NCBI RefSeq assembly: GCF_000315055.1 | Contig: NZ_BAER01000017.1 | Span: 310,001 to 374,000, forward strand | DNA from: Paraglaciecola polaris LMG 21857 | GTDB taxonomy: Bacteria > Pseudomonadota > Gammaproteobacteria > Enterobacterales > Alteromonadaceae | DNA: 64,000 nucleotides | Direction: 5' to 3' | Part shown: piece by piece, positions 1 through 64,000 of the stretch | How the letters are laid out: each line of letters starts with the position of its first letter | Numbering within the stretch: the stretch's first letter is position 1 | Made by a program: the position numbers and the translations under genes | Notes under the pieces: generated by a model | What the model was told of the DNA's origin: nothing | Databases searched by the model: none | The model's input: the letters and a program-made list of their open reading frames with translations, nothing else

Positions 1-1444
1 AAAAATTACCTCCGAGGGCAAACAAAACCTTTATTCGTCCTTGTTGCATGCCGTGCACTGTCTCAACAGCGTCCACACCATCTTCCCTTGGCGGGTTGAA
101 ATCAAATTCTTTGCCTAAGGCATCTAAGAATTCGGGCTCGGGTTTTTCCCAAATGCCCATGGTGCGATCCCCTTGTACATTACTGTGTCCGCGCACAGGA
201 CATACGCCTGCGCCAGGTTTACCCAAGTTACCTTGCAACATTAAAAAGTTGGTCATTAATTGGATATTCGCCACGGCATTTTTATGCTGCGTCATCCCCA
301 TCGCCCAACAACAAATGGTTTTCTTCGACGTGCTGGCGATATCGGCGGCTTGCTCTATTAGACTTTGAGTTAAGCCACTGCCTTGCTCAATTGCTTGCCA
401 AGAGGTTTGCTCTATATCCGCTTTGAAAGCATCAAACCCATGGCAGTATTGCTCGATAAAATGGTGGTCAAGCACTGGCTGGTGATGACTGTCCCGCTCA
501 ATTAAGGCTTTGCACAAACCTTTAAGCAGGGCGACATCGCCGTTAATTTTCACCGGTAAATAGAGATCTCGCAAGGCTGTACCACTGCCAATCACACCTG
601 ACACTTCCTGAGGGTTTTTAAAGCGCTTAAGACCCGTTTCATCCAAAGGATTAATCGCGACTATCTTCGCCCCTTGACGTTTTGCTGCCTGCAAAGATGA
701 CAACATCCGAGGGTGATTGGAGCCAGGGTTTTGGCCAAAAACGAAAATGGCTTCAGCGTGCTCTAAATCTTCTAGACTCACAGTGCCTTTGCCCACACCT
801 ATGGTTTCCCCTAGACCTACGCCACTCGATTCATGGCACATGTTAGAACAATCCGGCAGGTTATTCGTGCCGAATTTCCGCACAAATAACTGATATAAGA
901 ATGCCGCTTCATTACCGGTGCGCCCAGAGGTATAAAATGCCGCTTGGTTAGGGTGATGCAACGCCTTGAGTTGAGCACTTATAAGGGTAAACGCCTGAGT
1001 CCAATCAATGGGCTGATAATATTCTGCACCTTCAGGTAACCACATGGGTTGAGTCAGGCGCCCTTGATCGTTTAACCAACGGTCAGATTGTCCGCGCATC
1101 TTACTCACACTATGGCGGGCAAAAAATTCGCTATCTGCTCGCTTTGTGGTGGCTTCATCTGCCACGGCCTTTGCGCCATTTTCACAAAACTCAAACGTGG
1201 CACGTTTGGCTAACGGGTCAGGCCAGGCACAACCGGGGCAATCAAAGCCTTCAATTTGGTTGAGATCCGTCAGCAAACGGGTGCCTTTTATCGGTCCTGC
1301 TTTACTGGTGACGTTCTTATAGGCTGACAACACGGCCGGGATGCCGGCAGCCCATTCTTTTGGCTGGCTAATTTCAATACGTTGGGTGTCCGTAGGGTCA
1401 AATGAGTGAGCTTGCGTGTCGGTTGACGATGATGTGGTTTTCAT
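1..1444 (-). CDS. YdeP/FdhF-like molybdopterin oxidoreductase, 3' end cut by window edge
   Basis: About 481 N-terminal codons are visible on the minus strand from an ATG at 1444, running off the left edge. The protein reads as the FdhF/YdeP-type (formate dehydrogenase alpha-like) bis-MGD molybdoenzyme family, normally about 750-780 aa. Seen: the early FDCPGCAWPDP segment typical of YdeP-like proteins; an NMCHESSG segment whose Cys is at the likely Mo-ligand position; a FGQNPGSNHPRM nucleotide-binding stretch; and NLGKPGAGVCPVRGHSN near the cut. No N-terminal four-Cys Fe-S domain of NarB/FdhF type is visible. It starts 61 bp after fdhD on the same strand, which fits because FdhD sulfurates the Mo cofactor of such enzymes. 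The electron partner and the real substrate are unknown, and formate is only one possibility. Confidence 0.85.
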   Translation of the reverse strand, partial: MKTTSSSTDTQAHSFDPTDTQRIEISQPKEWAAGIPAVLSAYKNVTSKAGPIKGTRLLTDLNQIEGFDCPGCAWPDPLAKRATFEFCENGAKAVADEATTKRADSEFFARHSVSKMRGQSDRWLNDQGRLTQPMWLPEGAEYYQPIDWTQAFTLISAQLKALHHPNQAAFYTSGRTGNEAAFLYQLFVRKFGTNNLPDCSNMCHESSGVGLGETIGVGKGTVSLEDLEHAEAIFVFGQNPGSNHPRMLSSLQAAKRQGAKIVAINPLDETGLKRFKNPQEVSGVIGSGTALRDLYLPVKINGDVALLKGLCKALIERDSHHQPVLDHHFIEQYCHGFDAFKADIEQTSWQAIEQGSGLTQSLIEQAADIASTSKKTICCWAMGMTQHKNAVANIQLMTNFLMLQGNLGKPGAGVCPVRGHSNVQGDRTMGIWEKPEPEFLDALGKEFDFNPPREDGVDAVETVHGMQQGRIKVLFALGGNF

Positions 1445-1505
1445 AGTGACTCCTGTAATAAATTATCGCTCGAAAAGAACGTATCTGCGGCCCACGACGA
1501 ATAAA

Positions 1506-2402
1506 TTAGCGCCGAGTGATCCGCTTAGCGCAGGTATATACATTAACGCGTTTATGGTGAATAAAACCCACTAAACAGATGTCGTATTCCTGAGCAAGTT
1601 CAATGGCTAAACTAGACGGGGCCCCCATAGCTAAGACAAATCGCACGTTAGCCATGGCCGCTTTTTGCACAAGATCAAAGCTGATCCGAGAGCTTAGTAC
1701 CACCCCGTATTCGCGCTTACTGTCAGCAAGCAAGGCCGGCAAATGTGCTCCTATGAGTTTATCAAAGGCATTGTGGCGGCCAATATCTTCGCGCACATCT
1801 AATAAGTGGCTGGCCAGCTCACTACCGGTAGTCGCCTTAGGTAATGCCTCGGGCGATGCCTCAAGGCTGAACAAACCGGCCCCGTGGCTACCTCCAGTGG
1901 TTAAAAACGCCGTTTGTTTCTGCCTAAGAGCCTCTGACAAAGCTAAAATGCTAGGCACCGACAAGGTATTTCCACTGACGTATGCTGCACGCGGCAGCTT
2001 ATCAAGCAGCACATCAATTGAGCGTTGTCCGCACACGCCACAGCCAGAATTTACATAATCAATATGACGGCTAGCGCTGTTTTTAGGTGAATCAAAATCG
2101 AAATGTGCTTGGGGGTGTAAGCTAATCAAAACCTGATTGCCGTCGTTACTTTTGAGTCGTTGGCTACCGGTATGGGTGATACTGTGAATGTCTGCCCCGT
2201 TTTCTATTAAGCCGCTAGTATGCAACCATCCCCGAACCAAAGCGATATCGTCACCAGGGCTGCGCATGGTGGTCAATAATAGGCTCGCTTTAGCCCCATT
2301 TCTAAGGGGGTGTTTTAGCCAAATTTCTAGAGGCTCTTCACTAACAACTTGATCATCTAACTTAATGATCTGCCCAGTGTCACCGTTTTGGGTTGACGCC
2401 AA
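1506..2402 (-). CDS. fdhD: FdhD, sulfurtransferase for formate dehydrogenase-type molybdoenzymes
   Basis: A 298-aa protein, within the usual FdhD length. The diagnostic C121-G-V-C124-G motif (NSGCGVCGQRS) is present. In this family those cysteines pass sulfur from a cysteine desulfurase to the Mo-bisMGD cofactor. The DIGRHNAFDKLIG segment and the C-terminal MAMGAPSSLA region also fit the family. The gene lies just upstream of, and in the same direction as, the YdeP/FdhF-like gene, so the two probably form one transcript that makes and activates the enzyme. The start at MASTQNGD is reasonable, and no better upstream start was seen. Confidence 0.93.
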   Translation of the reverse strand: MASTQNGDTGQIIKLDDQVVSEEPLEIWLKHPLRNGAKASLLLTTMRSPGDDIALVRGWLHTSGLIENGADIHSITHTGSQRLKSNDGNQVLISLHPQAHFDFDSPKNSASRHIDYVNSGCGVCGQRSIDVLLDKLPRAAYVSGNTLSVPSILALSEALRQKQTAFLTTGGSHGAGLFSLEASPEALPKATTGSELASHLLDVREDIGRHNAFDKLIGAHLPALLADSKREYGVVLSSRISFDLVQKAAMANVRFVLAMGAPSSLAIELAQEYDICLVGFIHHKRVNVYTCAKRITRR

Positions 2403-2537
2403 TGACGTGCTTGCCGTAAATCGTGTAATGGGAAAAGTCTTAACGGTGTGCCCCTTTTGGTCATGATGGCGAGTGTAAAATAACGGTCAATATGTTGCTT
2501 TGCTACTCATTTACATCTTAGGTGCTAAGGCAGTCCG

Positions 2538-3464
2538 TTACAGTACGAGACCGGTTAGACCTAACAGTAAAATCCAGCTAGCAAAAAACAGTTTCAAATG
2601 TTTTGCCGAAAAACGCAGTACCAAACGCTTAGCTAAAATCCCTCCGAGCGCGGCACCCGGCCCAGCAAAGAGAACCACAGGCCAATAAATTGTCTGGCTC
2701 ACTAGGGCATGATAAATCACTCCGGACCAGACGGTTATCGCACTTAAAATAACGGCGCACGCAATGGAGAAAGTCACATTGAAGCCGCGCATAATTAAAT
2801 ATACTGCCAGCAACTCCCCTACCCCTATGGATAAATATGCCGTAATTATGCCGCCACAAATACAAATAATCGGTAACAAAATACTATCTAACGGGCGCAA
2901 TTGGCTTATCGGTGGCTTACGCCCTGTGAGCGCAACCATGAAAAACATGCTGATGGCGAGCAAAATAGAAAAGATACCAAAGCCAATATGCAACATGTCG
3001 CCGTTAGCCAAAGGCCCAAACCAACTAGGGTTAAACTGGGCGATCAATAACCCGACAACCGACGTGGGGATCACCAAAATCAACACACTATAGATGCTTT
3101 GCCATTGCTCGTTATGCATTTTTTGCGCACTTTTTTGCGCACGTTTTTGCTCAACTAAAGTGCTTTGCTTTTGATGAAAACGCCACCACGTTATCGCACC
3201 GGCGGTCATACCGAAGCATTGAATGGCAAAACTGGTCGCGACTGTCGCACTGGGTGTAAAGCCCATTTGGTTAAAAAACGGGACAAATACCACACCGCCT
3301 CCGGCTCCTGTGGCATTGGCAAACACAGCGCCCAACACACCTAACAAAGTAAACCCGGCGTAATGAATAAATAAGGTCACAGGGTCATGTCGCGTAGCAA
3401 ATACCACGCACCAAGTGACTAACATAAGCCCACGAATGTGCTGAGCAGAAAATTGAGAAAACAT
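2538..3464 (-). CDS. TauE/SafE (TSUP) family permease
   Basis: A 308-aa, very hydrophobic protein of the TSUP family (TauE/SafE sulfite exporter-like inner-membrane anion permeases). The family's first-repeat signature is readable: a glycine-rich helix with NATGAGGGVVFVP followed by ATSFAIQCFGM, then about seven further hydrophobic helices, with a second repeat in YLSIGVGELLAVYLIM. It is on the same strand as fdhD, 135 bp upstream of it, so it may be cotranscribed. TSUP substrates include sulfite, sulfoacetate and other organic anions, and the sequence does not fix which applies here. The N-terminal 30 residues are not typical, so the true start may be internal. Confidence 0.85.
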   Translation of the reverse strand: MFSQFSAQHIRGLMLVTWCVVFATRHDPVTLFIHYAGFTLLGVLGAVFANATGAGGGVVFVPFFNQMGFTPSATVATSFAIQCFGMTAGAITWWRFHQKQSTLVEQKRAQKSAQKMHNEQWQSIYSVLILVIPTSVVGLLIAQFNPSWFGPLANGDMLHIGFGIFSILLAISMFFMVALTGRKPPISQLRPLDSILLPIICICGGIITAYLSIGVGELLAVYLIMRGFNVTFSIACAVILSAITVWSGVIYHALVSQTIYWPVVLFAGPGAALGGILAKRLVLRFSAKHLKLFFASWILLLGLTGLVL

Positions 3465-3836
3465 TGAATTTACACTACATTTTGATATCGACAGAACTGT
3501 GCCAGAAAACCTTTGCTGTCGCTAGCCAATTAACTGGCCTCCCATTGGATATTGCGCTGTTGCTAGCTAACACAGCGAACAACCTTAATCTTTTTTCACT
3601 TTTAATAGCTGGCTTGCCAACAATGGTGGTGCGCTTAATATAAATGGATAGGTTCCAAAATGATAAGTAAGTAAAAAATGAATTTCGACAGACTTATAAT
3701 GATATGCCCCCGCGCAATACAGCAAGACTGCAGCCCGGCCTTGTGCAGCCACTTTAGCAGTGTTGTTGTTCTCATTGCCAATTGCCGCTAAGAGCAATGG
3801 TGCACACGTTCAAACAAGTACCATGGAGCTCATGTC
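3465..3836. other. Intergenic region between divergent TSUP and DUF2244 genes
   Basis: About 370 bp with no supported gene. An open frame of 70 codons on the minus strand (3585-3797) has no recognisable protein character and no ribosome site, so it was not called. A GGAG at about 3824 serves the DUF2244 start. No strong hairpin or repeat was seen. Confidence 0.5.
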
Positions 3837-4334
3837 ATGGTTAAACTCCACCATGCAGGCGAGCGTTGGGTATTGACCTTATCACCGAATCGCTCTGCAA
3901 ATTGGGTACAAACGAAATTATTAATAACAACTATGGCGTTTTTCGTTTTGATTATCGCCCTCGCATGGACCTTGGTTGGCGCATGGTTGGTATTGCCCTT
4001 TGCGGGAATTGAAGTGGCTTTGCTGTGGTTTATTGCTTACAAAGTGTCGCTTTATACCTATCAACAGCAAGTGATTACGATTACTGCAACGTCAATAGAA
4101 TTGCAGCTAGGTACCTACCGTCCGCAAAAGAGCTGGACGTTTAATAAATCAGATACCTATATTGCTCTTGTTGAGGCAAAAAACGCCTTTGAGTGCATAC
4201 AGCTGCGCTTTATTGATGGATCACGGCAGATTATTTTTGCAGAATTTTTGAACCAAGCAGATAGAAAAGTCGCACTTGAGTACTTAAAAGCAGTGCCAAT
4301 TCGGGTGCTAAGTGACAAATGGTGGCACGCTTAA
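3837..4334 (+). CDS. DUF2244 family integral membrane protein
   Basis: A 165-aa protein matching the DUF2244 pattern: an N-terminal L-x-PNRS segment (LSPNRSAN), two adjacent transmembrane helices at about residues 30-75, and a soluble beta-rich C-terminal half with a basic segment. The function of DUF2244 is not established. Some members sit near respiratory or haem-copper oxidase genes, but no such neighbour is visible here. A GGAG about 10 bases upstream supports this ATG over an out-of-frame ATG at 3832. It is convergent with the DUF2855 gene. Confidence 0.8.
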   Translation: MVKLHHAGERWVLTLSPNRSANWVQTKLLITTMAFFVLIIALAWTLVGAWLVLPFAGIEVALLWFIAYKVSLYTYQQQVITITATSIELQLGTYRPQKSWTFNKSDTYIALVEAKNAFECIQLRFIDGSRQIIFAEFLNQADRKVALEYLKAVPIRVLSDKWWHA

Positions 4335-4384
4335 CGCGCCACCCTTTCACCGATTAATTTAACGGCTGTTAACAAAAAGCACTT

Positions 4385-5506
4385 TTAGAAGGTTAATACA
4401 TTGATCTCTTCGTTATTAAGCGCCCCAGCTAATCCTATTTGATATAGATCAGCAATCGCTTGCGCGCCCTTATACTCGACTACACTAATTTTACCCTGCA
4501 TATTATGACTAAAACTGTTCCAAGCTTGCGCATAACGTTCATTAAAACCTTCTCGAGTCCACTCTTCAGTACGTTTTTTCACCTGATGAGGTGCAAAGAA
4601 TAACTCTCCGTGAAGCTTACCCTTAGGTTTATTGGTTTGCGATTTAACATCCGTCGCCCCAATGAATACTTCACGGCTCAGCTTATCGCCAAGTAAATCT
4701 TGTAAGTCGAGCAGTAGCTGTTTATTACCAGCAAAATCCAGCACCCAGCTTTCACCTTCTTGGTTTATCTGGTCAATATCAGTGTATTCAAGTACCTCGT
4801 CGTAACACGAAAATGACTCAGTAAGCGTTTTATTGGCGGCACTGGTTAATCCCACAACACGGTAATGTCCACCACGTTGCGCTTTGTGTTTCATTAATAA
4901 ATGCGCGCAGCCATATGCTGTTTTACTCGATGCACTGGTCAATAGAACTGTGGTGACCTTTTCGTCAATGTGCTCGCCTACAAAATCATCCAATACGAAT
5001 GATGTCATAAACAAGGGACGGTAATTTAATAGCCATGCCTCAGAATCTTGCTGGTAAGCAGCATCTTGTGCGCAGCGTAAATAATTATCATACACTGGCG
5101 AGCTACTTACCCGTTGCGGATGGTTATCAAAAAAGCTGATCTCGTTAGCCTTATCAACATTAATCACTAAATGCGTGCCCATCGGGAAGTAGCCATAAAC
5201 GACTTCACCCACTTGTGCCTTTGGATGCTTAGACGCGATGACGGTGCCAAAACCCCAAACAGGTACTATGCCCCACTGCTCATCAGCGGGGAAAAAGCCC
5301 CAATACCCCATCTTGTCGCCGGTCACAGCGTACGTAATATTATTCGCAGAAAAACCAAAGCTATTCAGCTGCAATATAGCCTGACCGTCTTGCAATTGTG
5401 TGCTGTCTAGTTGCCCGTGCACAATTTTGGTTTGTGAAACATCCGCTTTATTTACCCAAACTTCTGTACTATTTATCTGTGTGTTGTTGAGCTTATTATC
5501 TGCCAT
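4385..5506 (-). CDS. DUF2855 family protein (MDR-like fold)
   Basis: A 373-aa soluble protein of the DUF2855 family. The N-terminal part resembles the GroES-like domain of medium-chain dehydrogenases: NNITYAVTGDKMGYWGFFP, then WGIVPVWGFGTVIASKHP and a VGEVVYGYFPMGTHL segment. The middle part (TVLLTSASSKTAYGCAHLL) looks like a Rossmann-type dinucleotide site in degenerate form. The catalytic reaction is unknown. It stands alone between convergent and divergent neighbours. A GGATACTTCTC ribosome-site region precedes the ATG at 5506. Confidence 0.78.
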   Translation of the reverse strand: MADNKLNNTQINSTEVWVNKADVSQTKIVHGQLDSTQLQDGQAILQLNSFGFSANNITYAVTGDKMGYWGFFPADEQWGIVPVWGFGTVIASKHPKAQVGEVVYGYFPMGTHLVINVDKANEISFFDNHPQRVSSSPVYDNYLRCAQDAAYQQDSEAWLLNYRPLFMTSFVLDDFVGEHIDEKVTTVLLTSASSKTAYGCAHLLMKHKAQRGGHYRVVGLTSAANKTLTESFSCYDEVLEYTDIDQINQEGESWVLDFAGNKQLLLDLQDLLGDKLSREVFIGATDVKSQTNKPKGKLHGELFFAPHQVKKRTEEWTREGFNERYAQAWNSFSHNMQGKISVVEYKGAQAIADLYQIGLAGALNNEEINVLTF

Positions 5507-5675
5507 GAGAAGTATCCTTATTATGAGAGCATCTATGAGAAAACGTGCTAAAAATCTTGAATGATTATAGGGATGTAGTGAAATTTTTATGTTAGAAAAT
5601 CCATCATATTTGTGAATACGAGCACATAACAGCGACTAATTTTCGCGCATTCAGCCGATTTCCCAAGGATCCATC

Positions 5676-6632
5676 ATGCCCACAACTCAATTAACGTCAC
5701 CTTATTCAGCACTTAAAAACATCCGCTTCAAAGCCTTATTAACCCTGGCGCTAGGACTCACTGTTCAGCCCGTTTTTGCCCAAACGCAAAGCTGTCAGCA
5801 GCAAGACGTGACATTGCAAGTATTGGGCTCCGGCGGCCCCGAGTTAAACGACGGCCGAGCGTCTGCCAGTTATCTTATTTGGCATAAGAATAAAGCGCGA
5901 GTGCTAATCGATGCAGGTCCAGGAAGCAGTGTCAATTTCGGCGCCTCAGGCGCTAATTTCTCCGACATCAAAGCCCTACTGCTCACGCACCTGCATGTTG
6001 ATCACAGTGCGGACTTACCTGCCTACGTAAAAGGCTCTTATTTTACTCAGCGAAGTGACAATCTCACTATTTTTGGCCCTGGGGGTAACGCGCTCATGCC
6101 AGCTACCAGCGAATACGTCACCAGCTTATTGGGCAATAAAGGCGCTTTCGCCTATTTGAGTGATTACGCTGATCCCACCAGCAATGCCGCTTATCATATT
6201 AAAGCGCAAAATATTCCTCTGACCCCAATTAAACTGCGCAGCCAAAAAATTGATGATGACCTGACAATTTCTTCTATTCCTGTGCATCACGGGCCAGTCG
6301 CCGCAATTGCTTGGCGAGTCGATATCGATGGATGCAGAATCACCTTCTCCGGTGATATGAGTAATCAGTACAACACCTTAGCCACCTTAGGTAAAAAAAG
6401 CGACATACTCGTAATGCATAACGCCGTACCACAAGGTGCAAAGGGAGCAGCAATAAACTTGCATATGCGCCCACTAGATATTGGTGTGATTGCCAAGCAA
6501 GCCAATGCCAAACGCGTGGTGCTATCCCATTTCATGAATCGCACACGTAATGATAGTGAGGCGACACTAGGGTTTATTCGTCAGCATTATTCTGGAGACG
6601 TTGAGTTGGCAACGGATATGGCAATCTTTTAG
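5676..6632 (+). CDS. Exported metallo-beta-lactamase-fold hydrolase
   Basis: A 318-aa protein with a Sec-type signal peptide (hydrophobic stretch about residues 19-33, cleavage likely after VFA-Q), so the enzyme is probably periplasmic. It shows the MBL metal motif H105-x-H107-x-D109-H110 (THLHVDHSAD), a later metal His in IPVHHGPVAAIAWRV and an FSGDMS segment, and ends near SHFMNRTRN. The arrangement is that of the RNase Z/arylsulfatase-like MBL group, which often act as phosphodiesterases or arylsulfatases. The substrate cannot be named. It is monocistronic, divergent from the DUF2855 gene, and followed by a perfect inverted repeat. Confidence 0.85.
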   Translation: MPTTQLTSPYSALKNIRFKALLTLALGLTVQPVFAQTQSCQQQDVTLQVLGSGGPELNDGRASASYLIWHKNKARVLIDAGPGSSVNFGASGANFSDIKALLLTHLHVDHSADLPAYVKGSYFTQRSDNLTIFGPGGNALMPATSEYVTSLLGNKGAFAYLSDYADPTSNAAYHIKAQNIPLTPIKLRSQKIDDDLTISSIPVHHGPVAAIAWRVDIDGCRITFSGDMSNQYNTLATLGKKSDILVMHNAVPQGAKGAAINLHMRPLDIGVIAKQANAKRVVLSHFMNRTRNDSEATLGFIRQHYSGDVELATDMAIF

Positions 6633-6638
6633 ACCTGT

Positions 6639-6681
6639 CTACGTCAGTGGGCGCACTTATGCCTCGCGCCCACTGACGTAG
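6639..6681. terminator. Perfect 16-bp inverted repeat after the MBL gene
   Basis: The arms 6639-6654 (CTACGTCAGTGGGCGC) and 6666-6681 are exact reverse complements around an 11-base loop, starting 7 bases after the stop codon. There is no T-run, so it is either a 3'-end-stabilising or factor-assisted terminator, or a repeated palindromic element. Confidence 0.6.
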
Positions 6682-7193
6682 GTGGAACTGATTGATTATG
6701 CACAGCGTTGAATTTATTTGGCCCAGTGGCAGTTGACTGACTGCCTTTTTGAAAAATTGCGTTGTCCGTAAGAGCGATATAATCAAAAACGACTGACTGA
6801 AAACTTCATTTACAGCCTGTTATCACGATAATTTTTACACATTTATTTTACGCTAGTGCCTAGCTATAAATGGCAACTACTTGATTATATTCAGGTTTCA
6901 AATTTTACCAACGTCAACCTTAATAAATTCCATTTAAAAGCGCTTACAGATCAACTGCTTGTTTTTTAAGCGGTAAAAATTACAACCGATTGATTATGCT
7001 TGAATTTGGTCTTTTCCTTGTTGCCATTACCTAAGCACAGGTTCGCGAAAACCTTTACACATGGCTGCAAATCTTCACGGTAAAAAACGATAAGCATATG
7101 ATTTTTATAATGTTTAAAATGATGGATCAATCCATGCTAATGCGCTTTCCACAGTATCAACAACCTAACTGTCTTAGAAGGCAAATAAACCAT
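6682..7193. other. Long 5' region of the PEP-CTERM-like gene
   Basis: About 510 bp without a supported gene. It holds a 12-bp direct repeat GATTGATTATGC at 6690-6701 and again at 6988-6999, and a TATAAT at 7106-7111 that could be a -10 element without a clear -35. An in-frame ATG at 7098 precedes that element, which favours the later start at 7194. The repeats may be activator sites, but this is inference only. Confidence 0.35.
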
Positions 7194-8033
7194 ATGTACG
7201 CGTTAATGAATAAATCGAAATCCGTTTCAATCGCAGCACTTTTAACGCTCGCGGCAGCTCAACAAGTAAGTGCGGCAACCATTACCTTTGGTGGCCAAGC
7301 GGCTACTGATGGCTCGAATAAAACCAGCAAGAATGTCAATGCTGATAATACTATTACGTCCATAAGTGATGGCTTTTTCATTTCTACTTTTGATACCGCA
7401 ACCGCAATACCAGGCATCCCTGGTGGTGGCGATACACAATATAACGTGGCAGGTAAATCTGAGGGTTGCGCTCTTAACTCTCCGTTAGAAATTACACCAA
7501 GCGGTGCGAATGTGTTAAACGTTCGAAAAGGCTCTGACGGCAGTATCGCTGCTGCCCCTGCAGGCGATAGCACATGTTACGCTTATACCACACCAACAAC
7601 AGTCGGTCAGCCAAGCTACGTGGACATCGACTACACAGACTTTTTAGCGAATATCGGCAACTTATCAGCGAACTTAGCCGGTTCTAGTATCAACTACTTG
7701 GGATTTTATTGGGGCTCAGTTGATGCTTACAACTCATTTGAGTTTTACTCTGATGACCAATTAGTAGCCAAGATTACTGGCCCAGAACTTTTGGCCCAAT
7801 TAAATGGTAAGGCAGGTGATCAAGTAGCTGATTCTTCTAACGTCTATGTCAACATCGACTTTAGTTTTGATGAAGCATTTAACCGGTTCCGCGTGATTAC
7901 CTCTGGTATCGCTGGAGAGTTTGACAACATCGTAGTCGGCTTGGATCAACGCCCTGTTTCAGCTCCAGCAAGCCTAGCATTTTTAGGATTGGGTTTGTTA
8001 GGTCTGGGTTTAGGCAGAAGATTTAAGAAATAA
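7194..8033 (+). CDS. Exported surface protein with PEP-CTERM-like sorting tail
   Basis: A 279-aa protein from ATG 7194, with AGAAGG ending 12 bases upstream. ATG 7206 is also possible, and the frame stays open to 7098. It has a signal peptide MNKSKSVSIAALLTLAAAQQ ending VSA-A. The mature part is rich in Ser, Gly, Asn and Asp, with few charged repeats. The C-terminus is a sorting-type tail: APASLAFLGLGLLGLGLGRR, i.e. short motif, hydrophobic Gly/Leu helix, basic end. This resembles PEP-CTERM, but the usual PEP triplet is replaced by PAS. Such tails are processed by exosortase and found on secreted or exopolysaccharide-associated proteins. The LGFYWGSVDAYNSFEFY segment resembles an exosortase-dependent surface protein family (Npun_F0296-like), recalled and unverified. 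No exosortase is in the window. Confidence 0.75.
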   Translation: MYALMNKSKSVSIAALLTLAAAQQVSAATITFGGQAATDGSNKTSKNVNADNTITSISDGFFISTFDTATAIPGIPGGGDTQYNVAGKSEGCALNSPLEITPSGANVLNVRKGSDGSIAAAPAGDSTCYAYTTPTTVGQPSYVDIDYTDFLANIGNLSANLAGSSINYLGFYWGSVDAYNSFEFYSDDQLVAKITGPELLAQLNGKAGDQVADSSNVYVNIDFSFDEAFNRFRVITSGIAGEFDNIVVGLDQRPVSAPASLAFLGLGLLGLGLGRRFKK

Positions 8034-8062
8034 ACGCTCCTTTAACTCGCAATGTAACGTTT

Positions 8063-8086
8063 AAAAGCCGGTTCGCCGGCTTTTTT
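8063..8086 (+). terminator. Rho-independent terminator after PEP-CTERM-like gene
   Basis: A GCCGG/CCGGC stem with TTCG tetraloop, flanked by AAAA and TTTTTT, 30 bases after the stop codon at 8033. Both flanks make it potentially bidirectional, which suits the convergent gene at 8141-9538. Confidence 0.9.
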
Positions 8087-8140
8087 GCTATTCAGTCACT
8101 CGAACGACATAACCCTATTTCGATTGTACATGGAGGGTAC

Positions 8141-9538
8141 TTAAAATAGCGTAATTTCAGACGACTCAAGAACCAGGCCTGTGTCATAGTCGCTGAAATA
8201 AAGCTCTTGTATGTACCGTTCATTAGTCACTTCTAGCATATCCCCAAAACCAAAAATATCATCACCTAAGTAAATTTTAACGTCTTCAATAGATAAGCCT
8301 TGCTTCAACTTGCCTATTTGCCACGGAGAATCAAACTTTAGCTGCGTTTTAGAAAATGCAGAATCAAGTAAATACACTTTATTTAATTCCTGTCCTTTAA
8401 TATCGAGCACGATATGATTGTCCATGATTAACATTGTACTGTCTTTGTCACTGCGCACTAATCCTAACGCTTGGGACTTCAATGTTTGAATATCCATTTT
8501 ATCGCCTTTAAGTTCGATAAATTTGGAAAGCGTGTCAGTGGCGCTTTGGTTGGTTAAAATATTTAGTTTATCAACGGTAAAATTAGCGTTTGATAGGGCA
8601 TAAAACGTCACACCATATTCCGGTAGCTCGTTTAGCACAACTCGTTTGGCTACACCTTGCAGCGTTATCAAAAGACCCCCTTGCTTGATGCGAACAAAAT
8701 GTCGAGGATCTTGTTTAGTCTCTAATAATAATGCGATATCTGTCATTGGCATATTCAATTTAATATTGTCTAAAATTTGCCAATTTTGAAGCTCGAAACG
8801 TCGGTCAAACTCCATCATACTTAAGAGCTCGTTACTCAACCAAACATTCTGATTTGTAACGCTGATAAGCTTGTCATTATGAAAGGTTAGCCAGAAATCG
8901 CGACCGTAAGAAACAACTTTACGTTCGCCTCCTAGTTTAAATACCCCTGTAGGCGTGCCAAAGTGTTGCAACATTTGCTGATAAGTGCTGTTAAGCGGCA
9001 AACCGAAAGCTCCTTGCGTGAAGTTTACCGTTTGGGATGTTAACGCAGGCGCAGGATGCTGACTCTCAATGTCATAGGTAATAATATGTTTAGCATCAGC
9101 CAAAATATTGGATGAGAAGTTTATAGCTCGTTTCTTTAAGCCGTCTTCGTCAAACGGAGTGGCATTTTCAGATAACGGCGCACCAATATAACAATTATTC
9201 ACCAATTGGGCTTTGAATGTTACCCGATTTCTAGTGATACGAGTTTCTGTAGTTTTATCATCTAAGTAAGTGGATTTTTCGGTTAGGATTGCTCCGTCGG
9301 CACCTTTTTCGCCTGCGAGCTGTAAAATATCTTCAATCACACTAAGTCGCGTTTTATCTAATGACTCTTCCCGAGTACTCCCGTGTGAAAAGCGCAATCT
9401 GCCGCTAACATTAATAGTATCGATAACGTCATAATCGCAATCAGGGTAAAATTGAAATAATTTGACCTCCGTAGAAAAAGCAACTTTTGGGAATATTAAC
9501 AAGCTGATATGAAGTAAAAAAATAGTGCTTTTAATCAT
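8141..9538 (-). CDS. Exported protein of unknown function, 465 aa
   Basis: I do not recognise this gene. It starts with a signal peptide (MIKSTIFLLHISLLIFPKVA, cut after FS-T) and an AGGA lies upstream of the ATG. Residues about 25-125 form a small domain with VSGRLRFSHG, a run of Lys/Glu helices and GEKGADGAILTEKS. The 'residues-GADGAI' pattern recalls small Rcs/YbjQ-like envelope domains (DUF4156-like), which is a weak similarity. The rest is a beta-rich region of about 300 residues without cysteine motifs, perhaps two similar halves (SLTNSTYQQMLQHFGTPTG and KQGLSIEDVKIYLGDDIFG both look like 'small lipoprotein A'-type turns). It is probably periplasmic. It is monocistronic and convergent with the PEP-CTERM-like gene. 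Confidence 0.7.
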   Translation of the reverse strand: MIKSTIFLLHISLLIFPKVAFSTEVKLFQFYPDCDYDVIDTINVSGRLRFSHGSTREESLDKTRLSVIEDILQLAGEKGADGAILTEKSTYLDDKTTETRITRNRVTFKAQLVNNCYIGAPLSENATPFDEDGLKKRAINFSSNILADAKHIITYDIESQHPAPALTSQTVNFTQGAFGLPLNSTYQQMLQHFGTPTGVFKLGGERKVVSYGRDFWLTFHNDKLISVTNQNVWLSNELLSMMEFDRRFELQNWQILDNIKLNMPMTDIALLLETKQDPRHFVRIKQGGLLITLQGVAKRVVLNELPEYGVTFYALSNANFTVDKLNILTNQSATDTLSKFIELKGDKMDIQTLKSQALGLVRSDKDSTMLIMDNHIVLDIKGQELNKVYLLDSAFSKTQLKFDSPWQIGKLKQGLSIEDVKIYLGDDIFGFGDMLEVTNERYIQELYFSDYDTGLVLESSEITLF

Positions 9539-10021
9539 ATAAATCCTTGTGATGACACGATGTAACGAGCTTACTGCTAATCTTTCTTTCGCTTATAATT
9601 CAACCTATAACAGGTAATTAGCAGCCCTTTATACTGTAACAGTGTCGGGTAATAAAACTCACAATGCAATTACTCATTATTTTCGGTTAATTGGAATTCA
9701 CGATGCTGTTGCTTGATGTAAAGGTTACTTGAAGAGCATGCAGCGGTGCTTAGTATTGCAGGGTAGATCAACGAGCTACTGATAAAAAAGACCAAATATT
9801 TTAGAGCGCAACTTCATTAAAACAGAGTAAGAAAACAACCGTAATAATATTCGTCTCAAAATTAACTCGCGGCATAAGCGTAGGCAGCCAATCGGAAATC
9901 TGGCCTAGCAAAGCACTGAAGTAATGCATAGGTTACGCATGTTCACATATTTGAACATGCGACATAAGAATATCTGGTTCTATTAGGATGTTGAGCTATC
10001 AGGCTGCGCATCGTTAACAAA
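9539..10021. other. Intergenic region between MCP gene end and exported-protein start
   Basis: About 480 bp with no coding frame that can be supported. The only structure seen is the inverted repeat at 9936-9961, described separately. The right part is the 3' side of the chemoreceptor gene, and the left part is the 5' side of the 465-aa protein gene. Confidence 0.4.
9936..9961. repeat. Perfect 10-bp inverted repeat
   Basis: Arms CGCATGTTCA (9936-9945) and TGAACATGCG (9952-9961) around a 6-base spacer. It lies 60 bases after the end of the chemoreceptor gene. There is no T-run on either side, so it may be a protein-binding palindrome or a 3' stabilising hairpin rather than an intrinsic terminator. 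Confidence 0.55.
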
Positions 10022-12010
10022 TCAAACAATAAAGCGGCTGACTTCCTCATCTAATAATTTTGCCACTGAGTCCAACGTACAGGCACTCTTTTTTAACAGC
10101 GCCGCATTTTCGTTAGTGCTCAGGTAAGTTTGCTGAATATTAATGATATTTCTATTCACTTCATCTACGGTCGCTGACTGCTGCTCAGTCGCCGCTGCAT
10201 TTTGCAAATTCATATCACTGAGCTGCGATGACTGACTGGTGATATTTTCTAATTGAGTGAGTACGCCTTTAAATCCAACAACAGTTTGGTTGGTTGATTC
10301 TTGACTATTTAGCATAGCTTGAACGGCTTGTTTACTGCGGCTTTGTAATTGCTCTATCATGCCCTTAATACGTGCTGTAGACTCCGCTGTTTTTTTCGCT
10401 AGAGAGCGGACTTCATCAGCAACAACGGCAAAACCACGCCCTTGTTCACCTGCGCGTGCGGCCTCAATAGCCGCGTTTAACGCTAATAAATTAGTTTGAT
10501 CTGCCACGCCGTTTATTACATCTAATATACTGCCAATTTCATCACTGTCGTCGGCTACCAACTGAATAATATTTTTTGTTTGATCAATCTCACTGGAGAG
10601 CTTAGTTACCTTTTCACTCGCTTCATTGACGAGCAGCTCGCCGTTATTTGCAGCGTCATTCGCTTGTCTAGACTTATCAGCCGTACCCGCGCAGTTGGCA
10701 GCAACTTCTTGTACAGCGGCTTCCATTTCATTAATGGCAACCGCCACTTGTTCGGTCTGGCTTAAACCTGAGCGAACCTCTTGATCTACGGTGTTAGTGA
10801 TAGTCGATATTTCTGAAACGATTTTGACAAGATCATGACTGGCATTGCGTACATTGCTGGTCAGTGATGCCACATGCGTTACCATTTCGTTGAAATCAGC
10901 CGCCAGTACACCTAACTCATCCTTGCTCAGTTGCTTTGCTCGAGCGGTAAGATTTGACTGTTGCTGCACTTCCATCATGGCTTGTGAGAGTGAATTGATT
11001 TGTTGGCCAATTTGACGCAGCAAAATAAAACTCAGACTCAAACTAATCATTAGCATCAGCGCAGACAGAGCGATAAGCCATTGTAAATTGCTAACCGCAG
11101 CCGCTTTAGCATCGTCAATAGACTGAACAAGCTGTTCGGCTAATAAATTTTCAAATGCTTTGAGTTGGTTAATTCGCCCCGTGGCCACCTTGAACCACTG
11201 TGTGGCTGCAATCCCGAAATTATCTTGCTGTTGTAATGCAATTTGTCGCATACGCTTAACGTCAGTGACATCTTGCCCGGTAACCACCTTATCTAGCGCT
11301 GCAGCTTGTGTGGGTGATGCAAAGTCTACGAATACGTTCATATAGGTGACTTGTTCAGATAATAAGGTAATGAATTTCTGGTAGTCCCCATTTGCAAATT
11401 TTCCTGCGGAGAAGGTATTACTTAACACCGCCCGTTCAATACCCGCTCGCTCTTTACTCTGCAAAAAGTTCAGATATGCAGAAACTTGATTGCTGATCCG
11501 AGGATCTTCAATGGTCGTTGAAATAATGCTGCTAATACCTAATAAAACGGCATTTGTTTCAGTGTAGTAACCAATGGCGTCGCCCACAGGAAGAGTTTGC
11601 TGGCGAATGTCGCGGCGCATATTACTAATTTTATCCATGCGTTGCCCAATAGATGACAGCACAGATGCGAGGCGTGGATCGTAATGATCGTGTTCAAGTT
11701 GAGCCACAAATTGCTGGTAATTCGCTAATCGATTATTCGTAGCAGCAAGTTGTGTATTTAGTTCATTTGAAAACTTCAGGCCTTTTGAGCCAAGGTAGCC
11801 TGCTGAAAACCCTCGCTCTTTCTGTAGTTCATGAACCAATTGACTGGCGGTGGTTGCCAAGCCTCCTAACTTTTGTGCCTGACTCATAGACGTAAGCACT
11901 TGATAATTCTTGAACACACTATTCAAAATAAAAATTAAGGCTAAAACGAGGGGTCCTAACGCTAAAAAAAGCAATTTATATCTAATCGATAAATCTCGTA
12001 AAAAAATCAT
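10022..12010 (-). CDS. Methyl-accepting chemotaxis protein with NIT-type sensor domain
   Basis: A 662-aa inner-membrane chemoreceptor. TM1 lies at about residues 13-30. A periplasmic nitrate/nitrite-sensor-type (NIT) domain follows, with its hallmark [16 protein letters not shown] near the start and a second conserved [14 protein letters not shown] segment. TM2 is at about 310-335, then a HAMP domain ([19 protein letters not shown]), then the cytoplasmic signalling hairpin with the highly conserved tip [32 protein letters not shown], seen here in pieces, followed by LAKKTAES. No C-terminal CheR-binding pentapeptide is visible (the end is SRFIV). It is an orphan receptor with no che genes nearby. 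Nitrate/nitrite sensing is the family expectation, not shown here. Confidence 0.93.
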
Positions 12011-12299
12011 CTACATCCCTTCAGGTAAAACCAAATCCAAATCTTGTATTGTTTAAAAACAACAACCCTAACCATGACACCTTTATCAAACAGACGGCCA
12101 AACAATACACGCTCAGTCCTTTAAAATCATCACCTTAGCGCTGCAAACTAGACTAATGTCTTAATAAAAAGACTCGCGCAAACAAAAAGGCCACAAAAAA
12201 CACAAACAGAACATTAAATGAACATGCCCAGTTAACACTTCTCCATTAAAAGCCCATACATGCTGGATAACCCATTAATAACATTGTTAAAGTAGCTCT

Positions 12300-14258
12300 T
12301 TGAAAAAACAATCACACCTGAGGCAGGAAGACGGTTTGCAGCAAACAGATTTAGCGATTCTCGCGGGCCCTATATTAAAAAAGTTGAGCGTCAATCAAGT
12401 CACCTTATGGTTAGTGACATCTCACCCCGTTGATATCACCCTCAGACTGATGCCTGACGGCCAGACTGAGCAAACGTTTGCCCTTAGTCAGACTGCCGCA
12501 ATTGACAAAACACGTCAGCATAGGAGCATCAACGCAGGAGAACATCTATACATTCATTTGATTGAACTGACACTAGCGGACCCCTTACCTGCAGACTGTT
12601 GGATTGGCTATCAATTAGATTTTTCGCCCGTTGACATTGATATTAGCCCAGCTCTGCTAACCGATTTAATCAGCGACATTTGCTATCCACTGCGCCCTAC
12701 GCCTGGCTTTGTTATTCACTCTCGCTTGCATAAAATTTTACATGGCTCATGTCGAAAGCCCCACCATAAAAGTGCTGATGGGTTAGTGATTGCCGACAAA
12801 CTGCTGAGTGAACTGCAAGACACGCCCCAGCAATGGCCTAGTCTATTAATGATGTCGGGGGATCAAATATACGCCGACGATGTCGCCGCTCCCATGTTAG
12901 CGGCCATCCATAGTGTCATTCCTAAGTTGGGTATAACCAATGAGACGTTTGCCCAATCAACCGTGGTTGATAGCCATGCATTGCACAGCGATCAAGCCTT
13001 GTATAATCAGCGGGTGCACATTTTACCCAGCGATACCAACAGCCAAGCGCTACGTATTCCGTTATTTAAATCGGCCGAAAAACCGGTATTTACCACAGTG
13101 CATGCCAATAATCATTTGGTTTCGTTCGCAGAAGTCATAACCATGTATTTACTCTGTTGGTCGCCAGAATGCTGGAACATGGCCAATACCAACATGCCCA
13201 AGTCGATCGACAAGAATAGCGTTACGGGTTATCAAGATGAATTGGCCGTGATCGAACAATTTGTGACGGGTCTGCCCCAAGTACGACGAGTAATGGCGCA
13301 CCTTCCCTGCCCGATGATGTTTGATGATCATGACATAACCGACGACTGGAACCTCACCGCAGATTGGGAGCAAACAGCCCACTCAAATGACTTTTCCCGG
13401 CGCATTATAGGCAATGCACTCATGGCCTATTTACTTTGCCAAGGCTGGGGTAATGCGCCAGAAAATTTCAGTGATACATTGCTCAATAACGTGCAACTGA
13501 GCCTAAAAAACTTAGGCGGTGAGCAACACGATAGCACCATCAATGATTTATTAGATTTTGAGCAATGGCATTACCATTGGCCCACGTCTCCTAAGCTATT
13601 AGTACTCGATACACGCACCCAGCGCTGGTGGTCAGAATCTAATCCAAATAAGCCTTCTGGATTGATGGACTGGGAATCCCTAACGGAGTTACAACAGTTG
13701 CTTATCAACGAACCTGCCGTGGTGTTGGTGTCCCCAGCCCCTATATTCGGGGTAAAGTTAATTGAAGCAATACAAAGAGTTTTTACCCGATTAGGTAAAC
13801 CCCTGATGGTTGACGCCGAAAATTGGATGGCTCATCCAGGTAGTGCCAATTATTTATTAAATCTATTTACCCATCGTAAAACACCGCAAAATTTTGTCAT
13901 CTTATCCGGTGATGTGCATTACTCCTACGCCTATCACGTGAAATTGAAACGCCGGCGCAATAGTCCAGACATATGGCAAATAACCAGCAGTGGTCTGCGT
14001 AATACCTTTCCTGACGGTTTGCTCAATTGGCTAGACAGATTAAATCGCTGGTTATACGCCCCTTACTCACCACTGAATGCGTTTACCAAGCGACGCAACA
14101 TGCGCGTAACACCGCTTAAGCCCTCCCATGCATCAGCCGGTGAGCGCTTGGTCAATGGTTCAGGCATAGGGTTAGTCGAATTAGACGAGCTTGGTAAACC
14201 AGTACTTATCAGCCAATTACTTGCAGATGAACAAATCAACTTCACCCCAGATGGCTAA
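12300..14258 (+). CDS. PhoD-like alkaline phosphatase/phosphodiesterase, TTG start
   Basis: A 652-aa cytosolic-looking protein of the PhoD-like metallophosphatase group. Metal-site motifs are visible: MMSGDQIYADD, PCPMMFDDHDITDDW and ILSGDVHYSYAYH, followed by QITSSGLRN. The N-terminal segment ILAGPILKKLSVNQVTLWL is the usual opening of this group and begins soon after the start, so the start must lie close to 12300. The only start-like codon after the in-frame TAA at 12288-12290 is TTG 12300, and the ribosome site is weak. There is no signal peptide, unlike Tat-exported PhoD enzymes. The substrate is unknown. It is monocistronic and divergent from the chemoreceptor gene. Confidence 0.82.
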   Translation: MKKQSHLRQEDGLQQTDLAILAGPILKKLSVNQVTLWLVTSHPVDITLRLMPDGQTEQTFALSQTAAIDKTRQHRSINAGEHLYIHLIELTLADPLPADCWIGYQLDFSPVDIDISPALLTDLISDICYPLRPTPGFVIHSRLHKILHGSCRKPHHKSADGLVIADKLLSELQDTPQQWPSLLMMSGDQIYADDVAAPMLAAIHSVIPKLGITNETFAQSTVVDSHALHSDQALYNQRVHILPSDTNSQALRIPLFKSAEKPVFTTVHANNHLVSFAEVITMYLLCWSPECWNMANTNMPKSIDKNSVTGYQDELAVIEQFVTGLPQVRRVMAHLPCPMMFDDHDITDDWNLTADWEQTAHSNDFSRRIIGNALMAYLLCQGWGNAPENFSDTLLNNVQLSLKNLGGEQHDSTINDLLDFEQWHYHWPTSPKLLVLDTRTQRWWSESNPNKPSGLMDWESLTELQQLLINEPAVVLVSPAPIFGVKLIEAIQRVFTRLGKPLMVDAENWMAHPGSANYLLNLFTHRKTPQNFVILSGDVHYSYAYHVKLKRRRNSPDIWQITSSGLRNTFPDGLLNWLDRLNRWLYAPYSPLNAFTKRRNMRVTPLKPSHASAGERLVNGSGIGLVELDELGKPVLISQLLADEQINFTPDG

Positions 14259-14260
14259 TC

Positions 14261-14288
14261 CCTAGCCCCTAGCCCCTAGCCCCTAGCC
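14261..14288. repeat. Four tandem copies of CCTAGCC just after the stop codon
   Basis: Exact 7-bp units at 14261-14267, 14268-14274, 14275-14281 and 14282-14288, starting 2 bases after the TAA of the PhoD-like gene. A heptanucleotide array of this kind can change length by slippage. Here it is outside any called reading frame. Confidence 0.9.
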
Positions 14289-14321
14289 ACAAAATGCTAA
14301 CGGGGGAACCTACAGAAGATC

Positions 14322-14912
14322 TTACCGCATTAACTCCTGTTCGATAAAATCGAGACGATCTTGACCAAAATACATCTGCTTACCAATAAACATGGTGGGT
14401 GCTCCGAAAACGCCTTTTTCTATTGCGCGGCCAGTATTTTCTTTTAGTAGATCTTTAATTGTCTCTTGGCTCGTTAAGCTGAGCAATTTGTGGCCATCAA
14501 TGCCTGCCCCTGTAAGCTCTGCCAGAAGTACAGTTTCGTCTGCCAAATTTAAACCTTTGACCCACATGCCGTTGAATATCACAGTGAGGTAAGGTTCAAA
14601 AATGTCCATTACTTTGGCTGCGTAACATCCACGCATTAAGGTCAGTGTATTAATCGGGAAATGGGGGTTCATGTTAAATTCACAGCCATAGCGCTGGATA
14701 AAACGAGGTAAATCATGCTCTGCCATATATTTACCTTTGGCCGGTATTAATGCAGGGGACATATTTTTGCTGGCTTGATGCACAGCGCCCAGCAGCATGG
14801 GCTCATATACTAATTCGGCCGCATATTTTTCAGCCAACTTTCTAAGCTGTCCGTCCGCTAAAAATGCAGTGGGACTGCCTACATCAAAAAAGAATTCTAT
14901 TTTTTTACTCAC
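14322..14912 (-). CDS. 2-hydroxychromene-2-carboxylate isomerase-like (DsbA/GST-kappa family)
   Basis: About 196 aa in the thioredoxin-fold HCCA isomerase family, which act with glutathione. The family N-terminus KKIEFFFDVGSPTAFLA carries the Ser expected to contact glutathione. The C-terminal half shows VFGAPTMFIGKQMYFGQDRLDFIE, the cis-Pro-containing part of the fold. Two in-frame GTG codons (14921 and 14912) could start it. The AAGGTGAG stretch sits at proper distance only from the second, so 14912 was chosen. It follows the SDR gene by about 40 bases on the same strand and is probably cotranscribed, suggesting a small aromatic or aldehyde-detoxification pathway. Confidence 0.87.
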   Translation of the reverse strand: MSKKIEFFFDVGSPTAFLADGQLRKLAEKYAAELVYEPMLLGAVHQASKNMSPALIPAKGKYMAEHDLPRFIQRYGCEFNMNPHFPINTLTLMRGCYAAKVMDIFEPYLTVIFNGMWVKGLNLADETVLLAELTGAGIDGHKLLSLTSQETIKDLLKENTGRAIEKGVFGAPTMFIGKQMYFGQDRLDFIEQELMR

Positions 14913-14952
14913 GTTACTCACCTTTATATTTAATTGTTAAACGACGTGTTAA

Positions 14953-15681
14953 TTACCACTTCTCAACCCATGGGCGAATATCTAATTCAAAGGTCCAAGC
15001 ACTTCTTGGTTGCTCGTATAACATGACATAGTTTTGCGCCAACTCATTAGGCTTCACTATGCCCTCTTGAGCATTTAACGATTCGAAATCTGGATGATTT
15101 TCACGGATCCATTGTGTGTCTACCGCCCCATCAATAATGACATGAGCGACGTGTATATTCTTTGGTCCCAGTTCTCTGGCCATACTCTGGGCGAGGGATC
15201 TTAGGCCGTGTTTAGCACTGGCAAACGCCGCAAACATGGCTCCTCCTCGCACGCTGGCAGTCGCACCAGTAAATAGGATCGTTCCGCGTTTACGTTCGAG
15301 CATTTTGCGCGCGGCCTCACGGCCCACCAGAAATCCCGAAAAACAGGCCATTTCCCAGATTTTAAAGAATTTTTTGGCACTTGTTTCCACAATGCCCATG
15401 GGAACATTCGCGCCAATATTGAATACGACGACCTCAATTGTGCCAATCTCTCGTTCTATCTTGTCGAACAACGCAATGACTTGCTCTTCATTACGCGCAT
15501 CTAAAGGAAAACCGTGCGCATCAAACCCATCACTGCGCAGAGTTTCAGCATAGCTTTGCACTGCATCAGCACTGCGCCGCGCAAGACATACAGTCAACCC
15601 CTTCTTAGCAAACTCGGTGGCAATGGCACTGCCAATCGCATCCCCAGCGCCAACAACTAACACGACTTTGTTATTTTGCAT
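14953..15681 (-). CDS. SDR-fold protein with altered active site
   Basis: A 242-aa short-chain dehydrogenase/reductase fold. The cofactor motif is G11-A-G-D-A-I-G (VVGAGDAIGSAIA) and the NAG motif is replaced by FNIGAN. At the active site the usual YxxxK reads F153-A-S-A-K157, and the position of the catalytic Ser reads Ala/Thr (GATAS), so two of the three classic residues are absent. The same sequence style (MFAAFASAKHGLRSLAQSMARELGP, seen in pieces) is common in one SDR subgroup, so this is probably a family trait rather than damage. It heads an operon with the HCCA isomerase and is divergent from a LysR gene. The start at MQNNKVVL has GGAGA upstream. Confidence 0.85.
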   Translation of the reverse strand: MQNNKVVLVVGAGDAIGSAIATEFAKKGLTVCLARRSADAVQSYAETLRSDGFDAHGFPLDARNEEQVIALFDKIEREIGTIEVVVFNIGANVPMGIVETSAKKFFKIWEMACFSGFLVGREAARKMLERKRGTILFTGATASVRGGAMFAAFASAKHGLRSLAQSMARELGPKNIHVAHVIIDGAVDTQWIRENHPDFESLNAQEGIVKPNELAQNYVMLYEQPRSAWTFELDIRPWVEKW

Positions 15682-15814
15682 CTCGTTATCTCCTTTACCT
15701 AGCCGACAAACATGGACTTAATGAACCAAACATAAATTAAACTATTCATTCATGCGCTAAAAGCTGTTAAAACTTACCTATAAATAAGTTTTTCTTACCT
15801 TAAGGTGACGTAAA

Positions 15815-16711
15815 GTGAATCCTCCTCCTATTCAGTGGCTTGCTGTATTTGCAGCCGCTGCCAAATACAGCAGCTTTAGAAAGGCGGCGGACACATTACA
15901 TGTTTCACCACCTGCGGTAAGTCAGCAGATTAAGGCCTTAGAGGAATATTTAGGCAGCAAGTTGTTTAGGCGCAACGGCCCTCGGTTGACTCTCACCTCA
16001 GCCGGCGAGTTTTACTATCAGGTTGCCGCTAACATCATGAGTCTGCATCACAGCGGCTTCACTGAATTTGATCAACGATTCAATAAACGTTCTTTGCGTT
16101 TAAGCACACCACTGTTTATCGCTCAAGAACTACTTATTCCCCACTACATGGCATATAAGGAACTTCAATCTAAAGCAGAGCTGCGGATCACCACTGGCAG
16201 TGAATACATTGATTTTGATACTGGGCAAGCTGATGCGGCCATACGTTTTGGCCATGGAGGCTGGCCTAATTTAGTCAGTCGTTTACTCTGTAAAGTGCAC
16301 ATTAGCCCCGTGGTATCACCGCTTTATCAGGCAAAATGTATGCGCCAACCGCAAAGCGATTTAGCTAGCTTAGTGAACAATCACATTCTGATCACCACAG
16401 ATGAAAATCTACAGGATTGGTATTCGTTATTTCCTGATATTCACCCTAAAGATGTCATCGTCTGCGATTCCTATTTTTCAGCAATCAAATCAGCGGAAAA
16501 GGGTTTGGGAATTGTGCTGGGCTTGTTTCCAGCCATCAATAACTGGGTTAATGAGGGACGACTCACCCAGCTAAGTAACGGGTATTTTGACACGCAATCT
16601 GCCTATTGGTTAGTGAGCCCTAAACAACAAGAAGATAATCCGTTAATAGCCTCATGTTTCACCTGGGCTAAAACACTATTTGATGGCTTACCGGCTTTAC
16701 ACAACGAGTGA
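15815..16711 (+). CDS. LysR-family transcriptional regulator
   Basis: A 298-aa LTTR. The N-terminal winged HTH is clear: KYSSFRKAADTLHVSPPAVSQQIKALEEYLG at about residues 17-48, followed by LFRRNGPRLTLTSAGEFYY. The C-terminal part is a LysR substrate-binding domain (GcvA-like, QADAAIRFGHGGWP). The start is a GTG at 15815 with AAGGTGA upstream. It is divergent from the SDR/HCCA-isomerase operon, about 130 bp away, and so likely controls it and itself. The effector is unknown. Confidence 0.92.
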   Translation: MNPPPIQWLAVFAAAAKYSSFRKAADTLHVSPPAVSQQIKALEEYLGSKLFRRNGPRLTLTSAGEFYYQVAANIMSLHHSGFTEFDQRFNKRSLRLSTPLFIAQELLIPHYMAYKELQSKAELRITTGSEYIDFDTGQADAAIRFGHGGWPNLVSRLLCKVHISPVVSPLYQAKCMRQPQSDLASLVNNHILITTDENLQDWYSLFPDIHPKDVIVCDSYFSAIKSAEKGLGIVLGLFPAINNWVNEGRLTQLSNGYFDTQSAYWLVSPKQQEDNPLIASCFTWAKTLFDGLPALHNE

Positions 16712-17222
16712 TGATGCAAACCCAAGGCGACTAATGGTTCAGGGTTCAGCGGTTACTCACGGCACCAGAGGGGCGTAATGGACAACATAATAGGCCTCAA
16801 CAATGTTGTGGTTTCATTGCTTAGTCACTGCTGCTCAGCCGATTTTTGTGCAATAAATTATCTAGCGGGGACAATAACTTGCAAATCGACTCATTTATAT
16901 TGATGGGCCTTTAAAAAATATTATTTGTTTGCGCTAAAAATAAAATCATTTTTATTCATATAGTTATGAATGCCTTGAAATGTCCCGCCTATCAAAATTT
17001 AAGGATTAAGCAGAAATTAAATGAAAATGTAGACAGGAATGTTTGAAAACATAAACGTCATATGTTTATATAAATAGCATATTTATTTAACAAATAAGTC
17101 ATCAATTCATAGGTACTGACGCGTCATCGGTCAGCAGAGTAAGTCAATCTTCACTGCCTGTTAATTCAATGCTTATTAATTCGATGGCGTATTTAGTCAA
17201 TAACGTACCTAGGAAATAATCA
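16712..17222. other. Upstream region of the GH127-type gene
   Basis: About 510 bp without a supported gene. A usable promoter is TTGAAA (17044-17049), 17 bases, TATATA (17067-17072). The sequence there, TTTATATAAA at 17065-17074, shares only the central core of the GntR palindrome described at 20323-20336 and was not called as an operator. AGGA before ATG 17223 is the ribosome site. Confidence 0.4.
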
Positions 17223-19202
17223 ATGAACAGTTTACATACCCACAAACGGGCAATAAATGCGAACAGCAAAAGCCCTCACGTAAAATTTAGAAGCATTGAC
17301 GTCGGTGACTGCGTTTGGACCAAAGGCTTCTGGGCCGATAAATTTAAACAGGCCGAAGGGATTATGGTGCCAAATATGGGGGCGATCCTCAAAGGTGATG
17401 TAGGCCATGCTTACAATAACTTTAAGGTTGCTGCCGGTCTTCAATCAGGCGAAGCCAAGGGTATGCTCTGGCACGATGGTGATTTTTATAAATGGATGGA
17501 AGCCTCTATCTATGTATACGGCATTAATAAAGATGCAAAAATTTTGCTCGAAATGGACGAGATCATTGACGTTATTCGTAAAGCGATGTGCGAAGACGGC
17601 TATATGCACACCCACAACCAAATCCTAGACAAGCCTCGCTGGGAAACAGTTTGCGATCATGAGTTATACAACGGCGGCCACTTAATCACAGGGGGGGTTA
17701 TTCATCACCGCATTACTGGGCAAACCAATTGGTTAGACTTAGCGATTAAACACGCCGATTACCTTTACGCTGTATTTAAACCACGGGAAGAACAGCTTGC
17801 ACGTTTTGGTTTTAATCCTTCACAGATCATGGCGTTAGTTGAGCTTTACCGTGAAACCAATAACAAAAAATATTTAGAGCTTGCGGATATTTTTGTCACT
17901 ATGCGCGGCTCGGTGTCTATGGAATTACATGACAGCGTTCCTTATTGGTTTACGGGCGATCAGTGCCAGATGAAAACACCTTTGCGGCAAGAAACGGAAG
18001 CCGTAGGCCATGCTGTTACTGGTATGTATTTGTATTCAGGAGCCGCAGACGTATATGCAGAAACCGGTGAAACCGAACTGCTTGATGCGTTGAAACGTAT
18101 TTGGTCAAGTGCCACTGAACGTAAGATGTACGTGACAGGTGCGTTAGGTCAGTGTCACCACGGAGCCTATGATGATCAGAATATGATCCATGAAGGTTTC
18201 ATCGATGATTACCTTATGCCCAATTCAACGGCCTACAATGAAACCTGCGCGAATATCTCTAATGCAATGTTCAATTGGCGTTTACTGGGTATCACAGGAG
18301 AAGCCAAACACGCGGATGTCATTGAACTCGTTTTACATAACAGCGCCATGGTAGGGATAAGCACCGAAGGGGACAAATATTTCTACGCTAATCCTCTCAG
18401 AATGAATTTTGGTCAACGTGAATATTCCGATCACTGCGATTGCACTGAATCTCCGGATCGTGAAGCGTACATCGAGTGTTTCTGTTGCCCACCAAACTTA
18501 GTACGCACCATCGCTCAAGTATCAGCCTGGGCTTATAGCCTGACGGATGTAGGGCTGGCGGTAAACCTATTTGGTAGCAATGCGTTAAACACCAAGTTAC
18601 TGGATGGCTCAACGCTTCGCCTTAGCCAACAAACTGACTTTCCATGGGACGGCAAGGTTGCGTTAAAAATTGAGGAATGTAAGAGCGCGCTTTTTGACAT
18701 ACAAATACGTATTCCAAGCTGGGCCAAAGGTGCCACTTTGAGTGTCAATGGTGAAACCATTCCTGTCGTAGAAGCGGGGCAATACACCAAAATTGAGCGA
18801 CAGTGGCAAGCTGGTGACAATATTACGTTAAACATGCCCATGGACATTCAGTTCGTTGAAGGCCACCCACGTATTGAAGAAATTCGTAATCAAGTCGCGG
18901 TTAAACGTGGCCCTTTGGTTTATTGTATCGAGACTCCTGATATACCAGAAAGTAGCAGTATTTTAGACATGTATATCGGCTCAGACTCGGCATTGACAGC
19001 GCACTACCGAGACGATTTTTTAGGTGGCATGACAACGATTTCTGCGGATTTATTGGTGCGAAAAGACAGTACCAGTGAAATGTATAATCAGGTCAAAAAG
19101 CCCCAGTGGGATGCAATTCGTACCGAATTTGTGCCCTATTATGCATGGAGCAACCGAGGTACTGCAGAAATGACGGTATTCTTACCTATCGTCTGGAAGT
19201 AA
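17223..19202 (+). CDS. GH127-type glycoside hydrolase (beta-L-arabinofuranosidase-like)
   Basis: A 659-aa protein of the DUF1680/GH127 family with an (alpha/alpha)6 core and C-terminal beta-sandwich region (ALFDIQIRIPSWAKGATLSVNG onward). The catalytic set known from bifidobacterial HypBA1 can be placed: a Glu acid/base at E324 (IHEGF), the Glu-x-Cys metal pair E340-T-C342, and the Cys pair C421-C422 in ECFCCPPN, one of which is the nucleophile and zinc ligand. The spacing of 16 residues between the two Glu also matches what I recall for HypBA1. There is no signal peptide, so it acts in the cytosol on imported oligosaccharides. It is convergent with gntR. Beta-L-arabinofuranosidase is the type activity, but related families differ in substrate. 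Confidence 0.88.
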   Translation: MNSLHTHKRAINANSKSPHVKFRSIDVGDCVWTKGFWADKFKQAEGIMVPNMGAILKGDVGHAYNNFKVAAGLQSGEAKGMLWHDGDFYKWMEASIYVYGINKDAKILLEMDEIIDVIRKAMCEDGYMHTHNQILDKPRWETVCDHELYNGGHLITGGVIHHRITGQTNWLDLAIKHADYLYAVFKPREEQLARFGFNPSQIMALVELYRETNNKKYLELADIFVTMRGSVSMELHDSVPYWFTGDQCQMKTPLRQETEAVGHAVTGMYLYSGAADVYAETGETELLDALKRIWSSATERKMYVTGALGQCHHGAYDDQNMIHEGFIDDYLMPNSTAYNETCANISNAMFNWRLLGITGEAKHADVIELVLHNSAMVGISTEGDKYFYANPLRMNFGQREYSDHCDCTESPDREAYIECFCCPPNLVRTIAQVSAWAYSLTDVGLAVNLFGSNALNTKLLDGSTLRLSQQTDFPWDGKVALKIEECKSALFDIQIRIPSWAKGATLSVNGETIPVVEAGQYTKIERQWQAGDNITLNMPMDIQFVEGHPRIEEIRNQVAVKRGPLVYCIETPDIPESSSILDMYIGSDSALTAHYRDDFLGGMTTISADLLVRKDSTSEMYNQVKKPQWDAIRTEFVPYYAWSNRGTAEMTVFLPIVWK

Positions 19203-19229
19203 CACTCAATACATAACGAATTTATTTTT

Positions 19230-19260
19230 GGCAGGTCGCGGTAACCGATACCGTCCTGCC
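19230..19260. terminator. Hairpin after the GH127-type gene
   Basis: GGCAGG (19230-19235) pairs with CCTGCC (19255-19260), with an inner CGGTA/TACCG stem. It lies between the convergent GH127 and gntR genes. The T-run is upstream on this strand (TTTATTTTT), so it would serve as an intrinsic terminator mainly for the leftward gntR transcript. Confidence 0.6.
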
Positions 19261-19315
19261 TTAGCGTTTACGTATTATCTTCGCTGTTTAACCGAGCAAC
19301 ACGCAGCCCCTGAGA

Positions 19316-20065
19316 CTAATTCAATTCCACCAAATAATGATATTTGTCACTGCGACAACGACTGATGCGATATTCCATCGGCTTGTCGTTCAACGACTGC
19401 GCAATGCGCGTGACTTCTAACAACGGCTCACCCAATTTAATATTTAAGGTATCCGCATCACTTTGCGTTGCCAGATCCGCTTTTATGCTATCGCGGATAG
19501 TATGTACCGTCAGATTGAAGTTCGTTTGATAAAAATGGTACAGAGTGTGTGGTACATCTTTTTCGTCTAACAAGGCTTTAAACCACTTATGTGGCAGATA
19601 AATGGTTTCGGCAATGCAAAATTCGTTGTCCAATATGCGCCTTCTGATTAACACGATCACTTTATCTTTAGGATTCAGTGATAACGCCGCAGCCACTTTC
19701 TTATTTGCCGTTTGGGTTGAAATAGACAGCAACTCAGCTTTGGGCAACTCTGGGCTTTTGCCGTCCGCGATTAAAGGGTAAAAACGATAAAGACCATGAT
19801 GTCCGGTGTGCTCGGAAACGAAGGTACCAATGCCTTGGCGGCGCGTCAGAATTTTTGCACTGGTTAAGCTATTCAGTGCTTTACGCACCGTCCCCTGACT
19901 GACGCCAAACTCACTGGCGAGCTGAAACTCGTTGGGTAGCATTTCACCGGGTTTCCAGCGCTGCTCAACAATAAGCTGAGTAACTTGCTCTTCCACCTGT
20001 TTATACAAGGGTTGGAAAGCTAAGCCTGGGCGACTAAGTTTATTGTCAAAGCGATTCTCGTTCAT
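19316..20065 (-). CDS. GntR-family (HutC/UTRA) transcriptional repressor
   Basis: About 249 aa from ATG 20065; a TTG at 20074 extends the frame but has no better ribosome site. The N-terminal GntR winged helix reads PLYKQVEEQVTQLIVEQ...GEMLPNEFQLASEFGVSQGTVRKALNSL, ending in ILTRRQGIGTFV. The C-terminal UTRA ligand domain runs from about residue 95 (LIRRRILDNEFCIAETIYLP). UTRA regulators respond to small metabolites, often sugars. The gene is divergent from the GH31-TRAP operon. A TCTTATAcAAGA copy and a half-matching copy lie in its own promoter, and perfect copies occur at the GH31, TonB-receptor and aldo/keto-reductase promoters, so it is the natural candidate for the common repressor. Binding is inferred. 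Confidence 0.92.
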   Translation of the reverse strand: MNENRFDNKLSRPGLAFQPLYKQVEEQVTQLIVEQRWKPGEMLPNEFQLASEFGVSQGTVRKALNSLTSAKILTRRQGIGTFVSEHTGHHGLYRFYPLIADGKSPELPKAELLSISTQTANKKVAAALSLNPKDKVIVLIRRRILDNEFCIAETIYLPHKWFKALLDEKDVPHTLYHFYQTNFNLTVHTIRDSIKADLATQSDADTLNIKLGEPLLEVTRIAQSLNDKPMEYRISRCRSDKYHYLVELN

Positions 20066-20085
20066 ATACAGCAAATTTATTAAAA

Positions 20086-20127
20086 CATTATATAAGAGTA
20101 ATATTAACTACCTGTCTTATACAAGAT
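20086..20127 (-). promoter_or_regulatory. Imperfect GntR-type operators in the gntR promoter
   Basis: GTCTTATACAAGAT at 20114-20127 is the palindrome with one mismatch. CATTATATAAGA at 20086-20097 keeps the core and one arm, and overlaps a possible -10 TATAAT for gntR (complement 20087-20092). They lie 20-60 bases upstream of the gntR start, consistent with autoregulation. Weaker palindromes than at the target promoters are usual for a self-controlled repressor. Confidence 0.6.
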
Positions 20128-20291
20128 AATATCGATTGGTTTACATTAAACTTTGCACTGAATTAATTTACTGCAGATCCTCAACCTCAATACCTCCCTA
20201 GATTTAAGGCACTTTTAAGCGTCTTTTCAAGTACTTAAAAAACACATCGCCTCTTCTAAAAATCGCTACCGCAACTAATAGACAACAATGA

Positions 20292-20336
20292 TTGACAAGA
20301 ATTTAACACTACTATAACTTATATCTTATATAAGAT
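20292..20336 (+). promoter_or_regulatory. Promoter and perfect operator of the GH31-TRAP operon
   Basis: TTGACA (20292-20297), 17 bases, TAACTT (20315-20320), AT, then the perfect 14-bp palindrome ATCTTATATAAGAT (20323-20336). The operator covers the expected transcription start, 80 bases before the GH31 ATG. The same arrangement recurs before the aldo/keto reductase gene at 41164-41208 and, with a weaker -35, before the TonB receptor at 25570-25616. A repressor bound here would block RNA polymerase. Confidence 0.75.
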
Positions 20337-20416
20337 TGGATTAGGTTAACGCGTTGCACTGCATCATCCTTCGCGCTTAACCTATGTTATGTCATTATCA
20401 CCAGTGAGAAAAATTC

Positions 20417-22492
20417 ATGTCTGCATTTGATGTTACCGCTCCTAATTGGAATCAAATAAAACAAGCCAATGTTACTGGCGCAGCCAGTCTAGCAAGCGAT
20501 GGTGGTGTAATATTACCCACGTCACAGGGTGATTTACACATCACATTTCATACCTTTGGTGTGCGCCTGCGGATCGGTATCAGTGGGCAAGCCGATTATG
20601 GTCTATTGGTGACCACCCCCGATATCATCAGCCCTGACATAGTCAACAGTGAACAGCAATGCACACTTATCGCTGGTGACAGTAAATTAGTAATTAACCA
20701 CACCCCATTCACGTTTGAACTTTTTCAAGGTAATAAAAGTGTGCAACAAACGGCGAATGACGGCCACTTTGTACGCCGTTACCGTCTGCCGCCATTAGCG
20801 AAAGTAGATGAAGGCTGGTTAATCAGTTTAGAACTTGGCACCGAAGAAGCGGTTTATGGCCTAGGCGAAAAGTGGGCCAGTTTAAACAAACGCGGACAAT
20901 TAGTACGCTCTTATAATCACGATGCCCTAGGCGTTAACGCTGAAATTTCTTATAAAAACACGCCATTTTGCTGGAGTCCAAGCGGGTGGGGAGTATTTGT
21001 GCATACACCATCACCCGTGACCCACGCTGTAGGTTATGCAACTTGGTCACAGCGCTCCTACGGTGTGTTAGTAGAAGATGAAGCTTTAGACATTTTCCTC
21101 ATGCATGGTGATGACGGTCAGGCCATCATTAATACCTACACAGATTTAACCGGTAAAGCACCTACCCCACCGGTTTGGAGCCTAGGCGTTATCTTATCGA
21201 AAGCCTATTACAAAGACGTGCCGGAATTGCTGGCTACAGCAAAAGACGTGCGGGCGCATAAAATGCCCTGTGACGTTATCACTCTTGATGGTCGTGCTTG
21301 GCAAGATACCGATACCCGCTTCGCGTTCGAATGGGATCCTAAACGCTTTGACGATCCAGCGGCGGTCATCAATCAACTAAAAGCTGACAATTTCAAAGTG
21401 TGCATTTGGGAATATCCCTTGGTGTCGGTACAACATCCTTTGTTTGCTGAAATGGCCAAAAAAGGCTGGTTGTTGAAAGACAAACGCACAGGCGAAGCCT
21501 ATCAATATCAATGGGATATGAGTGCATTCGCAGAAGTACTTACTCCTTTGCCTGAGTCTGGCATTGTCGATTTCACTCATCCAGACGCCTATCAATTTTG
21601 GTTAGAGTCGCACAAGCCATTATTTGATTTAGGTGTGGACATGATCAAAGCAGACTTTGGTGAGCAAGTCGAAGATGACAACATGTTGGCATATAGCGGC
21701 GACTCAGGTAATCGCCTGCACAATGTGTACAGTTTTTTATATAACAAATGTGTGTATGAAGCGGCCGAAAAGTATTCCAAAAATGGCCCATTTTTGTTTA
21801 GCCGGTCTGCGTGGACGGGTTCACAACGTTTCCCAAGCCAATGGGGCGGTGACCCGCAAGCAGATTGGGGCGGCCTAGGCGCGAGTATTCGTGGCGCCTT
21901 ATCATGGGGCATGTCAGGAGCACCATTTTTTGCCACTGATGTAGGCGGTTTCTACAAAGACACTCGAGACCAAGAGCTTTTTATTCGCTGGTCACAAGCG
22001 GCAGTATTCAGTGCCCATATGCGTTTGCATGGCATAGGTCAGCGCGAACCATGGAGCTACGGCGTTGAGGCAGAAGAAGCGGTAAACCAGGCCCTTGTGC
22101 TGAGATACCGTTTACTGCCTTACATCTATAGTGCTATGCAGCAAGCTACTCAAACAGGCGTGCCATTGATGCGCGCCATGGCCCTGGCCTTTCCAAAAGA
22201 CCGTCTAGCGGCTGCATTCGAGCTGCAGTTTATGTTCGGTGACGATATGTTAGTGGTGCCATGCTTGAAGCCCGGCGGTGAAGTGGACTTTTATTTGCCC
22301 GAAGGCGAATGGGAACGCTTCCCAAGCGGGCAAACCTACCAAGGTGGGAAAACTTATGCCTTAACCCTGGGGTTACAGGAAATGGCGGTATTTGTACCAA
22401 AAGGTAAACGCATCCCCTTAGGTCCTGACGTTGAACACACAGACGCGTTGGCGGATCAGCAACCGCAAATTAGTCATTATTGGCCTAAATAG
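20417..22492 (+). CDS. GH31 alpha-glycosidase
   Basis: A 691-aa cytosolic glycoside hydrolase family 31 enzyme closest in motifs to YicI-type alpha-xylosidases. The nucleophile is D413 in DMIKADFGEQV and the acid/base is D479 in QWGGDPQADW, 66 residues apart as in YicI. It has the N-terminal beta-sandwich (YGLGEKW) and a C-terminal domain (FYLPEGEWERF). Subsite -1 reads R301-F-A-F304, and F512 follows in DVGGF. As I recall, sulfoquinovosidase YihQ has Arg-x-x-Trp and a Tyr at these places, so the Arg is kept and the two aromatics are changed. An anionic or sulfonated sugar is therefore possible but not proven; alpha-xyloside or alpha-glucoside are alternatives. It is the first gene of an operon with a TRAP transporter. 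Confidence 0.9.
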   Translation: MSAFDVTAPNWNQIKQANVTGAASLASDGGVILPTSQGDLHITFHTFGVRLRIGISGQADYGLLVTTPDIISPDIVNSEQQCTLIAGDSKLVINHTPFTFELFQGNKSVQQTANDGHFVRRYRLPPLAKVDEGWLISLELGTEEAVYGLGEKWASLNKRGQLVRSYNHDALGVNAEISYKNTPFCWSPSGWGVFVHTPSPVTHAVGYATWSQRSYGVLVEDEALDIFLMHGDDGQAIINTYTDLTGKAPTPPVWSLGVILSKAYYKDVPELLATAKDVRAHKMPCDVITLDGRAWQDTDTRFAFEWDPKRFDDPAAVINQLKADNFKVCIWEYPLVSVQHPLFAEMAKKGWLLKDKRTGEAYQYQWDMSAFAEVLTPLPESGIVDFTHPDAYQFWLESHKPLFDLGVDMIKADFGEQVEDDNMLAYSGDSGNRLHNVYSFLYNKCVYEAAEKYSKNGPFLFSRSAWTGSQRFPSQWGGDPQADWGGLGASIRGALSWGMSGAPFFATDVGGFYKDTRDQELFIRWSQAAVFSAHMRLHGIGQREPWSYGVEAEEAVNQALVLRYRLLPYIYSAMQQATQTGVPLMRAMALAFPKDRLAAAFELQFMFGDDMLVVPCLKPGGEVDFYLPEGEWERFPSGQTYQGGKTYALTLGLQEMAVFVPKGKRIPLGPDVEHTDALADQQPQISHYWPK

Positions 22493-22518
22493 CACCCTAC
22501 TCTGCCGGAGAACACCTC

Positions 22519-23070
22519 ATGCAAAATGCTGTCAGTCGCGGGTTACTAGCGCTTAATCGCCCGTTAGGTAAGGTCAATTATACCATCAGCTCCCTAGGTA
22601 AAAATATCGCGGGGGTGTTACTTAGCGCTATGCTGCTGATGATATTAGCCCAAGTGTTCTATCGCTACGTATTGAATGACTCATTAGCTTGGACCGAAGA
22701 GCTCGCCAAGTACCTTATGGTGTGGGTTGCATGCTTAGTCGCACCATGGGCATATAGAGAAAATTTGAATGTTTCTATTGAGATGTTCGCCGATGCCCTG
22801 CCGAGCGGACTGCGCCGAGTAACCGAAGTCATCATTACCTTATTGGTTATCATGATAAGTGGAATGTTTTTTAAGCAGAGTGTGGCGTTTTGGCAAGGCG
22901 GCATGGAAATCTATGCCTCATCAATGCCGATCAAACTAGCGTATTTCTACGCTTGTGCACCACTGATGTTTGCCGCGTTATTTTTAGTTGGTATTGAAAA
23001 CTTAATTAAACAACTCTTTGCCCGAGATTATCTCACCGAGCAAACTATTCCCCCAATGGAAGTCGAATAA
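22519..23070 (+). CDS. TRAP transporter small membrane subunit (DctQ-type)
   Basis: A 183-aa protein with four hydrophobic helices and the DctQ hallmarks QVFYRYVLNDSLAWTEELAKYLMVWVACLVAPWAYRE, read here in pieces, then an amphipathic link and two further helices. DctQ proteins join the periplasmic binding protein system to the large permease. It lies 26 bases after GH31 and is followed directly by the large subunit (stop at 23070, next ATG at 23072), so all are one operon. The substrate is set by the DctP protein below. Confidence 0.92.
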   Translation: MQNAVSRGLLALNRPLGKVNYTISSLGKNIAGVLLSAMLLMILAQVFYRYVLNDSLAWTEELAKYLMVWVACLVAPWAYRENLNVSIEMFADALPSGLRRVTEVIITLLVIMISGMFFKQSVAFWQGGMEIYASSMPIKLAYFYACAPLMFAALFLVGIENLIKQLFARDYLTEQTIPPMEVE

Positions 23071-23071
23071 T

Positions 23072-24358
23072 ATGTCTATCAGTTATTTTTGGGTTTTCAT
23101 TTTATTGTTAACCGCCGGTACACCTGTGGTATTTGCTTTGTTAATTGGACCGGGCGTGAGTTTGATGCTAGATGGTAATCAAGTGTTTTTCTCAGCGCTG
23201 TTAACCCGATTATATTCGGGGATGAATTCATTTCCATTGATGGCCGTGCCCTTTTTCATCTTAGCCGGTGAGCTGATGAATCAAGGTGGTATTACGCAAT
23301 CAATCGTGCGCTTTAGCCAAACCTTAATTGGTCACTATCGTGGCGGCTTAGCACAAGTGAATATTTTATCCTCGGTATTATTTGCGGGGCTTTCAGGCTC
23401 AGCGGTAGCTGACACATCGGCTTTGGGGAAAATGCTTATTCCCGCCATGGAAGAAAACGGTTACAGCCGGCGCTTTGCCGCTGCGGTGACAGCAGCATCG
23501 TCAGTCATCGGACCGATTATTCCCCCATCGGGGATCATGATCCTGTACGCCTTTATAATGAATGTATCAGTAGCAGGCATGTTTTTGGCCGGCATTACCC
23601 CAGGTTTATTGATTTGTGCAGGCTTAATGATTGTCACCAGCCGCATTTCCAAAAAACGTAATTATCCGGTAGCCAATAAAAAAGCCACTTGGTATGAACG
23701 TGGTAGTGCCTTTAAAAAATCATTTTTACCCTTGTTAACACCGGTTATATTGTTAGGCGGTATTGTATTGGGGGTATTTACACCGACAGAAGCAGCCGCT
23801 GCCGCTGCGGGTTATGCACTGATCATTACCTTGTTTGTTACCAACACCCTCAAATTCGATAAGCTACCGCACATATTAGTGAATGCGGCAGTTCAGTCAG
23901 GCACGATATTACTATTGGTCGGCTCGGCAGTCACCTTCGCCTGGATCATAACGGTATCGGGTATGGCAGATATGCTGGCTGCAAATATCGTGGGTATTAC
24001 CGACAACGTGTTATTACTGTTGCTTATCATCAACCTGTTCTTATTTGCCATCGGTATGTTCCTCGATGCAGGTCCTGCGATATTGATCCTAGGCCCAGTA
24101 TTGGCTCCAATATTTATATCCTTGGGGATAGACCCACTGCATTTTGCGGTGATCATGTGCGTTAACTTAACGGTTGGCCTCGCGACCCCTCCCATGGGCT
24201 TGGTGCTTTTTGTAGCTGCATCAGTGTCAGGGGAAAAAACCGAGAATATCGCCTATGAGATGCTGCCCTTTTTAGCAGTAGAAGCCTTGGTAATATTCAT
24301 CATTACTTATTTTCCTGCGGTCACTATGACCTTGCCTCGTCTATTTGGGTTTGCCTGA
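23072..24358 (+). CDS. TRAP transporter large permease (DctM-type)
   Basis: About 428 aa and 11-12 transmembrane helices of the DctM family (Na+-driven import). Conserved segments are FFILAGELMNQGGIT, GLSGSAVADTSALGKMLIPAMEENGYSR, IGPIIPPSGIMILYAFI, FTPTEAAAAAAGYAL and NLTVGLATPPMGLVLFV. The open frame extends upstream to 23018 inside dctQ, but ATG 23072, just after the dctQ stop, gives the normal N-terminus. Its TGA at 24356 is followed one base later by the ATG of the binding-protein gene. Confidence 0.94.
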   Translation: MSISYFWVFILLLTAGTPVVFALLIGPGVSLMLDGNQVFFSALLTRLYSGMNSFPLMAVPFFILAGELMNQGGITQSIVRFSQTLIGHYRGGLAQVNILSSVLFAGLSGSAVADTSALGKMLIPAMEENGYSRRFAAAVTAASSVIGPIIPPSGIMILYAFIMNVSVAGMFLAGITPGLLICAGLMIVTSRISKKRNYPVANKKATWYERGSAFKKSFLPLLTPVILLGGIVLGVFTPTEAAAAAAGYALIITLFVTNTLKFDKLPHILVNAAVQSGTILLLVGSAVTFAWIITVSGMADMLAANIVGITDNVLLLLLIINLFLFAIGMFLDAGPAILILGPVLAPIFISLGIDPLHFAVIMCVNLTVGLATPPMGLVLFVAASVSGEKTENIAYEMLPFLAVEALVIFIITYFPAVTMTLPRLFGFA

Positions 24359-24359
24359 T

Positions 24360-25400
24360 ATGAATACAAAACGCATCGTACTTCTTGCTGTTTATGCCTG
24401 TATTGCAGTTGCCAGTGTTGTGGGTATGGTTAACTCAAATTCTGATCGCGCCGAATTCATCATTAAAGCGTCCATACAGGCGTCGACCCAAGATGAAGAC
24501 TATGTGGGCTTGCTCGCATTTAAAGAATATGTTGAACAGGCCAGCAAGGGCCGAGTTCAGGTACAACTGTATTCATCAGGGCAGTTTTGTGGCGGGGTAC
24601 CTGAGTGTATCGGTAACCTGCAAAAGGGTGTATTGGAAATGTTTCCTACCACAGCTGGCGGGACGGGGAATTTCTTCGCGCCTGCTCAAGTGCTTGATTT
24701 ACCTTATGTATTCGATAATGACAAACAAGCTCAATGTGTTCTCGATGGACCGATCTTAGGTAAAATGCGTGAAACGGTATTGGCGCAAAATCTACAAATT
24801 CGCTTAATGGGTGTGACCAACACTGGTGGCTGGCGTAATTTCGCCACGACCCGTAAACCGATACATCATCCCCGGGATTTAGTCGGGCAAAAAATTCGCA
24901 CCACCCCAGCCAAAATACAACAAGAACTGGTTCGTCAACTTGGAGCAAACCCTACCCCAGTGTCATGGGCTGAACTGTATACCGCCTTAGCTACGGGCGT
25001 GGTCGAGGGCAGTAAAAACGGGATTCAAGATATTATCGGCGCTAAATTAGAAGAGCACTTAAAATACATAGTGCTCGACGGTCATTCATATATGGCTGCT
25101 TTATGGTGGTTTTCTGAGCCCGTATGGCAGTCATTGCCAGCTGATATTCAAGAAATCATTGAACAAGGTTTTGTCCTCCAGCAAAAAGCGGCAAATGATC
25201 TGGTCTTTAACCAAGAAGCCAATTCGTACACCTTATTCGAAAAAGCCGGTGGTACCGTTTATCGCCCCACTGCGGATGAAAAGCAGGCATTTAAAGATGC
25301 GTCAAAAGATATGCGTCAATGGTTTGAAGATAATTATGGCAATGACTGGCTACAATTATTAGAAAGTTCAGTGGCTCAATGTTCGCGTCAATCCGGTTAA
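24360..25400 (+). CDS. TRAP periplasmic substrate-binding protein (DctP-type)
   Basis: About 346 aa from ATG 24360; an in-frame TTG at 24345 inside dctM is unlikely. An N-terminal hydrophobic segment (RIVLLAVYACIAVASVVGMV) acts as signal or anchor. The DctP core is clear: LAFKEYVEQASKGRVQVQLYSSG, the Arg that salt-bridges the acid group of the ligand in VGQKIRTTPAKIQQ, and WAELYTALATGVVEGSKNG. TRAP ligands are almost always anions: carboxylates, sugar acids or sulfonates such as isethionate, taurine or DHPS. Co-transcription with a GH31 glycosidase implies import of an acidic sugar or glycoside. It is the last gene of the operon and is followed by a hairpin. Confidence 0.92.
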   Translation: MNTKRIVLLAVYACIAVASVVGMVNSNSDRAEFIIKASIQASTQDEDYVGLLAFKEYVEQASKGRVQVQLYSSGQFCGGVPECIGNLQKGVLEMFPTTAGGTGNFFAPAQVLDLPYVFDNDKQAQCVLDGPILGKMRETVLAQNLQIRLMGVTNTGGWRNFATTRKPIHHPRDLVGQKIRTTPAKIQQELVRQLGANPTPVSWAELYTALATGVVEGSKNGIQDIIGAKLEEHLKYIVLDGHSYMAALWWFSEPVWQSLPADIQEIIEQGFVLQQKAANDLVFNQEANSYTLFEKAGGTVYRPTADEKQAFKDASKDMRQWFEDNYGNDWLQLLESSVAQCSRQSG

Positions 25401-25442
25401 CTCTGTTAGCAACTTGTATCAATTCTATTTATAACCGTTATA

Positions 25443-25473
25443 AGCAGACCTAACATTCGTTTATAGGTCTGCT
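25443..25473. terminator. Hairpin after the TRAP operon
   Basis: AGCAGACCTA (25443-25452) pairs with TAGGTCTGCT (25464-25473) around an 11-base loop, 42 bases after the dctP-type stop. No T-run follows, so termination may need a factor. Confidence 0.55.
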
Positions 25474-25569
25474 GCAAGGTGCCTTGTATATAAGGCCTAG
25501 CAAGCTTACTCCGATATTCCTGACCTACCAGAACTCGAAAAACTGTTTTAACAAAAAGATTGCAATTAG

Positions 25570-25616
25570 TTAACTTTATGGTTAAATTTTGTCTATCTTT
25601 TGTCTTATATAAGACA
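25570..25616 (+). promoter_or_regulatory. Promoter and 16-bp perfect palindrome before the TonB receptor
   Basis: TGTCTTATATAAGACA at 25601-25616 is an exact 16-bp palindrome containing the same core as at 20323-20336. A TATCTT (25594-25599) sits 2 bases before the 14-bp operator, with TTAACT (25570-25575) 18 bases further up as a weak -35. The spacing of -10 and operator is as in the other two target promoters. It lies 171 bases before the receptor ATG. Confidence 0.7.
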
Positions 25617-25787
25617 TCTAATGTATGACACAAGATGCCCTATAAGTCATCGTAATGACTGTTTCGCTCAAATCAGTGGAACTGCATATTAAATGAAGAA
25701 TGGTAAGCCGAGATAATAAACACACTGCTCAATTGCTGTCTGGACACACGGCAACTGAATACTGGACTTACCCCTAAAACAGAGATC

Positions 25788-28196
25788 GTGGAGAACACCA
25801 TGTTACTAAAACCTAGCACACTACATACTGGCATTACGCGCGCACTAGCCATCGGTGCATGTATGACCATCGGCTTCGCCGCTAGCGCGCAAGAAGCCGC
25901 GCCTGTTGAAGATAAAGGCTTAATGGAGAAGATCACTGTTACGTCGCAAAAACGCGTAGAAAACCTCAACGAAGTTCCCGTTGCCGTATCTGTGTTACGT
26001 GAAGACCAAATTAATTCTGCGTTCTCTGCGAACATTGAAGGCCTACAAGCATTGGTGCCTTCCGTTAGCTTCCGTAAAGGTAACACCAACCGTAACTCCG
26101 CGATTACCGTGCGTGGTATCGGTACTATATCATTCAGTGTGGCGGCAGAGCCAAGCGTATCTACCGTGGTTGATGGCGTAGTGTTAGGCCGTTCAGGACA
26201 AGCATTCGTTGATTTATACGACTTAGAGCGTATCGAAGTATTACGTGGTCCTCAAGGTACGTTATTTGGCAAAAATGCATCTGCTGGTGTGGTAAACATT
26301 ACCACCAAACGCCCTTCTGATGAATTTGGCGGTACGGCTGAAGTCACCTTGTTTCAGGGCAATGAATACCGTTTAAAAACCAGTGTCACCGGTGCCCTAA
26401 ACGATAATGTAAACGGTAGCTTGACCGTATTGAAATCTCAGTACGACGGCTACATCGACAATGTCTATAACAATGAAACAACCAACGGATACGACAAAGA
26501 AGGTATTCGCGGTATGTTAGACATTGATGCCGGTAACGATACCGACATTTTGTTCATTTTTGAAAACGTTAAGTCTAATGATAACTGTTGTGCAGATTTA
26601 GAACTTGCGCCAAGCAACCGTTATCTTTCCTCTGACGCTGCACCAAACAGCACAGGCAACGGCGACCTAGATTTAGAACAACGTAAAATTGACCATGATT
26701 TTGAAACACGCACCATAGATGAAACCACAGGTTTCTCAGTGCAAGTAGACAAAATGATCGGCGATCACGAATTCACCTCAATCACAGCGTACCGTAGCTG
26801 GGACAACACAGAGTTCCGCGAAGGTGATTTCACCTCAACAACGGGTTCAATTCCGTTACCGGTTGATTTCGGTAGCGTTCCGGATGGTGGCGTAGGATTT
26901 CAACTGCACGATACGGGTGTACAAAACTGGAAACAAACCTCTCAAGAGTTCCGCATTGCCTCTCCTGTAGGCGGTGATTTTGACTACCAATTAGGTGCAT
27001 TCTGGTGGACACAAAAATCAGAGCGTAACTTTACCCGTGATGCCAGCTGTCAAAATAACGGTGGTCAATTCCCAGCAGCAATTGGTACGTACTTAACAGA
27101 GAGCCTTGGCATAGCAGATCCATCTGAAGCGCAGGTTAATCAGTTTATCGCCGATGAGAACTTAAGCTGTAATGCTAACGACATCGTTGGCGCCACTGCG
27201 TTCATGCGTACACAATTTGATAACTGGGCATTATTCGCTGACGGTAAATACCACATCAATGATGACTTACGTTTACTGTTCGGTATTCGCTACACTGACG
27301 ATGAAGTGAGCTACTCACATGACCGTAGTAGTAATGACGAATACAAACGCACAGGTGTTGGCGTACGTAGCTTTGAGACCAATTATCAAGGTGAAACCGA
27401 TGAAACCAATGTGTCTGGTAAAATTGGTGCCCAGTATGACTTAACTGACAGCAGCATGGCCTACTTCACCTTCTCACAAGGTTACAAAGGCCCAGCATTT
27501 AACGTGTTCTACAACATGGCTGATGCTGATTCTTTACCCATCGATAAAGAAACCTCTGATGCGTACGAGTTAGGCTATAAATACGCAAGCAATGACTTGA
27601 TATTCAACGCGGCAATCTTCAGAACCAACATTGATGGTTTCCAAGCGAATAACTCTGAATTATTGGATGGCGTAACCATTACCCGTTTAACTAACGCCGG
27701 CTCAGTTACCACACAAGGTATTGAGTTTGACGTGATGTGGCAGGCAACTGATAACTTCACCCTAACCGGTGGTTTATCTAGAGTTGACGCTGAAGTCGAT
27801 GAGTTCAAATGCCCAGTGACTGATGCTAATTGTACTGGTCGTTCTGGTGCAGATTTGCCTTTCTCGCCGGATCTAAAATACTCAGTCACTGGCGAATACT
27901 TATGGGAGCTGGATAACATGAACGTTATCTTAAATAGCTCATATGTATACACTGACGAAATGTACGCTGGCGCACCGGGTGGCACTGCGACTGCTATAGA
28001 CTTACTACCAGACTACGGCATTTTGAACGCAAGCTTGGCATTCTCGTTTGACGACGATGCTTATCGTATAAGCTTGATTGGTAAGAACCTTACCGATAAG
28101 AGCTTTGTTACCACTTACAGTGGCGATAACTTCCGTTATCAAATCCCACGTGATGCAGACCGTTACTTCGGTGTGCAATTACGCGCACACTTCTAA
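25788..28196 (+). CDS. TonB-dependent outer-membrane receptor
   Basis: An 802-aa TBDR. Signal peptide near residues 1-34 (GACMTIGFAASAQ-E). The plug domain begins KITVTSQKRVENLNEVPVAVSV, with IRGMLD, TTKRPSDEFGG and the LERIEVLRGPQGTLFGKNASAGVVNI segment, read here in pieces. The 22-strand barrel ends with an aromatic residue (RAHF). It is of the sugar/iron-type CirA-like class common in marine Alteromonadales. The ATG has GGAG upstream. The gene is monocistronic, with its own operator site matching those of the GH31-TRAP and dioxygenase operons, so it probably imports the same oligomeric or lipid-linked substrate across the outer membrane. A terminator follows. Confidence 0.94.
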   Translation: MENTMLLKPSTLHTGITRALAIGACMTIGFAASAQEAAPVEDKGLMEKITVTSQKRVENLNEVPVAVSVLREDQINSAFSANIEGLQALVPSVSFRKGNTNRNSAITVRGIGTISFSVAAEPSVSTVVDGVVLGRSGQAFVDLYDLERIEVLRGPQGTLFGKNASAGVVNITTKRPSDEFGGTAEVTLFQGNEYRLKTSVTGALNDNVNGSLTVLKSQYDGYIDNVYNNETTNGYDKEGIRGMLDIDAGNDTDILFIFENVKSNDNCCADLELAPSNRYLSSDAAPNSTGNGDLDLEQRKIDHDFETRTIDETTGFSVQVDKMIGDHEFTSITAYRSWDNTEFREGDFTSTTGSIPLPVDFGSVPDGGVGFQLHDTGVQNWKQTSQEFRIASPVGGDFDYQLGAFWWTQKSERNFTRDASCQNNGGQFPAAIGTYLTESLGIADPSEAQVNQFIADENLSCNANDIVGATAFMRTQFDNWALFADGKYHINDDLRLLFGIRYTDDEVSYSHDRSSNDEYKRTGVGVRSFETNYQGETDETNVSGKIGAQYDLTDSSMAYFTFSQGYKGPAFNVFYNMADADSLPIDKETSDAYELGYKYASNDLIFNAAIFRTNIDGFQANNSELLDGVTITRLTNAGSVTTQGIEFDVMWQATDNFTLTGGLSRVDAEVDEFKCPVTDANCTGRSGADLPFSPDLKYSVTGEYLWELDNMNVILNSSYVYTDEMYAGAPGGTATAIDLLPDYGILNASLAFSFDDDAYRISLIGKNLTDKSFVTTYSGDNFRYQIPRDADRYFGVQLRAHF

Positions 28197-28218
28197 CTAT
28201 CCCTTAGTATTTGTTTAG

Positions 28219-28242
28219 GGCGCCTTTTTGGCGCCTTTTTTT
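28219..28242 (+). terminator. Rho-independent terminator of the TonB-receptor gene
   Basis: GGCGCC-TTTTT-GGCGCC followed by seven T, 23 bases after the stop codon. Confidence 0.92.
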
Positions 28243-28494
28243 GTGTTCAAAGGAAAGTTTATGCTACTTATTCCGCACAAATTTAAAACAATCCTTTAAT
28301 TCCATTTGCGGCTGGGGTAAGTTTATTTATAATCAGCTTCTACTCATTATGCATACGAGCCATTAGCCGATAAAATTCAAGTAGTTGGTTTTAAACTGTG
28401 TTTTCCTTGCGGTTTATTCTGTGAGTGTAGAGACACGTAAACTGATATGGCTACGCCATGTTGTTACTTTTTATTGATGATCTATTAGTAAATT

Positions 28495-28836
28495 ATGAAA
28501 TTTCACATTCAAAAGCATTTAGAGTCGTTCTTAGTAAAAGAACGTGTACCAACAGAATACAAAAAATTAGCCATGAGTTGTGAGTCACAACTCGAAGACA
28601 CCTGCACCTTGATCACCTTCCCTCACGATCGTAAAAACATGGTGAAAAGTGCTTTAGTGCATAAAGCACTAACAAAGCTGGGTGAACTGGAAGATCAAAG
28701 TTTAGTGGTGATTGGCGGTTGTTTTACGTCAGAATCAGTCGAGCTGTTGAATGAGGTTGATGCGGTCATTTTATCCCTATCAGAAGGGCATTGGACCGAT
28801 ACCAGTCGAGGGCATATCCGCGCAGACCACGACTGA
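28495..28836 (+). CDS. Small conserved-looking protein of unknown function
   Basis: 113 aa, soluble, not recognised. It has a mixed charged N-terminal half with two Cys (SCESQLEDTC) and a C-terminal alpha/beta half (SLVVIGGCFTSESVELLNEVDAVILSLSEG). No good ribosome site precedes ATG 28495, so the real start may differ. It is called as a gene because the codon use and composition look coding, it fills the space between two terminators, and no better frame exists there. It is convergent with the CDF gene. About 250 bp of empty sequence precede it. Confidence 0.6.
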   Translation: MKFHIQKHLESFLVKERVPTEYKKLAMSCESQLEDTCTLITFPHDRKNMVKSALVHKALTKLGELEDQSLVVIGGCFTSESVELLNEVDAVILSLSEGHWTDTSRGHIRADHD

Positions 28837-28865
28837 TCATTTGCATTAGCCCCTCAAATACTTAG

Positions 28866-28894
28866 AAAAGCGACTGCAAGACCAGTCGCTTTTT
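28866..28894. terminator. Bidirectional terminator between convergent genes
   Basis: AAAAGCGACTG (28866-28876) and CAGTCGCTTTTT (28883-28894) form an 11-bp stem with a 6-base loop and A/T runs at both ends, between the 113-aa gene and the CDF gene. Confidence 0.9.
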
Positions 28895-28917
28895 ATTGCC
28901 TAAAGCACGTCATGGTA

Positions 28918-29553
28918 TTAAGAACCACAGCAAGACGACTTGGCTTTCTTTTCAACTTCGCCTTTGAGCAGCGCTTTGGACTCTTTGACTATTTTCAAGG
29001 ATGACTGCACGATAACAAGGGCGATAATAGTGCCTATCACCAAATCTGGAATTGCCGAATCTAGCCATACAACGAGAACAGCAGAAATAATCACCCCAAC
29101 ATTGGCAATCATGTCATTGCGAGAGCAGATCCAGCTGGCGCGCATGTTGATATCACCAGTACGGTAACGGGACAGCAAGATAAAACAAAACAGATTCACC
29201 GCCAGTGCAAGTAATGAAATCCACAGCATAATGCCCGTTTGTGGTTCGCTGCCTCCCACAAGACGCATCACCACATCCAGCAATATGAAGCCAGCTAACA
29301 CCAACTGCAAACTGCCGTTAAATAACGCCGCTTTCGCCTTATATTGTATGGCTTTGCCCACAGCGTATAATCCCACCATGTAAACCATGGCATCAGCCAG
29401 CATATCTAGCGAGTCCGCCATTAGGCCACTTGAGTCCCCTAACCATCCGGCAATGAATTCAACAAAAAACATGCCTCCATTTAACCCAAGCACTGTCCAT
29501 AATAAGGTTCTTTGTTCTTTATCTTGGGCATTAACGCCACAGCACTCACTCAT
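28918..29553 (-). CDS. Cation-diffusion-facilitator-type metal transporter, short form
   Basis: A 211-aa membrane protein with the N-terminal CDF signature GLNGGMFFVEFIAGWLGDSSGLMADSLDMLADA (read here in pieces), about six hydrophobic helices and the paired Asn/Asp site SRNDMIANVGV in the fifth. It lacks the cytosolic C-terminal domain of full-length CDFs. Both ends carry Cys pairs (SECCG and SSCCGS), likely metal-loading sites. It is divergent from a MerR-type regulator across a promoter with a 19-bp spacer, which is the MerR-controlled architecture. Export of Zn, Cd or Pb is the expected role; the metal is not fixed by sequence. Confidence 0.88.
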   Translation of the reverse strand: MSECCGVNAQDKEQRTLLWTVLGLNGGMFFVEFIAGWLGDSSGLMADSLDMLADAMVYMVGLYAVGKAIQYKAKAALFNGSLQLVLAGFILLDVVMRLVGGSEPQTGIMLWISLLALAVNLFCFILLSRYRTGDINMRASWICSRNDMIANVGVIISAVLVVWLDSAIPDLVIGTIIALVIVQSSLKIVKESKALLKGEVEKKAKSSCCGS

Positions 29554-29586
29554 TGGGTTCTCGTTACTTTGTTATCGAATCAGCGT

Positions 29587-29617
29587 AGAATAAAGCTTCC
29601 AGCTACAGGAAGGTCAA
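29587..29617 (-). promoter_or_regulatory. MerR-type promoter of the CDF gene with 19-bp spacer and dyad
   Basis: On the minus strand: -35 TTGACC (complement 29612-29617), a 19-bp spacer, and -10 TATTCT (complement 29587-29592). In the spacer the dyad CTTCC-N7-GGAAG (29596-29612) is the operator. The overlong spacer is what MerR proteins correct when metal binds. The AGGAAGG on the plus strand (29607-29613) also serves as ribosome site for the regulator gene. Confidence 0.85.
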
Positions 29618-29623
29618 TCGATT

Positions 29624-30013
29624 ATGCAAATAAAACAACTCGCCAGTGTCACCGGGGTCAGTCCAAAGACTATTCGCTATTACGAAGACATTGCTTTACT
29701 TCCACAAGCAAAGCGCGGTGACAACGGTTACCGTTATTATCAAGAGCAAGACATATCATCCTTAAACTTTATTCGTCGTTGTAAGGAATTACGTATGCCG
29801 CTGGCTGATATAAAAAGATTGCTCGCCGTGCAAAGTGATGGCAACGCACCTTGCGCCCAAGTGGACGGGCTCATTTCACAGCAGCTCGAGCAAATACGCA
29901 TCGCCCAATATGAGCTTCAGCAGTTAGAGCAAAACCTGCAAGCACTGGCCAATTGCTGTGGCAACGAGCAAATAAAAGACTGCGAAATTTTGCAGCAATT
30001 ACGCGCTAACTAA
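29624..30013 (+). CDS. MerR-family metal-responsive regulator (ZntR/CadR-like)
   Basis: 129 aa. MerR winged-helix: MQIKQLASVTGVSPKTIRYYEDIALLPQ, then RGDNGYRYY. A dimerisation helix spans about residues 80-110. Metal-site cysteines C77, C111, C112 and C120 match the pattern of the Zn/Cd/Pb-sensing branch (Cys near 79, Cys-Cys near 114 and Cys near 124 in ZntR). It is divergent from the CDF transporter with its ribosome site inside the operator. It is expected to activate the CDF promoter and dampen its own. Confidence 0.92.
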   Translation: MQIKQLASVTGVSPKTIRYYEDIALLPQAKRGDNGYRYYQEQDISSLNFIRRCKELRMPLADIKRLLAVQSDGNAPCAQVDGLISQQLEQIRIAQYELQQLEQNLQALANCCGNEQIKDCEILQQLRAN

Positions 30014-30123
30014 TGACTGAACGGATCACCACAAAAAAGGCCCTACAAACGTAGAGCCAAACGTGCCTAGGAAGGCTGCTAACTATTCCCGCAAGGGAGA
30101 AAACGATTGAGTGAATTATCAGG

Positions 30124-33100
30124 TTAATTTGTTACCGGTTTAACCTTATAAAATAGAGCAAACAGGACTGGCACCAATACCAAGGTGAGTATGGTAGCAA
30201 AACCTAACCCTGCCATAATCGTGATCGCCATTGAGCCAAAGAAGGCATCAAACATCAAAGGGATCATACCCAAAATAGTGGTCATCGCAGCCATGCTCAC
30301 CGGCCTCACCCGACTGATCGCACTTTCAAATACAGCCTGATAGGCATCTTTGCCTGAATCCAATTCGATATTAATTTGATCCATCAGCACAATGCCGTTT
30401 TTAAGGATCATACCGCTTAAACTGAGTAGACCAAGCAGAGCCGTAAAACTAAACGGCATGCCGGTGCTCAAAAGACCAACCGATACACCAATAATGGCAA
30501 AGGGCACAGTTAACCAAATGACCAGTGGCTGACGTACCGAATTAAACAAAAACACGGTAATAATAAACATCACAAGCGCCCCCAAGGGCAAGGATTTAAA
30601 CATTGCTCCTTGGGCGTCATTGGTCGACTCATACTCTCCGCCCCAGGTTAGCTCATAACCTTCTGGCAACGGCAGTGCTTCGACCTTGGGTCGTAAGCGA
30701 GCAAACAAGGTTGCTGCGGTTTCATCTCCTAACACATCATGATCAGCCATAACGGTAAGGGTTCGTTTACGGTCGCGGCGTAAAATTAACGGCTCATTCC
30801 ACTCTAGGGCAACACCGTCTATCACTTGCTCAACGGGGATATACGTTTGTAACGATGGGCTCCATATACGCAAGTTTTCCACAGACGCAAAATCCACCCG
30901 TTCCTGCTCAGGTAAGCGCGCCAATACAGGCAACATGTGTGTGCCATCACGCAGTATCCCTATGGTACTGCCGCCAAACGCCATCTGTAAGGTATCTGAT
31001 AAGTCTTGCTTTGAAATACCCAAGCGCCTAGCTTTCGATTCATTGAATTGCGGGACCAGTTCTTTCGTCCGCTCACGCCAGTCGTGGCGAATATTACGTG
31101 CCCCTGCATCGGCATAAAATACATCTTCAATTTGACGCGCAATACCGCGCAGTACGTCAGGATCAGAACCACTGATACGTGCTTCAATCTTTGATGCGGG
31201 TGTGGGACCAAACTCCATCACTCTCAAGCGAAATGTCGGTTGGGAAAACTGCTTATTTAACTTGTTTTCTAAATCATCAAGCATGGCAAACATATTTTCT
31301 CTACTATCAGCACGTACCGTTAACTGAGAGAACGCCGCATAACTTTGCTCTGGCTGATAGGTCAGCATAAAACGCTGCATACCTCGGCCTACTGATGTAG
31401 CAACAAATTCCACATGGTCGAGCTTGCCTAAATACGCTTCGACTTCGCTATTTTTTTCAATGGTTTGTTGAATATCGGTGCCCTGGGGCATCCACATATC
31501 CACATGAAACATAGGCGTATTCGAAGGCGGGAAAAACGATTGCTTAACATTGCCAAAGCCAATAACAGCTAACACCAATAAAGCAAACATACTGGCAATG
31601 GTTAACCAGCGAAAACGCAAGGCAAATTTAAGCATGCCCCCGAACGCGACAAACAGGGCACCTTGGTAAACATCCTCGTCCTGCACTTCGCTAGTCAACT
31701 CTTGTTTGAGTAATAAATTGGCTAAAAACGGAGTAAGCGTCAACGCAGTTATCCAGCTTAAAAACAGCGAATAACACAACACCCAAAACAAGGATCCCAT
31801 AAACTCCCCGGTGGCATCTTCTGACAAACCAATAGGGGCAAAAGCCGCAATCGCAATCACGGTTGCCCCCAGCAACGGCCATTGAGTTTGTTTTACAATG
31901 TCCACAGATGCTTGCAATGTACTGCGACCTTTTTTAAGGCCCACTAAAATACCTTCGACGACCACTATGGCGTTATCCACTAACATACCTAGAGCAATGA
32001 TCAGCGCACCGAGGGAAATGCGATGTAGCTCAATGCCGCTATAACTCATCAACATAAAGGTGCCAAACACAGTCAACAACAAAACGGTTCCTATGATGAT
32101 CCCGCTGCGTAGCCCCATCGCAAAAAGAAGTACCACAATCACTATCACCACAGCCTCTGCCAGGCTGATCACAAAATCATGTACTGACTGGTCTACCTCA
32201 GCGGCTTGATTGTAGAAATAATTCAGCGCGACGCCTGCTGGTTTGATGCTTTGCAGTGTTTCAAACTCTTTTTCAATATGGGCGCCGATTTCCACCACGT
32301 TCACCCCAGGTATAAAGGAAATCCCTAAGCTAATTGCCTGACTGCCATTGAAGGTCACTACATTACTTGGGCGCTCGGCAATACCACGAAATACCCTAGC
32401 CACATCTTTTAAACGAATTAGATTGCCGGTGTCACGGCCATGAATGATGAGATTTTCAACTTCCTCTACTGAGCTCATCGTGCCGCTTGGACGGATCACT
32501 AGGGTTTGCCCATTGACCATCACCTGACCTGATTGCTGCACACTGTTTTGTTGACTGAGCAAACCCGTAATTGCGCTAATATCCAGATTTAAGGACGCCA
32601 AGCGTTCTAGGGACACTTCGACAAATAATTGCTCTTGTTGATCGCCGGCAATAGACACTTTCCCGACCCCATCCACCAGCTCTAGCTCACGGCGTAACTG
32701 GTCTGCATAACGTTTTAACTCAACTGGGTCAAAGCCGTCCCCGGTGATCATGATCATAATGCCGAACACATCACCAAAATCATCCAAAATCTGCATAGAG
32801 CTCACACCAGACGGTAACGTGGGCTTGACGTCATTTATTTTACGGCGCATTTCATCCCATATTTGCGGTAATATTTCAGGACCATAAATGGACTTCATAC
32901 TGACTTTGAGCTGGGACATACCGTTAGATGAAATCGAGGTAATATTATCGATATAGGGTAACTGACGAATTTCACGTTCTAGGGGGTAGGTCAGCTCCTC
33001 TTCCACTTCTTGCGGTGTGGCACCAGGATAGGTAGACACAATCAATGCGTCTTTTAAGGTAAAAGCAGGATCTTCTAAGCGGCCCAAACCGTTGAACGCT

Positions 33101-33180
33101 GAAATTCCTCCCAAGGTCAAAATCGTGAAAAATAGCCAGCTAATGACTTTGTGTTTAATTGAATATTCGGCGATGTTCAC
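30124..33180 (-). CDS. RND efflux pump inner-membrane transporter
   Basis: A 1018-aa RND permease with 12 helices and two large periplasmic loops. Seen: MNIAEYSIKHKVISWLFF, PGATPQEVEEELTYPLE, the TM4 proton-relay Asp pair within LGMLVDNAIVVVEGIL, and the second-half GMILKNGIVLMDQIN. It resembles the TriC-like group of the HAE family rather than AcrB. The gene overlaps the preceding adaptor gene by 4 bases (ATGA at 33177-33180). Two adaptor genes precede it in the operon, an arrangement known from TriABC, and no outer-membrane factor is encoded here, so it probably shares a TolC. Confidence 0.94.
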   Translation of the reverse strand: MNIAEYSIKHKVISWLFFTILTLGGISAFNGLGRLEDPAFTLKDALIVSTYPGATPQEVEEELTYPLEREIRQLPYIDNITSISSNGMSQLKVSMKSIYGPEILPQIWDEMRRKINDVKPTLPSGVSSMQILDDFGDVFGIMIMITGDGFDPVELKRYADQLRRELELVDGVGKVSIAGDQQEQLFVEVSLERLASLNLDISAITGLLSQQNSVQQSGQVMVNGQTLVIRPSGTMSSVEEVENLIIHGRDTGNLIRLKDVARVFRGIAERPSNVVTFNGSQAISLGISFIPGVNVVEIGAHIEKEFETLQSIKPAGVALNYFYNQAAEVDQSVHDFVISLAEAVVIVIVVLLFAMGLRSGIIIGTVLLLTVFGTFMLMSYSGIELHRISLGALIIALGMLVDNAIVVVEGILVGLKKGRSTLQASVDIVKQTQWPLLGATVIAIAAFAPIGLSEDATGEFMGSLFWVLCYSLFLSWITALTLTPFLANLLLKQELTSEVQDEDVYQGALFVAFGGMLKFALRFRWLTIASMFALLVLAVIGFGNVKQSFFPPSNTPMFHVDMWMPQGTDIQQTIEKNSEVEAYLGKLDHVEFVATSVGRGMQRFMLTYQPEQSYAAFSQLTVRADSRENMFAMLDDLENKLNKQFSQPTFRLRVMEFGPTPASKIEARISGSDPDVLRGIARQIEDVFYADAGARNIRHDWRERTKELVPQFNESKARRLGISKQDLSDTLQMAFGGSTIGILRDGTHMLPVLARLPEQERVDFASVENLRIWSPSLQTYIPVEQVIDGVALEWNEPLILRRDRKRTLTVMADHDVLGDETAATLFARLRPKVEALPLPEGYELTWGGEYESTNDAQGAMFKSLPLGALVMFIITVFLFNSVRQPLVIWLTVPFAIIGVSVGLLSTGMPFSFTALLGLLSLSGMILKNGIVLMDQINIELDSGKDAYQAVFESAISRVRPVSMAAMTTILGMIPLMFDAFFGSMAITIMAGLGFATILTLVLVPVLFALFYKVKPVTN

Positions 33181-34229
33181 AGTCTGGGTTCCTCTAAGCT
33201 CATTCCCGCTCTTAGTTTTCGTAGATTTGAGTTCACCAGCACATCTCCTTCGCGCAAACCACTGATGGCAATAGCACCTGTAGAATTGACCGATTCAATT
33301 TGTACCGTTACTGGCACGGCTTTATCTTGTTGAATTTTCCACACTTGAAAACGCCCCAGGGACGCGGTATCTATTGCAGTCATCGGTATTTGATAGCCTG
33401 ATGGCAGGGTTAAGCCAGACTTCGCCATATCAATGCGCACTTGAGCATTGTTACCAGGTAAAATAGCCGGGCTCACTTGTGGCATAGATAACCAAAACTG
33501 ATAGGTTTGTGATTGTGGATTAAGCTCACTGGTGTGTTCTAAATACCTCAGTGGGTACTCTTTATTACTCCCAGAGAAGTGCGTAATAGCTTGATAGTTT
33601 AGGTTGTTGAGTAACGGTTTTAGACTGGTTAACACTGTGTCTGAAACCGATATTTCCACATACACATTTGCATTTTCATATACACTCAATACCGTCTCGC
33701 CTGCGGTTGTGCGCTCAAAATTCTGCTTTGAAACTTGTGAAACAATGCCATCAAATGGGGCGTTGAGACGGGTGTAATTCAACTGCACCTGAGCAAGCTC
33801 AGCATTGGCTAATGCCAATTTATAATTCGCTAGCAACTCATCGAGCTCAGAGCCAGAAATCATCTCATTAGGACGCAGTTCTCTACCCCTATCGAGTTGA
33901 CGGCGCACCAGACTCAATTTTGCTTGGGTATCCACTAGGTTTTGTTTTAACTTCGCGTCGTCTAGCATTGCCAGTAATTGACCTTTTTTGACCGCGTCCC
34001 CTTCATGCACGATGACATCAAGGATTTCCCCTTCAAGGCGAAATGCCAAAGGGGTAAGCTCAGGTGGTATAACTTGACCGTTGAAGGTACGTACTTGTGT
34101 CTCAATCGGCGTCATCACGGTAAACGTGTCAACAATTAAGGGGGGTTTCGCTCTGTGCTCGATGTTCGGTGAACACGCTTGAACAGTGAATATCATCAGT
34201 CCTGTGGCCATGAATTTCAGCATATTCAT
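33177..34229 (-). CDS. RND periplasmic adaptor lipoprotein, second adaptor
   Basis: About 350 aa from ATG 34229, which shares one base with the stop of the upstream adaptor gene (TAATG); the open frame runs to 34253. The signal MLKFMATGLMIFTVQAC is a lipoprotein type, with Cys as the likely lipidation site. The HlyD/MFP core comprises a lipoyl-like beta strand pair (ILDVIVHEGDAVKKGQLLAMLDD), a coiled hairpin (LVDTQAKLSLVRRQL...LNYTRLNAPFDGIVSQVS) and a beta-barrel. It joins the RND pump to the outer-membrane channel. Confidence 0.92.
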   Translation of the reverse strand: MNMLKFMATGLMIFTVQACSPNIEHRAKPPLIVDTFTVMTPIETQVRTFNGQVIPPELTPLAFRLEGEILDVIVHEGDAVKKGQLLAMLDDAKLKQNLVDTQAKLSLVRRQLDRGRELRPNEMISGSELDELLANYKLALANAELAQVQLNYTRLNAPFDGIVSQVSKQNFERTTAGETVLSVYENANVYVEISVSDTVLTSLKPLLNNLNYQAITHFSGSNKEYPLRYLEHTSELNPQSQTYQFWLSMPQVSPAILPGNNAQVRIDMAKSGLTLPSGYQIPMTAIDTASLGRFQVWKIQQDKAVPVTVQIESVNSTGAIAISGLREGDVLVNSNLRKLRAGMSLEEPRL

Positions 34230-35302
34230 TAAATTCCATCCTCTTCTATCCAAGCTTTTACTCGTTGACCTTCTCGCAAGTTTTCAATGCCGGTTTGCAC
34301 AACCAAGTCGCCTTGAGCGAGCCCCCCTTGCACAAACCCGTGACTATCTAACATCACCAGCACTTGAGTAAGACTTTGCTCGGCTTTATCAAACTTCCAT
34401 ACCCGGCCTTGCTGGTCGTTGCGACTTATCCACGCTGTTTCTGGTAGTCGGAATAAGCGACTTTCTTCTTGATTTAGCAGGTGAACCTGCCCAGACATAT
34501 CCGTCAATAACGTCAGATCCTGCGGGCGCTTAATCGTCACTCGAGCCGTATAACTATTGGTGTCTTTGTTGGGTTGAGTCGATATTTCTTTAAATTGTGC
34601 AGGGATCATTAGGCTACGCTTAGCATCCATAGTCACAGACAGCCTTGATTGACTAATTTTGTCGATACCGTATTTTTCAACATAACTAATTGGTAAGGTA
34701 AAAATCACATCCATGACTGTGTTATTGAGTAATTTCACAATCGGCTGCTTTGCCCCCACAACTTGATGTGACTCAGCCATGGTCAATGACACTATACCGT
34801 CAAACGGTGCCGTGATTTTACTATAGGTTAAATCGGTTTTTGCCTGCTCGAGTTGCGCGCTTGCAACTTTTAAATTTGTATCGTTTTGCTCGAATTGGTC
34901 GGTACTGATCAAACTTTCGGCAAATAGCGCGTTAGCACGTAGATATTGAGTTTTGGCTAAGTCAAACTCGGCCTGACGTGCATCCAACGTTAACTGGTAG
35001 TCAGTTGGGTCAAGATAAGCTAATACCTCACCCTTTTTAACCTGCCTGCCCATGCGCACCATTTTTGAGTCAATTTCGCCAGCGACGTTAAAGGATAAAA
35101 CCGCCCGCTCGGTCGCATCTGTTTTACCGATGAAACTGTCAGTATGTTGTTGGTTTATATTGGGTACTTTGCTCAACTTTACCGGTTTGATGATGCTGTC
35201 GACTTCTTGTGAGTTCACGCTATCGCAACCCGGTAGCAGCACACCAACATTTAACACTAAGCCAACAAGGGCAATCAAACGACCCAACTTTTTACTCAAC
35301 AT
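34229..35302 (-). CDS. RND periplasmic adaptor lipoprotein, first adaptor
   Basis: About 357 aa. The frame is open to 35353, but ATG 35302 gives a clean lipoprotein signal, MLSKKLGRLIALVGLVLN then LLPGC-D. The MFP core is visible: SFNVAGEIDSKMVRMGRQVKKGEVLAYLDPTDYQ, read in pieces, an alpha-hairpin, and YSKITAPFDGIVSLT. It is the first gene of the three-gene pump operon. The paired adaptors differ in sequence, which fits a TriA/TriB-like division of labour. It is divergent from a TetR regulator. Confidence 0.92.
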   Translation of the reverse strand: MLSKKLGRLIALVGLVLNVGVLLPGCDSVNSQEVDSIIKPVKLSKVPNINQQHTDSFIGKTDATERAVLSFNVAGEIDSKMVRMGRQVKKGEVLAYLDPTDYQLTLDARQAEFDLAKTQYLRANALFAESLISTDQFEQNDTNLKVASAQLEQAKTDLTYSKITAPFDGIVSLTMAESHQVVGAKQPIVKLLNNTVMDVIFTLPISYVEKYGIDKISQSRLSVTMDAKRSLMIPAQFKEISTQPNKDTNSYTARVTIKRPQDLTLLTDMSGQVHLLNQEESRLFRLPETAWISRNDQQGRVWKFDKAEQSLTQVLVMLDSHGFVQGGLAQGDLVVQTGIENLREGQRVKAWIEEDGI

Positions 35303-35340
35303 AAGCCACTCTCTCACTATTGGGATTTGAACACGCCGCC

Positions 35341-35375
35341 ATTTATTACACACTTGTATAGCTATTTATTACACA
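35341..35375. repeat. Direct repeat of a 12-mer in the RND/TetR intergenic region
   Basis: ATTTATTACACA at 35341-35352 and again at 35364-35375, 23 bases apart start to start (about two helical turns), just upstream of the first adaptor ATG. This spacing on one DNA face suits a pair of regulator sites, presumably for the divergent TetR protein, although TetR operators are usually palindromic. Confidence 0.5.
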
Positions 35376-35487
35376 GGCGTGCAGTATATTGAGTAAAGCA
35401 GCAAGATCAACTTATATTTACCACTTGGGCAATATAAAGATGAAAAGCGCGTAGATATCTGTTAAAACGGGGCGATATTTAGTCACA

Positions 35488-36216
35488 ATGAATGTAATGA
35501 ACGAACGAAAGCAAGGGCGCAGAAGCGCCGAAGACGCAGAAAAGACCAAACAAGATATATTACAAAAGGCCGCCGAATTATTCTGTGATCTCGGTTATGA
35601 GCAGGTATCGTTACGTAATATCAGTGAAAAGGCGGGGGTATCCCATAGCCTTATTCGACATCATTTTGGTAGCAAAGAGAATATTTGGCATTGCATCAGT
35701 GATGGATTACATCATTTCATCGCTAGATATGTGGTGGTCGTTAACCAACATATGCCCGAAACCTATCCATCTAACATTAGGCTTTTTGAGTTTTCGGTGC
35801 GCATGTTGGCGTATATGCTGACGTTTAAGCAACCGGTACAATTGCTTGCTGATGCGGTTCGCCAGGATGACGCCTTAGTGGACTATTTTATTAGCCAAGG
35901 CGATGGCATTGAAGATTTTGTTGAAGGTCTGGTTAAGGCCCACAATAGCGACTTCCCCGATGCGCAAATTCGCATGTGGGATCTTAAGTGGCAAATTATT
36001 ATGTATGCTCACGCAGCTGCTTCGTTGACACCATTTTTAAAAGAAACGTGGATCGACGAAACCGATAGTCTGGATGAGTGCTTATTGCGACATTTCAGGT
36101 TATTCGAGGAAATGTTGGCGGCAAAGTTAAAAATAGCTCAGCCTTATCGCGTTTCTCCCAAACGGGTACAAGATTTAGTGTATGAAGTGCCTGCCCCTGA
36201 TCCAGCAGCCCAATAA
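35488..36216 (+). CDS. TetR-family regulator of the RND pump
   Basis: 242 aa. The N-terminal HTH reads DILQKAAELFCDLGYEQVSLRNISEKAGVSHSLIRHHFGSKENIW, given here only as two parts: helix 1 with ELFCDLGYEQVSLRNIS and the recognition part AGVSHSLIRHHFGSK. The C-terminal part is a helical ligand domain (residues about 75-215), ending in a Pro-rich tail. It lies divergently beside the pump operon, so it most likely represses it and responds to pump substrates. No nearby alternative target exists. Confidence 0.9.
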   Translation: MNVMNERKQGRRSAEDAEKTKQDILQKAAELFCDLGYEQVSLRNISEKAGVSHSLIRHHFGSKENIWHCISDGLHHFIARYVVVVNQHMPETYPSNIRLFEFSVRMLAYMLTFKQPVQLLADAVRQDDALVDYFISQGDGIEDFVEGLVKAHNSDFPDAQIRMWDLKWQIIMYAHAAASLTPFLKETWIDETDSLDECLLRHFRLFEEMLAAKLKIAQPYRVSPKRVQDLVYEVPAPDPAAQ

Positions 36217-36260
36217 TGTACGCAATCAAGTATGCAAAATTATTTGGCTCGATTGAAACT

Positions 36261-36290
36261 CATAAGGCTTAATCGAAAATAAGCCTTATG
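36261..36290. terminator. Inverted repeat between convergent tetR and cytochrome genes
   Basis: CATAAGGCTTA (36261-36271) and TAAGCCTTATG (36280-36290) form a perfect 11-bp stem. No long T-run, but the location between two convergent gene ends suggests a bidirectional terminator. Confidence 0.6.
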
Positions 36291-36311
36291 TATCTCAAGC
36301 ATTGAAAGGGG

Positions 36312-36710
36312 TTATTTAGCGCGAGGAGGCATTAAATGCGTTGGTAACTGTGCTCGCCTGCCTATAGTTCGTTCACCATAGTTTGCACTCAAGTAATCTA
36401 AAATCTGTTCCTCTTGGGGTAAGGGCCACAAGTTCTGTGTTTTTTGCATCCAGCGGATAGTACTCAACCAACGTTCCCGGCTCATGTGGTTCTGTGTTAC
36501 CAATTTGCCAGAGTGACAGGCGGTACAATGGGCACGCACCGTTTCAAATCCGGGCTTAATCACAAAGCCAGAAATGGGATCAATGCCACTCTCTGGGGCA
36601 GTAGTTTCAGCCATCGCGCTCGTAAAACTCAACAGAGCGACCGTCAGTAGACCAAACATTGAGAACCATTGAATCTTTGAGTTTCGACAGGTGATAAGTG
36701 GTGTACTCAT
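36312..36710 (-). CDS. sorB: c-type cytochrome subunit, SorB-like electron acceptor
   Basis: About 132 aa from ATG 36710, which lies 2 bases after the stop of the sulfite-dehydrogenase gene. A Sec signal ends near SAMA-E. It has one haem c site C62-T-A-C65-H66 (HCTACHSGK) and a helical C-terminal part with HMSRERWLSTIRWMQ, with Met candidates for the axial ligand. A small periplasmic cytochrome directly after a SorA-type enzyme is the SorAB arrangement, in which the cytochrome takes electrons from sulfite oxidation. It is the last gene of the five-gene operon starting at 41103. Confidence 0.75.
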   Translation of the reverse strand: MSTPLITCRNSKIQWFSMFGLLTVALLSFTSAMAETTAPESGIDPISGFVIKPGFETVRAHCTACHSGKLVTQNHMSRERWLSTIRWMQKTQNLWPLPQEEQILDYLSANYGERTIGRRAQLPTHLMPPRAK

Positions 36711-36712
36711 CC

Positions 36713-38053
36713 TTACATCACTTGCACAGCAACGCGGTGACATGCGTTGTTTAAATAACCTTTGGGGTTCCAGCCTGGCAATATCATCGGCTGACCCACG
36801 CCGTCACTATCGGTCGCCTTCGCCCAGACTTCGAAATAACCCTTGCTAGGGAATTGAATTTGGCTATGCCAATGTTGCCACGCGTTACGATTCACTGGTT
36901 TTTCTAGGGAAGCGACTAGCCAGGTTTGTCCAAAATCAATTGATAATTCGACCTTGCTCACGGCCTTATCCCCTGCCCATGCATGTCCGCGCACCGGGAA
37001 TTGCACATCTTTTTTATGGCTGTCCCCAGATTTAGGATACGTAATAAGAGACTTAATTGGCATAGCGTGAATAATGCACATGTCTTCGTCTGCAACTTTA
37101 CTGCCCGGTGCGACCGGCTCACAAGGCACCCTATACGCGGGTGCCGCCATTTTCGCGCCGTCATGTATTTGGTCTCGTATCACAATACGCTCAAGCCATT
37201 TACCAGAAGTTGATGCTGGCCATCCGCCAATGACAAGACGCAGAGGGTGTCCGTTCATAAACGGAATATCTGCGTCGTTCATCGCCCACGCAATAAGGTT
37301 TTCCTCTTCAAGCGCCTTATTTATCGGCACACCACGGGAAATAGCTTCTTTACTTGGATCACCACTGATGTGAGTGTCTTTACCGTAATAACCTATATAC
37401 ACAGCATCATCTTTAATACCCACGTCTTTGAGTACATCGGCTAACCGTACGCCCGTCCACTTAGGACATGCCACTGCGCCGGTAGTCCATTGATTGCCTT
37501 TCGCCCCCGGACTAAACTCTGCTCGACCATTGCCACCGCACTCAAGGGTAAGCTGGTAACTATGATGGGTAAATTTTTGCTTTAAATCGGCCAGGGTGTA
37601 TTGCTTGCTTTGCTTAGCAGACTCGCCCTCTATGGTGAGCAACCAATTCGCTGGGTCGATGCTCGTCGGCGGAATACCATTGTTGCGTACGAACATGTTT
37701 TCCGCTGTGGTAATTTTGTCATCAAGCAAGTGTGCTGGCGTTTCGGCATTAATAGGACGATCGTTCAATACCACCAGCCCTGCGCTCTTACCAATGATCC
37801 TAAAAGAATCCTTGGTTTGGGCGATTGCACTGGAAATCATACCCGATGGTAATAGAGGTGCCAGCAATGTTTGCGCACCGGTCAAAGCACCAAAAGTACC
37901 TAAGCCCATTAGAAAGCGTCGTCTGGTTATATCTGCGGTCGCTTTCGATGAAGGCGGTGTTGAAACATTACCCGTGTTTACATCATTGGCTCTTGCCGTA
38001 GGACCCTCGGCAGAAGAAAGCGCAGACGTAACCTTGGTCTTTGCTGATTTCAT
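36713..38053 (-). CDS. sorA: Periplasmic sulfite dehydrogenase, molybdopterin subunit (SorA/SoxC type)
   Basis: A 446-aa protein of the sulfite oxidase family with a Tat signal (ITRRRFLMGLGTFGALTG at residues 42-59) after an unusually long leader. The Mo ligand is C172 in LTLECGGNGRAEF. The VACPKWTGVRLADVL, NGHPLRLVIGGWP and C-terminal Mo-co dimerisation domain (VELSIDFGQTWLVASLEKP) are family features. The enzyme oxidises sulfite to sulfate in the periplasm and passes electrons to the following cytochrome. Upstream in the operon are a YeiH-type exporter, a TauD-type dioxygenase and an aldo/keto reductase, so the sulfite probably comes from a sulfonate cleaved in the cytosol. SoxC-like or SorT-like relatives are alternatives. 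Confidence 0.85.
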   Translation of the reverse strand: MKSAKTKVTSALSSAEGPTARANDVNTGNVSTPPSSKATADITRRRFLMGLGTFGALTGAQTLLAPLLPSGMISSAIAQTKDSFRIIGKSAGLVVLNDRPINAETPAHLLDDKITTAENMFVRNNGIPPTSIDPANWLLTIEGESAKQSKQYTLADLKQKFTHHSYQLTLECGGNGRAEFSPGAKGNQWTTGAVACPKWTGVRLADVLKDVGIKDDAVYIGYYGKDTHISGDPSKEAISRGVPINKALEEENLIAWAMNDADIPFMNGHPLRLVIGGWPASTSGKWLERIVIRDQIHDGAKMAAPAYRVPCEPVAPGSKVADEDMCIIHAMPIKSLITYPKSGDSHKKDVQFPVRGHAWAGDKAVSKVELSIDFGQTWLVASLEKPVNRNAWQHWHSQIQFPSKGYFEVWAKATDSDGVGQPMILPGWNPKGYLNNACHRVAVQVM

Positions 38054-38076
38054 GACATCACCTCATTGAGAAAAAT

Positions 38077-39072
38077 TTAAAGATAAGGAAGGCATACCAA
38101 GATCAATCCAGCTATCCATACCGTTTCTAGCACCAGTAACAAAATAGGCTTAAAGCCCACTGTGAGTAATTGGCTTAAATTAGATTTCATACCAATGGCG
38201 GCAATGGCTATCACTAATGCAAAACGCGAAATATCAGCGGATACTTTGGTCAATACCTCAGGCAAGGCTATCATGCTGTTGATACTCATCAAAATAACAA
38301 AACCGATTAAAAACAAGGGAATACCTGGTGCTTTGGCATGACTGGTTTTATCCATCTTCATGCGTAGTACTAATAAAATACACACCACAACCGGCATTAA
38401 TAACGCTACGCGAACCAATTTGGTTAATGTCGCTAACACCCCGGTTTGCTCTGAAACCGAATACCCAGCCCCAACGACTTGAGCCACGTCATGAATAGTT
38501 CCACCAAGGAAAATGCTGGTGGCGGTTTCATCGAGCTCTAACATTCCGGCGATAATGGGATACACCACCATAGCCATGGTGGATAAGGCGGTTACACCAA
38601 TAATAGTGAGAAGTGTGTCGCGATCTTTGTCTTTACTGTCAGGTAAAACGGCTGAGATAGCCATGGCAGCGGATGCACCGCATATGCCCACGGCCCCACC
38701 AGTCAATACACCAAAGCGTTTTTGTAAGCCAAACGCTTTGGCGAGCACAACACCCAACAAAATAGTGCTCATTATCGCCACAACAAGCAGCAAGCCGGTT
38801 TTCCAGCCTAGGGCGATTAAGTCACCAAAAGCGATACGTAAACCGAGTAATGCTACGCCAATGCGTAAAATGGTACTGGCGGTAAATTCGATACCGCTTT
38901 TACACTGAGTGCCTTGATGTAAAAAAGACATCGCAATGCCCAGTAACAAGGCAAATAACATGGCGGGCGCACCATAATGCTCGCTTAAAAAAAGCGCCGC
39001 CATGCCGACCGTCGTTGCCACCATAATGCCAGGTAGCAATGTTTTTATTTTTTCCATATGCGTTTTGTCCAT
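38077..39072 (-). CDS. yeiH: YeiH/UPF0324 family membrane protein (putative sulfate/sulfite exporter)
   Basis: A 331-aa protein with about 10 transmembrane segments and the UPF0324 features LLPGIMVATTVGMAALFLSEHYGAPAMLFALLLGIA (read in pieces), RIGVALLGLRIAFGD, GAVGICGASAAMAI and FLGGTIHDVAQVVGAGYSVS. The family is annotated as putative sulfate exporters and is often next to sulfonate degradation genes. Here it lies between the dioxygenase and the sulfite dehydrogenase in one operon, 66 and 23 bases from its neighbours, and would carry sulfite or sulfate out of the cytosol. An alternative start is ATG 39057. Confidence 0.88.
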   Translation of the reverse strand: MDKTHMEKIKTLLPGIMVATTVGMAALFLSEHYGAPAMLFALLLGIAMSFLHQGTQCKSGIEFTASTILRIGVALLGLRIAFGDLIALGWKTGLLLVVAIMSTILLGVVLAKAFGLQKRFGVLTGGAVGICGASAAMAISAVLPDSKDKDRDTLLTIIGVTALSTMAMVVYPIIAGMLELDETATSIFLGGTIHDVAQVVGAGYSVSEQTGVLATLTKLVRVALLMPVVVCILLVLRMKMDKTSHAKAPGIPLFLIGFVILMSINSMIALPEVLTKVSADISRFALVIAIAAIGMKSNLSQLLTVGFKPILLLVLETVWIAGLILVCLPYL

Positions 39073-39138
39073 ATGCGCTACTACCTGAAATTAAGGTGGG
39101 CTGTTTAGATGTGTTAAAGGTGGAGCGCGTTGGCGATA

Positions 39139-40128
39139 TTAATTCATCGCTAAGGCAACAAGCACTTCACGCTTGCGTTCACCTGAATACGGACGACGAC
39201 CATGCATGCTCATATAGTTATCAACTAAGGCCACATCACCGTCTTGCCATGGCAAGTCGAAAGTGTAGTCCTTCGCCAAATCGGTCGCTAACTGTAAACC
39301 TTCGACGGGTATAGCGCTGCCATCACCAAAAGTGATCGCGCTTGAAGGGTTTTCACGAACGCCTTTCCAGCCCATAAACGCAGCAATGAGCTGGTTGTAG
39401 AAGACTTCTTTACCGTTATCTAGGGTTACAACAGCAGGAAGTACAGGTGTGGTGGCACGCAAGCCATCATCTTCAGTCCATACCCAGCTGTAGCCTAACT
39501 CTTTCAATTTGGCTTCGGCTTGTGCTTGGCTCTCAACACTTAAGGTGCTTTTCCAGCTGCGTCCCTGACCCGATGCAATGTCGTTTTCAGACGGCATATG
39601 GGTGGTGTACTTTAAGCCTTTGTTGATAAAGTCTTCAGCCAATTTCGGCTCACGAGATTTCAGCTCAGCAAACACCAAGTCAGAACGACATATCGGCGTA
39701 GCCCCGCCCTCATCAGCAGCGGCTTTACAGAAGAAAAATACCTTACTTGGTGAAATAGGCGTTTGCGCCATTTCATGATGCAAGAATATCTCAACGTGCT
39801 TAGGCGCCTCATTGGCAGTAAACACGCGCTCAGTAAAGTTGATACGCACTGCGTTTGACAATGATTCTTTATAGGTGAAATTTGGATAGCCAAAAGCATT
39901 CGAAAACTCATCAAACGTTTCAGCAGAATTTAACGGAAAACCACGAAATAAAATGGCGCCTGATTCTTTTAATTCGGCCTCAAGAGCCGCTTTATTTTGC
40001 GCTATCCAACCGGCACAATCATCGAGTGTCTTTAACGAACCATCGTTAAGAACCACCCGAGGAAAAACCGAATCACCGCTTTTTAGTTGATGCGGTACGT
40101 CAACATAATTAATTGCTTGAACTGACAT
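39139..40128 (-). CDS. TauD/TfdA-family Fe(II)/2-oxoglutarate dioxygenase
   Basis: A 329-aa protein of the TauD/clavaminate-synthase-like fold. Metal ligands can be placed: H117-x-E119 in FLHHEMAQTP (an HxE instead of the TauD HxD) and distal H309 in YMSMHGRRPYSGERKRE. R320, 11 residues later, is the likely 2-oxoglutarate anchor. Such enzymes can break C-S bonds of alkanesulfonates by hydroxylating the carbon next to sulfur, which gives sulfite and an aldehyde. It lies 9 bases after an aldo/keto reductase and upstream of sulfite-handling genes, which supports that role. The substrate cannot be read from sequence; a sulfonated sugar is inferred from the shared operator. Confidence 0.85.
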   Translation of the reverse strand: MSVQAINYVDVPHQLKSGDSVFPRVVLNDGSLKTLDDCAGWIAQNKAALEAELKESGAILFRGFPLNSAETFDEFSNAFGYPNFTYKESLSNAVRINFTERVFTANEAPKHVEIFLHHEMAQTPISPSKVFFFCKAAADEGGATPICRSDLVFAELKSREPKLAEDFINKGLKYTTHMPSENDIASGQGRSWKSTLSVESQAQAEAKLKELGYSWVWTEDDGLRATTPVLPAVVTLDNGKEVFYNQLIAAFMGWKGVRENPSSAITFGDGSAIPVEGLQLATDLAKDYTFDLPWQDGDVALVDNYMSMHGRRPYSGERKREVLVALAMN

Positions 40129-40137
40129 GATTACACC

Positions 40138-41103
40138 CTAATCGTAGATTGGATAGAAAGTATTGAATGCGCCTTCACAAAAATGGCCTGGATCATTGAA
40201 GCGGCGATTGCTGTTAAGGCCATTGATATCGTCCATTTCTTGCTGCGACAGTTCGAAGTCAAAAATGGCGAGGTTTTCTGCTAAACGTTCAGGTCGTGAC
40301 GTTTTTGGAATAATGGCATTTCCACGCTGTACACCCCAGCGCAGAACGATTTGTGCTGCCGTTTTGCCTAAACGCTCGGCCGCGGCTTTTACCACACTTT
40401 GCTCTAAAACCGACTCAGCTGCACCAGCCATGTCTAGCTCAAGGTACGACAATGCCCCAAGCGGCGAGAATGCGGTGACTTGAATGTCATACTGCTTGGC
40501 CAATTTCATTAAACGTTCTTGGGTCAAATAAGGGTGTGACTCAACTTGCAACATTGCCGGTTTGATCTTGGCATAGGCCATTAAGTCGTTTAATAAACCT
40601 GTGTTGTAATTACACACACCAATTTCTTTGGTTAAGCCTTTTTCAACCAATGATTCCATCCCTTGCCACGTTTCAAAAAGCGGCACAGGTGCCAATTCCA
40701 TTTTTGGATTAGCTGCGCTTGGATCGGTTATCCACTCTGGCGGATAACGGTCATCAAAAGCCACAAATGGCTGGGCAATTGGGAAATGGATAAGATAAAG
40801 ATCGAGATATTCAAGTTGTAGATCCGTTAATGAACGCTCTATGGCCTGCTGTACATGCTCTTTTGCATGATAGGTATTCCATAATTTTGAAGTGATCCAC
40901 AAATCTTCACGTGAACATAACCCTTCTTCAATGGCACGCTTAATTCCTTGGCCAACCTGTACTTCATTTCCGTAATCGCAAGCGCTGTCTAAATGACGGT
41001 ACCCTGCTTTGATGGCCTCATAAACGGCATCTGCACAGATATCTTGGGGAATTTTCCAAAGGCCGAATCCGACCTTTGACATTTTGCTCTGGCTAAGTGA
41101 CAT
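40138..41103 (-). CDS. Aldo/keto reductase, first gene of the desulfonation operon
   Basis: 321 aa from ATG 41103, with AGGA 8 bases upstream. The frame extends to 41157, but that would put the start beside the operator, so the internal ATG is preferred. The AKR catalytic tetrad is complete: D39 and Y44 (HLDSACDYG), K73 (ITSKLW) and H106 (YLIHFP). A NADPH-type phosphate site IIPKTSRPERLAEN follows near the C-terminus. The enzyme would reduce a sugar aldehyde or ketone. Next to a desulfonating dioxygenase, a dialdehyde such as 6-oxo-glucose is the expected substrate, as reported for reductases in the oxygenolytic sulfoquinovose pathways. Confidence 0.88.
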   Translation of the reverse strand: MSLSQSKMSKVGFGLWKIPQDICADAVYEAIKAGYRHLDSACDYGNEVQVGQGIKRAIEEGLCSREDLWITSKLWNTYHAKEHVQQAIERSLTDLQLEYLDLYLIHFPIAQPFVAFDDRYPPEWITDPSAANPKMELAPVPLFETWQGMESLVEKGLTKEIGVCNYNTGLLNDLMAYAKIKPAMLQVESHPYLTQERLMKLAKQYDIQVTAFSPLGALSYLELDMAGAAESVLEQSVVKAAAERLGKTAAQIVLRWGVQRGNAIIPKTSRPERLAENLAIFDFELSQQEMDDINGLNSNRRFNDPGHFCEGAFNTFYPIYD

Positions 41104-41163
41104 ACAATCATTCCTACGGTAGTTGGCTACTGATAAACAAACGTTAAATAAATTCAATGTTAT

Positions 41164-41208
41164 ATCTTATATAAGACATAAGTTAAGGTACTGTGTGTTA
41201 TTTGTCAA
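41164..41208 (-). promoter_or_regulatory. Promoter and GntR-type operator of the AKR-dioxygenase operon
   Basis: On the minus strand: TTGACA (complement 41203-41208), 17 bases, TAACTT (complement 41180-41185), AT, then GTCTTATATAAGAT (complement 41164-41177). It is the same element string as at 20292-20336, differing only in the spacer and one operator base. The operator lies 61 bases before ATG 41103. The 182 bases further right to 41390 hold no other feature. Confidence 0.75.
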
Positions 41209-41389
41209 ATAGTTGTGTAAGAAGAAGAAACGTTCACGCATGAAAAACGTTCAAATCATTGATTAAAAAGGACTTAATTTATAATAAATTGGAGGGGAAA
41301 ATTCGATAGGGGACGCAAATTTTAGGATGAAAACATCAGATAAGCAGGTCAATAATTCCAATTAAATGACGTTTTCATGCTATAAATAA

Positions 41390-41818
41390 TTATTGATTAA
41401 GCAAATCATGCAGCTTTCGTTCTGCCGCTTGTGCGGGTGTCTCTTCGCTCTGTTTATCGATACCGTGCGCATTGTCGCTGACTGAACGCTGGTCAATGGT
41501 AGCTTGCTCATTATCCAATGAGTCGTCACCAAATAATGCGGCTAATTGTGCTTTCGCTTGACGCTGTTTATGCAATTTTTTGTCATCAAATGCCTGATTA
41601 GACAATGCATAATATTCGCAAAAATTAGCTCGCTCTCTGTCTACCACTAATTCCGCCCGTTCCTCGTCGCATCCGGTGCGATTACGCCCATCAAAATACA
41701 GACACATTTTACAGGCATGAATATCATAATGACATGCGCTACATTCTTCGCGGCGCGAAACTGGGGTGATGATATGTGTCAAATGCTTACCGCACTGCCA
41801 GCAGGTTGCTGTTGCCAT
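41390..41818 (-). CDS. Zinc-ribbon-like conserved protein of unknown function
   Basis: 142 aa, soluble. The N-terminal 50 residues carry CxxC pairs: C6-x2-C9 (CWQCGK), EECSACHYD, and HACKMCLYFDGRNRTGC, a metal-binding pattern, then FCEYYALS. The C-terminal half is polar and Gln/Ala rich, ending AERKLHDLLNQ. It resembles a Cys-rich family seen in Alteromonadales and Vibrionales but without known function. It lies 5 bases after the 95-aa gene and is cotranscribed with it, away from the divergent his operon. Confidence 0.75.
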   Translation of the reverse strand: MATATCWQCGKHLTHIITPVSRREECSACHYDIHACKMCLYFDGRNRTGCDEERAELVVDRERANFCEYYALSNQAFDDKKLHKQRQAKAQLAALFGDDSLDNEQATIDQRSVSDNAHGIDKQSEETPAQAAERKLHDLLNQ

Positions 41819-41823
41819 AGGGT

Positions 41824-42111
41824 TTATACCTCAATATCGATAAATTTAGGATCGTCTGAAGCGCCTTTTTGCCTTCCTTGCTCTTTTAACGCTTGTGGCG
41901 CACTTTCCCTTTGAGCCGCCGAATTTGTCTGGTCCTGACGTTGGCGTTTCTTTTCTCTGGGGTCGTCTTTATCTGGGCGATAGGGCTCATCCTCCACGGC
42001 TATTTTACCCAACGCGTCTTTTTTATCGATTTTCTTAACTTTGAGTTCGTCATGGGCAATGGGCACCTTACCCTCCCGGGGTAATATCGAAAACAGCAGA
42101 TCACTGGTCAT
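41824..42111 (-). CDS. Small polar protein of unknown function
   Basis: 95 aa, highly charged and probably disordered from residue 20 on (Lys/Asp/Arg-rich, KDDPREKKRQRQDQ), with an ordered-looking N-terminus MTSDLLFSILPREGKVPI and a short hydrophobic C-terminus FIDIEV. It has no cysteines. It forms a two-gene unit with the zinc-ribbon-like gene. An AGGAGAGAACC-type ribosome site (complement of 42114-42122) precedes its ATG. Function not known. Confidence 0.65.
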   Translation of the reverse strand: MTSDLLFSILPREGKVPIAHDELKVKKIDKKDALGKIAVEDEPYRPDKDDPREKKRQRQDQTNSAAQRESAPQALKEQGRQKGASDDPKFIDIEV

Positions 42112-42399
42112 GGTTCTCTCCTTATTTCAGGTACTTTATATACAAGTTAAACAAGCGCGTAATTTTAGATAACCGGAATCAGTAGAGGTTCCTTATGGTC
42201 TTTGACTAAACCTAAAAGGACATACAGCGCAAGCACAAATGCTAAGTCGGCCTCATTTAAATTATGCTTTTTAGCAGTAACTTATTCTTATTTTACTTTG
42301 CAACACTTTTGTACAAAAAGTTAAGGATTTACTATTGCATTAAGCAAGCCAATTAGCTAATGTTTGCGCCCTCAGTCGAAACACGGCCCAAGAATTACA

Positions 42400-42447
42400 A
42401 TGTTTATCTCAATTACGCTAGCAAAACATCACCATCATATAGCATAA
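42400..42447 (+). CDS. hisL: his operon leader peptide with four consecutive His
   Basis: A 15-codon frame ATG 42400 to TAA 42447 reads MFISITLAKHHHHIA. It lies 170 bases before hisG and directly ahead of hairpins that can form a terminator. Four His codons in a row let ribosome stalling measure charged tRNA-His, as in the enterobacterial HisL. Confidence 0.93.
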   Translation: MFISITLAKHHHHIA

Positions 42448-42537
42448 CCTTTCAGGTTGGTGCTGGAAGGTCTATTGATTCCTTCCTGTGGCGTAACGAT
42501 TAACGAGCCCTCGGAAGGAAACTTCCGGGGGTTTTTT
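42446..42537 (+). promoter_or_regulatory. Transcription attenuator of the his operon
   Basis: Segments: GGAAGG (42465-42470), CCTTCC (42481-42486), GGAAGG within 42513-42518, and the terminator stem 42508-42517/42522-42531 (CCCTCGGAAG, GAAA loop, CTTCCGGGGG) followed by six T. CCTTCC can pair with the first GGAAGG (pause hairpin) or the second one (antiterminator), excluding the terminator. This is the classic choice controlled by the leader peptide. A small AACCT-TTC-AGGTT hairpin (42446-42458) overlaps the leader stop. Confidence 0.9.
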
Positions 42538-42616
42538 ATTTAAGGCATTGAAAAAAATAGTATTCATGAGCATCGGCAAGATGAATTAACGCAAATGATA
42601 ATAGGACGAGCAACAT

Positions 42617-43516
42617 ATGAGTGACAGCAACAGATTACGTATCGCAATTCAAAAGTCAGGTCGCCTTAGCGACGACAGCATTGCGCTATTAAAAGCCATA
42701 GGCGTTAAACTGCAAATTCGTGACCGTTTGTTAATTGCTCACGCAACCAACTTGCCTATCGATTTACTTCGTGTGCGCGATGACGATATTCCGGGATTGG
42801 TCATGGACGGGGTGGTCGATTTAGGTTTTATCGGCGAAAATGAACTTGAAGAAAAAATGCTCGAGCGTAAAGCGTCGGGTAAAAAATTCGAATTTAAAAC
42901 ACTGCGTCGCCTAGACTACGGTGGATGTCGTTTGTCCATCGCCGTGCCTAATGAGTTTGACTATAAAGGTGTGCAGTCGTTAGAAGGCAAAAAAGTTGCC
43001 ACCACATACCCTTTCTTACTTGAGCGTTTTTTCAAAGAGAATAACGTTAATGCTTCAGCTGTCATGTTAACGGGCTCAGTAGAAGTAGCGCCTCGCGCGG
43101 GCGTTGCACATGCCATATGTGACTTGGTGTCAACTGGCGCCACACTAGAAGCAAACGGTTTACGAGAAGAAGAAGAGATTTTCCAATCAAAAGCCGTATT
43201 GATTCAACGCGCAGGTGAATTACCTGAAGCGAAGGCCCAATTAATTAATCGCTTTTTACCTCGTATTGACGGCGTAATGCAGGCGAAAGAAAGTAAGTAC
43301 ATCATGCTACACGCGCCAAAAACCTATCTTGAACAAGTTAAAAGCTTGTTGCCTGGTTCTGGCAACCCAACTGTCTTGCCATTAGCTGGCAGCGACGACA
43401 CGGTTGCCGTGCACGTGGTTAGCTCAGAAACCCTATTTTGGGAAACCATGGAAAAGCTTAAAGCCTTGGGTTGCAGCTCGATTTTAGTGATGCCAATCGA
43501 AAAAATGATGGGCTAA
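42617..43516 (+). CDS. hisG: ATP phosphoribosyltransferase HisG, long form
   Basis: A 299-aa enzyme for the first step of histidine synthesis (ATP + PRPP to phosphoribosyl-ATP). It begins [20 protein letters not shown] and has the PRPP-binding segment near [14 protein letters not shown] (residues about 170-183). The C-terminal part (about 225-299) is the ACT-like regulatory domain of the long form, so no HisZ is needed, and feedback inhibition by His is expected. It is the first structural gene after the attenuator. GGACGAG lies before the ATG. Confidence 0.97.
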
Positions 43517-43596
43517 TGACTCGGTTATATACCCGGTAAAATTTCTGTGCAACGAGTATGACAAACACCCAATATTGGTCAGTGAGACGAAAGAAA

Positions 43597-44913
43597 ATGC
43601 AAACATGGTCGAGCCTAAATCAAGGCCAACAACAGGCATTGTTAAGCCGCCCAGCGATGGCGGATAACGATGCGCTTAGTAACACGGTGGCTGATATTAT
43701 TCAGCAAGTGGCTAAAAAAGGCGACGAAGCACTGCGTCAATTAACGGCGCGCTTTGACGGTGTTGAACTTGGCGAGCTTGCCCTGGCAACAGGGCAATTG
43801 GCCTGTGCGGTCAATGAGATCAGCAATGAGGTAAAGGCGGCGATTGATACCGCATATGCCAACATTCATGCTTTTCACCGCGCGCAAAAGCCTTCAGATG
43901 TCAAGGTTGAGACTGCGCCTGGCGTGGTATGTGAATTAAAACATGCGCCATTAGATTCTGTTGGTTTGTATATTCCCGGTGGCAGTGCGCCACTCATCTC
44001 TACTGTATTGATGTTGGGGGTGACAGCACAAGTTGCAGGTTGCCCGCGCAAGGTATTGTGTACCCCGCCTAATAAGCAAGGTAACGTGCCCGCTGAAATT
44101 CGCTATGCAGCAAGTCTTTGTGACATTGATGAAGTCTATTTAGTGGGCGGTGCGCAAGCTATTGCGGCTCTTGCCCTAGGGACCGATACAATTGTTAAAG
44201 TGGACAAAATATTTGGCCCAGGCAATAGTTTTGTAACCGAGGCAAAACAGCAAGTTAGCCGGATACCGGCTGGCCCAGCTATTGATATGCCAGCAGGCCC
44301 ATCTGAAGTATTAGTAATCGCGGATGGCAAAGCAAATCCAGTATTTGTCGCATCGGACTTACTATCACAAGCGGAGCACGGTGCAGACTCTCAAGCTATT
44401 TTAGTCAGTGACAGCCAGGCGCTTATTCAGGCCACTGAACAAGAAGTTGAGCGCCAGTTAATGACACTTAGCCGCCAAGATACGGCGCGTAAAGCTATGT
44501 CCCACAGTCGTTATATCCTAACGGAATCATTAGACAGCGCGATAGAAGTAAGCAATCAATACGCCCCTGAACATCTGATTATTCAGGTAGAAGAAGCACG
44601 AGCATGTTTGCCGAAATTACGAAACGCTGGCTCTATTTTTGTGGGTCAATGGTCCCCAGAATCAGCTGGCGATTATGCCAGTGGTACTAATCACGTACTT
44701 CCAACCTACGGGTATGCGCGTAACTACTCAAGTTTAGGTTTAGCCGACTTTATTCGTCGCTACACAGTGCAAGAGCTAAGTGCCGCTGGATTACAGAATA
44801 TCGGTAGCGCCATCATGGATTTAGCACAAGCTGAAGGCTTAGATGCTCACAAACAAGCAGTCGCTTTACGTTTAGCCGCGCTTAATAATTTAACAGGAGA
44901 CGACTGTGAGTAA
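43597..44913 (+). CDS. hisD: Histidinol dehydrogenase HisD
   Basis: About 438 aa from ATG 43597, matching the usual 430-440. The frame opens earlier at 43558, but those 13 residues are not typical. Oxidises histidinol to histidine in two NAD+-dependent steps with zinc. Conserved pieces: GLYIPGGSAPLISTVLM, GGAQAIAALALGT, KIFGPGNSFVTEAKQQV, DMPAGPSEVLVIAD, SDLLSQAEHGADSQ, NQYAPEHLI and GDYASGTNHVLPTYGYAR. It ends with an 8-base overlap with hisC. Confidence 0.96.
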   Translation: MQTWSSLNQGQQQALLSRPAMADNDALSNTVADIIQQVAKKGDEALRQLTARFDGVELGELALATGQLACAVNEISNEVKAAIDTAYANIHAFHRAQKPSDVKVETAPGVVCELKHAPLDSVGLYIPGGSAPLISTVLMLGVTAQVAGCPRKVLCTPPNKQGNVPAEIRYAASLCDIDEVYLVGGAQAIAALALGTDTIVKVDKIFGPGNSFVTEAKQQVSRIPAGPAIDMPAGPSEVLVIADGKANPVFVASDLLSQAEHGADSQAILVSDSQALIQATEQEVERQLMTLSRQDTARKAMSHSRYILTESLDSAIEVSNQYAPEHLIIQVEEARACLPKLRNAGSIFVGQWSPESAGDYASGTNHVLPTYGYARNYSSLGLADFIRRYTVQELSAAGLQNIGSAIMDLAQAEGLDAHKQAVALRLAALNNLTGDDCE

Positions 44914-46009
44914 CTTAGTCACCTTGCTTTTAAACGAAAATATCAAGGCGTTGAAGCCTTATGAATCAGCTCGTCGTTTGTTTTCCGGAGCAGGCAATAA
45001 GGAACAAATTTGGCTCAATGCTAACGAGTCACCGTTTGCTAATCCTTATGACATTGATGCTGAGCGCTTTAATCGCTACCCAGATTGCCAGCCTCCTGCC
45101 GTAATCGAGGCCTATGCCGATTACGCGGGGATTGCGACTGACCAATTACTCGTCAGCCGTGGCGCAGACGAAGGAATTGAACTGCTTATCCGCGCGTTTT
45201 GTACCCCAGGTAAAGACAGTGTCTTAATTTGTCCACCGACTTACGGCATGTATGCCATTAGTGCGGAAACCTGTGATGTGGGCGTTGAGCGCGCACCGTT
45301 AAAGGCTGATTTCGCATTAGATGTTGATGTGATCAAAACCTTTAAAGGGAAAGTAAACTTAGTGTTCATTTGTTCGCCTAACAACCCAACCGGTACTTCG
45401 GTGAACAAAAAACAATTACTCGAGGTTATCGAGCACTTCGCAGATAGCGCTATTGTCGTCATTGATGAGGCCTATATTGAATTTGACGATGACAATACTT
45501 GGGCTAATGCGTTAAACAATTACGCAAATATTGCCATTTTGCGTACCTTATCTAAAGCTTTTGCATTAGCGGGTTTGCGCTGTGGTTTTACCCTAGCCCA
45601 AGCACCTATTATTCAAGCATTAATGAAGGTTATTGCTCCCTACCCTATTCCAGAGCCTGTTGCACAAATAGCCGCACAAGCGTTGAGCCATGATGGGTTA
45701 GTTAACCTAGAGCAGCAAGTTAGCCTAATCAATCAAGAAAAGGCTTTGCTACAACACGCGTTAAAGCAATACCCTGAGATTGAATTGGTCGGCGACGATA
45801 AAGCCAATTTCATTCTGTTTCGTTGTGGGAATAAGTCAGGGTTAATGACCCATCTCGTGGCAAACGGCATTCTCATTCGTGACCAATCAAAACAACTCAA
45901 TTTAGACAACTGCTTACGTATTACCGTGGGTAATCCACAACAGAATAAACAGTTGCTGAGCAAAATCAGTCATTTTTTCACTAATCAATCATCTACGCAG
46001 GAGGCCTAA
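44906..46009 (+). CDS. hisC: Histidinol-phosphate aminotransferase HisC
   Basis: 367 aa, GTG start at 44906 inside the end of hisD with AGGAG 7 bases upstream. PLP enzyme of fold type [11 protein letters not shown] and RYPDCQ at the N-terminus, [16 protein letters not shown], and the PLP-Lys in [17 protein letters not shown]. Converts imidazole-acetol phosphate to histidinol phosphate. A long reading frame and tight overlap with hisD show translational coupling. Confidence 0.96.
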
Positions 46010-46010
46010 C

Positions 46011-47087
46011 GTGAGCCTAAGTCAGCAAGCTATTTTATTCATCGACCGCGACGGTACTCTTGTGGAAGAGCCTCCTATCGATAAGCAACTCGATACCCTA
46101 GCAAAACTGGTTTTTGAACCTATGGTCATGCCAGTACTGATTCAACTGCAAAATGCAGGGTTTCGTCTAGTCATGGTGTCGAACCAAGACGGTTTAGGCA
46201 CAGATAGCTTTCCACAAGCAGATTTCGATTTGCCCCACGATAAGATGATGGATATTTTTGCCAGTCAAGGCATCGTCTTTGACGACGTATTGATTTGCCC
46301 ACACTTTGCAGCAGATAACTGTAGTTGCCGTAAACCAAATCTAGGGTTGGTCAAAGACTATTTACAGCAAGGTAGGGTCGATTTTACCCGCTCTTTTGTA
46401 ATAGGCGATCGTGACACGGATATTCAACTTGCTACAAACATGGGCATTACGGGTATTCGTTACGACCGTCAAAGTAAAGATTGGCCGGCTATCGCCAAGC
46501 AATTACTTGCTTCAAGCCGCATCGCCGAAGTCGTGCGCAAAACGTCTGAAACCAATATCCATGTCAAAGTAAACTTAGATTCGACCGCTAAATCAACTAT
46601 CGAAACGGGTATCGGATTTTTTGATCATATGCTTGATCAAATCGCTACGCACGGTGGGTTTGAGCTTAATTTACGAGTCGATGGCGATTTACACATTGAC
46701 GATCACCACAGTGTTGAAGACACAGCCCTTGCCTTAGGCGATGCGCTAAAAAAAGCGTTAGGCGACAAACGTGGTATCGGACGTTTTGGTTTTGCACTTC
46801 CCATGGACGAGTGCCGCGCAGAGTGTATTTTGGATATATCGAACCGTCCTCACCTAAAATTCGAAGCTGAATTTAGCCGTGACACAGTAGGTGAAATGGC
46901 CACCGAAATGGTGCCACACTTTTTCTACTCTATCGCCCAAGCAATGGGCTTGTCGTTGCACCTGTCGACCTCTGAGGGAAATGCTCATCACCAAGTTGAA
47001 AGCCTATTTAAGGTATTTGGCCGTGCATTACGCCAAGCTATTCAGAAAAACGGTGAAGCCCTGCCCAGCAGTAAAGGAACTCTCTAG
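46011..47087 (+). CDS. hisB: Bifunctional histidinol-phosphatase/IGP dehydratase HisB
   Basis: 358 aa, GTG start at 46011 with AGGAGG upstream. The N-terminal HAD phosphatase domain has the catalytic [11 protein letters not shown] (DxD motif) and Cys/His zinc site [14 protein letters not shown]. The C-terminal imidazoleglycerol-phosphate dehydratase domain has the Mn-binding [15 protein letters not shown] and [18 protein letters not shown]. Catalyses steps 7 and 9. The fusion is the form found in enteric and other gammaproteobacteria. Confidence 0.97.
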
Positions 47088-47716
47088 TGAGCACATCAGC
47101 ACCTTTAGTCAGTAGCAAACAAAATATCGTTATTGTGAACACCGGCTGTGCCAATATTTCATCGGTAAAATTTGCCGTTGAGCGCTTGGGGGTAAAAGTC
47201 GATGTGTCTGACGATATTCACGTTATTCAAAAAGCGGACAAAGTATTTTTGCCCGGTGTTGGCAGTGCCAATGCAGCCATGGCAAGTATCGAGCTAAAAC
47301 AACTTCAATCCTGTATTCAAGGGCTGACTCAGCCGGTGCTGGGTATTTGTCTTGGCATGCAGTTAATGGTCGAGCGTTCTGAAGAAAGCTTGACTGATAG
47401 CACCAAGTGTTTGGGTGTTATTCCTGGTGAAGTAAAGCGCATGCTAGTAGGTGATTTACGTTTGCCTCATATGGGCTGGAATACGGTGAACGCCGTCGAA
47501 CAAAATACCTTATTTAAAGGTATCGATGCTGGTAGCTACTTTTATTTTGTCCACAGTTTTGCCGTTGCCGTGGGTAAGTATACCCTCGCACAAACGGATT
47601 ACGGGATGCCCTTTTCAGCCGCCCTACACAAAGACAATTTCTTTGGCGTTCAGTTTCACCCAGAGCGTTCTAGTGACGCTGGTGCTGCGCTTCTAAAAAA
47701 CTTTATCGAGTTATAA
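47087..47716 (+). CDS. hisH: Imidazole glycerol phosphate synthase glutaminase HisH
   Basis: 209 aa, GTG start at 47087 overlapping the hisB stop by one base, with AAGGA upstream. Class I glutamine amidotransferase triad: Cys88 in GICLGMQLM, and His191 and Glu193 in VQFHPERSSD. It supplies ammonia to HisF, whose gene lies further downstream after hisA and an inserted aminotransferase gene. Confidence 0.96.
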   Translation: MSTSAPLVSSKQNIVIVNTGCANISSVKFAVERLGVKVDVSDDIHVIQKADKVFLPGVGSANAAMASIELKQLQSCIQGLTQPVLGICLGMQLMVERSEESLTDSTKCLGVIPGEVKRMLVGDLRLPHMGWNTVNAVEQNTLFKGIDAGSYFYFVHSFAVAVGKYTLAQTDYGMPFSAALHKDNFFGVQFHPERSSDAGAALLKNFIEL

Positions 47717-48460
<744 letters not shown>

Positions 48461-48671
48461 TTAATAAGCAATAACTATGTAGTGCGGATGCTGACGTAAT
48501 GAAAAGGCGACAAATCCCTTAACAATTGATTGGGTTTAAGTGATTGCACTGCACCCCCGCTTATTAAATAATTGGCTTACTGAATAATCAGGCGATATGA
48601 ACAGCAATCGGATATATGGTCGGTGCATTCGTTATTAATTTGCACACCATGATCCCACGACTTAGGAAATA

Positions 48672-49673
48672 ATGATGGCAGTATTTGGTACAGTTTTCAT
48701 GCCTGAAATGGCACTGACCACGTTTGAAAACAATCAGTGGAGCGCAGCACAAACCGTCTCTGCAAATAGTATAAGTTTGCATCCCGGTGCACACGTTTTA
48801 CATTACTCAAGTACCTGCTTTGAAGGTTTAAAAGCATTCAAACACGAAGACGGCAGTGTGCACGTTTTTCGCATGGACCAAAACATTAAACGTTTCGCCC
48901 AAAGTGCTCGTTTACTGTCACTGCCAGAAATTGATGAAACCCAAGTGGCAAAAATGATCATGGATATTGTTGCCCAGTATGCTCAAGACGTGCCATTGCC
49001 ACCTGGCTCTATGTATATTCGCCCTACACATGTGGGTACCGAAGCATCTATAGGTAAAGCTGCTGCACCTTCATTAACGTCTATGCTGTACGTGCTTTTA
49101 TCACCTGTCGGCGACTATTTCACTGGTGGCGCCAAAGCACTGCGCTTGTTGCTCGACGAAACGGGTATGCGCTGTGCTCCGCACATGGGCATGATCAAAA
49201 GTGGTGGCAACTACGCCAGTGCACTCGGTCCGATTTCTAAAGCACGAGTTGATGTGCAAGCAGACCAAATCTTGTTTTGCCCAAATGGCGATGTACAGGA
49301 AACAGGCGCAGCTAACTTCTTACTGATTGACGGCAATGAAATCATTACCAAAGGCCTCGATTCATCCTTCTTACATGGGGTGACGCGCAATACGATATTA
49401 ACGCTAGCCACAGACTTAGGTATGACCGTCAGTGAGCGTAATATCACAGTCACCGAATTACTTGAGCGCGCAGCGAAGCCTGGTGTTGAAGCGGCCTTGT
49501 CAGGTACTGCAGCCGTGCTAACTCCCGTGGGTACGTTTATCCATGAAGGTAAAGAACATGCTGTTGGCAACGGTGAAGCAGGCCCAACAACGGCTAAATT
49601 GCGCCAAGCTCTAAATGATATTCAATGGGGTAAAGCACCAGACGTGCACGGTTGGTTAAAGCGCGTAAAATAA
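48672..49673 (+). CDS. ilvE: Branched-chain amino-acid aminotransferase, inserted in the his operon
   Basis: 333 aa, PLP fold type IV (class IV aminotransferase). The PLP Lys is K176 in HMGMIKSGGNYAS; ETGAANFLLI and GLDSSFLHGVTRNTILTLA follow, as in IlvE-type BCATs. The N-terminus HYSSTCFEGLKAF and RMDQNIKRFAQSA fits BCATs. AGGA precedes the ATG. It sits between hisA (211-bp gap) and hisF (73-bp gap) on the same strand, separated from other branched-chain genes. Residues for leucine, isoleucine and valine synthesis are expected; D-amino-acid aminotransferase is less likely given the length. Confidence 0.92.
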   Translation: MMAVFGTVFMPEMALTTFENNQWSAAQTVSANSISLHPGAHVLHYSSTCFEGLKAFKHEDGSVHVFRMDQNIKRFAQSARLLSLPEIDETQVAKMIMDIVAQYAQDVPLPPGSMYIRPTHVGTEASIGKAAAPSLTSMLYVLLSPVGDYFTGGAKALRLLLDETGMRCAPHMGMIKSGGNYASALGPISKARVDVQADQILFCPNGDVQETGAANFLLIDGNEIITKGLDSSFLHGVTRNTILTLATDLGMTVSERNITVTELLERAAKPGVEAALSGTAAVLTPVGTFIHEGKEHAVGNGEAGPTTAKLRQALNDIQWGKAPDVHGWLKRVK

Positions 49674-49746
49674 GCTATCACAAGGCACTTACTCTATGAA
49701 TAAGTGCCATCATGGATAAAAATTTTAATGATGAAAAAGGTTTTCT

Positions 49747-50520
49747 ATGCTCGCTAGGCGCATTATTCCCTGTTTAGATGTTCGTGACGGTCTTGTGGTT
49801 AAAGGTGTTAAATTTCGTAACCACGAAATCATCGGCGAAATCGTTCCTCTGGCTGAGCTATACGCGCAACAAGGCGCTGATGAATTGGTCTTTTATGATA
49901 TTACCGCTTCTAGCGACCAGCGCGTGGTCGATAAAAGCTGGGTAACCCGTATCGCCCAAGTAATTGATATTCCTTTTTGTGTAGCAGGCGGTATTAAGTC
50001 TGTTGAAGACGCTGGGCGCATTTTAGAGATGGGCGCTGATAAAATATCTATCAACTCCCCAGCACTTGCCAATCCTGCACTTATTCGTGAATTACACGAC
50101 ACATTTGGTCAACAATGCGTGGTGGTAGGTATCGACAGTTTTTTCAACGAAGAGACTGGTCAGTATCAGGTTCATCAGTACACAGGAGATGAAAGCCGTA
50201 CTCAGATTACACGTTGGCAAACTGCTGATTGGGTAAAAGAAGTGCAGCACCATGGTGCCGGCGAAATTGTTTTGAATTGCATGAATCAGGACGGTGTGCG
50301 TCAAGGTTACGATATCACCCAGCTTTCTGCGATCCGTGAAAATTGCGCAGTCCCGTTAATCGCTTCAGGTGGTGCTGGCGAAAAAGTGCATTTTAAAGAG
50401 GTGTTTGAACAAGCTGATGTTGATGGTGCACTTGCCGCTTCTGTTTTCCATAAAGGCATTATTCCTATTCCTGACTTAAAAGCCTATCTGCGAGAGCAAC
50501 AAGTCGCAATCCGAGACTAG
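49747..50520 (+). CDS. hisF: Imidazole glycerol phosphate synthase cyclase HisF
   Basis: 257 aa. [23 protein letters not shown] is the conserved opening, with the catalytic Asp in CLDVRDG; a second Asp lies in [23 protein letters not shown] and [10 protein letters not shown] are phosphate loops. It cyclises PRFAR using ammonia from HisH. It is separated from hisH by hisA and the inserted aminotransferase. No frame error. 80 bases to hisIE. Confidence 0.97.
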
Positions 50521-50600
50521 TCAATATGCGATATTGGCGACGCATTGCACTTAGCTTGGCTAACACTTAAATATTTACATGATACGAATACGAGACAAAC

Positions 50601-51221
50601 ATGATAATCAATAAACAAAACGTCGAGCAGTTGGCTTGGCAGAAAATGGATAACTTACTGCCGTGTATAGTGCAAGATGCGGCAACGGGTAAAGTGCTCA
50701 TGCAGGGCTACATGAATATCGAGGCGATTGAACATACACTTGAATCGCGTCACGTCACCTTTTTCAGTCGCTCTAAGCAACGTCTATGGACCAAAGGTGA
50801 GACATCAGGCCATACCCTTGATTTAGTTGAGCTCAGTGCTGACTGCGATAAAGACGCTATTTTGGCACTAGCCCATCCAAACGGCCCCACCTGCCACATG
50901 GGCACAGAAACCTGTTGGGCGGATGCTAAAACTCCCGCTATAAGCTTTATTGCTGAACTAGAGCAGGTCATTGCTTCGCGTAAAGGTGCTTCGCCTGAGT
51001 CAAGTTACACCGCCCACTTGTATAGCCAAGGTATCAAACGTATCGCTCAGAAAGTCGGTGAGGAAGGGGTTGAAACTGCGCTAGCGGCGACCGTAAAAGA
51101 TTTAGAGGAACTTAAAAATGAATCTGCCGATTTACTATATCACCTACTAGTATTGCTGCAGGCCAGTGAGTTATCACTTAGTGATGTCATTGAAGTGCTT
51201 AGGGCTCGTCATACAAAGTAA
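50601..51221 (+). CDS. hisI: Bifunctional phosphoribosyl-AMP cyclohydrolase/ATP pyrophosphatase HisIE
   Basis: 206 aa. The HisI domain covers about residues 1-110 with zinc-type site residues ([22 protein letters not shown]) and [18 protein letters not shown]. The HisE domain covers about 115-206 with [29 protein letters not shown] and LLYHLLVLL. Catalyses steps 2 and 3. Last gene of the operon and followed by a strong inverted repeat. Confidence 0.97.
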
Positions 51222-51253
51222 CACCGACACTTCCAAAGCGTCACCCCAAACTG

Positions 51254-51294
51254 AGGTGCTTAACAGTATCCGCTGCGCATACTGTTAAGTACCT
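51254..51294. terminator. Long inverted repeat at the end of the his operon
   Basis: AGGTGCTTAACAGTAT (51254-51269) pairs with ATACTGTTAAGTACCT (51279-51294) over 16 bp with one G-U wobble and a 9-base loop, 32 bases after the hisIE stop. No T-run follows, so it is more likely an mRNA-stabilising or factor-assisted 3' end, or a repeat element. About 180 bp with no other feature follow. Confidence 0.65.
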
Positions 51295-51476
51295 AACGTA
51301 ACCCCACATACCAACATACTATTGCCAATTCTTAGGGCTTTTTGCAAAGGGAATTACTCACCACGCTGACTGTATTAATCATTCGACTTTATCAGTTAAA
51401 CGTTTTGTAACTTCGCCATATTAATTAAATAATGCGAAGGATATAGTAAGGGTATTCGATTGTAGGCGTCACATTT

Positions 51477-52034
51477 ATGCTCAAAAACAGCACCTTGTCT
51501 TATGGCTGGTTAAGTATTGTCTTTCACTGGGTAAGTGCCATCATTGTGATTGGCATGTTTGCCCTAGGTTGGTGGATGGTCGACTTGAACTACTATAGTC
51601 CTTGGTATACCGATGCACCGCACTATCACAAGAGCGTCGGCTTGCTGCTTGTTGCCTTAATGCTTGTGCGCCTAACATGGAATTTGTCTCAAAAGAGGCC
51701 CACCCCGTTAGGTACAAAGTGGGAAATAAAAGCGGCTAAATTGGCCCATTTACTCCTGTACTTACTGGTATTTTCTTTATTTATCAGCGGTTATTTAATT
51801 TCTACCGCAGATGAGCGAGGCATAACGATATTTAACTGGTTTACGCTAGGCTCTTTAGGACGTTTCTTTGCAGAACAAGAAGATATTGCCGGAATGGTCC
51901 ATGAGTACGTGGCATACGTACTCATGGGATTGGCCAGTTTGCATGGCTTAGCGGCCCTAAAACATCATTTTATTAATAACGACAACACTCTGGTAAGGAT
52001 GCTTACCATCAAACAACAAAAGGAACAGCAATGA
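51477..52034 (+). CDS. Cytochrome b561-type membrane cytochrome
   Basis: 185 aa, four transmembrane helices. Haem ligand candidates: His in IVFHWVSAI (helix 1), HYHKSVGLL (helix 2), and HEYVAYVLMGLASLHGLAAL (helix 4), as in bacterial cytochrome b561 (CybB). Its stop overlaps the start of the YceI gene (ATGA, 52031-52034). Electrons may pass between the quinone pool and a periplasmic or lipid-bound partner. The b561-YceI pair is a common gene neighbourhood. Confidence 0.9.
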   Translation: MLKNSTLSYGWLSIVFHWVSAIIVIGMFALGWWMVDLNYYSPWYTDAPHYHKSVGLLLVALMLVRLTWNLSQKRPTPLGTKWEIKAAKLAHLLLYLLVFSLFISGYLISTADERGITIFNWFTLGSLGRFFAEQEDIAGMVHEYVAYVLMGLASLHGLAALKHHFINNDNTLVRMLTIKQQKEQQ

Positions 52035-52600
52035 GAAAGTCACTTTTAGCCTTCGGATTACTGGCGTTGCTATCGAGCAATGCATTTGCAGCAAATTACG
52101 TCGTCGATACATCGGGAGCTCACGCCTCTATTAATTTTAAAATCCAACACTTAGGCTATTCCTGGATAACAGGTCGCTTTAATACCTTTGACGGTAAATT
52201 TAGTTACGATCCAGCTAAACCTGAAGCCGCTACCATTAACGTAAATATCGACACCCAGAGTGTTGATTCAAATCATGCAGAAAGAGACAAACATTTACGC
52301 AGTGAAGACTTTTTATATGTCAAAAAATATCCAAACGCTAAGTTTGTCAGCACTAAAGTAGAGAGTTTAGGTGGCGAGCGTTTAAAAATATTCGGTGATT
52401 TTTCCCTGCACGGCATCACCAAGCCAATCATCATCATGGCTGAAAAAATTGGCGAAGGTAAAGATCCCTGGGGTGGCTACCGCGCAGGCTTTTCAGGAAC
52501 CACCCGAATTGCGATGGCTGATTACGGCATAATGACCAATTTAGGCCCAGCGTCTACCCATGTAGAACTCATGTTGAACCTTGAAGGTGTACAGCAATAA
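52031..52600 (+). CDS. yceI: YceI-family periplasmic lipid-binding protein
   Basis: 189 aa with a Sec signal peptide (MRKSLLAFGLLALLSSNAFA-A). The family features are YVVDTSGAHASINFKIQHLGYSWITGRF, FSYDPAKPEAATINV, RDKHLRSEDFLYVKKYPNAKF and GDFSLHGITKPI, read here in parts. YceI proteins are lipocalin-like and bind isoprenoid lipids such as polyprenyl diphosphates or quinones. It is translationally coupled to the cytochrome b561 gene. Confidence 0.92.
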   Translation: MRKSLLAFGLLALLSSNAFAANYVVDTSGAHASINFKIQHLGYSWITGRFNTFDGKFSYDPAKPEAATINVNIDTQSVDSNHAERDKHLRSEDFLYVKKYPNAKFVSTKVESLGGERLKIFGDFSLHGITKPIIIMAEKIGEGKDPWGGYRAGFSGTTRIAMADYGIMTNLGPASTHVELMLNLEGVQQ

Positions 52601-52625
52601 CCCAATTTAATGTATGTTTACTGTT

Positions 52626-52651
52626 AAAGCCCACATCAAGTGGGCTTTTTT
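52626..52651 (+). terminator. Rho-independent terminator after yceI
   Basis: GCCCAC-ATCAA-GTGGGC followed by six T, 29 bases after the stop. Confidence 0.93.
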
Positions 52652-52728
52652 ATTGTTATTTTGATAAAAAATTAATTGTTATAATTCAATACTTTAAAAA
52701 TTTTCGTTAATTATTTTCCACTTTCTAA

Positions 52729-52756
52729 TTGAAAAATAGAATTGTGATCCCTACAT
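52729..52756 (+). promoter_or_regulatory. Sigma-32-like heat-shock promoter of the Hsp20 gene
   Basis: TTGAAA (52729-52734), 14 bases, CCCTACAT (52749-52756). It resembles the heat-shock pattern CTTGAAA-N13-15-CCCCATNT. The predicted start (about 52762) begins just before the first hairpin of the leader below. Confidence 0.6.
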
Positions 52757-52764
52757 AGTATTGG

Positions 52765-52916
52765 TCGACGCCGAAAGGGTCGATACAAATTCAACGGATA
52801 AGAATTTGGCAGGTAACTGCAAAGCCCTAAGGGTCACGCGAGGAACGCGTACTTAACTAACGTCGCCGCTAGTCGGGACACTTTAATCTCATATTGCTTT
52901 ATAAAGAGGATATGCA
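52765..52916 (+). promoter_or_regulatory. ROSE-like RNA thermometer in the Hsp20 leader
   Basis: The last hairpin pairs CATATTGCT (52890-52898) with AGGATATG (52907-52914), which includes the ribosome site AGGA. The TTGCT strand is the U-U-G-C-U anti-ribosome-site motif of ROSE elements, with the G bulged and the remaining bases paired. At the 5' end TCGAC-[G]-CC-GAAA-GG-GTCGA (52765-52783) forms a stable GNRA-type hairpin, and CGCG-AGGA-ACGCG (about 52838-52851) is another. At low temperature the site would be masked and at heat-shock temperature it would open. This is a class of element known for small heat-shock genes. Confidence 0.75.
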
Positions 52917-52918
52917 AA

Positions 52919-53377
52919 ATGCGTAATATCGATCTATCTCCACTATACCGATCATTCATTGGTTTTGACCACTTGGCATCCATGATTGACTCTGCTTCTC
53001 GTAACGAAAAACAATCTAGCTACCCTCCCTACAACATTGAGTTGATAGCCGAAGATAAGTATCGCATCACTATGGCGGTTGCGGGTTTCGCAGAACATGA
53101 AGTCTCTATTGAGGTGCAAGAAAACACCCTAAAAGTCACCGGCAATAAAACCGGTTCAGACGAAGAGCGTAAATTCCTTCACAAGGGGATTTCCGAGCGT
53201 AATTTTGAGCGTAAATTCCAGTTAGGCGATCACGTTAATGTGCTCGAAGCCAAAATGGAAAATGGACTACTTCACGTCAATTTAGAACGAGTCGTGCCAG
53301 AAGCGAAAAAACCTCGCACTATACAGATCAGTAAGGGTACTGAGAAATTAATAGAGGATGCTCACAAGCCCTCATAA
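52919..53377 (+). CDS. Small heat-shock protein, Hsp20/IbpA family
   Basis: 152 aa. The alpha-crystallin core runs about residues 33-128 (PPYNIELIAEDKYRITMAVAGFAEHEVSIEVQENTLKVTG, read in parts) with the typical FLHKGISERNFERKFQLGDHV and end MENGLLHVNLERVVPEAKKPRTIQI. It is an ATP-independent chaperone that holds unfolded protein for DnaK/ClpB. The leader has a sigma-32-like promoter and ROSE-like thermometer, so it is expected to be heat-induced at two levels. A terminator follows. Confidence 0.95.
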   Translation: MRNIDLSPLYRSFIGFDHLASMIDSASRNEKQSSYPPYNIELIAEDKYRITMAVAGFAEHEVSIEVQENTLKVTGNKTGSDEERKFLHKGISERNFERKFQLGDHVNVLEAKMENGLLHVNLERVVPEAKKPRTIQISKGTEKLIEDAHKPS

Positions 53378-53411
53378 TTACTCCCTTTTGAATGTGTGTT
53401 CCCTGTGAATC

Positions 53412-53441
53412 AAAACGGCGCCTAGTGAGCGCCGTTTTTTT
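53412..53441 (+). terminator. Rho-independent terminator of the Hsp20 gene
   Basis: AAAACGGCGC, loop, GCGCCGTTTTTTT, 35 bases after the stop. The A-run on the other side may also end the convergent IclR transcript. Confidence 0.93.
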
Positions 53442-53509
53442 ATGCCTGAAATTTGACTGAAATCATGTTCAACTATCTGTCTCGCCTGATGCCATCTATA
53501 GAAATTGTG

Positions 53510-54289
53510 CTATTTGCTTACTTTTCGGTTTTTAAGCTCGACTTCTTGCGCTTTGCCTTTGAGCAATGTGACGTACCTTTGCGTGTCCTGCTCATCAATT
53601 TTGCCCGATAAGGCGATGCCACCGTAAGGCGGATGACCTACATTTACCGCGATAGTGACTGAACCGTTTGATATGTGCGTTTGATACTTGGTATGTACTA
53701 GGGCGTACCCTTGTTCACGGATTTCCTTTAATTTGGCCAATAACTTATCAAGATCATTGTCAAAAAATGGTATTTCCTTATTTAAATAAATAGAACAAAT
53801 TTCTTCGTTATCTAATGCCGATAACAAAGATAGGCCAACCCCAGACGCCGTCGCGGGATAATATCCGATTCGACCCAATGCTTCATGTGCTTTCATACCC
53901 GGTAATGCATGAAAAAGATATGTCACTTTGTCTTTCCACAGCACGCCATAGGCAACGACTAAATCAAACTCTAACAAACTTTCTAGGGTACCTATTGCAT
54001 CAGTAATTGCTTGCGACGCAAACAGTGACTGAGCTGCTAATACATGCATAGAAGATCCGGTCGTATACTTGCGATCTGATGTCTGTCGAGCCATTCCCAA
54101 ATACGCTAATGTTCTTAGTAATCTACTCACGCGATTCGGGTCTAGCTCTAAATATCGAGCCAATTCACGCACACCACAGGGCTTTTCATTCACTGATAAA
54201 GCTTGAAGAACACTGATGCCGTCAATCAAACTTTGATTTAACTGTGTGCCGTGTGAATCTCGTCTTCTACTGCTGTTTTCGTCTTTCAT
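53510..54289 (-). CDS. IclR-family transcriptional regulator
   Basis: 259 aa. Winged HTH in residues about 20-80 (SLIDGISVLQALSVNEKPCGVRELARYLELDPNRVSRLLRTL, read in parts), followed by a C-terminal effector domain. It is the last gene in the leftward locus of TonB receptor, symporter, FAD oxidoreductase and sulfatase, 88 bases after the sulfatase, so it presumably responds to a breakdown product and controls that locus. No alternative target nearby. It starts MKDENSSRRRDSHG. Confidence 0.88.
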   Translation of the reverse strand: MKDENSSRRRDSHGTQLNQSLIDGISVLQALSVNEKPCGVRELARYLELDPNRVSRLLRTLAYLGMARQTSDRKYTTGSSMHVLAAQSLFASQAITDAIGTLESLLEFDLVVAYGVLWKDKVTYLFHALPGMKAHEALGRIGYYPATASGVGLSLLSALDNEEICSIYLNKEIPFFDNDLDKLLAKLKEIREQGYALVHTKYQTHISNGSVTIAVNVGHPPYGGIALSGKIDEQDTQRYVTLLKGKAQEVELKNRKVSK

Positions 54290-54377
54290 GTGCTAAATTT
54301 TGCCCCCTAACGCGAAGCGATTGATCATAAAGTAGCTTCTCATAACTTACTAGGACAAAACCGCTGCATTTACACTT

Positions 54378-55967
54378 CTATTCGGCTAACCCTAGCTCTT
54401 TTTTCCACCACGCTAAATACGCCTCGTTTGACGTTGAACTAGAAAGCCCTCTGGACTGCATTTCTTTCTCGAACCGTATTTTCTCTGATTTATCGAGACG
54501 CTCCGCAATACGAGGATCTTCTATATATTGACCTTGGTCAGAGGTAGTTTGCTGCCAATTCATCAACTCTTGATGCATTTTCGCTACCACAGACTTAAAG
54601 TTTGCGTCGTACGCGAGGTTAACGGTTTCTTCAGGATCATTAACAACGTCATATAGCTCTTGTGCCGGTCGAGTATCATTGAACCATTTGTCTTGCAACG
54701 GGCTAAGCTGATGATTTACGTGCATCACTTCCATAAGAGTTAAGGTCGGATACTGTAACTTCTTATATGTTGAAAAATTGGTGTATGGTAAATTAGGATA
54801 ATAATTGAATATGTATTTGTATTGTTTGCTGCGTATCGCACGTATTCTATCATCCGTAGCGCCTAACCTGTCTCGCTGGGCAAAGACGTATTGGCGGGAT
54901 TTTCCTTTGGCGGCAAGCATATTTCTACCCTCAATATATTGAGGGATAGGTATACCAGCTAACGCAAGCGTCGTAGGTAGCACATCAATCAAACTCACCA
55001 ACCGGTCATCTTCGCCTACAGGAACGTTAGGTAAACCAACGACAACCATTGGCACTTTAGTACCTGAGTCATATAACCACTGCTTGGCTCTCAACATAGC
55101 GCGTCCATGATCACCGAAGATAAAGATAACTGTATTATCTAACGCATCTTGCGCTTTTAGCTCTTCAATTAAGTGACCAATCCGATAATCGAGCTGCTGT
55201 ACTGTTTCTAAATACTGTGACCATACTTCACGAGTAACAGGATGATCTGGGTAATAAGATGGAATAGTTACTAAGCTGCGATCCACAGGATTGTCATCGT
55301 CTTTTACAAACTGCCGATGAGCTTCTGAGTAATTTATCTCAGCAAAAAAAGGCTTATCACTATGGTGTTTTTTGTATTCTAGCCAGGCAGGTTTGGTTAA
55401 CAAACTCATATTAGGATCGCCGTGGTGGTAACTACCACTGACAATTTCTTCTTCACCATCAGTTGCGTCAAACGCTGCTACCCGAGGTGAAAAGTTAAAA
55501 TCAGTTTTCTGTTTAGGACCCATTAGCAGCGTAAAATACCCTGCATCACGCATAAACTCGGTTGCCATTCTCACATGACTAGGCAACTGGAAATTATCAT
55601 CAGTGTGACTTCGATGATGATGTGCCCCGATCGACGTCTGGTACATTCCAGTAAAAAATGCAGAACGCGATGGTGAACACACCGGCGACGTTGAAAATGT
55701 ATTCGTAAAAACAGTGCCACTGGCAGCTAACGCATCTAGGTTTGGTGTTTTAATGGCTACATTACCGTTAAAGGCTAAGTCTGGTGAGACATCCTCCATA
55801 ACCACCCAGATGACATTTGGTTTACCGTTACCTTTTTGAGTTACACCTGCTTCGGGTGACGTTTGACTTTGTGCTGAGGTCAAAAGTGAAAAGCTCAGCG
55901 CAAGAGCGTATCCAACAACGCGGAATTGACGTTTTTGCGTACGTTTCGGTGAAGAAAAATTTGTCAT
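54378..55967 (-). CDS. Exported sulfatase, formylglycine type
   Basis: About 529 aa from ATG 55967, 22 bases after the FAD-oxidoreductase stop; the frame opens to 56051. Signal peptide VVGYALALSFSLLTSAQSQ. Sulfatase family S1: active-site motif C97-S-P-S-R101 (SPVCSPSRSAFFTG), with metal ligands in MEDVSPDL near residue 58 (here ED in place of DD) and FGDHGRAM near residue 310. It needs a formylglycine-generating enzyme or anSME, not seen here. The MEDVSPD opening resembles the subfamily with heparan N-sulfatase-like members. Acts in the periplasm on a sulfated glycan or sugar. Confidence 0.9.
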   Translation of the reverse strand: MTNFSSPKRTQKRQFRVVGYALALSFSLLTSAQSQTSPEAGVTQKGNGKPNVIWVVMEDVSPDLAFNGNVAIKTPNLDALAASGTVFTNTFSTSPVCSPSRSAFFTGMYQTSIGAHHHRSHTDDNFQLPSHVRMATEFMRDAGYFTLLMGPKQKTDFNFSPRVAAFDATDGEEEIVSGSYHHGDPNMSLLTKPAWLEYKKHHSDKPFFAEINYSEAHRQFVKDDDNPVDRSLVTIPSYYPDHPVTREVWSQYLETVQQLDYRIGHLIEELKAQDALDNTVIFIFGDHGRAMLRAKQWLYDSGTKVPMVVVGLPNVPVGEDDRLVSLIDVLPTTLALAGIPIPQYIEGRNMLAAKGKSRQYVFAQRDRLGATDDRIRAIRSKQYKYIFNYYPNLPYTNFSTYKKLQYPTLTLMEVMHVNHQLSPLQDKWFNDTRPAQELYDVVNDPEETVNLAYDANFKSVVAKMHQELMNWQQTTSDQGQYIEDPRIAERLDKSEKIRFEKEMQSRGLSSSTSNEAYLAWWKKELGLAE

Positions 55968-55989
55968 TATGATTCCGTGAATTAAGCAA

Positions 55990-58269
55990 TTATTGGGCGA
56001 TAATTTCGAAAATTGAAATAGGCACATGCTCCGTTTTTTGTTTAAAAACAAAGATCAGAGTGTCCGTTTTAAAGGGCGTATCAAATACAATTTTATTGAC
56101 CGACTGGTAGTTACTTTGACGACAAGCCACTTCATTATTGTTGCCATCCAAAATTCGGTAGTCAGCGATACAAAAGGGCATGGTGTTTTCGTGGTGTCCC
56201 ATCAGCGATGATTCCAAAGCATGGTCAAAATCAGTATCAAAATGCAGTATCAGTTGATTGAGTAACTGGGCTTCTGGTAATTTGAAGTGAAGCGTCGCTT
56301 CTGACGCGTTCCACTGAGCAACCCATGCATTTGGTGCCAAGTAAGGACGTGTAATACCGTTTACTGTATTTTGCGGACGGTAGCAATTTAAAGCTGGCTC
56401 GATATCCATAGCAAAATTATGCCCTGCGGGCCGCCTTTCAGGGATCCAAAACTCAAACTCGTCAATACCAATATCTCCTTCAACACCTTGAAACCCGGTA
56501 TTGGAGACAGCTTTGTTCTCACCATTAAATATGCTCATTACACCGGATACGCGTTTGTCCGACTGCATCACTTCTACGTCAGCATTTTGTATAAAGCATA
56601 TAAATGCGTATTGATCTTCCGGGAGGGAAACTGGGCATGAAAATTCTAATGCTTGGATCCCTTCCGTTAGCGTAAATTGTTGTTCGTGAATTATCACGTT
56701 AGGCGTGTAGTTCGCTAATCGGTCGCTCGTCCGCAACTGCATCGTTAACACAGTGGCTTTTGCTGCTCTTACTTTTGTCGTGAATCGATACTCAGTATTT
56801 GCACATAACGGTAACATCTGCGCACCAGAAAAATTAAGGCGCTTCCAAATATCACTGGCGGGTAGACTACTAAGCAATAACGTAGATGAAGCTGTAATCC
56901 TCGAGCCCGCCAATTTATTGTGTGCTGGTGATATTTTAAGGCTAGGGATAAAGTGCCCATCGATTAGCAATGACTGTTGCAAAGCGTTTATATTATCGCG
57001 CTCGAATAGTTCACGAATGCCAATGTTATTCTCTTTGCACAAAGCAATAGCACGTCCAATGGCTTGCCCACCATGGGCACACGTACACATTACTCTAGTA
57101 GAGCCAAAGGCTATGTGCGACGCGCTGATAAGACGCCCCAAGACAAACAAATTTTCCATCTTTTGTGGAACAAAGCTGCGCAACGGGATCGTGTAGACCC
57201 CTTTGGTATGATATTGCTGACAGGGGGGGCGATCGCTGTAAACACCATCACCGGGGTGATGATCAATCGCCCAACCTCCATATGAAATCGCATCGTCATG
57301 AGAACGCTGTTCGACAAGATCTTGCTGAATGAGCATTGTTTCCCCCTCAAAACGTCGACTTTCACGTTTGCCAGGAATAGTCCCTACCCACTCCAACGTT
57401 AAGTTCTCAACACCTTCAAACTTCCCGCTATTTTTTATATAGTCCCAGACTCCATAAACGACTTTCCAGAGCTCAAACTTTATATCTTCTGACTGATAAA
57501 TCGTGTCTAAATTACCGCCAAATTCTAACCACCATAAACGAGGTCCAATATCAGAGGGCTTAATCCGCTTCACTCTGTCGAGCGTCATTTTGTCTATCGA
57601 AGCGAAACTAGGCGGAATGAACTTGGTGGGCTGACCAACATCTTTACTGTAAAAGTAGATCGAATGACCTAACAGCTCAGACTCTTCCTGAGCTGGCGCC
57701 ATCTTTTCACTAAATTCATCATGCGCCTCAGCACCGATTCGAAACGGTGCTCCCGCCATAAAGGCCACCACGCCATCTCCAGAGCCGTCACAAAAATAAT
57801 CTGCTTTGACGACATACTGTGTGGAGTTTTGCGAACAATATGCAGTCACACTGCTGATGGTTTCGTCGTCCACCTTATCGACGTCGTAAACAGCAGTGTT
57901 TAGCAATAACGTGATGTTTTCTTCAACGGTTACTTTCTCTAACAGCACAGTATCAAGTATAAGAGTATTACCTTCAGGATTACGATAGAGGTTTTCGAGC
58001 ATAATCTCGTCAATAATCCCGCCTTCACGAGAATATCTGTTGTTGTTTCCCATATGGGATGTTGCCCCAAGCGACCATAAACGCACCTCGCTTGATGCAT
58101 TACCACCTAATACCGGACGGTCCTGTATCAAACACACCTTCAAACCATTTCGCGCCGCCGACAAGGCAGCACACACACCGGCTAGCCCGCCGCCAGTAAT
58201 AGCAACGTCAACGTGATACTCGACATTGTGACTCTCTCGGCCAGCAGAGATAAATTGAGATTTATACAT
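55990..58269 (-). CDS. FAD-dependent oxidoreductase with discoidin-like C-terminal part
   Basis: 759 aa. N-terminal FAD-binding Rossmann motif VAITGGGLAGVCAALSAARNGLKVCLIQDRPVLGGN, read in parts, then SSEVRLW, and near residue 460 the domain-closing segment RGHARITASST. This is the FAD_oxidored (PF12831) family often found in polysaccharide loci. The C-terminal 280 residues form a jelly-roll like part (SEATLHFKLPEAQLLNQLILHFDTD) of discoidin type. No signal peptide, so cytosolic. Substrate unknown; oxidation or reduction of a sugar or aglycone before or after desulfation is possible. Translationally close to the symporter (10 bases). Confidence 0.82.
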   Translation of the reverse strand: MYKSQFISAGRESHNVEYHVDVAITGGGLAGVCAALSAARNGLKVCLIQDRPVLGGNASSEVRLWSLGATSHMGNNNRYSREGGIIDEIMLENLYRNPEGNTLILDTVLLEKVTVEENITLLLNTAVYDVDKVDDETISSVTAYCSQNSTQYVVKADYFCDGSGDGVVAFMAGAPFRIGAEAHDEFSEKMAPAQEESELLGHSIYFYSKDVGQPTKFIPPSFASIDKMTLDRVKRIKPSDIGPRLWWLEFGGNLDTIYQSEDIKFELWKVVYGVWDYIKNSGKFEGVENLTLEWVGTIPGKRESRRFEGETMLIQQDLVEQRSHDDAISYGGWAIDHHPGDGVYSDRPPCQQYHTKGVYTIPLRSFVPQKMENLFVLGRLISASHIAFGSTRVMCTCAHGGQAIGRAIALCKENNIGIRELFERDNINALQQSLLIDGHFIPSLKISPAHNKLAGSRITASSTLLLSSLPASDIWKRLNFSGAQMLPLCANTEYRFTTKVRAAKATVLTMQLRTSDRLANYTPNVIIHEQQFTLTEGIQALEFSCPVSLPEDQYAFICFIQNADVEVMQSDKRVSGVMSIFNGENKAVSNTGFQGVEGDIGIDEFEFWIPERRPAGHNFAMDIEPALNCYRPQNTVNGITRPYLAPNAWVAQWNASEATLHFKLPEAQLLNQLILHFDTDFDHALESSLMGHHENTMPFCIADYRILDGNNNEVACRQSNYQSVNKIVFDTPFKTDTLIFVFKQKTEHVPISIFEIIAQ

Positions 58270-58279
58270 GATATTTCCT

Positions 58280-59950
58280 TTAATTTTGTTGCTGTGACGA
58301 GAAAGACGCTGTACGCGCTTTTCGTGATACTAAGACACCGACGAGGAAAACGATTATGCCGACAGTTAATGTTTCAAAACGCCCACCTTCGGTCAGAAAC
58401 CCTAAGCAAAGAATAATGAAGCCGATAGATAAAATACCGACCGAAATAACGCGTAATGCATGTGTATTCTCGGGTGTAGCATTTTTAATAAAACGCTCAT
58501 CAGTAACCTCAGGGCGTGCTGGGTTGACACTATTCAATATACTTAGCGGCGTTTTGAGACGATATGTGCATTCGAATACCAACAAAAAAGCGCCTGGGAT
58601 AAAGACACCGCAGATCATCTCTTGAGCAGTACTTAACTCCATATCGAATAGAGGTCCGAGTAGGAATTTCAATGAAAGGTTAATGACTAAACTTGAAATG
58701 GTCACGGTCACAAGGCTAAAACCAGTTTGATATTTAGAGAACAACGCCCACAAAGGCGGTAAGTAGAGTGGTGCTCCTGTTAGCGCTGCAACACTAAGTA
58801 CAACGTTGACGATCCCCCCCATTGATTGCACAGACATAGCGACAAGTATTGCTAAAATGCCAAACGTCGCCGAGGATAAACGCGCAATCAGCATAGGTTT
58901 AAGCCGTTGTGACTTAACGAGGTTTGGGTATACATCGTTAGTAAACACCCCCGCGGCAATGTTGATTGTCGTATTCACTGAGCTTGCCGTTGCAAATACC
59001 ATGGCGCCGATTACGAGCCCAAGTAATCCTGTCGGTAACACCTGTTGACTCATTAACAAATACGCATTTTCGGTATCAGGTGCTATCAGTCCTGGCTCAA
59101 TCGAGCGATATAACATCGGCGGTAACATCCATATGATCGGTGCGACAAGGTATAAGCAACCAAACAACCAACCCACTTTCTTTGCGTCTTGTGCACTAGG
59201 TACACTCGTATAACGCTGCACGTAAGCCCAGTTCCCTCCAATAAAAAGAGTGTTGTATATCAAAAAAGCCACTAGAAACCCTGCACTGTATTTATCATTC
59301 GCGAGGTTAAAAAAATCATCTGGAACAGAATCTACGAAGCTATTTAGGCCACCTGCAGCATCGATTGATAATGGAATGATCAGTAATACAGCAGCCGTGA
59401 GAACAATGAATTGTAATACATCTGTTGTAAGTACTGCCCACAACCCACCAACAGATGTATACAAGATGATAAATGCACCAAGCATCACTATCGCCAAGTT
59501 CAAGTTGATCCCCGTGGTCACTTCTATTATTTTTCCAACCGGATATAAGAATGCGCCTGCAGTAAACAGATTCATCACTAGAAACGTTGCAGAGTAAAAC
59601 TTTTGCGTCGGCAAACCTACTCGACGAGTAATGAATTGAGCGGCAGTTAAAACACGTTGACGGTTCCAAGCGGGCGCGATGAATAATGCAATAATAAATC
59701 CTGATATTGCCATGGTCATCTGAATACTGACCGACACAAGACCGTCGCTATAGGCGATGGCACCCCAAACAACAAATGTACCAACTGAAAAGAAACTCAT
59801 GAACAGTGACAGGCCACTTATCCACCAAGGAACTTGGCCTCCGCCAGCAAAAAACGTCTTGCTGTCACCCTGGCCACTTTTAAATTGCAATCCTAACAAT
59901 ACGATGAGTAACGTGAACACTCCCGCAACAGTGATATCTAAAATGCCCAA
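58280..59950 (-). CDS. Sodium:solute symporter (SSS/SLC5 family)
   Basis: 556 aa, about 13 transmembrane helices. Family motifs: WWISGLSLFMSFFSVGTFVVWGAIAYSDG at residues about 40-70, GGLWAVLTTDVLQFIVL, and ASSVNTTINIAAGVFTND. The start is TTG at 59950 (MGILDITVAGVFTLL) with AGGGGA 8 bases upstream; the first ATG would remove the first helices. SSS members take up sugars, acids or vitamins with Na+. Gene order places it between the receptor and the FAD oxidoreductase as inner-membrane importer of the same compound. Confidence 0.92.
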   Translation of the reverse strand: MGILDITVAGVFTLLIVLLGLQFKSGQGDSKTFFAGGGQVPWWISGLSLFMSFFSVGTFVVWGAIAYSDGLVSVSIQMTMAISGFIIALFIAPAWNRQRVLTAAQFITRRVGLPTQKFYSATFLVMNLFTAGAFLYPVGKIIEVTTGINLNLAIVMLGAFIILYTSVGGLWAVLTTDVLQFIVLTAAVLLIIPLSIDAAGGLNSFVDSVPDDFFNLANDKYSAGFLVAFLIYNTLFIGGNWAYVQRYTSVPSAQDAKKVGWLFGCLYLVAPIIWMLPPMLYRSIEPGLIAPDTENAYLLMSQQVLPTGLLGLVIGAMVFATASSVNTTINIAAGVFTNDVYPNLVKSQRLKPMLIARLSSATFGILAILVAMSVQSMGGIVNVVLSVAALTGAPLYLPPLWALFSKYQTGFSLVTVTISSLVINLSLKFLLGPLFDMELSTAQEMICGVFIPGAFLLVFECTYRLKTPLSILNSVNPARPEVTDERFIKNATPENTHALRVISVGILSIGFIILCLGFLTEGGRFETLTVGIIVFLVGVLVSRKARTASFSSQQQN

Positions 59951-60068
59951 TAGACTTCCCCTAATTTACTAACAAACACTTAGTACATGAGCAATAGCGA
60001 CCATTTCACTCGCTATTGCTGAACACAATCTGTTTGATAAACGACCTAATCAATTCGATTCGGTTGAG

Positions 60069-62708
60069 CTAGAAGGTCGCCCTAACACCAGCAAAGAATC
60101 GGCGACCCGTATTTTCTACGCGAAACTTTCTCTCTTCGAAATTGGAATATTGATCAACCCGTTCATCATTTAAGTTGATTGCATCGAACGAAACACGCCA
60201 ACTTTCGTTAATGTCGTAACTTGCAGAGAAATCAAGTTGTCCCCGGGATTCTTCAAACAATTGAGAGCCATTAAAATTTCTGGAAACCAGATAACTATCA
60301 CGCCAGTTGTAGGCAAAACGTACCGAATAGCCATACTTTTCATAGAACGCCACTAGATTAACGCTATTTTCTGATAGCCCTTCGAGGGGTAACGATAGCT
60401 CGTCACCACCGGTTGAAACGCCATCACTATCAATGTATGTGTAGTTGGATTGAACACCGAAGCCGCTCTCCCACACCGTTTGATATGCTAATTCAAGACC
60501 GTTAATCGTCGAGTCACCACCGGCAACAGTAGAGGTAACGAGGAAATTATTCGTGCCAAAATCTGGGCTTCCGACATTGGCATTCACCGCACCTTCAAGG
60601 GCTTTCCTTTCTGTATTCGGTGATAAGAACCCGCTTACGTCCTTACGGAAAATAGCGCCCGTTAATGCACTGAACTCACTGATATACCATTCAAGAGATA
60701 AATCATAAGCGTCAGCTTCAGCAACGTCTAAATTAGGATTTCCTCCTCTAGCAGCCCCTGCCAGCACATCCAAAGACACGCCCCCCGCCAAGGCAGAACT
60801 ATCTGGTTGAGCGACAACCTTTGAGTAGGCAGCACGTAATATCAAATCACTGTCTAATTCAATTTTGATATTCGCACTTGGCAAGAAGTTGCTGTAGTCG
60901 CGATTAAATGTATCTGCGGTTGCGCCAGTATCATCTATAAAGAAAAAGCGACTCTCTTGAGATGTATCAACCCAGCGTGCCCCAAATCCACCTGAAACGG
61001 GTAAATCTGACCATTGCGTCTGAAAATTAGCTTTAATGTATAACGAAGTCATTTCTTCGGCGGTTGAGTAGGTTCCATCAGGCTGAGCAAAAAAGACGCC
61101 TGAACCTTGAGTACTTGCGTTTTGTTGAACATAATTTAATAACGCTTTTGTACTGCCCAAACCACCAGGAACAGCGGCGATAAATCGCTCAACGTTAGAT
61201 GCTTCTCCATCATATACATCGGATAGCGAGACAGAACGGTAGAGGTTTTGGTCAACTGAACCTTCCAGTCCTCCTAGAGTAGGAACAATCCAAACCCCTC
61301 CTCCATTTATAGCATCCCCCGCCCTTTCTTGATAACGAGACGCTTTCTGATCAGCCCAACGAATACCAGCTTCAATGCTAGTAAAAAAGTCATTTTCCAA
61401 ATAATAAGTCGTATCGAAAGTTGCGGTGGTTTCGTCATTTTCATAATTTACAACCTGACTAAAGCCGATGAGTCCACTTGCGCTGTCGTACAAATTAGGA
61501 TCATTTGCATCAAAGTCATCAGTGACATTAAGAACAGGTAAGTCTTGTCCGAAATCTCTGAAAAATGTCACTCCATTTTGCCGCACTCGTGCGAAGTCTT
61601 GATAATCATCTTGCTCTGCGCTGCCATGACTCACTTTGCCTTCGAACAACCAATTATCAATTGTGTGATTAAACCCAAGTACGATACTTGTAGTCTCTGA
61701 GTTATTTTCAAGTGCTTCACCATTTCCTTGGACTTGAGATATAAACGTGCCAGCCAAGATAGTGTCATTGCTCGACACCATTGGCGTGTCCAAGTAATTA
61801 GCTATTACTGAGCCTCCACTATCGGCACTTGAGAACCAACTTCTATCTCGTTCAATATCATAAGATGCATAAAAGGTATTTAAGTAGATTTCGGTTTCAG
61901 ATGTAGGTCGCCACTGAACATTAAACAAAGCTCCAGTTCGGTCCCGATCTTCATCTAAGGTCTGTAGGCGCAAGTCTCCAGGAGCTGAAAGCGTATCGCC
62001 AGACCAGCCCGTACGAGTAAAAAACAACTCTTCTCCCACACTGCGAGCAGACTCACTTAAACTCACCAAAACACCCAATTCACCTTCGATGAGTTCTTTT
62101 GACCAAGTTATACCGTAACGCGGATCGACGGCATCCGTTCGATCATCATATGAGCCTTGCAATGATATAGAGGTCTTATCACCAACAGATAGAGGCTTAA
62201 GCAGTGTTAAATTCACTGTACCACCTAGTGAACCACTGACTTGGTCTGCTGAAGCTGATTTATATACTTCGACACCTGATAACAACTCGGCAGGGACAAA
62301 CTGCAAAACAGGAAATACGGTTTCGTCGAAACCTGAATACGAGCGGCCAATAGGATTAACGAGACTCACACCATCTAACTCTATACGGTTTTGTACTAGC
62401 CCTCTAACAGCAACACGAGAACCTTCGCCGTTTCGACGTTGGATTTGAATCCCGGTAATCCGCTGTAATGTCTCAGCCACATTTTCATCAGGAAGTTTAC
62501 CTATATCTTCAGCTGAAATGGCATCAGAAATAACTGATGCATCCTGTTTTACAGCCAATGCCGCGGTAATACTTTGACGTATTCCTTTAACACTGATGAC
62601 TTCTACATTTTCGATACTGCTGCTTTCTTGGGCGTACATTGGCAGGGCGTTTAATACACCAGCAATGCAAAGAGACAGTCTTGTTAAGCGGATTACTTTT
62701 CGTTTCAT
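60069..62708 (-). CDS. TonB-dependent receptor (TIGR01782-type)
   Basis: 879 aa. Signal peptide MKRKVIRLTRLSLCIAGVLN...YAQ, plug domain with VKGIRQSITAALAVKQDASVISDAI, DIGKLPDENVAETLQRITGIQI, GSRVAVRGLVQNRIELDG and VEVYKSASADQVSGSLGGTVNL, read in parts; the barrel ends in ATF. This is the Xanthomonas/Caulobacter-type receptor class, often specific for glycans. First gene of the leftward sulfatase locus, with palindromic sites upstream (62720-62737). Confidence 0.94.
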   Translation of the reverse strand: MKRKVIRLTRLSLCIAGVLNALPMYAQESSSIENVEVISVKGIRQSITAALAVKQDASVISDAISAEDIGKLPDENVAETLQRITGIQIQRRNGEGSRVAVRGLVQNRIELDGVSLVNPIGRSYSGFDETVFPVLQFVPAELLSGVEVYKSASADQVSGSLGGTVNLTLLKPLSVGDKTSISLQGSYDDRTDAVDPRYGITWSKELIEGELGVLVSLSESARSVGEELFFTRTGWSGDTLSAPGDLRLQTLDEDRDRTGALFNVQWRPTSETEIYLNTFYASYDIERDRSWFSSADSGGSVIANYLDTPMVSSNDTILAGTFISQVQGNGEALENNSETTSIVLGFNHTIDNWLFEGKVSHGSAEQDDYQDFARVRQNGVTFFRDFGQDLPVLNVTDDFDANDPNLYDSASGLIGFSQVVNYENDETTATFDTTYYLENDFFTSIEAGIRWADQKASRYQERAGDAINGGGVWIVPTLGGLEGSVDQNLYRSVSLSDVYDGEASNVERFIAAVPGGLGSTKALLNYVQQNASTQGSGVFFAQPDGTYSTAEEMTSLYIKANFQTQWSDLPVSGGFGARWVDTSQESRFFFIDDTGATADTFNRDYSNFLPSANIKIELDSDLILRAAYSKVVAQPDSSALAGGVSLDVLAGAARGGNPNLDVAEADAYDLSLEWYISEFSALTGAIFRKDVSGFLSPNTERKALEGAVNANVGSPDFGTNNFLVTSTVAGGDSTINGLELAYQTVWESGFGVQSNYTYIDSDGVSTGGDELSLPLEGLSENSVNLVAFYEKYGYSVRFAYNWRDSYLVSRNFNGSQLFEESRGQLDFSASYDINESWRVSFDAINLNDERVDQYSNFEERKFRVENTGRRFFAGVRATF

Positions 62709-62936
62709 GTGCCTTCTCTATACTCACTTAGGAGTATCTATAATAGACACAGTATAAAATGTAATCAAGATGTTAATTAACGTAAATTTGTTTTTAATTG
62801 CGAGAAAAGGAAGTTGCACTAGCTTATGAAACGATAAACTCTATAAAGATCAACAGAGTATACCTATTAAAGACACAAGCTAATTTTGTCAATAATGTAT
62901 CGATAACTGATACCTGTTATAAAATCACCACTCAAA
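62709..62936. promoter_or_regulatory. Upstream region of the TonB-receptor locus with palindromes
   Basis: ATACTC-N6-GAGTAT at 62720-62737 is a perfect inverted repeat just before the receptor start, GTATC-N7-GATAC lies at 62897-62913, and a further GAGTAT occurs at 62856-62861. The first is a reasonable operator for the IclR regulator, but this is inference. No coding frame was supported here. Confidence 0.45.
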
Positions 62937-62941
62937 TATGA

Positions 62942-62970
62942 AAAAACGGCGCTCAAAAAGCACCGTTTTT
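62942..62970 (-). terminator. Terminator downstream of the MAPEG gene
   Basis: AAAAACGG(C)GCT and AGC(A)CCGTTTTT pair with one mismatch around a 5-base loop. A-run and T-run lie at the two ends, so it can act on the leftward MAPEG transcript. Confidence 0.85.
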
Positions 62971-63036
62971 AATTCTGTCTAGAGTCGAAAAGTAATGACT
63001 CATGATGATTGTTCAAAGTGAACGTCCGTCTTAATA

Positions 63037-63426
63037 TTAATAAAGAAAAACGATGTTCTGTACCGATAATCCAATCAAAGCGCCAAAAGTAAGCATCATG
63101 CCAGCGATACGTTGCCAGCTTGCCCCTGAATGATGTTTCAAACCATAGGCATGCACGATGCGCCCTATCAATAGTGCGACACCAGTGGCGTGTAAGACGC
63201 CGGTATGCGCTAAATTAATTTCCGCTATTAACATAAGGATCAAAATTAGAGGCACATACTCCGCAAAATTAGCATGTGCTCTAATGATCCCCAAAAAGTG
63301 GCTGTTTCCGCCGTCTCCCAAGCTTATTTTTGCTGAGCGGCGACCTTTAATCACCAGAATAGAGAGATACATAAAGGTTATCCCTAGCAGACCACCGTAA
63401 AAAGCAGTAATTGGCGTATGTAACAT
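63037..63426 (-). CDS. MAPEG-family membrane protein
   Basis: About 129 aa from ATG 63426; the frame opens to 63489, but that start overlaps the adk terminator. Four hydrophobic helices with the MAPEG features RAHANFAEYVPLILILMLIAE and IGRIVHAYGL. Such proteins (microsomal glutathione transferase/leukotriene-synthase relatives) act on lipophilic electrophiles, often with glutathione. Function here unspecified. Separated from adk by a terminator. Confidence 0.88.
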   Translation of the reverse strand: MLHTPITAFYGGLLGITFMYLSILVIKGRRSAKISLGDGGNSHFLGIIRAHANFAEYVPLILILMLIAEINLAHTGVLHATGVALLIGRIVHAYGLKHHSGASWQRIAGMMLTFGALIGLSVQNIVFLY

Positions 63427-63478
63427 GGTGTCGAGATTCCTATTTGATACAAAAAATGAAAGATTGATTATAGACATA

Positions 63479-63505
63479 AAAAAACCCACTTTTCAGTGGG
63501 TTTTT
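63479..63505 (-). terminator. Rho-independent terminator of adk
   Basis: ACCCACT (63484-63490) and AGTGGGT form a stem with a TTTC loop. A7 and T5 tracts flank it, with the A tract giving the T-run in the leftward transcript. Confidence 0.92.
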
Positions 63506-63528
63506 ATCATTCGATTGAATAGCGATAA

Positions 63529-64000
<472 letters not shown>

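Follow-up and report, generated by a model that had tools for sequence, protein, structure and literature searches.

A single palindromic operator marks three gene units in the window analysed here, a stretch of 64,000 nucleotides of the Paraglaciecola polaris genome. Our reading, to which we give a probability of roughly 0.8, is that a HutC-type GntR protein represses the GH31-TRAP unit, the TonB receptor gene, the AKR-dioxygenase-YeiH-SorAB unit and its own gene, and that this regulon probably serves the dioxygenase-dependent catabolism of sulfoquinovose (SQ), the sulfur sugar of photosynthetic membranes.

A scan of the 64-kb window located exact copies of the 12-mer TCTTATATAAGA at positions 20324-20335, 25603-25614 and 41165-41176. 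Operator 1, before the GH31 gene, extends to a perfect palindrome of 14/14 bp (20323-20336), and operator 2, before the TonB-dependent receptor gene, to one of 16/16 bp (25601-25616). In operator 3, before the AKR gene (41164-41177), the 12-bp core is perfect and one outer pair is broken. Two weaker copies lie close to gntR: TCTTATACAAGA (20115-20126) carries one mismatch and is a probable autoregulation site, and CATTATATAAGA (20086-20097) carries two and is uncertain. The first-pass annotation had reported three perfect or near-perfect palindromes and weaker copies before the GntR/UTRA gene. Both observations hold, the 12-mer being exact at all three genes. The count within the window is, on its own, weak evidence against chance (with two mismatches allowed, 7 sites match and 3.15 are expected, and 3/100 shuffles also reach 7). 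The genome-wide scan proposed in that annotation found the motif to be rare: the 5.24-Mb genome contains three exact copies of TCTTATATAAGA, all in this window and at these genes (3/3), for a chance expectation of 0.3-0.7 per genome at any position.

The GH31 promoter (20292-20320, plus strand) consists of TTGACA (20292-20297), 17 bp and TAACTT (20315-20320), with 3 nt between TAACTT and the 12-bp operator. The AKR promoter (41180-41208, minus strand) has the same hexamers (41208-41203 and 41185-41180), again 17 bp apart and, on the minus strand, 3 nt from the 12-bp operator. The receptor promoter carries TATCTT at the same spacing from the operator. Our coordinates agree with the identical GH31 and AKR layout (TTGACA, 17 bp, TAACTT, AT, operator) and the common -10-to-operator spacing at the receptor that had been read from the sequence beforehand. 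In a comparison of sites, both hexamers stand at the same distance in 32/33 GH31 sites, and TTGACA, present in 32/33 GH31 and 32/42 AKR sites, is not conserved at the receptor (0/34 sites). Ten operator columns are invariant over 109 sites, an invariance that is partly built in because sites were selected with at most one mismatch. Judging from the sequence, the likely start codons are ATG 41103 for the AKR, ATG 20065 for gntR and ATG 25800 for the receptor; the listed AKR start, TTG 41157, falls at the edge of the operator.

Among 22 Paraglaciecola genomes, the 16 with both gntR and TauD are the same 16 that hold at least three exact operator copies. In these cluster-bearing genomes the comparison with relatives suggested at first pass found the operator kept at all three genes, GH31, receptor and AKR each being preceded by an exact copy in 16/16. 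These three sites in 16 genomes account for 48 of the 53 exact copies in the 22 genomes. The six genomes without TauD and GntR all lack the operator set (6/6); in one of them a lone copy sits beside genes unconnected with the cluster. The 5/53 copies at unrelated genes (L064, L066, L072, L080 and L082) were not taken as additional regulon members because their number is within chance (0.3-0.7 per genome). The L082 copy, found 18 bp before a glycerol kinase gene in this single genome, remains a lead. TCTTATACAAGA precedes gntR in 11/16 cluster-bearing genomes, and a gntR-proximal site within one mismatch is missing in 5/16. In L071 and L077 gntR is unlinked, yet has retained its own site.

The common promoter layout might have arisen by promoter copying or by chance and have no regulatory role, and the presence of TTGACA-17-TAACTT in both the GH31 and AKR promoters would fit a copy. 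However, the downstream flanks vary in the genus while the operator stays exact at the three genes in 16/16 genomes, the receptor promoter differs and still retains the operator, and none of 29 control palindromes, matched to the operator in composition, gave an exact match. We find this explanation hardly credible. The earlier proposal of one repressor for three units is thus supported, at the level of sequence, by genome-wide specificity and by conservation in 16/16 genomes of the genus.

The operator pattern extends to Alteromonas, Aliiglaciecola, Glaciecola, Pokkaliibacter and Balneatrix. In the last two the units lie on separate contigs and still have the operator in common. For the upstream counts, 80 loci were kept for the dioxygenase, and only loci with enough upstream DNA were counted. 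The operator (at most one mismatch) was found upstream of 35/65 AKR, 16/23 GH31 and 22/27 receptor genes, and upstream of neither YeiH (0/31) nor TauD (0/80 dioxygenase loci). The control palindromes never matched exactly at these genes and, with one mismatch, reached at most 2 (AKR), 1 (GH31) and 3 (receptor) loci. The 30/65 AKR loci without an operator within one mismatch comprise L126, L130, L131 and more distant relatives of the dioxygenase; at L126, L130 and L131, ten of the neighbouring proteins were scanned for a replacement regulator, and among these ten there was no transcription factor, while three matched no family. At L108, L122, L123, L127 and L128 the operator does not immediately precede GH31. 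In 16 further operator-positive genomes, 33/36 exact copies lie at these loci. The other three (L242, L250 and L256) were rejected as regulon members; one of them precedes another TonB receptor, of 27% identity.

The gntR gene (19316-20065, minus strand) encodes a HutC-subfamily repressor with GntR and UTRA domains (Pfam, 1.9e-22 and 2.1e-30) and the recognition helix VSQGTVRKA. The palindrome is very probably the landing site of this neighbouring protein, because the two co-occur, because the gntR site stays with unlinked gntR genes and because the motif is published for a member of the HutC subfamily. Across 46 genomes, operator and GntR are both present in 14 and both absent in 30, and each occurs alone in one (Fisher 9e-10, a value that overstates independence because the genomes share ancestry). 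The two mismatched cases, L107 (operator present, no GntR found; assembly of 2.5 Mb) and L170 (GntR at 35%, no operator), would fit a different transcription factor reading the palindrome. This is quite unlikely in view of the 14/1/1/30 distribution, the site carried by gntR itself and the identical core of the SdhR palindrome. A class search with the core palindrome returned 8/14 new loci without a GntR match, so that the core alone is no proof of a nearby regulator.

The palindrome itself is already in print: TCTTATGTCTTATATAAGACATAAGA was given for SdhR, a HutC-subfamily GntR regulator (Suvorova 2015, PMC4494728). It contains the 12-bp core of the Paraglaciecola operator, with outer arms that are only partly matched. 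Control of sdh/TCA genes by SdhR is implied by its name. The helix VSQGTVRKA is common to all 32 GntRs in our tree, and the SdhR-like proteins L210-L213 share it with the window GntR. The genes of these presumed SdhR proteins adjoin sdhC with malate dehydrogenase, malic enzyme or a galactarate-dehydratase-like gene, whereas the window gntR lies at SQ genes. The window GntR might nevertheless be an SdhR acting mainly on the TCA cycle, with the SQ genes as secondary targets, given the same core palindrome and 35-37% identity to SdhR-like proteins. We consider this very improbable, since all exact copies in the genome sit at SQ genes and the SdhR-like proteins form a separate group in the GntR tree (support 98/93). 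Moreover, the sdhC locus of the P. polaris genome has no operator (best match, 4/14 mismatches), and on this ground the window GntR was rejected as an SdhR by function.

The GH31 glycosidase (20417-22492, plus strand; Pfam) is YicI-like, YicI being its best PDB match, and is a putative non-canonical sulfoquinovosidase. In YihQ, D405 and D472 are catalytic and R301, W304 and Y508 bind the sulfonate. In low-identity alignments the GH31 keeps the Asp pair and has F at the W304 and Y508 positions; R301, opposite a gap in one alignment and D in another, is not retained. A canonical sulfoquinovosidase was ruled out by these missing sulfonate-binding residues. The TRAP transporter genes DctQ, DctM and DctP (22519-25400) and the TonB-dependent receptor gene (25800-28196) lie on the same strand (both Pfam). 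On the minus strand, the aldo-keto reductase (40138-41103; Pfam Aldo_ket_red 2.1e-46) is a candidate 6-dehydroglucose reductase with a SquF-like role. Its gene adjoins that of a TauD-family Fe/2-oxoglutarate dioxygenase (39139-40128; Pfam TauD 1.7e-32), a candidate SQ dioxygenase in the role of SqoD. The invariant columns of the dioxygenase alignment A1 include H118, E119 and H309, presumably the iron ligands. The remaining genes encode a YeiH-type candidate sulfite/sulfate exporter (38077-39072; PF03601, TIGR00698), the molybdopterin subunit of a SorA-like sulfite dehydrogenase (36713-38053; PF00174, PF03404; NCBIfam SorA 6.7e-70) and a SorB-like c-type cytochrome subunit (36312-36743; NCBIfam SorB 1.6e-6, no match in the Pfam scan). 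The TIGR00698, SorA and SorB scores are all under the curated cut-offs, which counts against the assigned roles.

In the mechanism that we propose, dimeric GntR would bind TCTTATATAAGA just downstream of the -10 at the three promoters, and near its own promoter, and would keep the three units off until released by a ligand of its UTRA domain, most likely SQ, an SQ glycoside or 6-dehydroglucose. SQ glycosides would be imported over the outer membrane by the TonB receptor and over the inner membrane by the TRAP transporter, and GH31 would free SQ from them. The dioxygenase would cut the C-S bond of SQ to give 6-dehydroglucose and sulfite, the AKR would convert 6-dehydroglucose to glucose, and the sulfite would be exported or oxidised.

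The predicted pathway resembles the sulfo-ASDO (sulfo-SDO; SqoD, SquF) of Marinobacterium aestuarii, likewise a marine gammaproteobacterium, in having a TauD-family dioxygenase beside a reductase and sulfite-handling genes. P. polaris adds a sulfite dehydrogenase, TRAP, the TonB receptor and the GntR regulon; the terms regulator, GntR, TRAP and TonB are absent from the main text of the review on sulfo-ASDO. The E. coli yih cluster also combines, by annotation, a dedicated regulator (CsqR) and a GH31 (the sulfoquinovosidase YihQ) for SQ. However, its chemistry is sulfo-EMP, its GH31 has the sulfonate residues that the P. polaris enzyme lacks, and CsqR belongs to the DeoR family, unlike the window GntR.

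In Balneatrix, the operator and GntR adjoin a sulfo-Entner-Doudoroff-like set (SDR, lactonase, dehydratase, aldolase and a GabD-like gene). The best PDB match of the SDR is sulfoquinovose 1-dehydrogenase (1.1e-81); in NCBIfam its closest family is D-xylose dehydrogenase, below cut-off, and the dehydratase exceeds the L-arabinonate dehydratase cut-off. These last two matches recall other oxidative sugar routes and, with a GH31 nearest to YicI in the PDB and devoid of the YihQ sulfonate pocket, would suit a real regulon for another 6-sulfonated or acidic glycoside. We regard such a substrate as rather unlikely. The SDR match points to SQ; the presence of an AKR and a dioxygenase along with SorAB and a candidate sulfite exporter implies that a sulfonate is oxidised to sulfite; and PMC13372026 describes sulfo-SDO as characteristic of Oceanospirillaceae and Alteromonadaceae. 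Sulfoquinovose is thus the most likely substrate.

More tentatively, at slightly less than even odds, an SdhR-type regulator-operator pair may be the sulfoquinovose switch for two SQ pathways in marine Gammaproteobacteria, the dioxygenase route and the sulfo-Entner-Doudoroff route of Balneatrix and perhaps Pokkaliibacter, in which case the TonB receptor would be specific for SQ and the GH31 would represent a new type of sulfoquinovosidase that lacks the sulfonate pocket of YihQ. The use of the palindrome for a sulfoquinovose-type regulon and its tie to a TonB receptor were not found in the literature searched and are new within it; the 12-mer itself occurs there in one paper. The conserved 12-bp operator provides a means of finding the SQ regulon in genomes, unlinked genes included. 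It provides a regulator that can be tested, and directs attention to an outer-membrane receptor and a glycosidase, which would go unnoticed if YihQ were the only basis of comparison.

The first-pass annotation had placed a common palindrome before three transcription units, and the exact 12-mer TCTTATATAAGA stands before each of them: upstream of GH31 (20324), the TonB receptor (25603) and AKR (41165). The forward-strand units encode GH31 with TRAP Q, M and P, and then the receptor. The reverse-strand unit has genes for AKR and a TauD dioxygenase, followed by those for a YeiH-type transporter (PF03601), a sulfite-oxidase-like molybdopterin protein and a small protein with no Pfam match; the nearest NCBIfam families of the last two are SorA and SorB, each below cut-off. 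The gntR product carries GntR plus UTRA domains. Operator copies with one and two mismatches lie at 20115 and 20086. The promoter layout reads TTGACA, 17 bp, TAACTT, 3 nt and operator at both GH31 and AKR, and TATCTT at equal spacing to the operator at the receptor, where a conserved -35 is absent.

Judged on the window alone, the operator is only mildly unusual in frequency (7 matches at up to two mismatches, against 3.15 expected). The proposed whole-genome scan was more telling: the exact 12-mer occurs three times in 5,239,503 bases, always at these loci inside the window, against a chance expectation of 0.3–0.7 anywhere in the genome. With a 16-mer at up to three mismatches, 10 places were found versus 31 for the reversed control; the sites at the receptor, AKR and gntR rank as the top three, with the one at GH31 in the three-mismatch group.

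An efflux island (28918–36216: cation-efflux gene, MerR, RND pump, two fusion proteins, TetR) lies between the units. At three loci of relatives (L063, L065, L083) no homologues of it were found at that place and the units are closer together; the 21-kb spread thus looks like the result of an insertion between co-regulated units. A further cluster at 54378–62708, with sulfatase, FAD oxidoreductase, sodium symporter and TonB receptor, contains no operator match at up to two mismatches. A neighbouring GH127 gene gave only several short matches in relatives (L081:19135-19501 and L084:860-1179), where it may be broken or cut by the end of the fetched stretch.

Comparison with related Alteromonadales, also proposed earlier, bore out the association. 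Among 22 Paraglaciecola genomes, the dioxygenase is present in 16, the same 16 that have the GntR, and each carries three or four exact copies of the operator. Of the remaining six genomes, one has a single copy and five have none. An exact operator precedes GH31, receptor and AKR in all 16, which accounts for 48 of the 53 exact copies in the genus, the other five being at unrelated genes. TCTTATACAAGA precedes gntR in 11 of the 16, and is kept at L071 and L077, where gntR stands apart from the other units: one genome has it on a separate contig, the other >1.5 Mb away. A fourth exact operator in genus genome G015 (L082:2367-2378) stands 18 bp upstream of a glycerol kinase gene, identified from its sequence in this one genome; sulfoquinovose (SQ)-glycerol would release glycerol, and this copy could be due to chance.

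Genome records were then scanned with a dioxygenase alignment, and the best 80 loci of 294 relatives were kept, 11 of them named Paraglaciecola and overlapping the genus set. Among these 80, at loci with enough upstream DNA and allowing one mismatch, the operator precedes AKR in 35/65, GH31 in 16/23 and the receptor in 22/27 cases, and it precedes neither of the internal genes (YeiH 0/31, TauD 0/80). None of 29 composition-matched control palindromes matched exactly, and at one mismatch the best reached 2, 1 and 3 loci. The 30 AKR loci without the operator at this threshold are L126, L130, L131 and more distant relatives. In the 46 genomes of these loci searched for GntR, operator and GntR occur together in 14 and are both missing in 30; one has the operator only (L107, a 2.5 Mb assembly) and one GntR only (L170), giving a Fisher value of 9e-10 that ignores shared ancestry. 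Of the 36 exact copies in 16 operator-positive genomes, 33 are at these loci, one of them a receptor copy ~35 kb away in an Alteromonadaceae genome (L217, 78% identity). The exact operator is also shared across contigs: both Pokkaliibacter and Balneatrix have it at the gntR locus, where TRAP and GH31 lie further on, and at the AKR-TauD pair on a different contig. Across 109 sites, 10 of 12 operator columns are invariant, the central column is T or C and columns further downstream vary; the invariance is partly built in because sites were chosen at up to one mismatch. The shared operator is real, specific and old. Aestuariibacter and Alteromonas hispanica carry tandem palindrome pairs upstream of the TonB receptor (L115:3074-3116, L125:3842-3881), and in an Arenicella MAG an exact operator precedes a different TonB receptor of 27% identity (L242:1501-1512; G676:C19:5203).

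Neither the palindrome nor the class of regulator is new: Suvorova 2015 (PMC4494728) lists SdhR, of the HutC subfamily, with TCTTATGTCTTATATAAGACATAAGA, an exception to the usual GT-N4-AC. Of 369 class genomes searched, 15 have the 16-mer at up to one mismatch, with 14 of the loci new; a GntR matched at six of these and none at the other eight. Proteins of 35–37% identity lie beside sdhC at two loci (L196/L197, enlarged as L211/L210; where the scan covered it, malate dehydrogenase is divergent), next to malic enzyme (L203, enlarged as L212), beside a galactarate-dehydratase-like gene (L198, enlarged as L213) and in another SQ cluster (L194); the GntR of an Alteromonadaceae SQ cluster (L199) is 62% identical. 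Genome G407 has a second site upstream of isocitrate lyase, as read from its sequence. In the GntR tree, the Alteromonadaceae SQ regulators (99/99) separate from four SdhR-like proteins (98/93), and six other SQ-cluster GntRs fall outside both supported groups; the very long outgroup leaves the root unsure, and no Pokkaliibacter or Balneatrix protein is in this tree. All 32 ingroup GntRs have the recognition helix VSQGT(V/M/L)RKA, unlike DasR (TSRTTVRQA), and this helix probably accompanies the unusual palindrome.

As to the substrate, a review (PMC12890257) describes a sulfo-ASDO pathway with SqoD and SquF, with which the order AKR, dioxygenase, export and sulfite dehydrogenase agrees; the sulfo-SDO pathway is assigned to Oceanospirillaceae and Alteromonadaceae in PMC13372026. 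In Balneatrix, gntR and operator adjoin genes for SDR, lactonase, aldehyde dehydrogenase, IlvD/EDD dehydratase, HpcH aldolase, TRAP and GH31, a set that corresponds to the sulfo-ED steps named in PMC12890257. The best solved-structure match of the SDR is sulfoquinovose 1-dehydrogenase (1.1e-81; next 2.1e-67). NCBIfam, by contrast, calls the dehydratase an L-arabinonate dehydratase and places the SDR nearest D-xylose dehydrogenase, below cut-off. The Balneatrix locus offers the strongest support for SQ found here. At L216 (Alteromonadaceae) a TauE/SafE gene lies between gntR and GH31.

The window GH31 speaks against SQ: although both catalytic Asp residues are retained, its best-scoring match is YicI, and it differs from the sulfoquinovosidase YihQ in that W304 and Y508 are replaced by F and R301 has no counterpart. 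Either the enzyme is a sulfoquinovosidase of another kind, or the glycoside is not the same. In GH31 proteins of this clade (20417–22492 in the window; 13 sequences), a near-invariant GRAWQDTxTRFxFEW replaces the YihQ sulfonate-binding segment, perhaps marking a new GH31 substrate group.

The proposed SQ regulon is new within the part of the literature that could be searched. In the model proposed, the GntR would bind and repress at the operator under the control of a ligand, and the enzymes would have the activities assigned to them. Most likely, a HutC-type repressor controls an SQ regulon made up of the three units plus its own gene.
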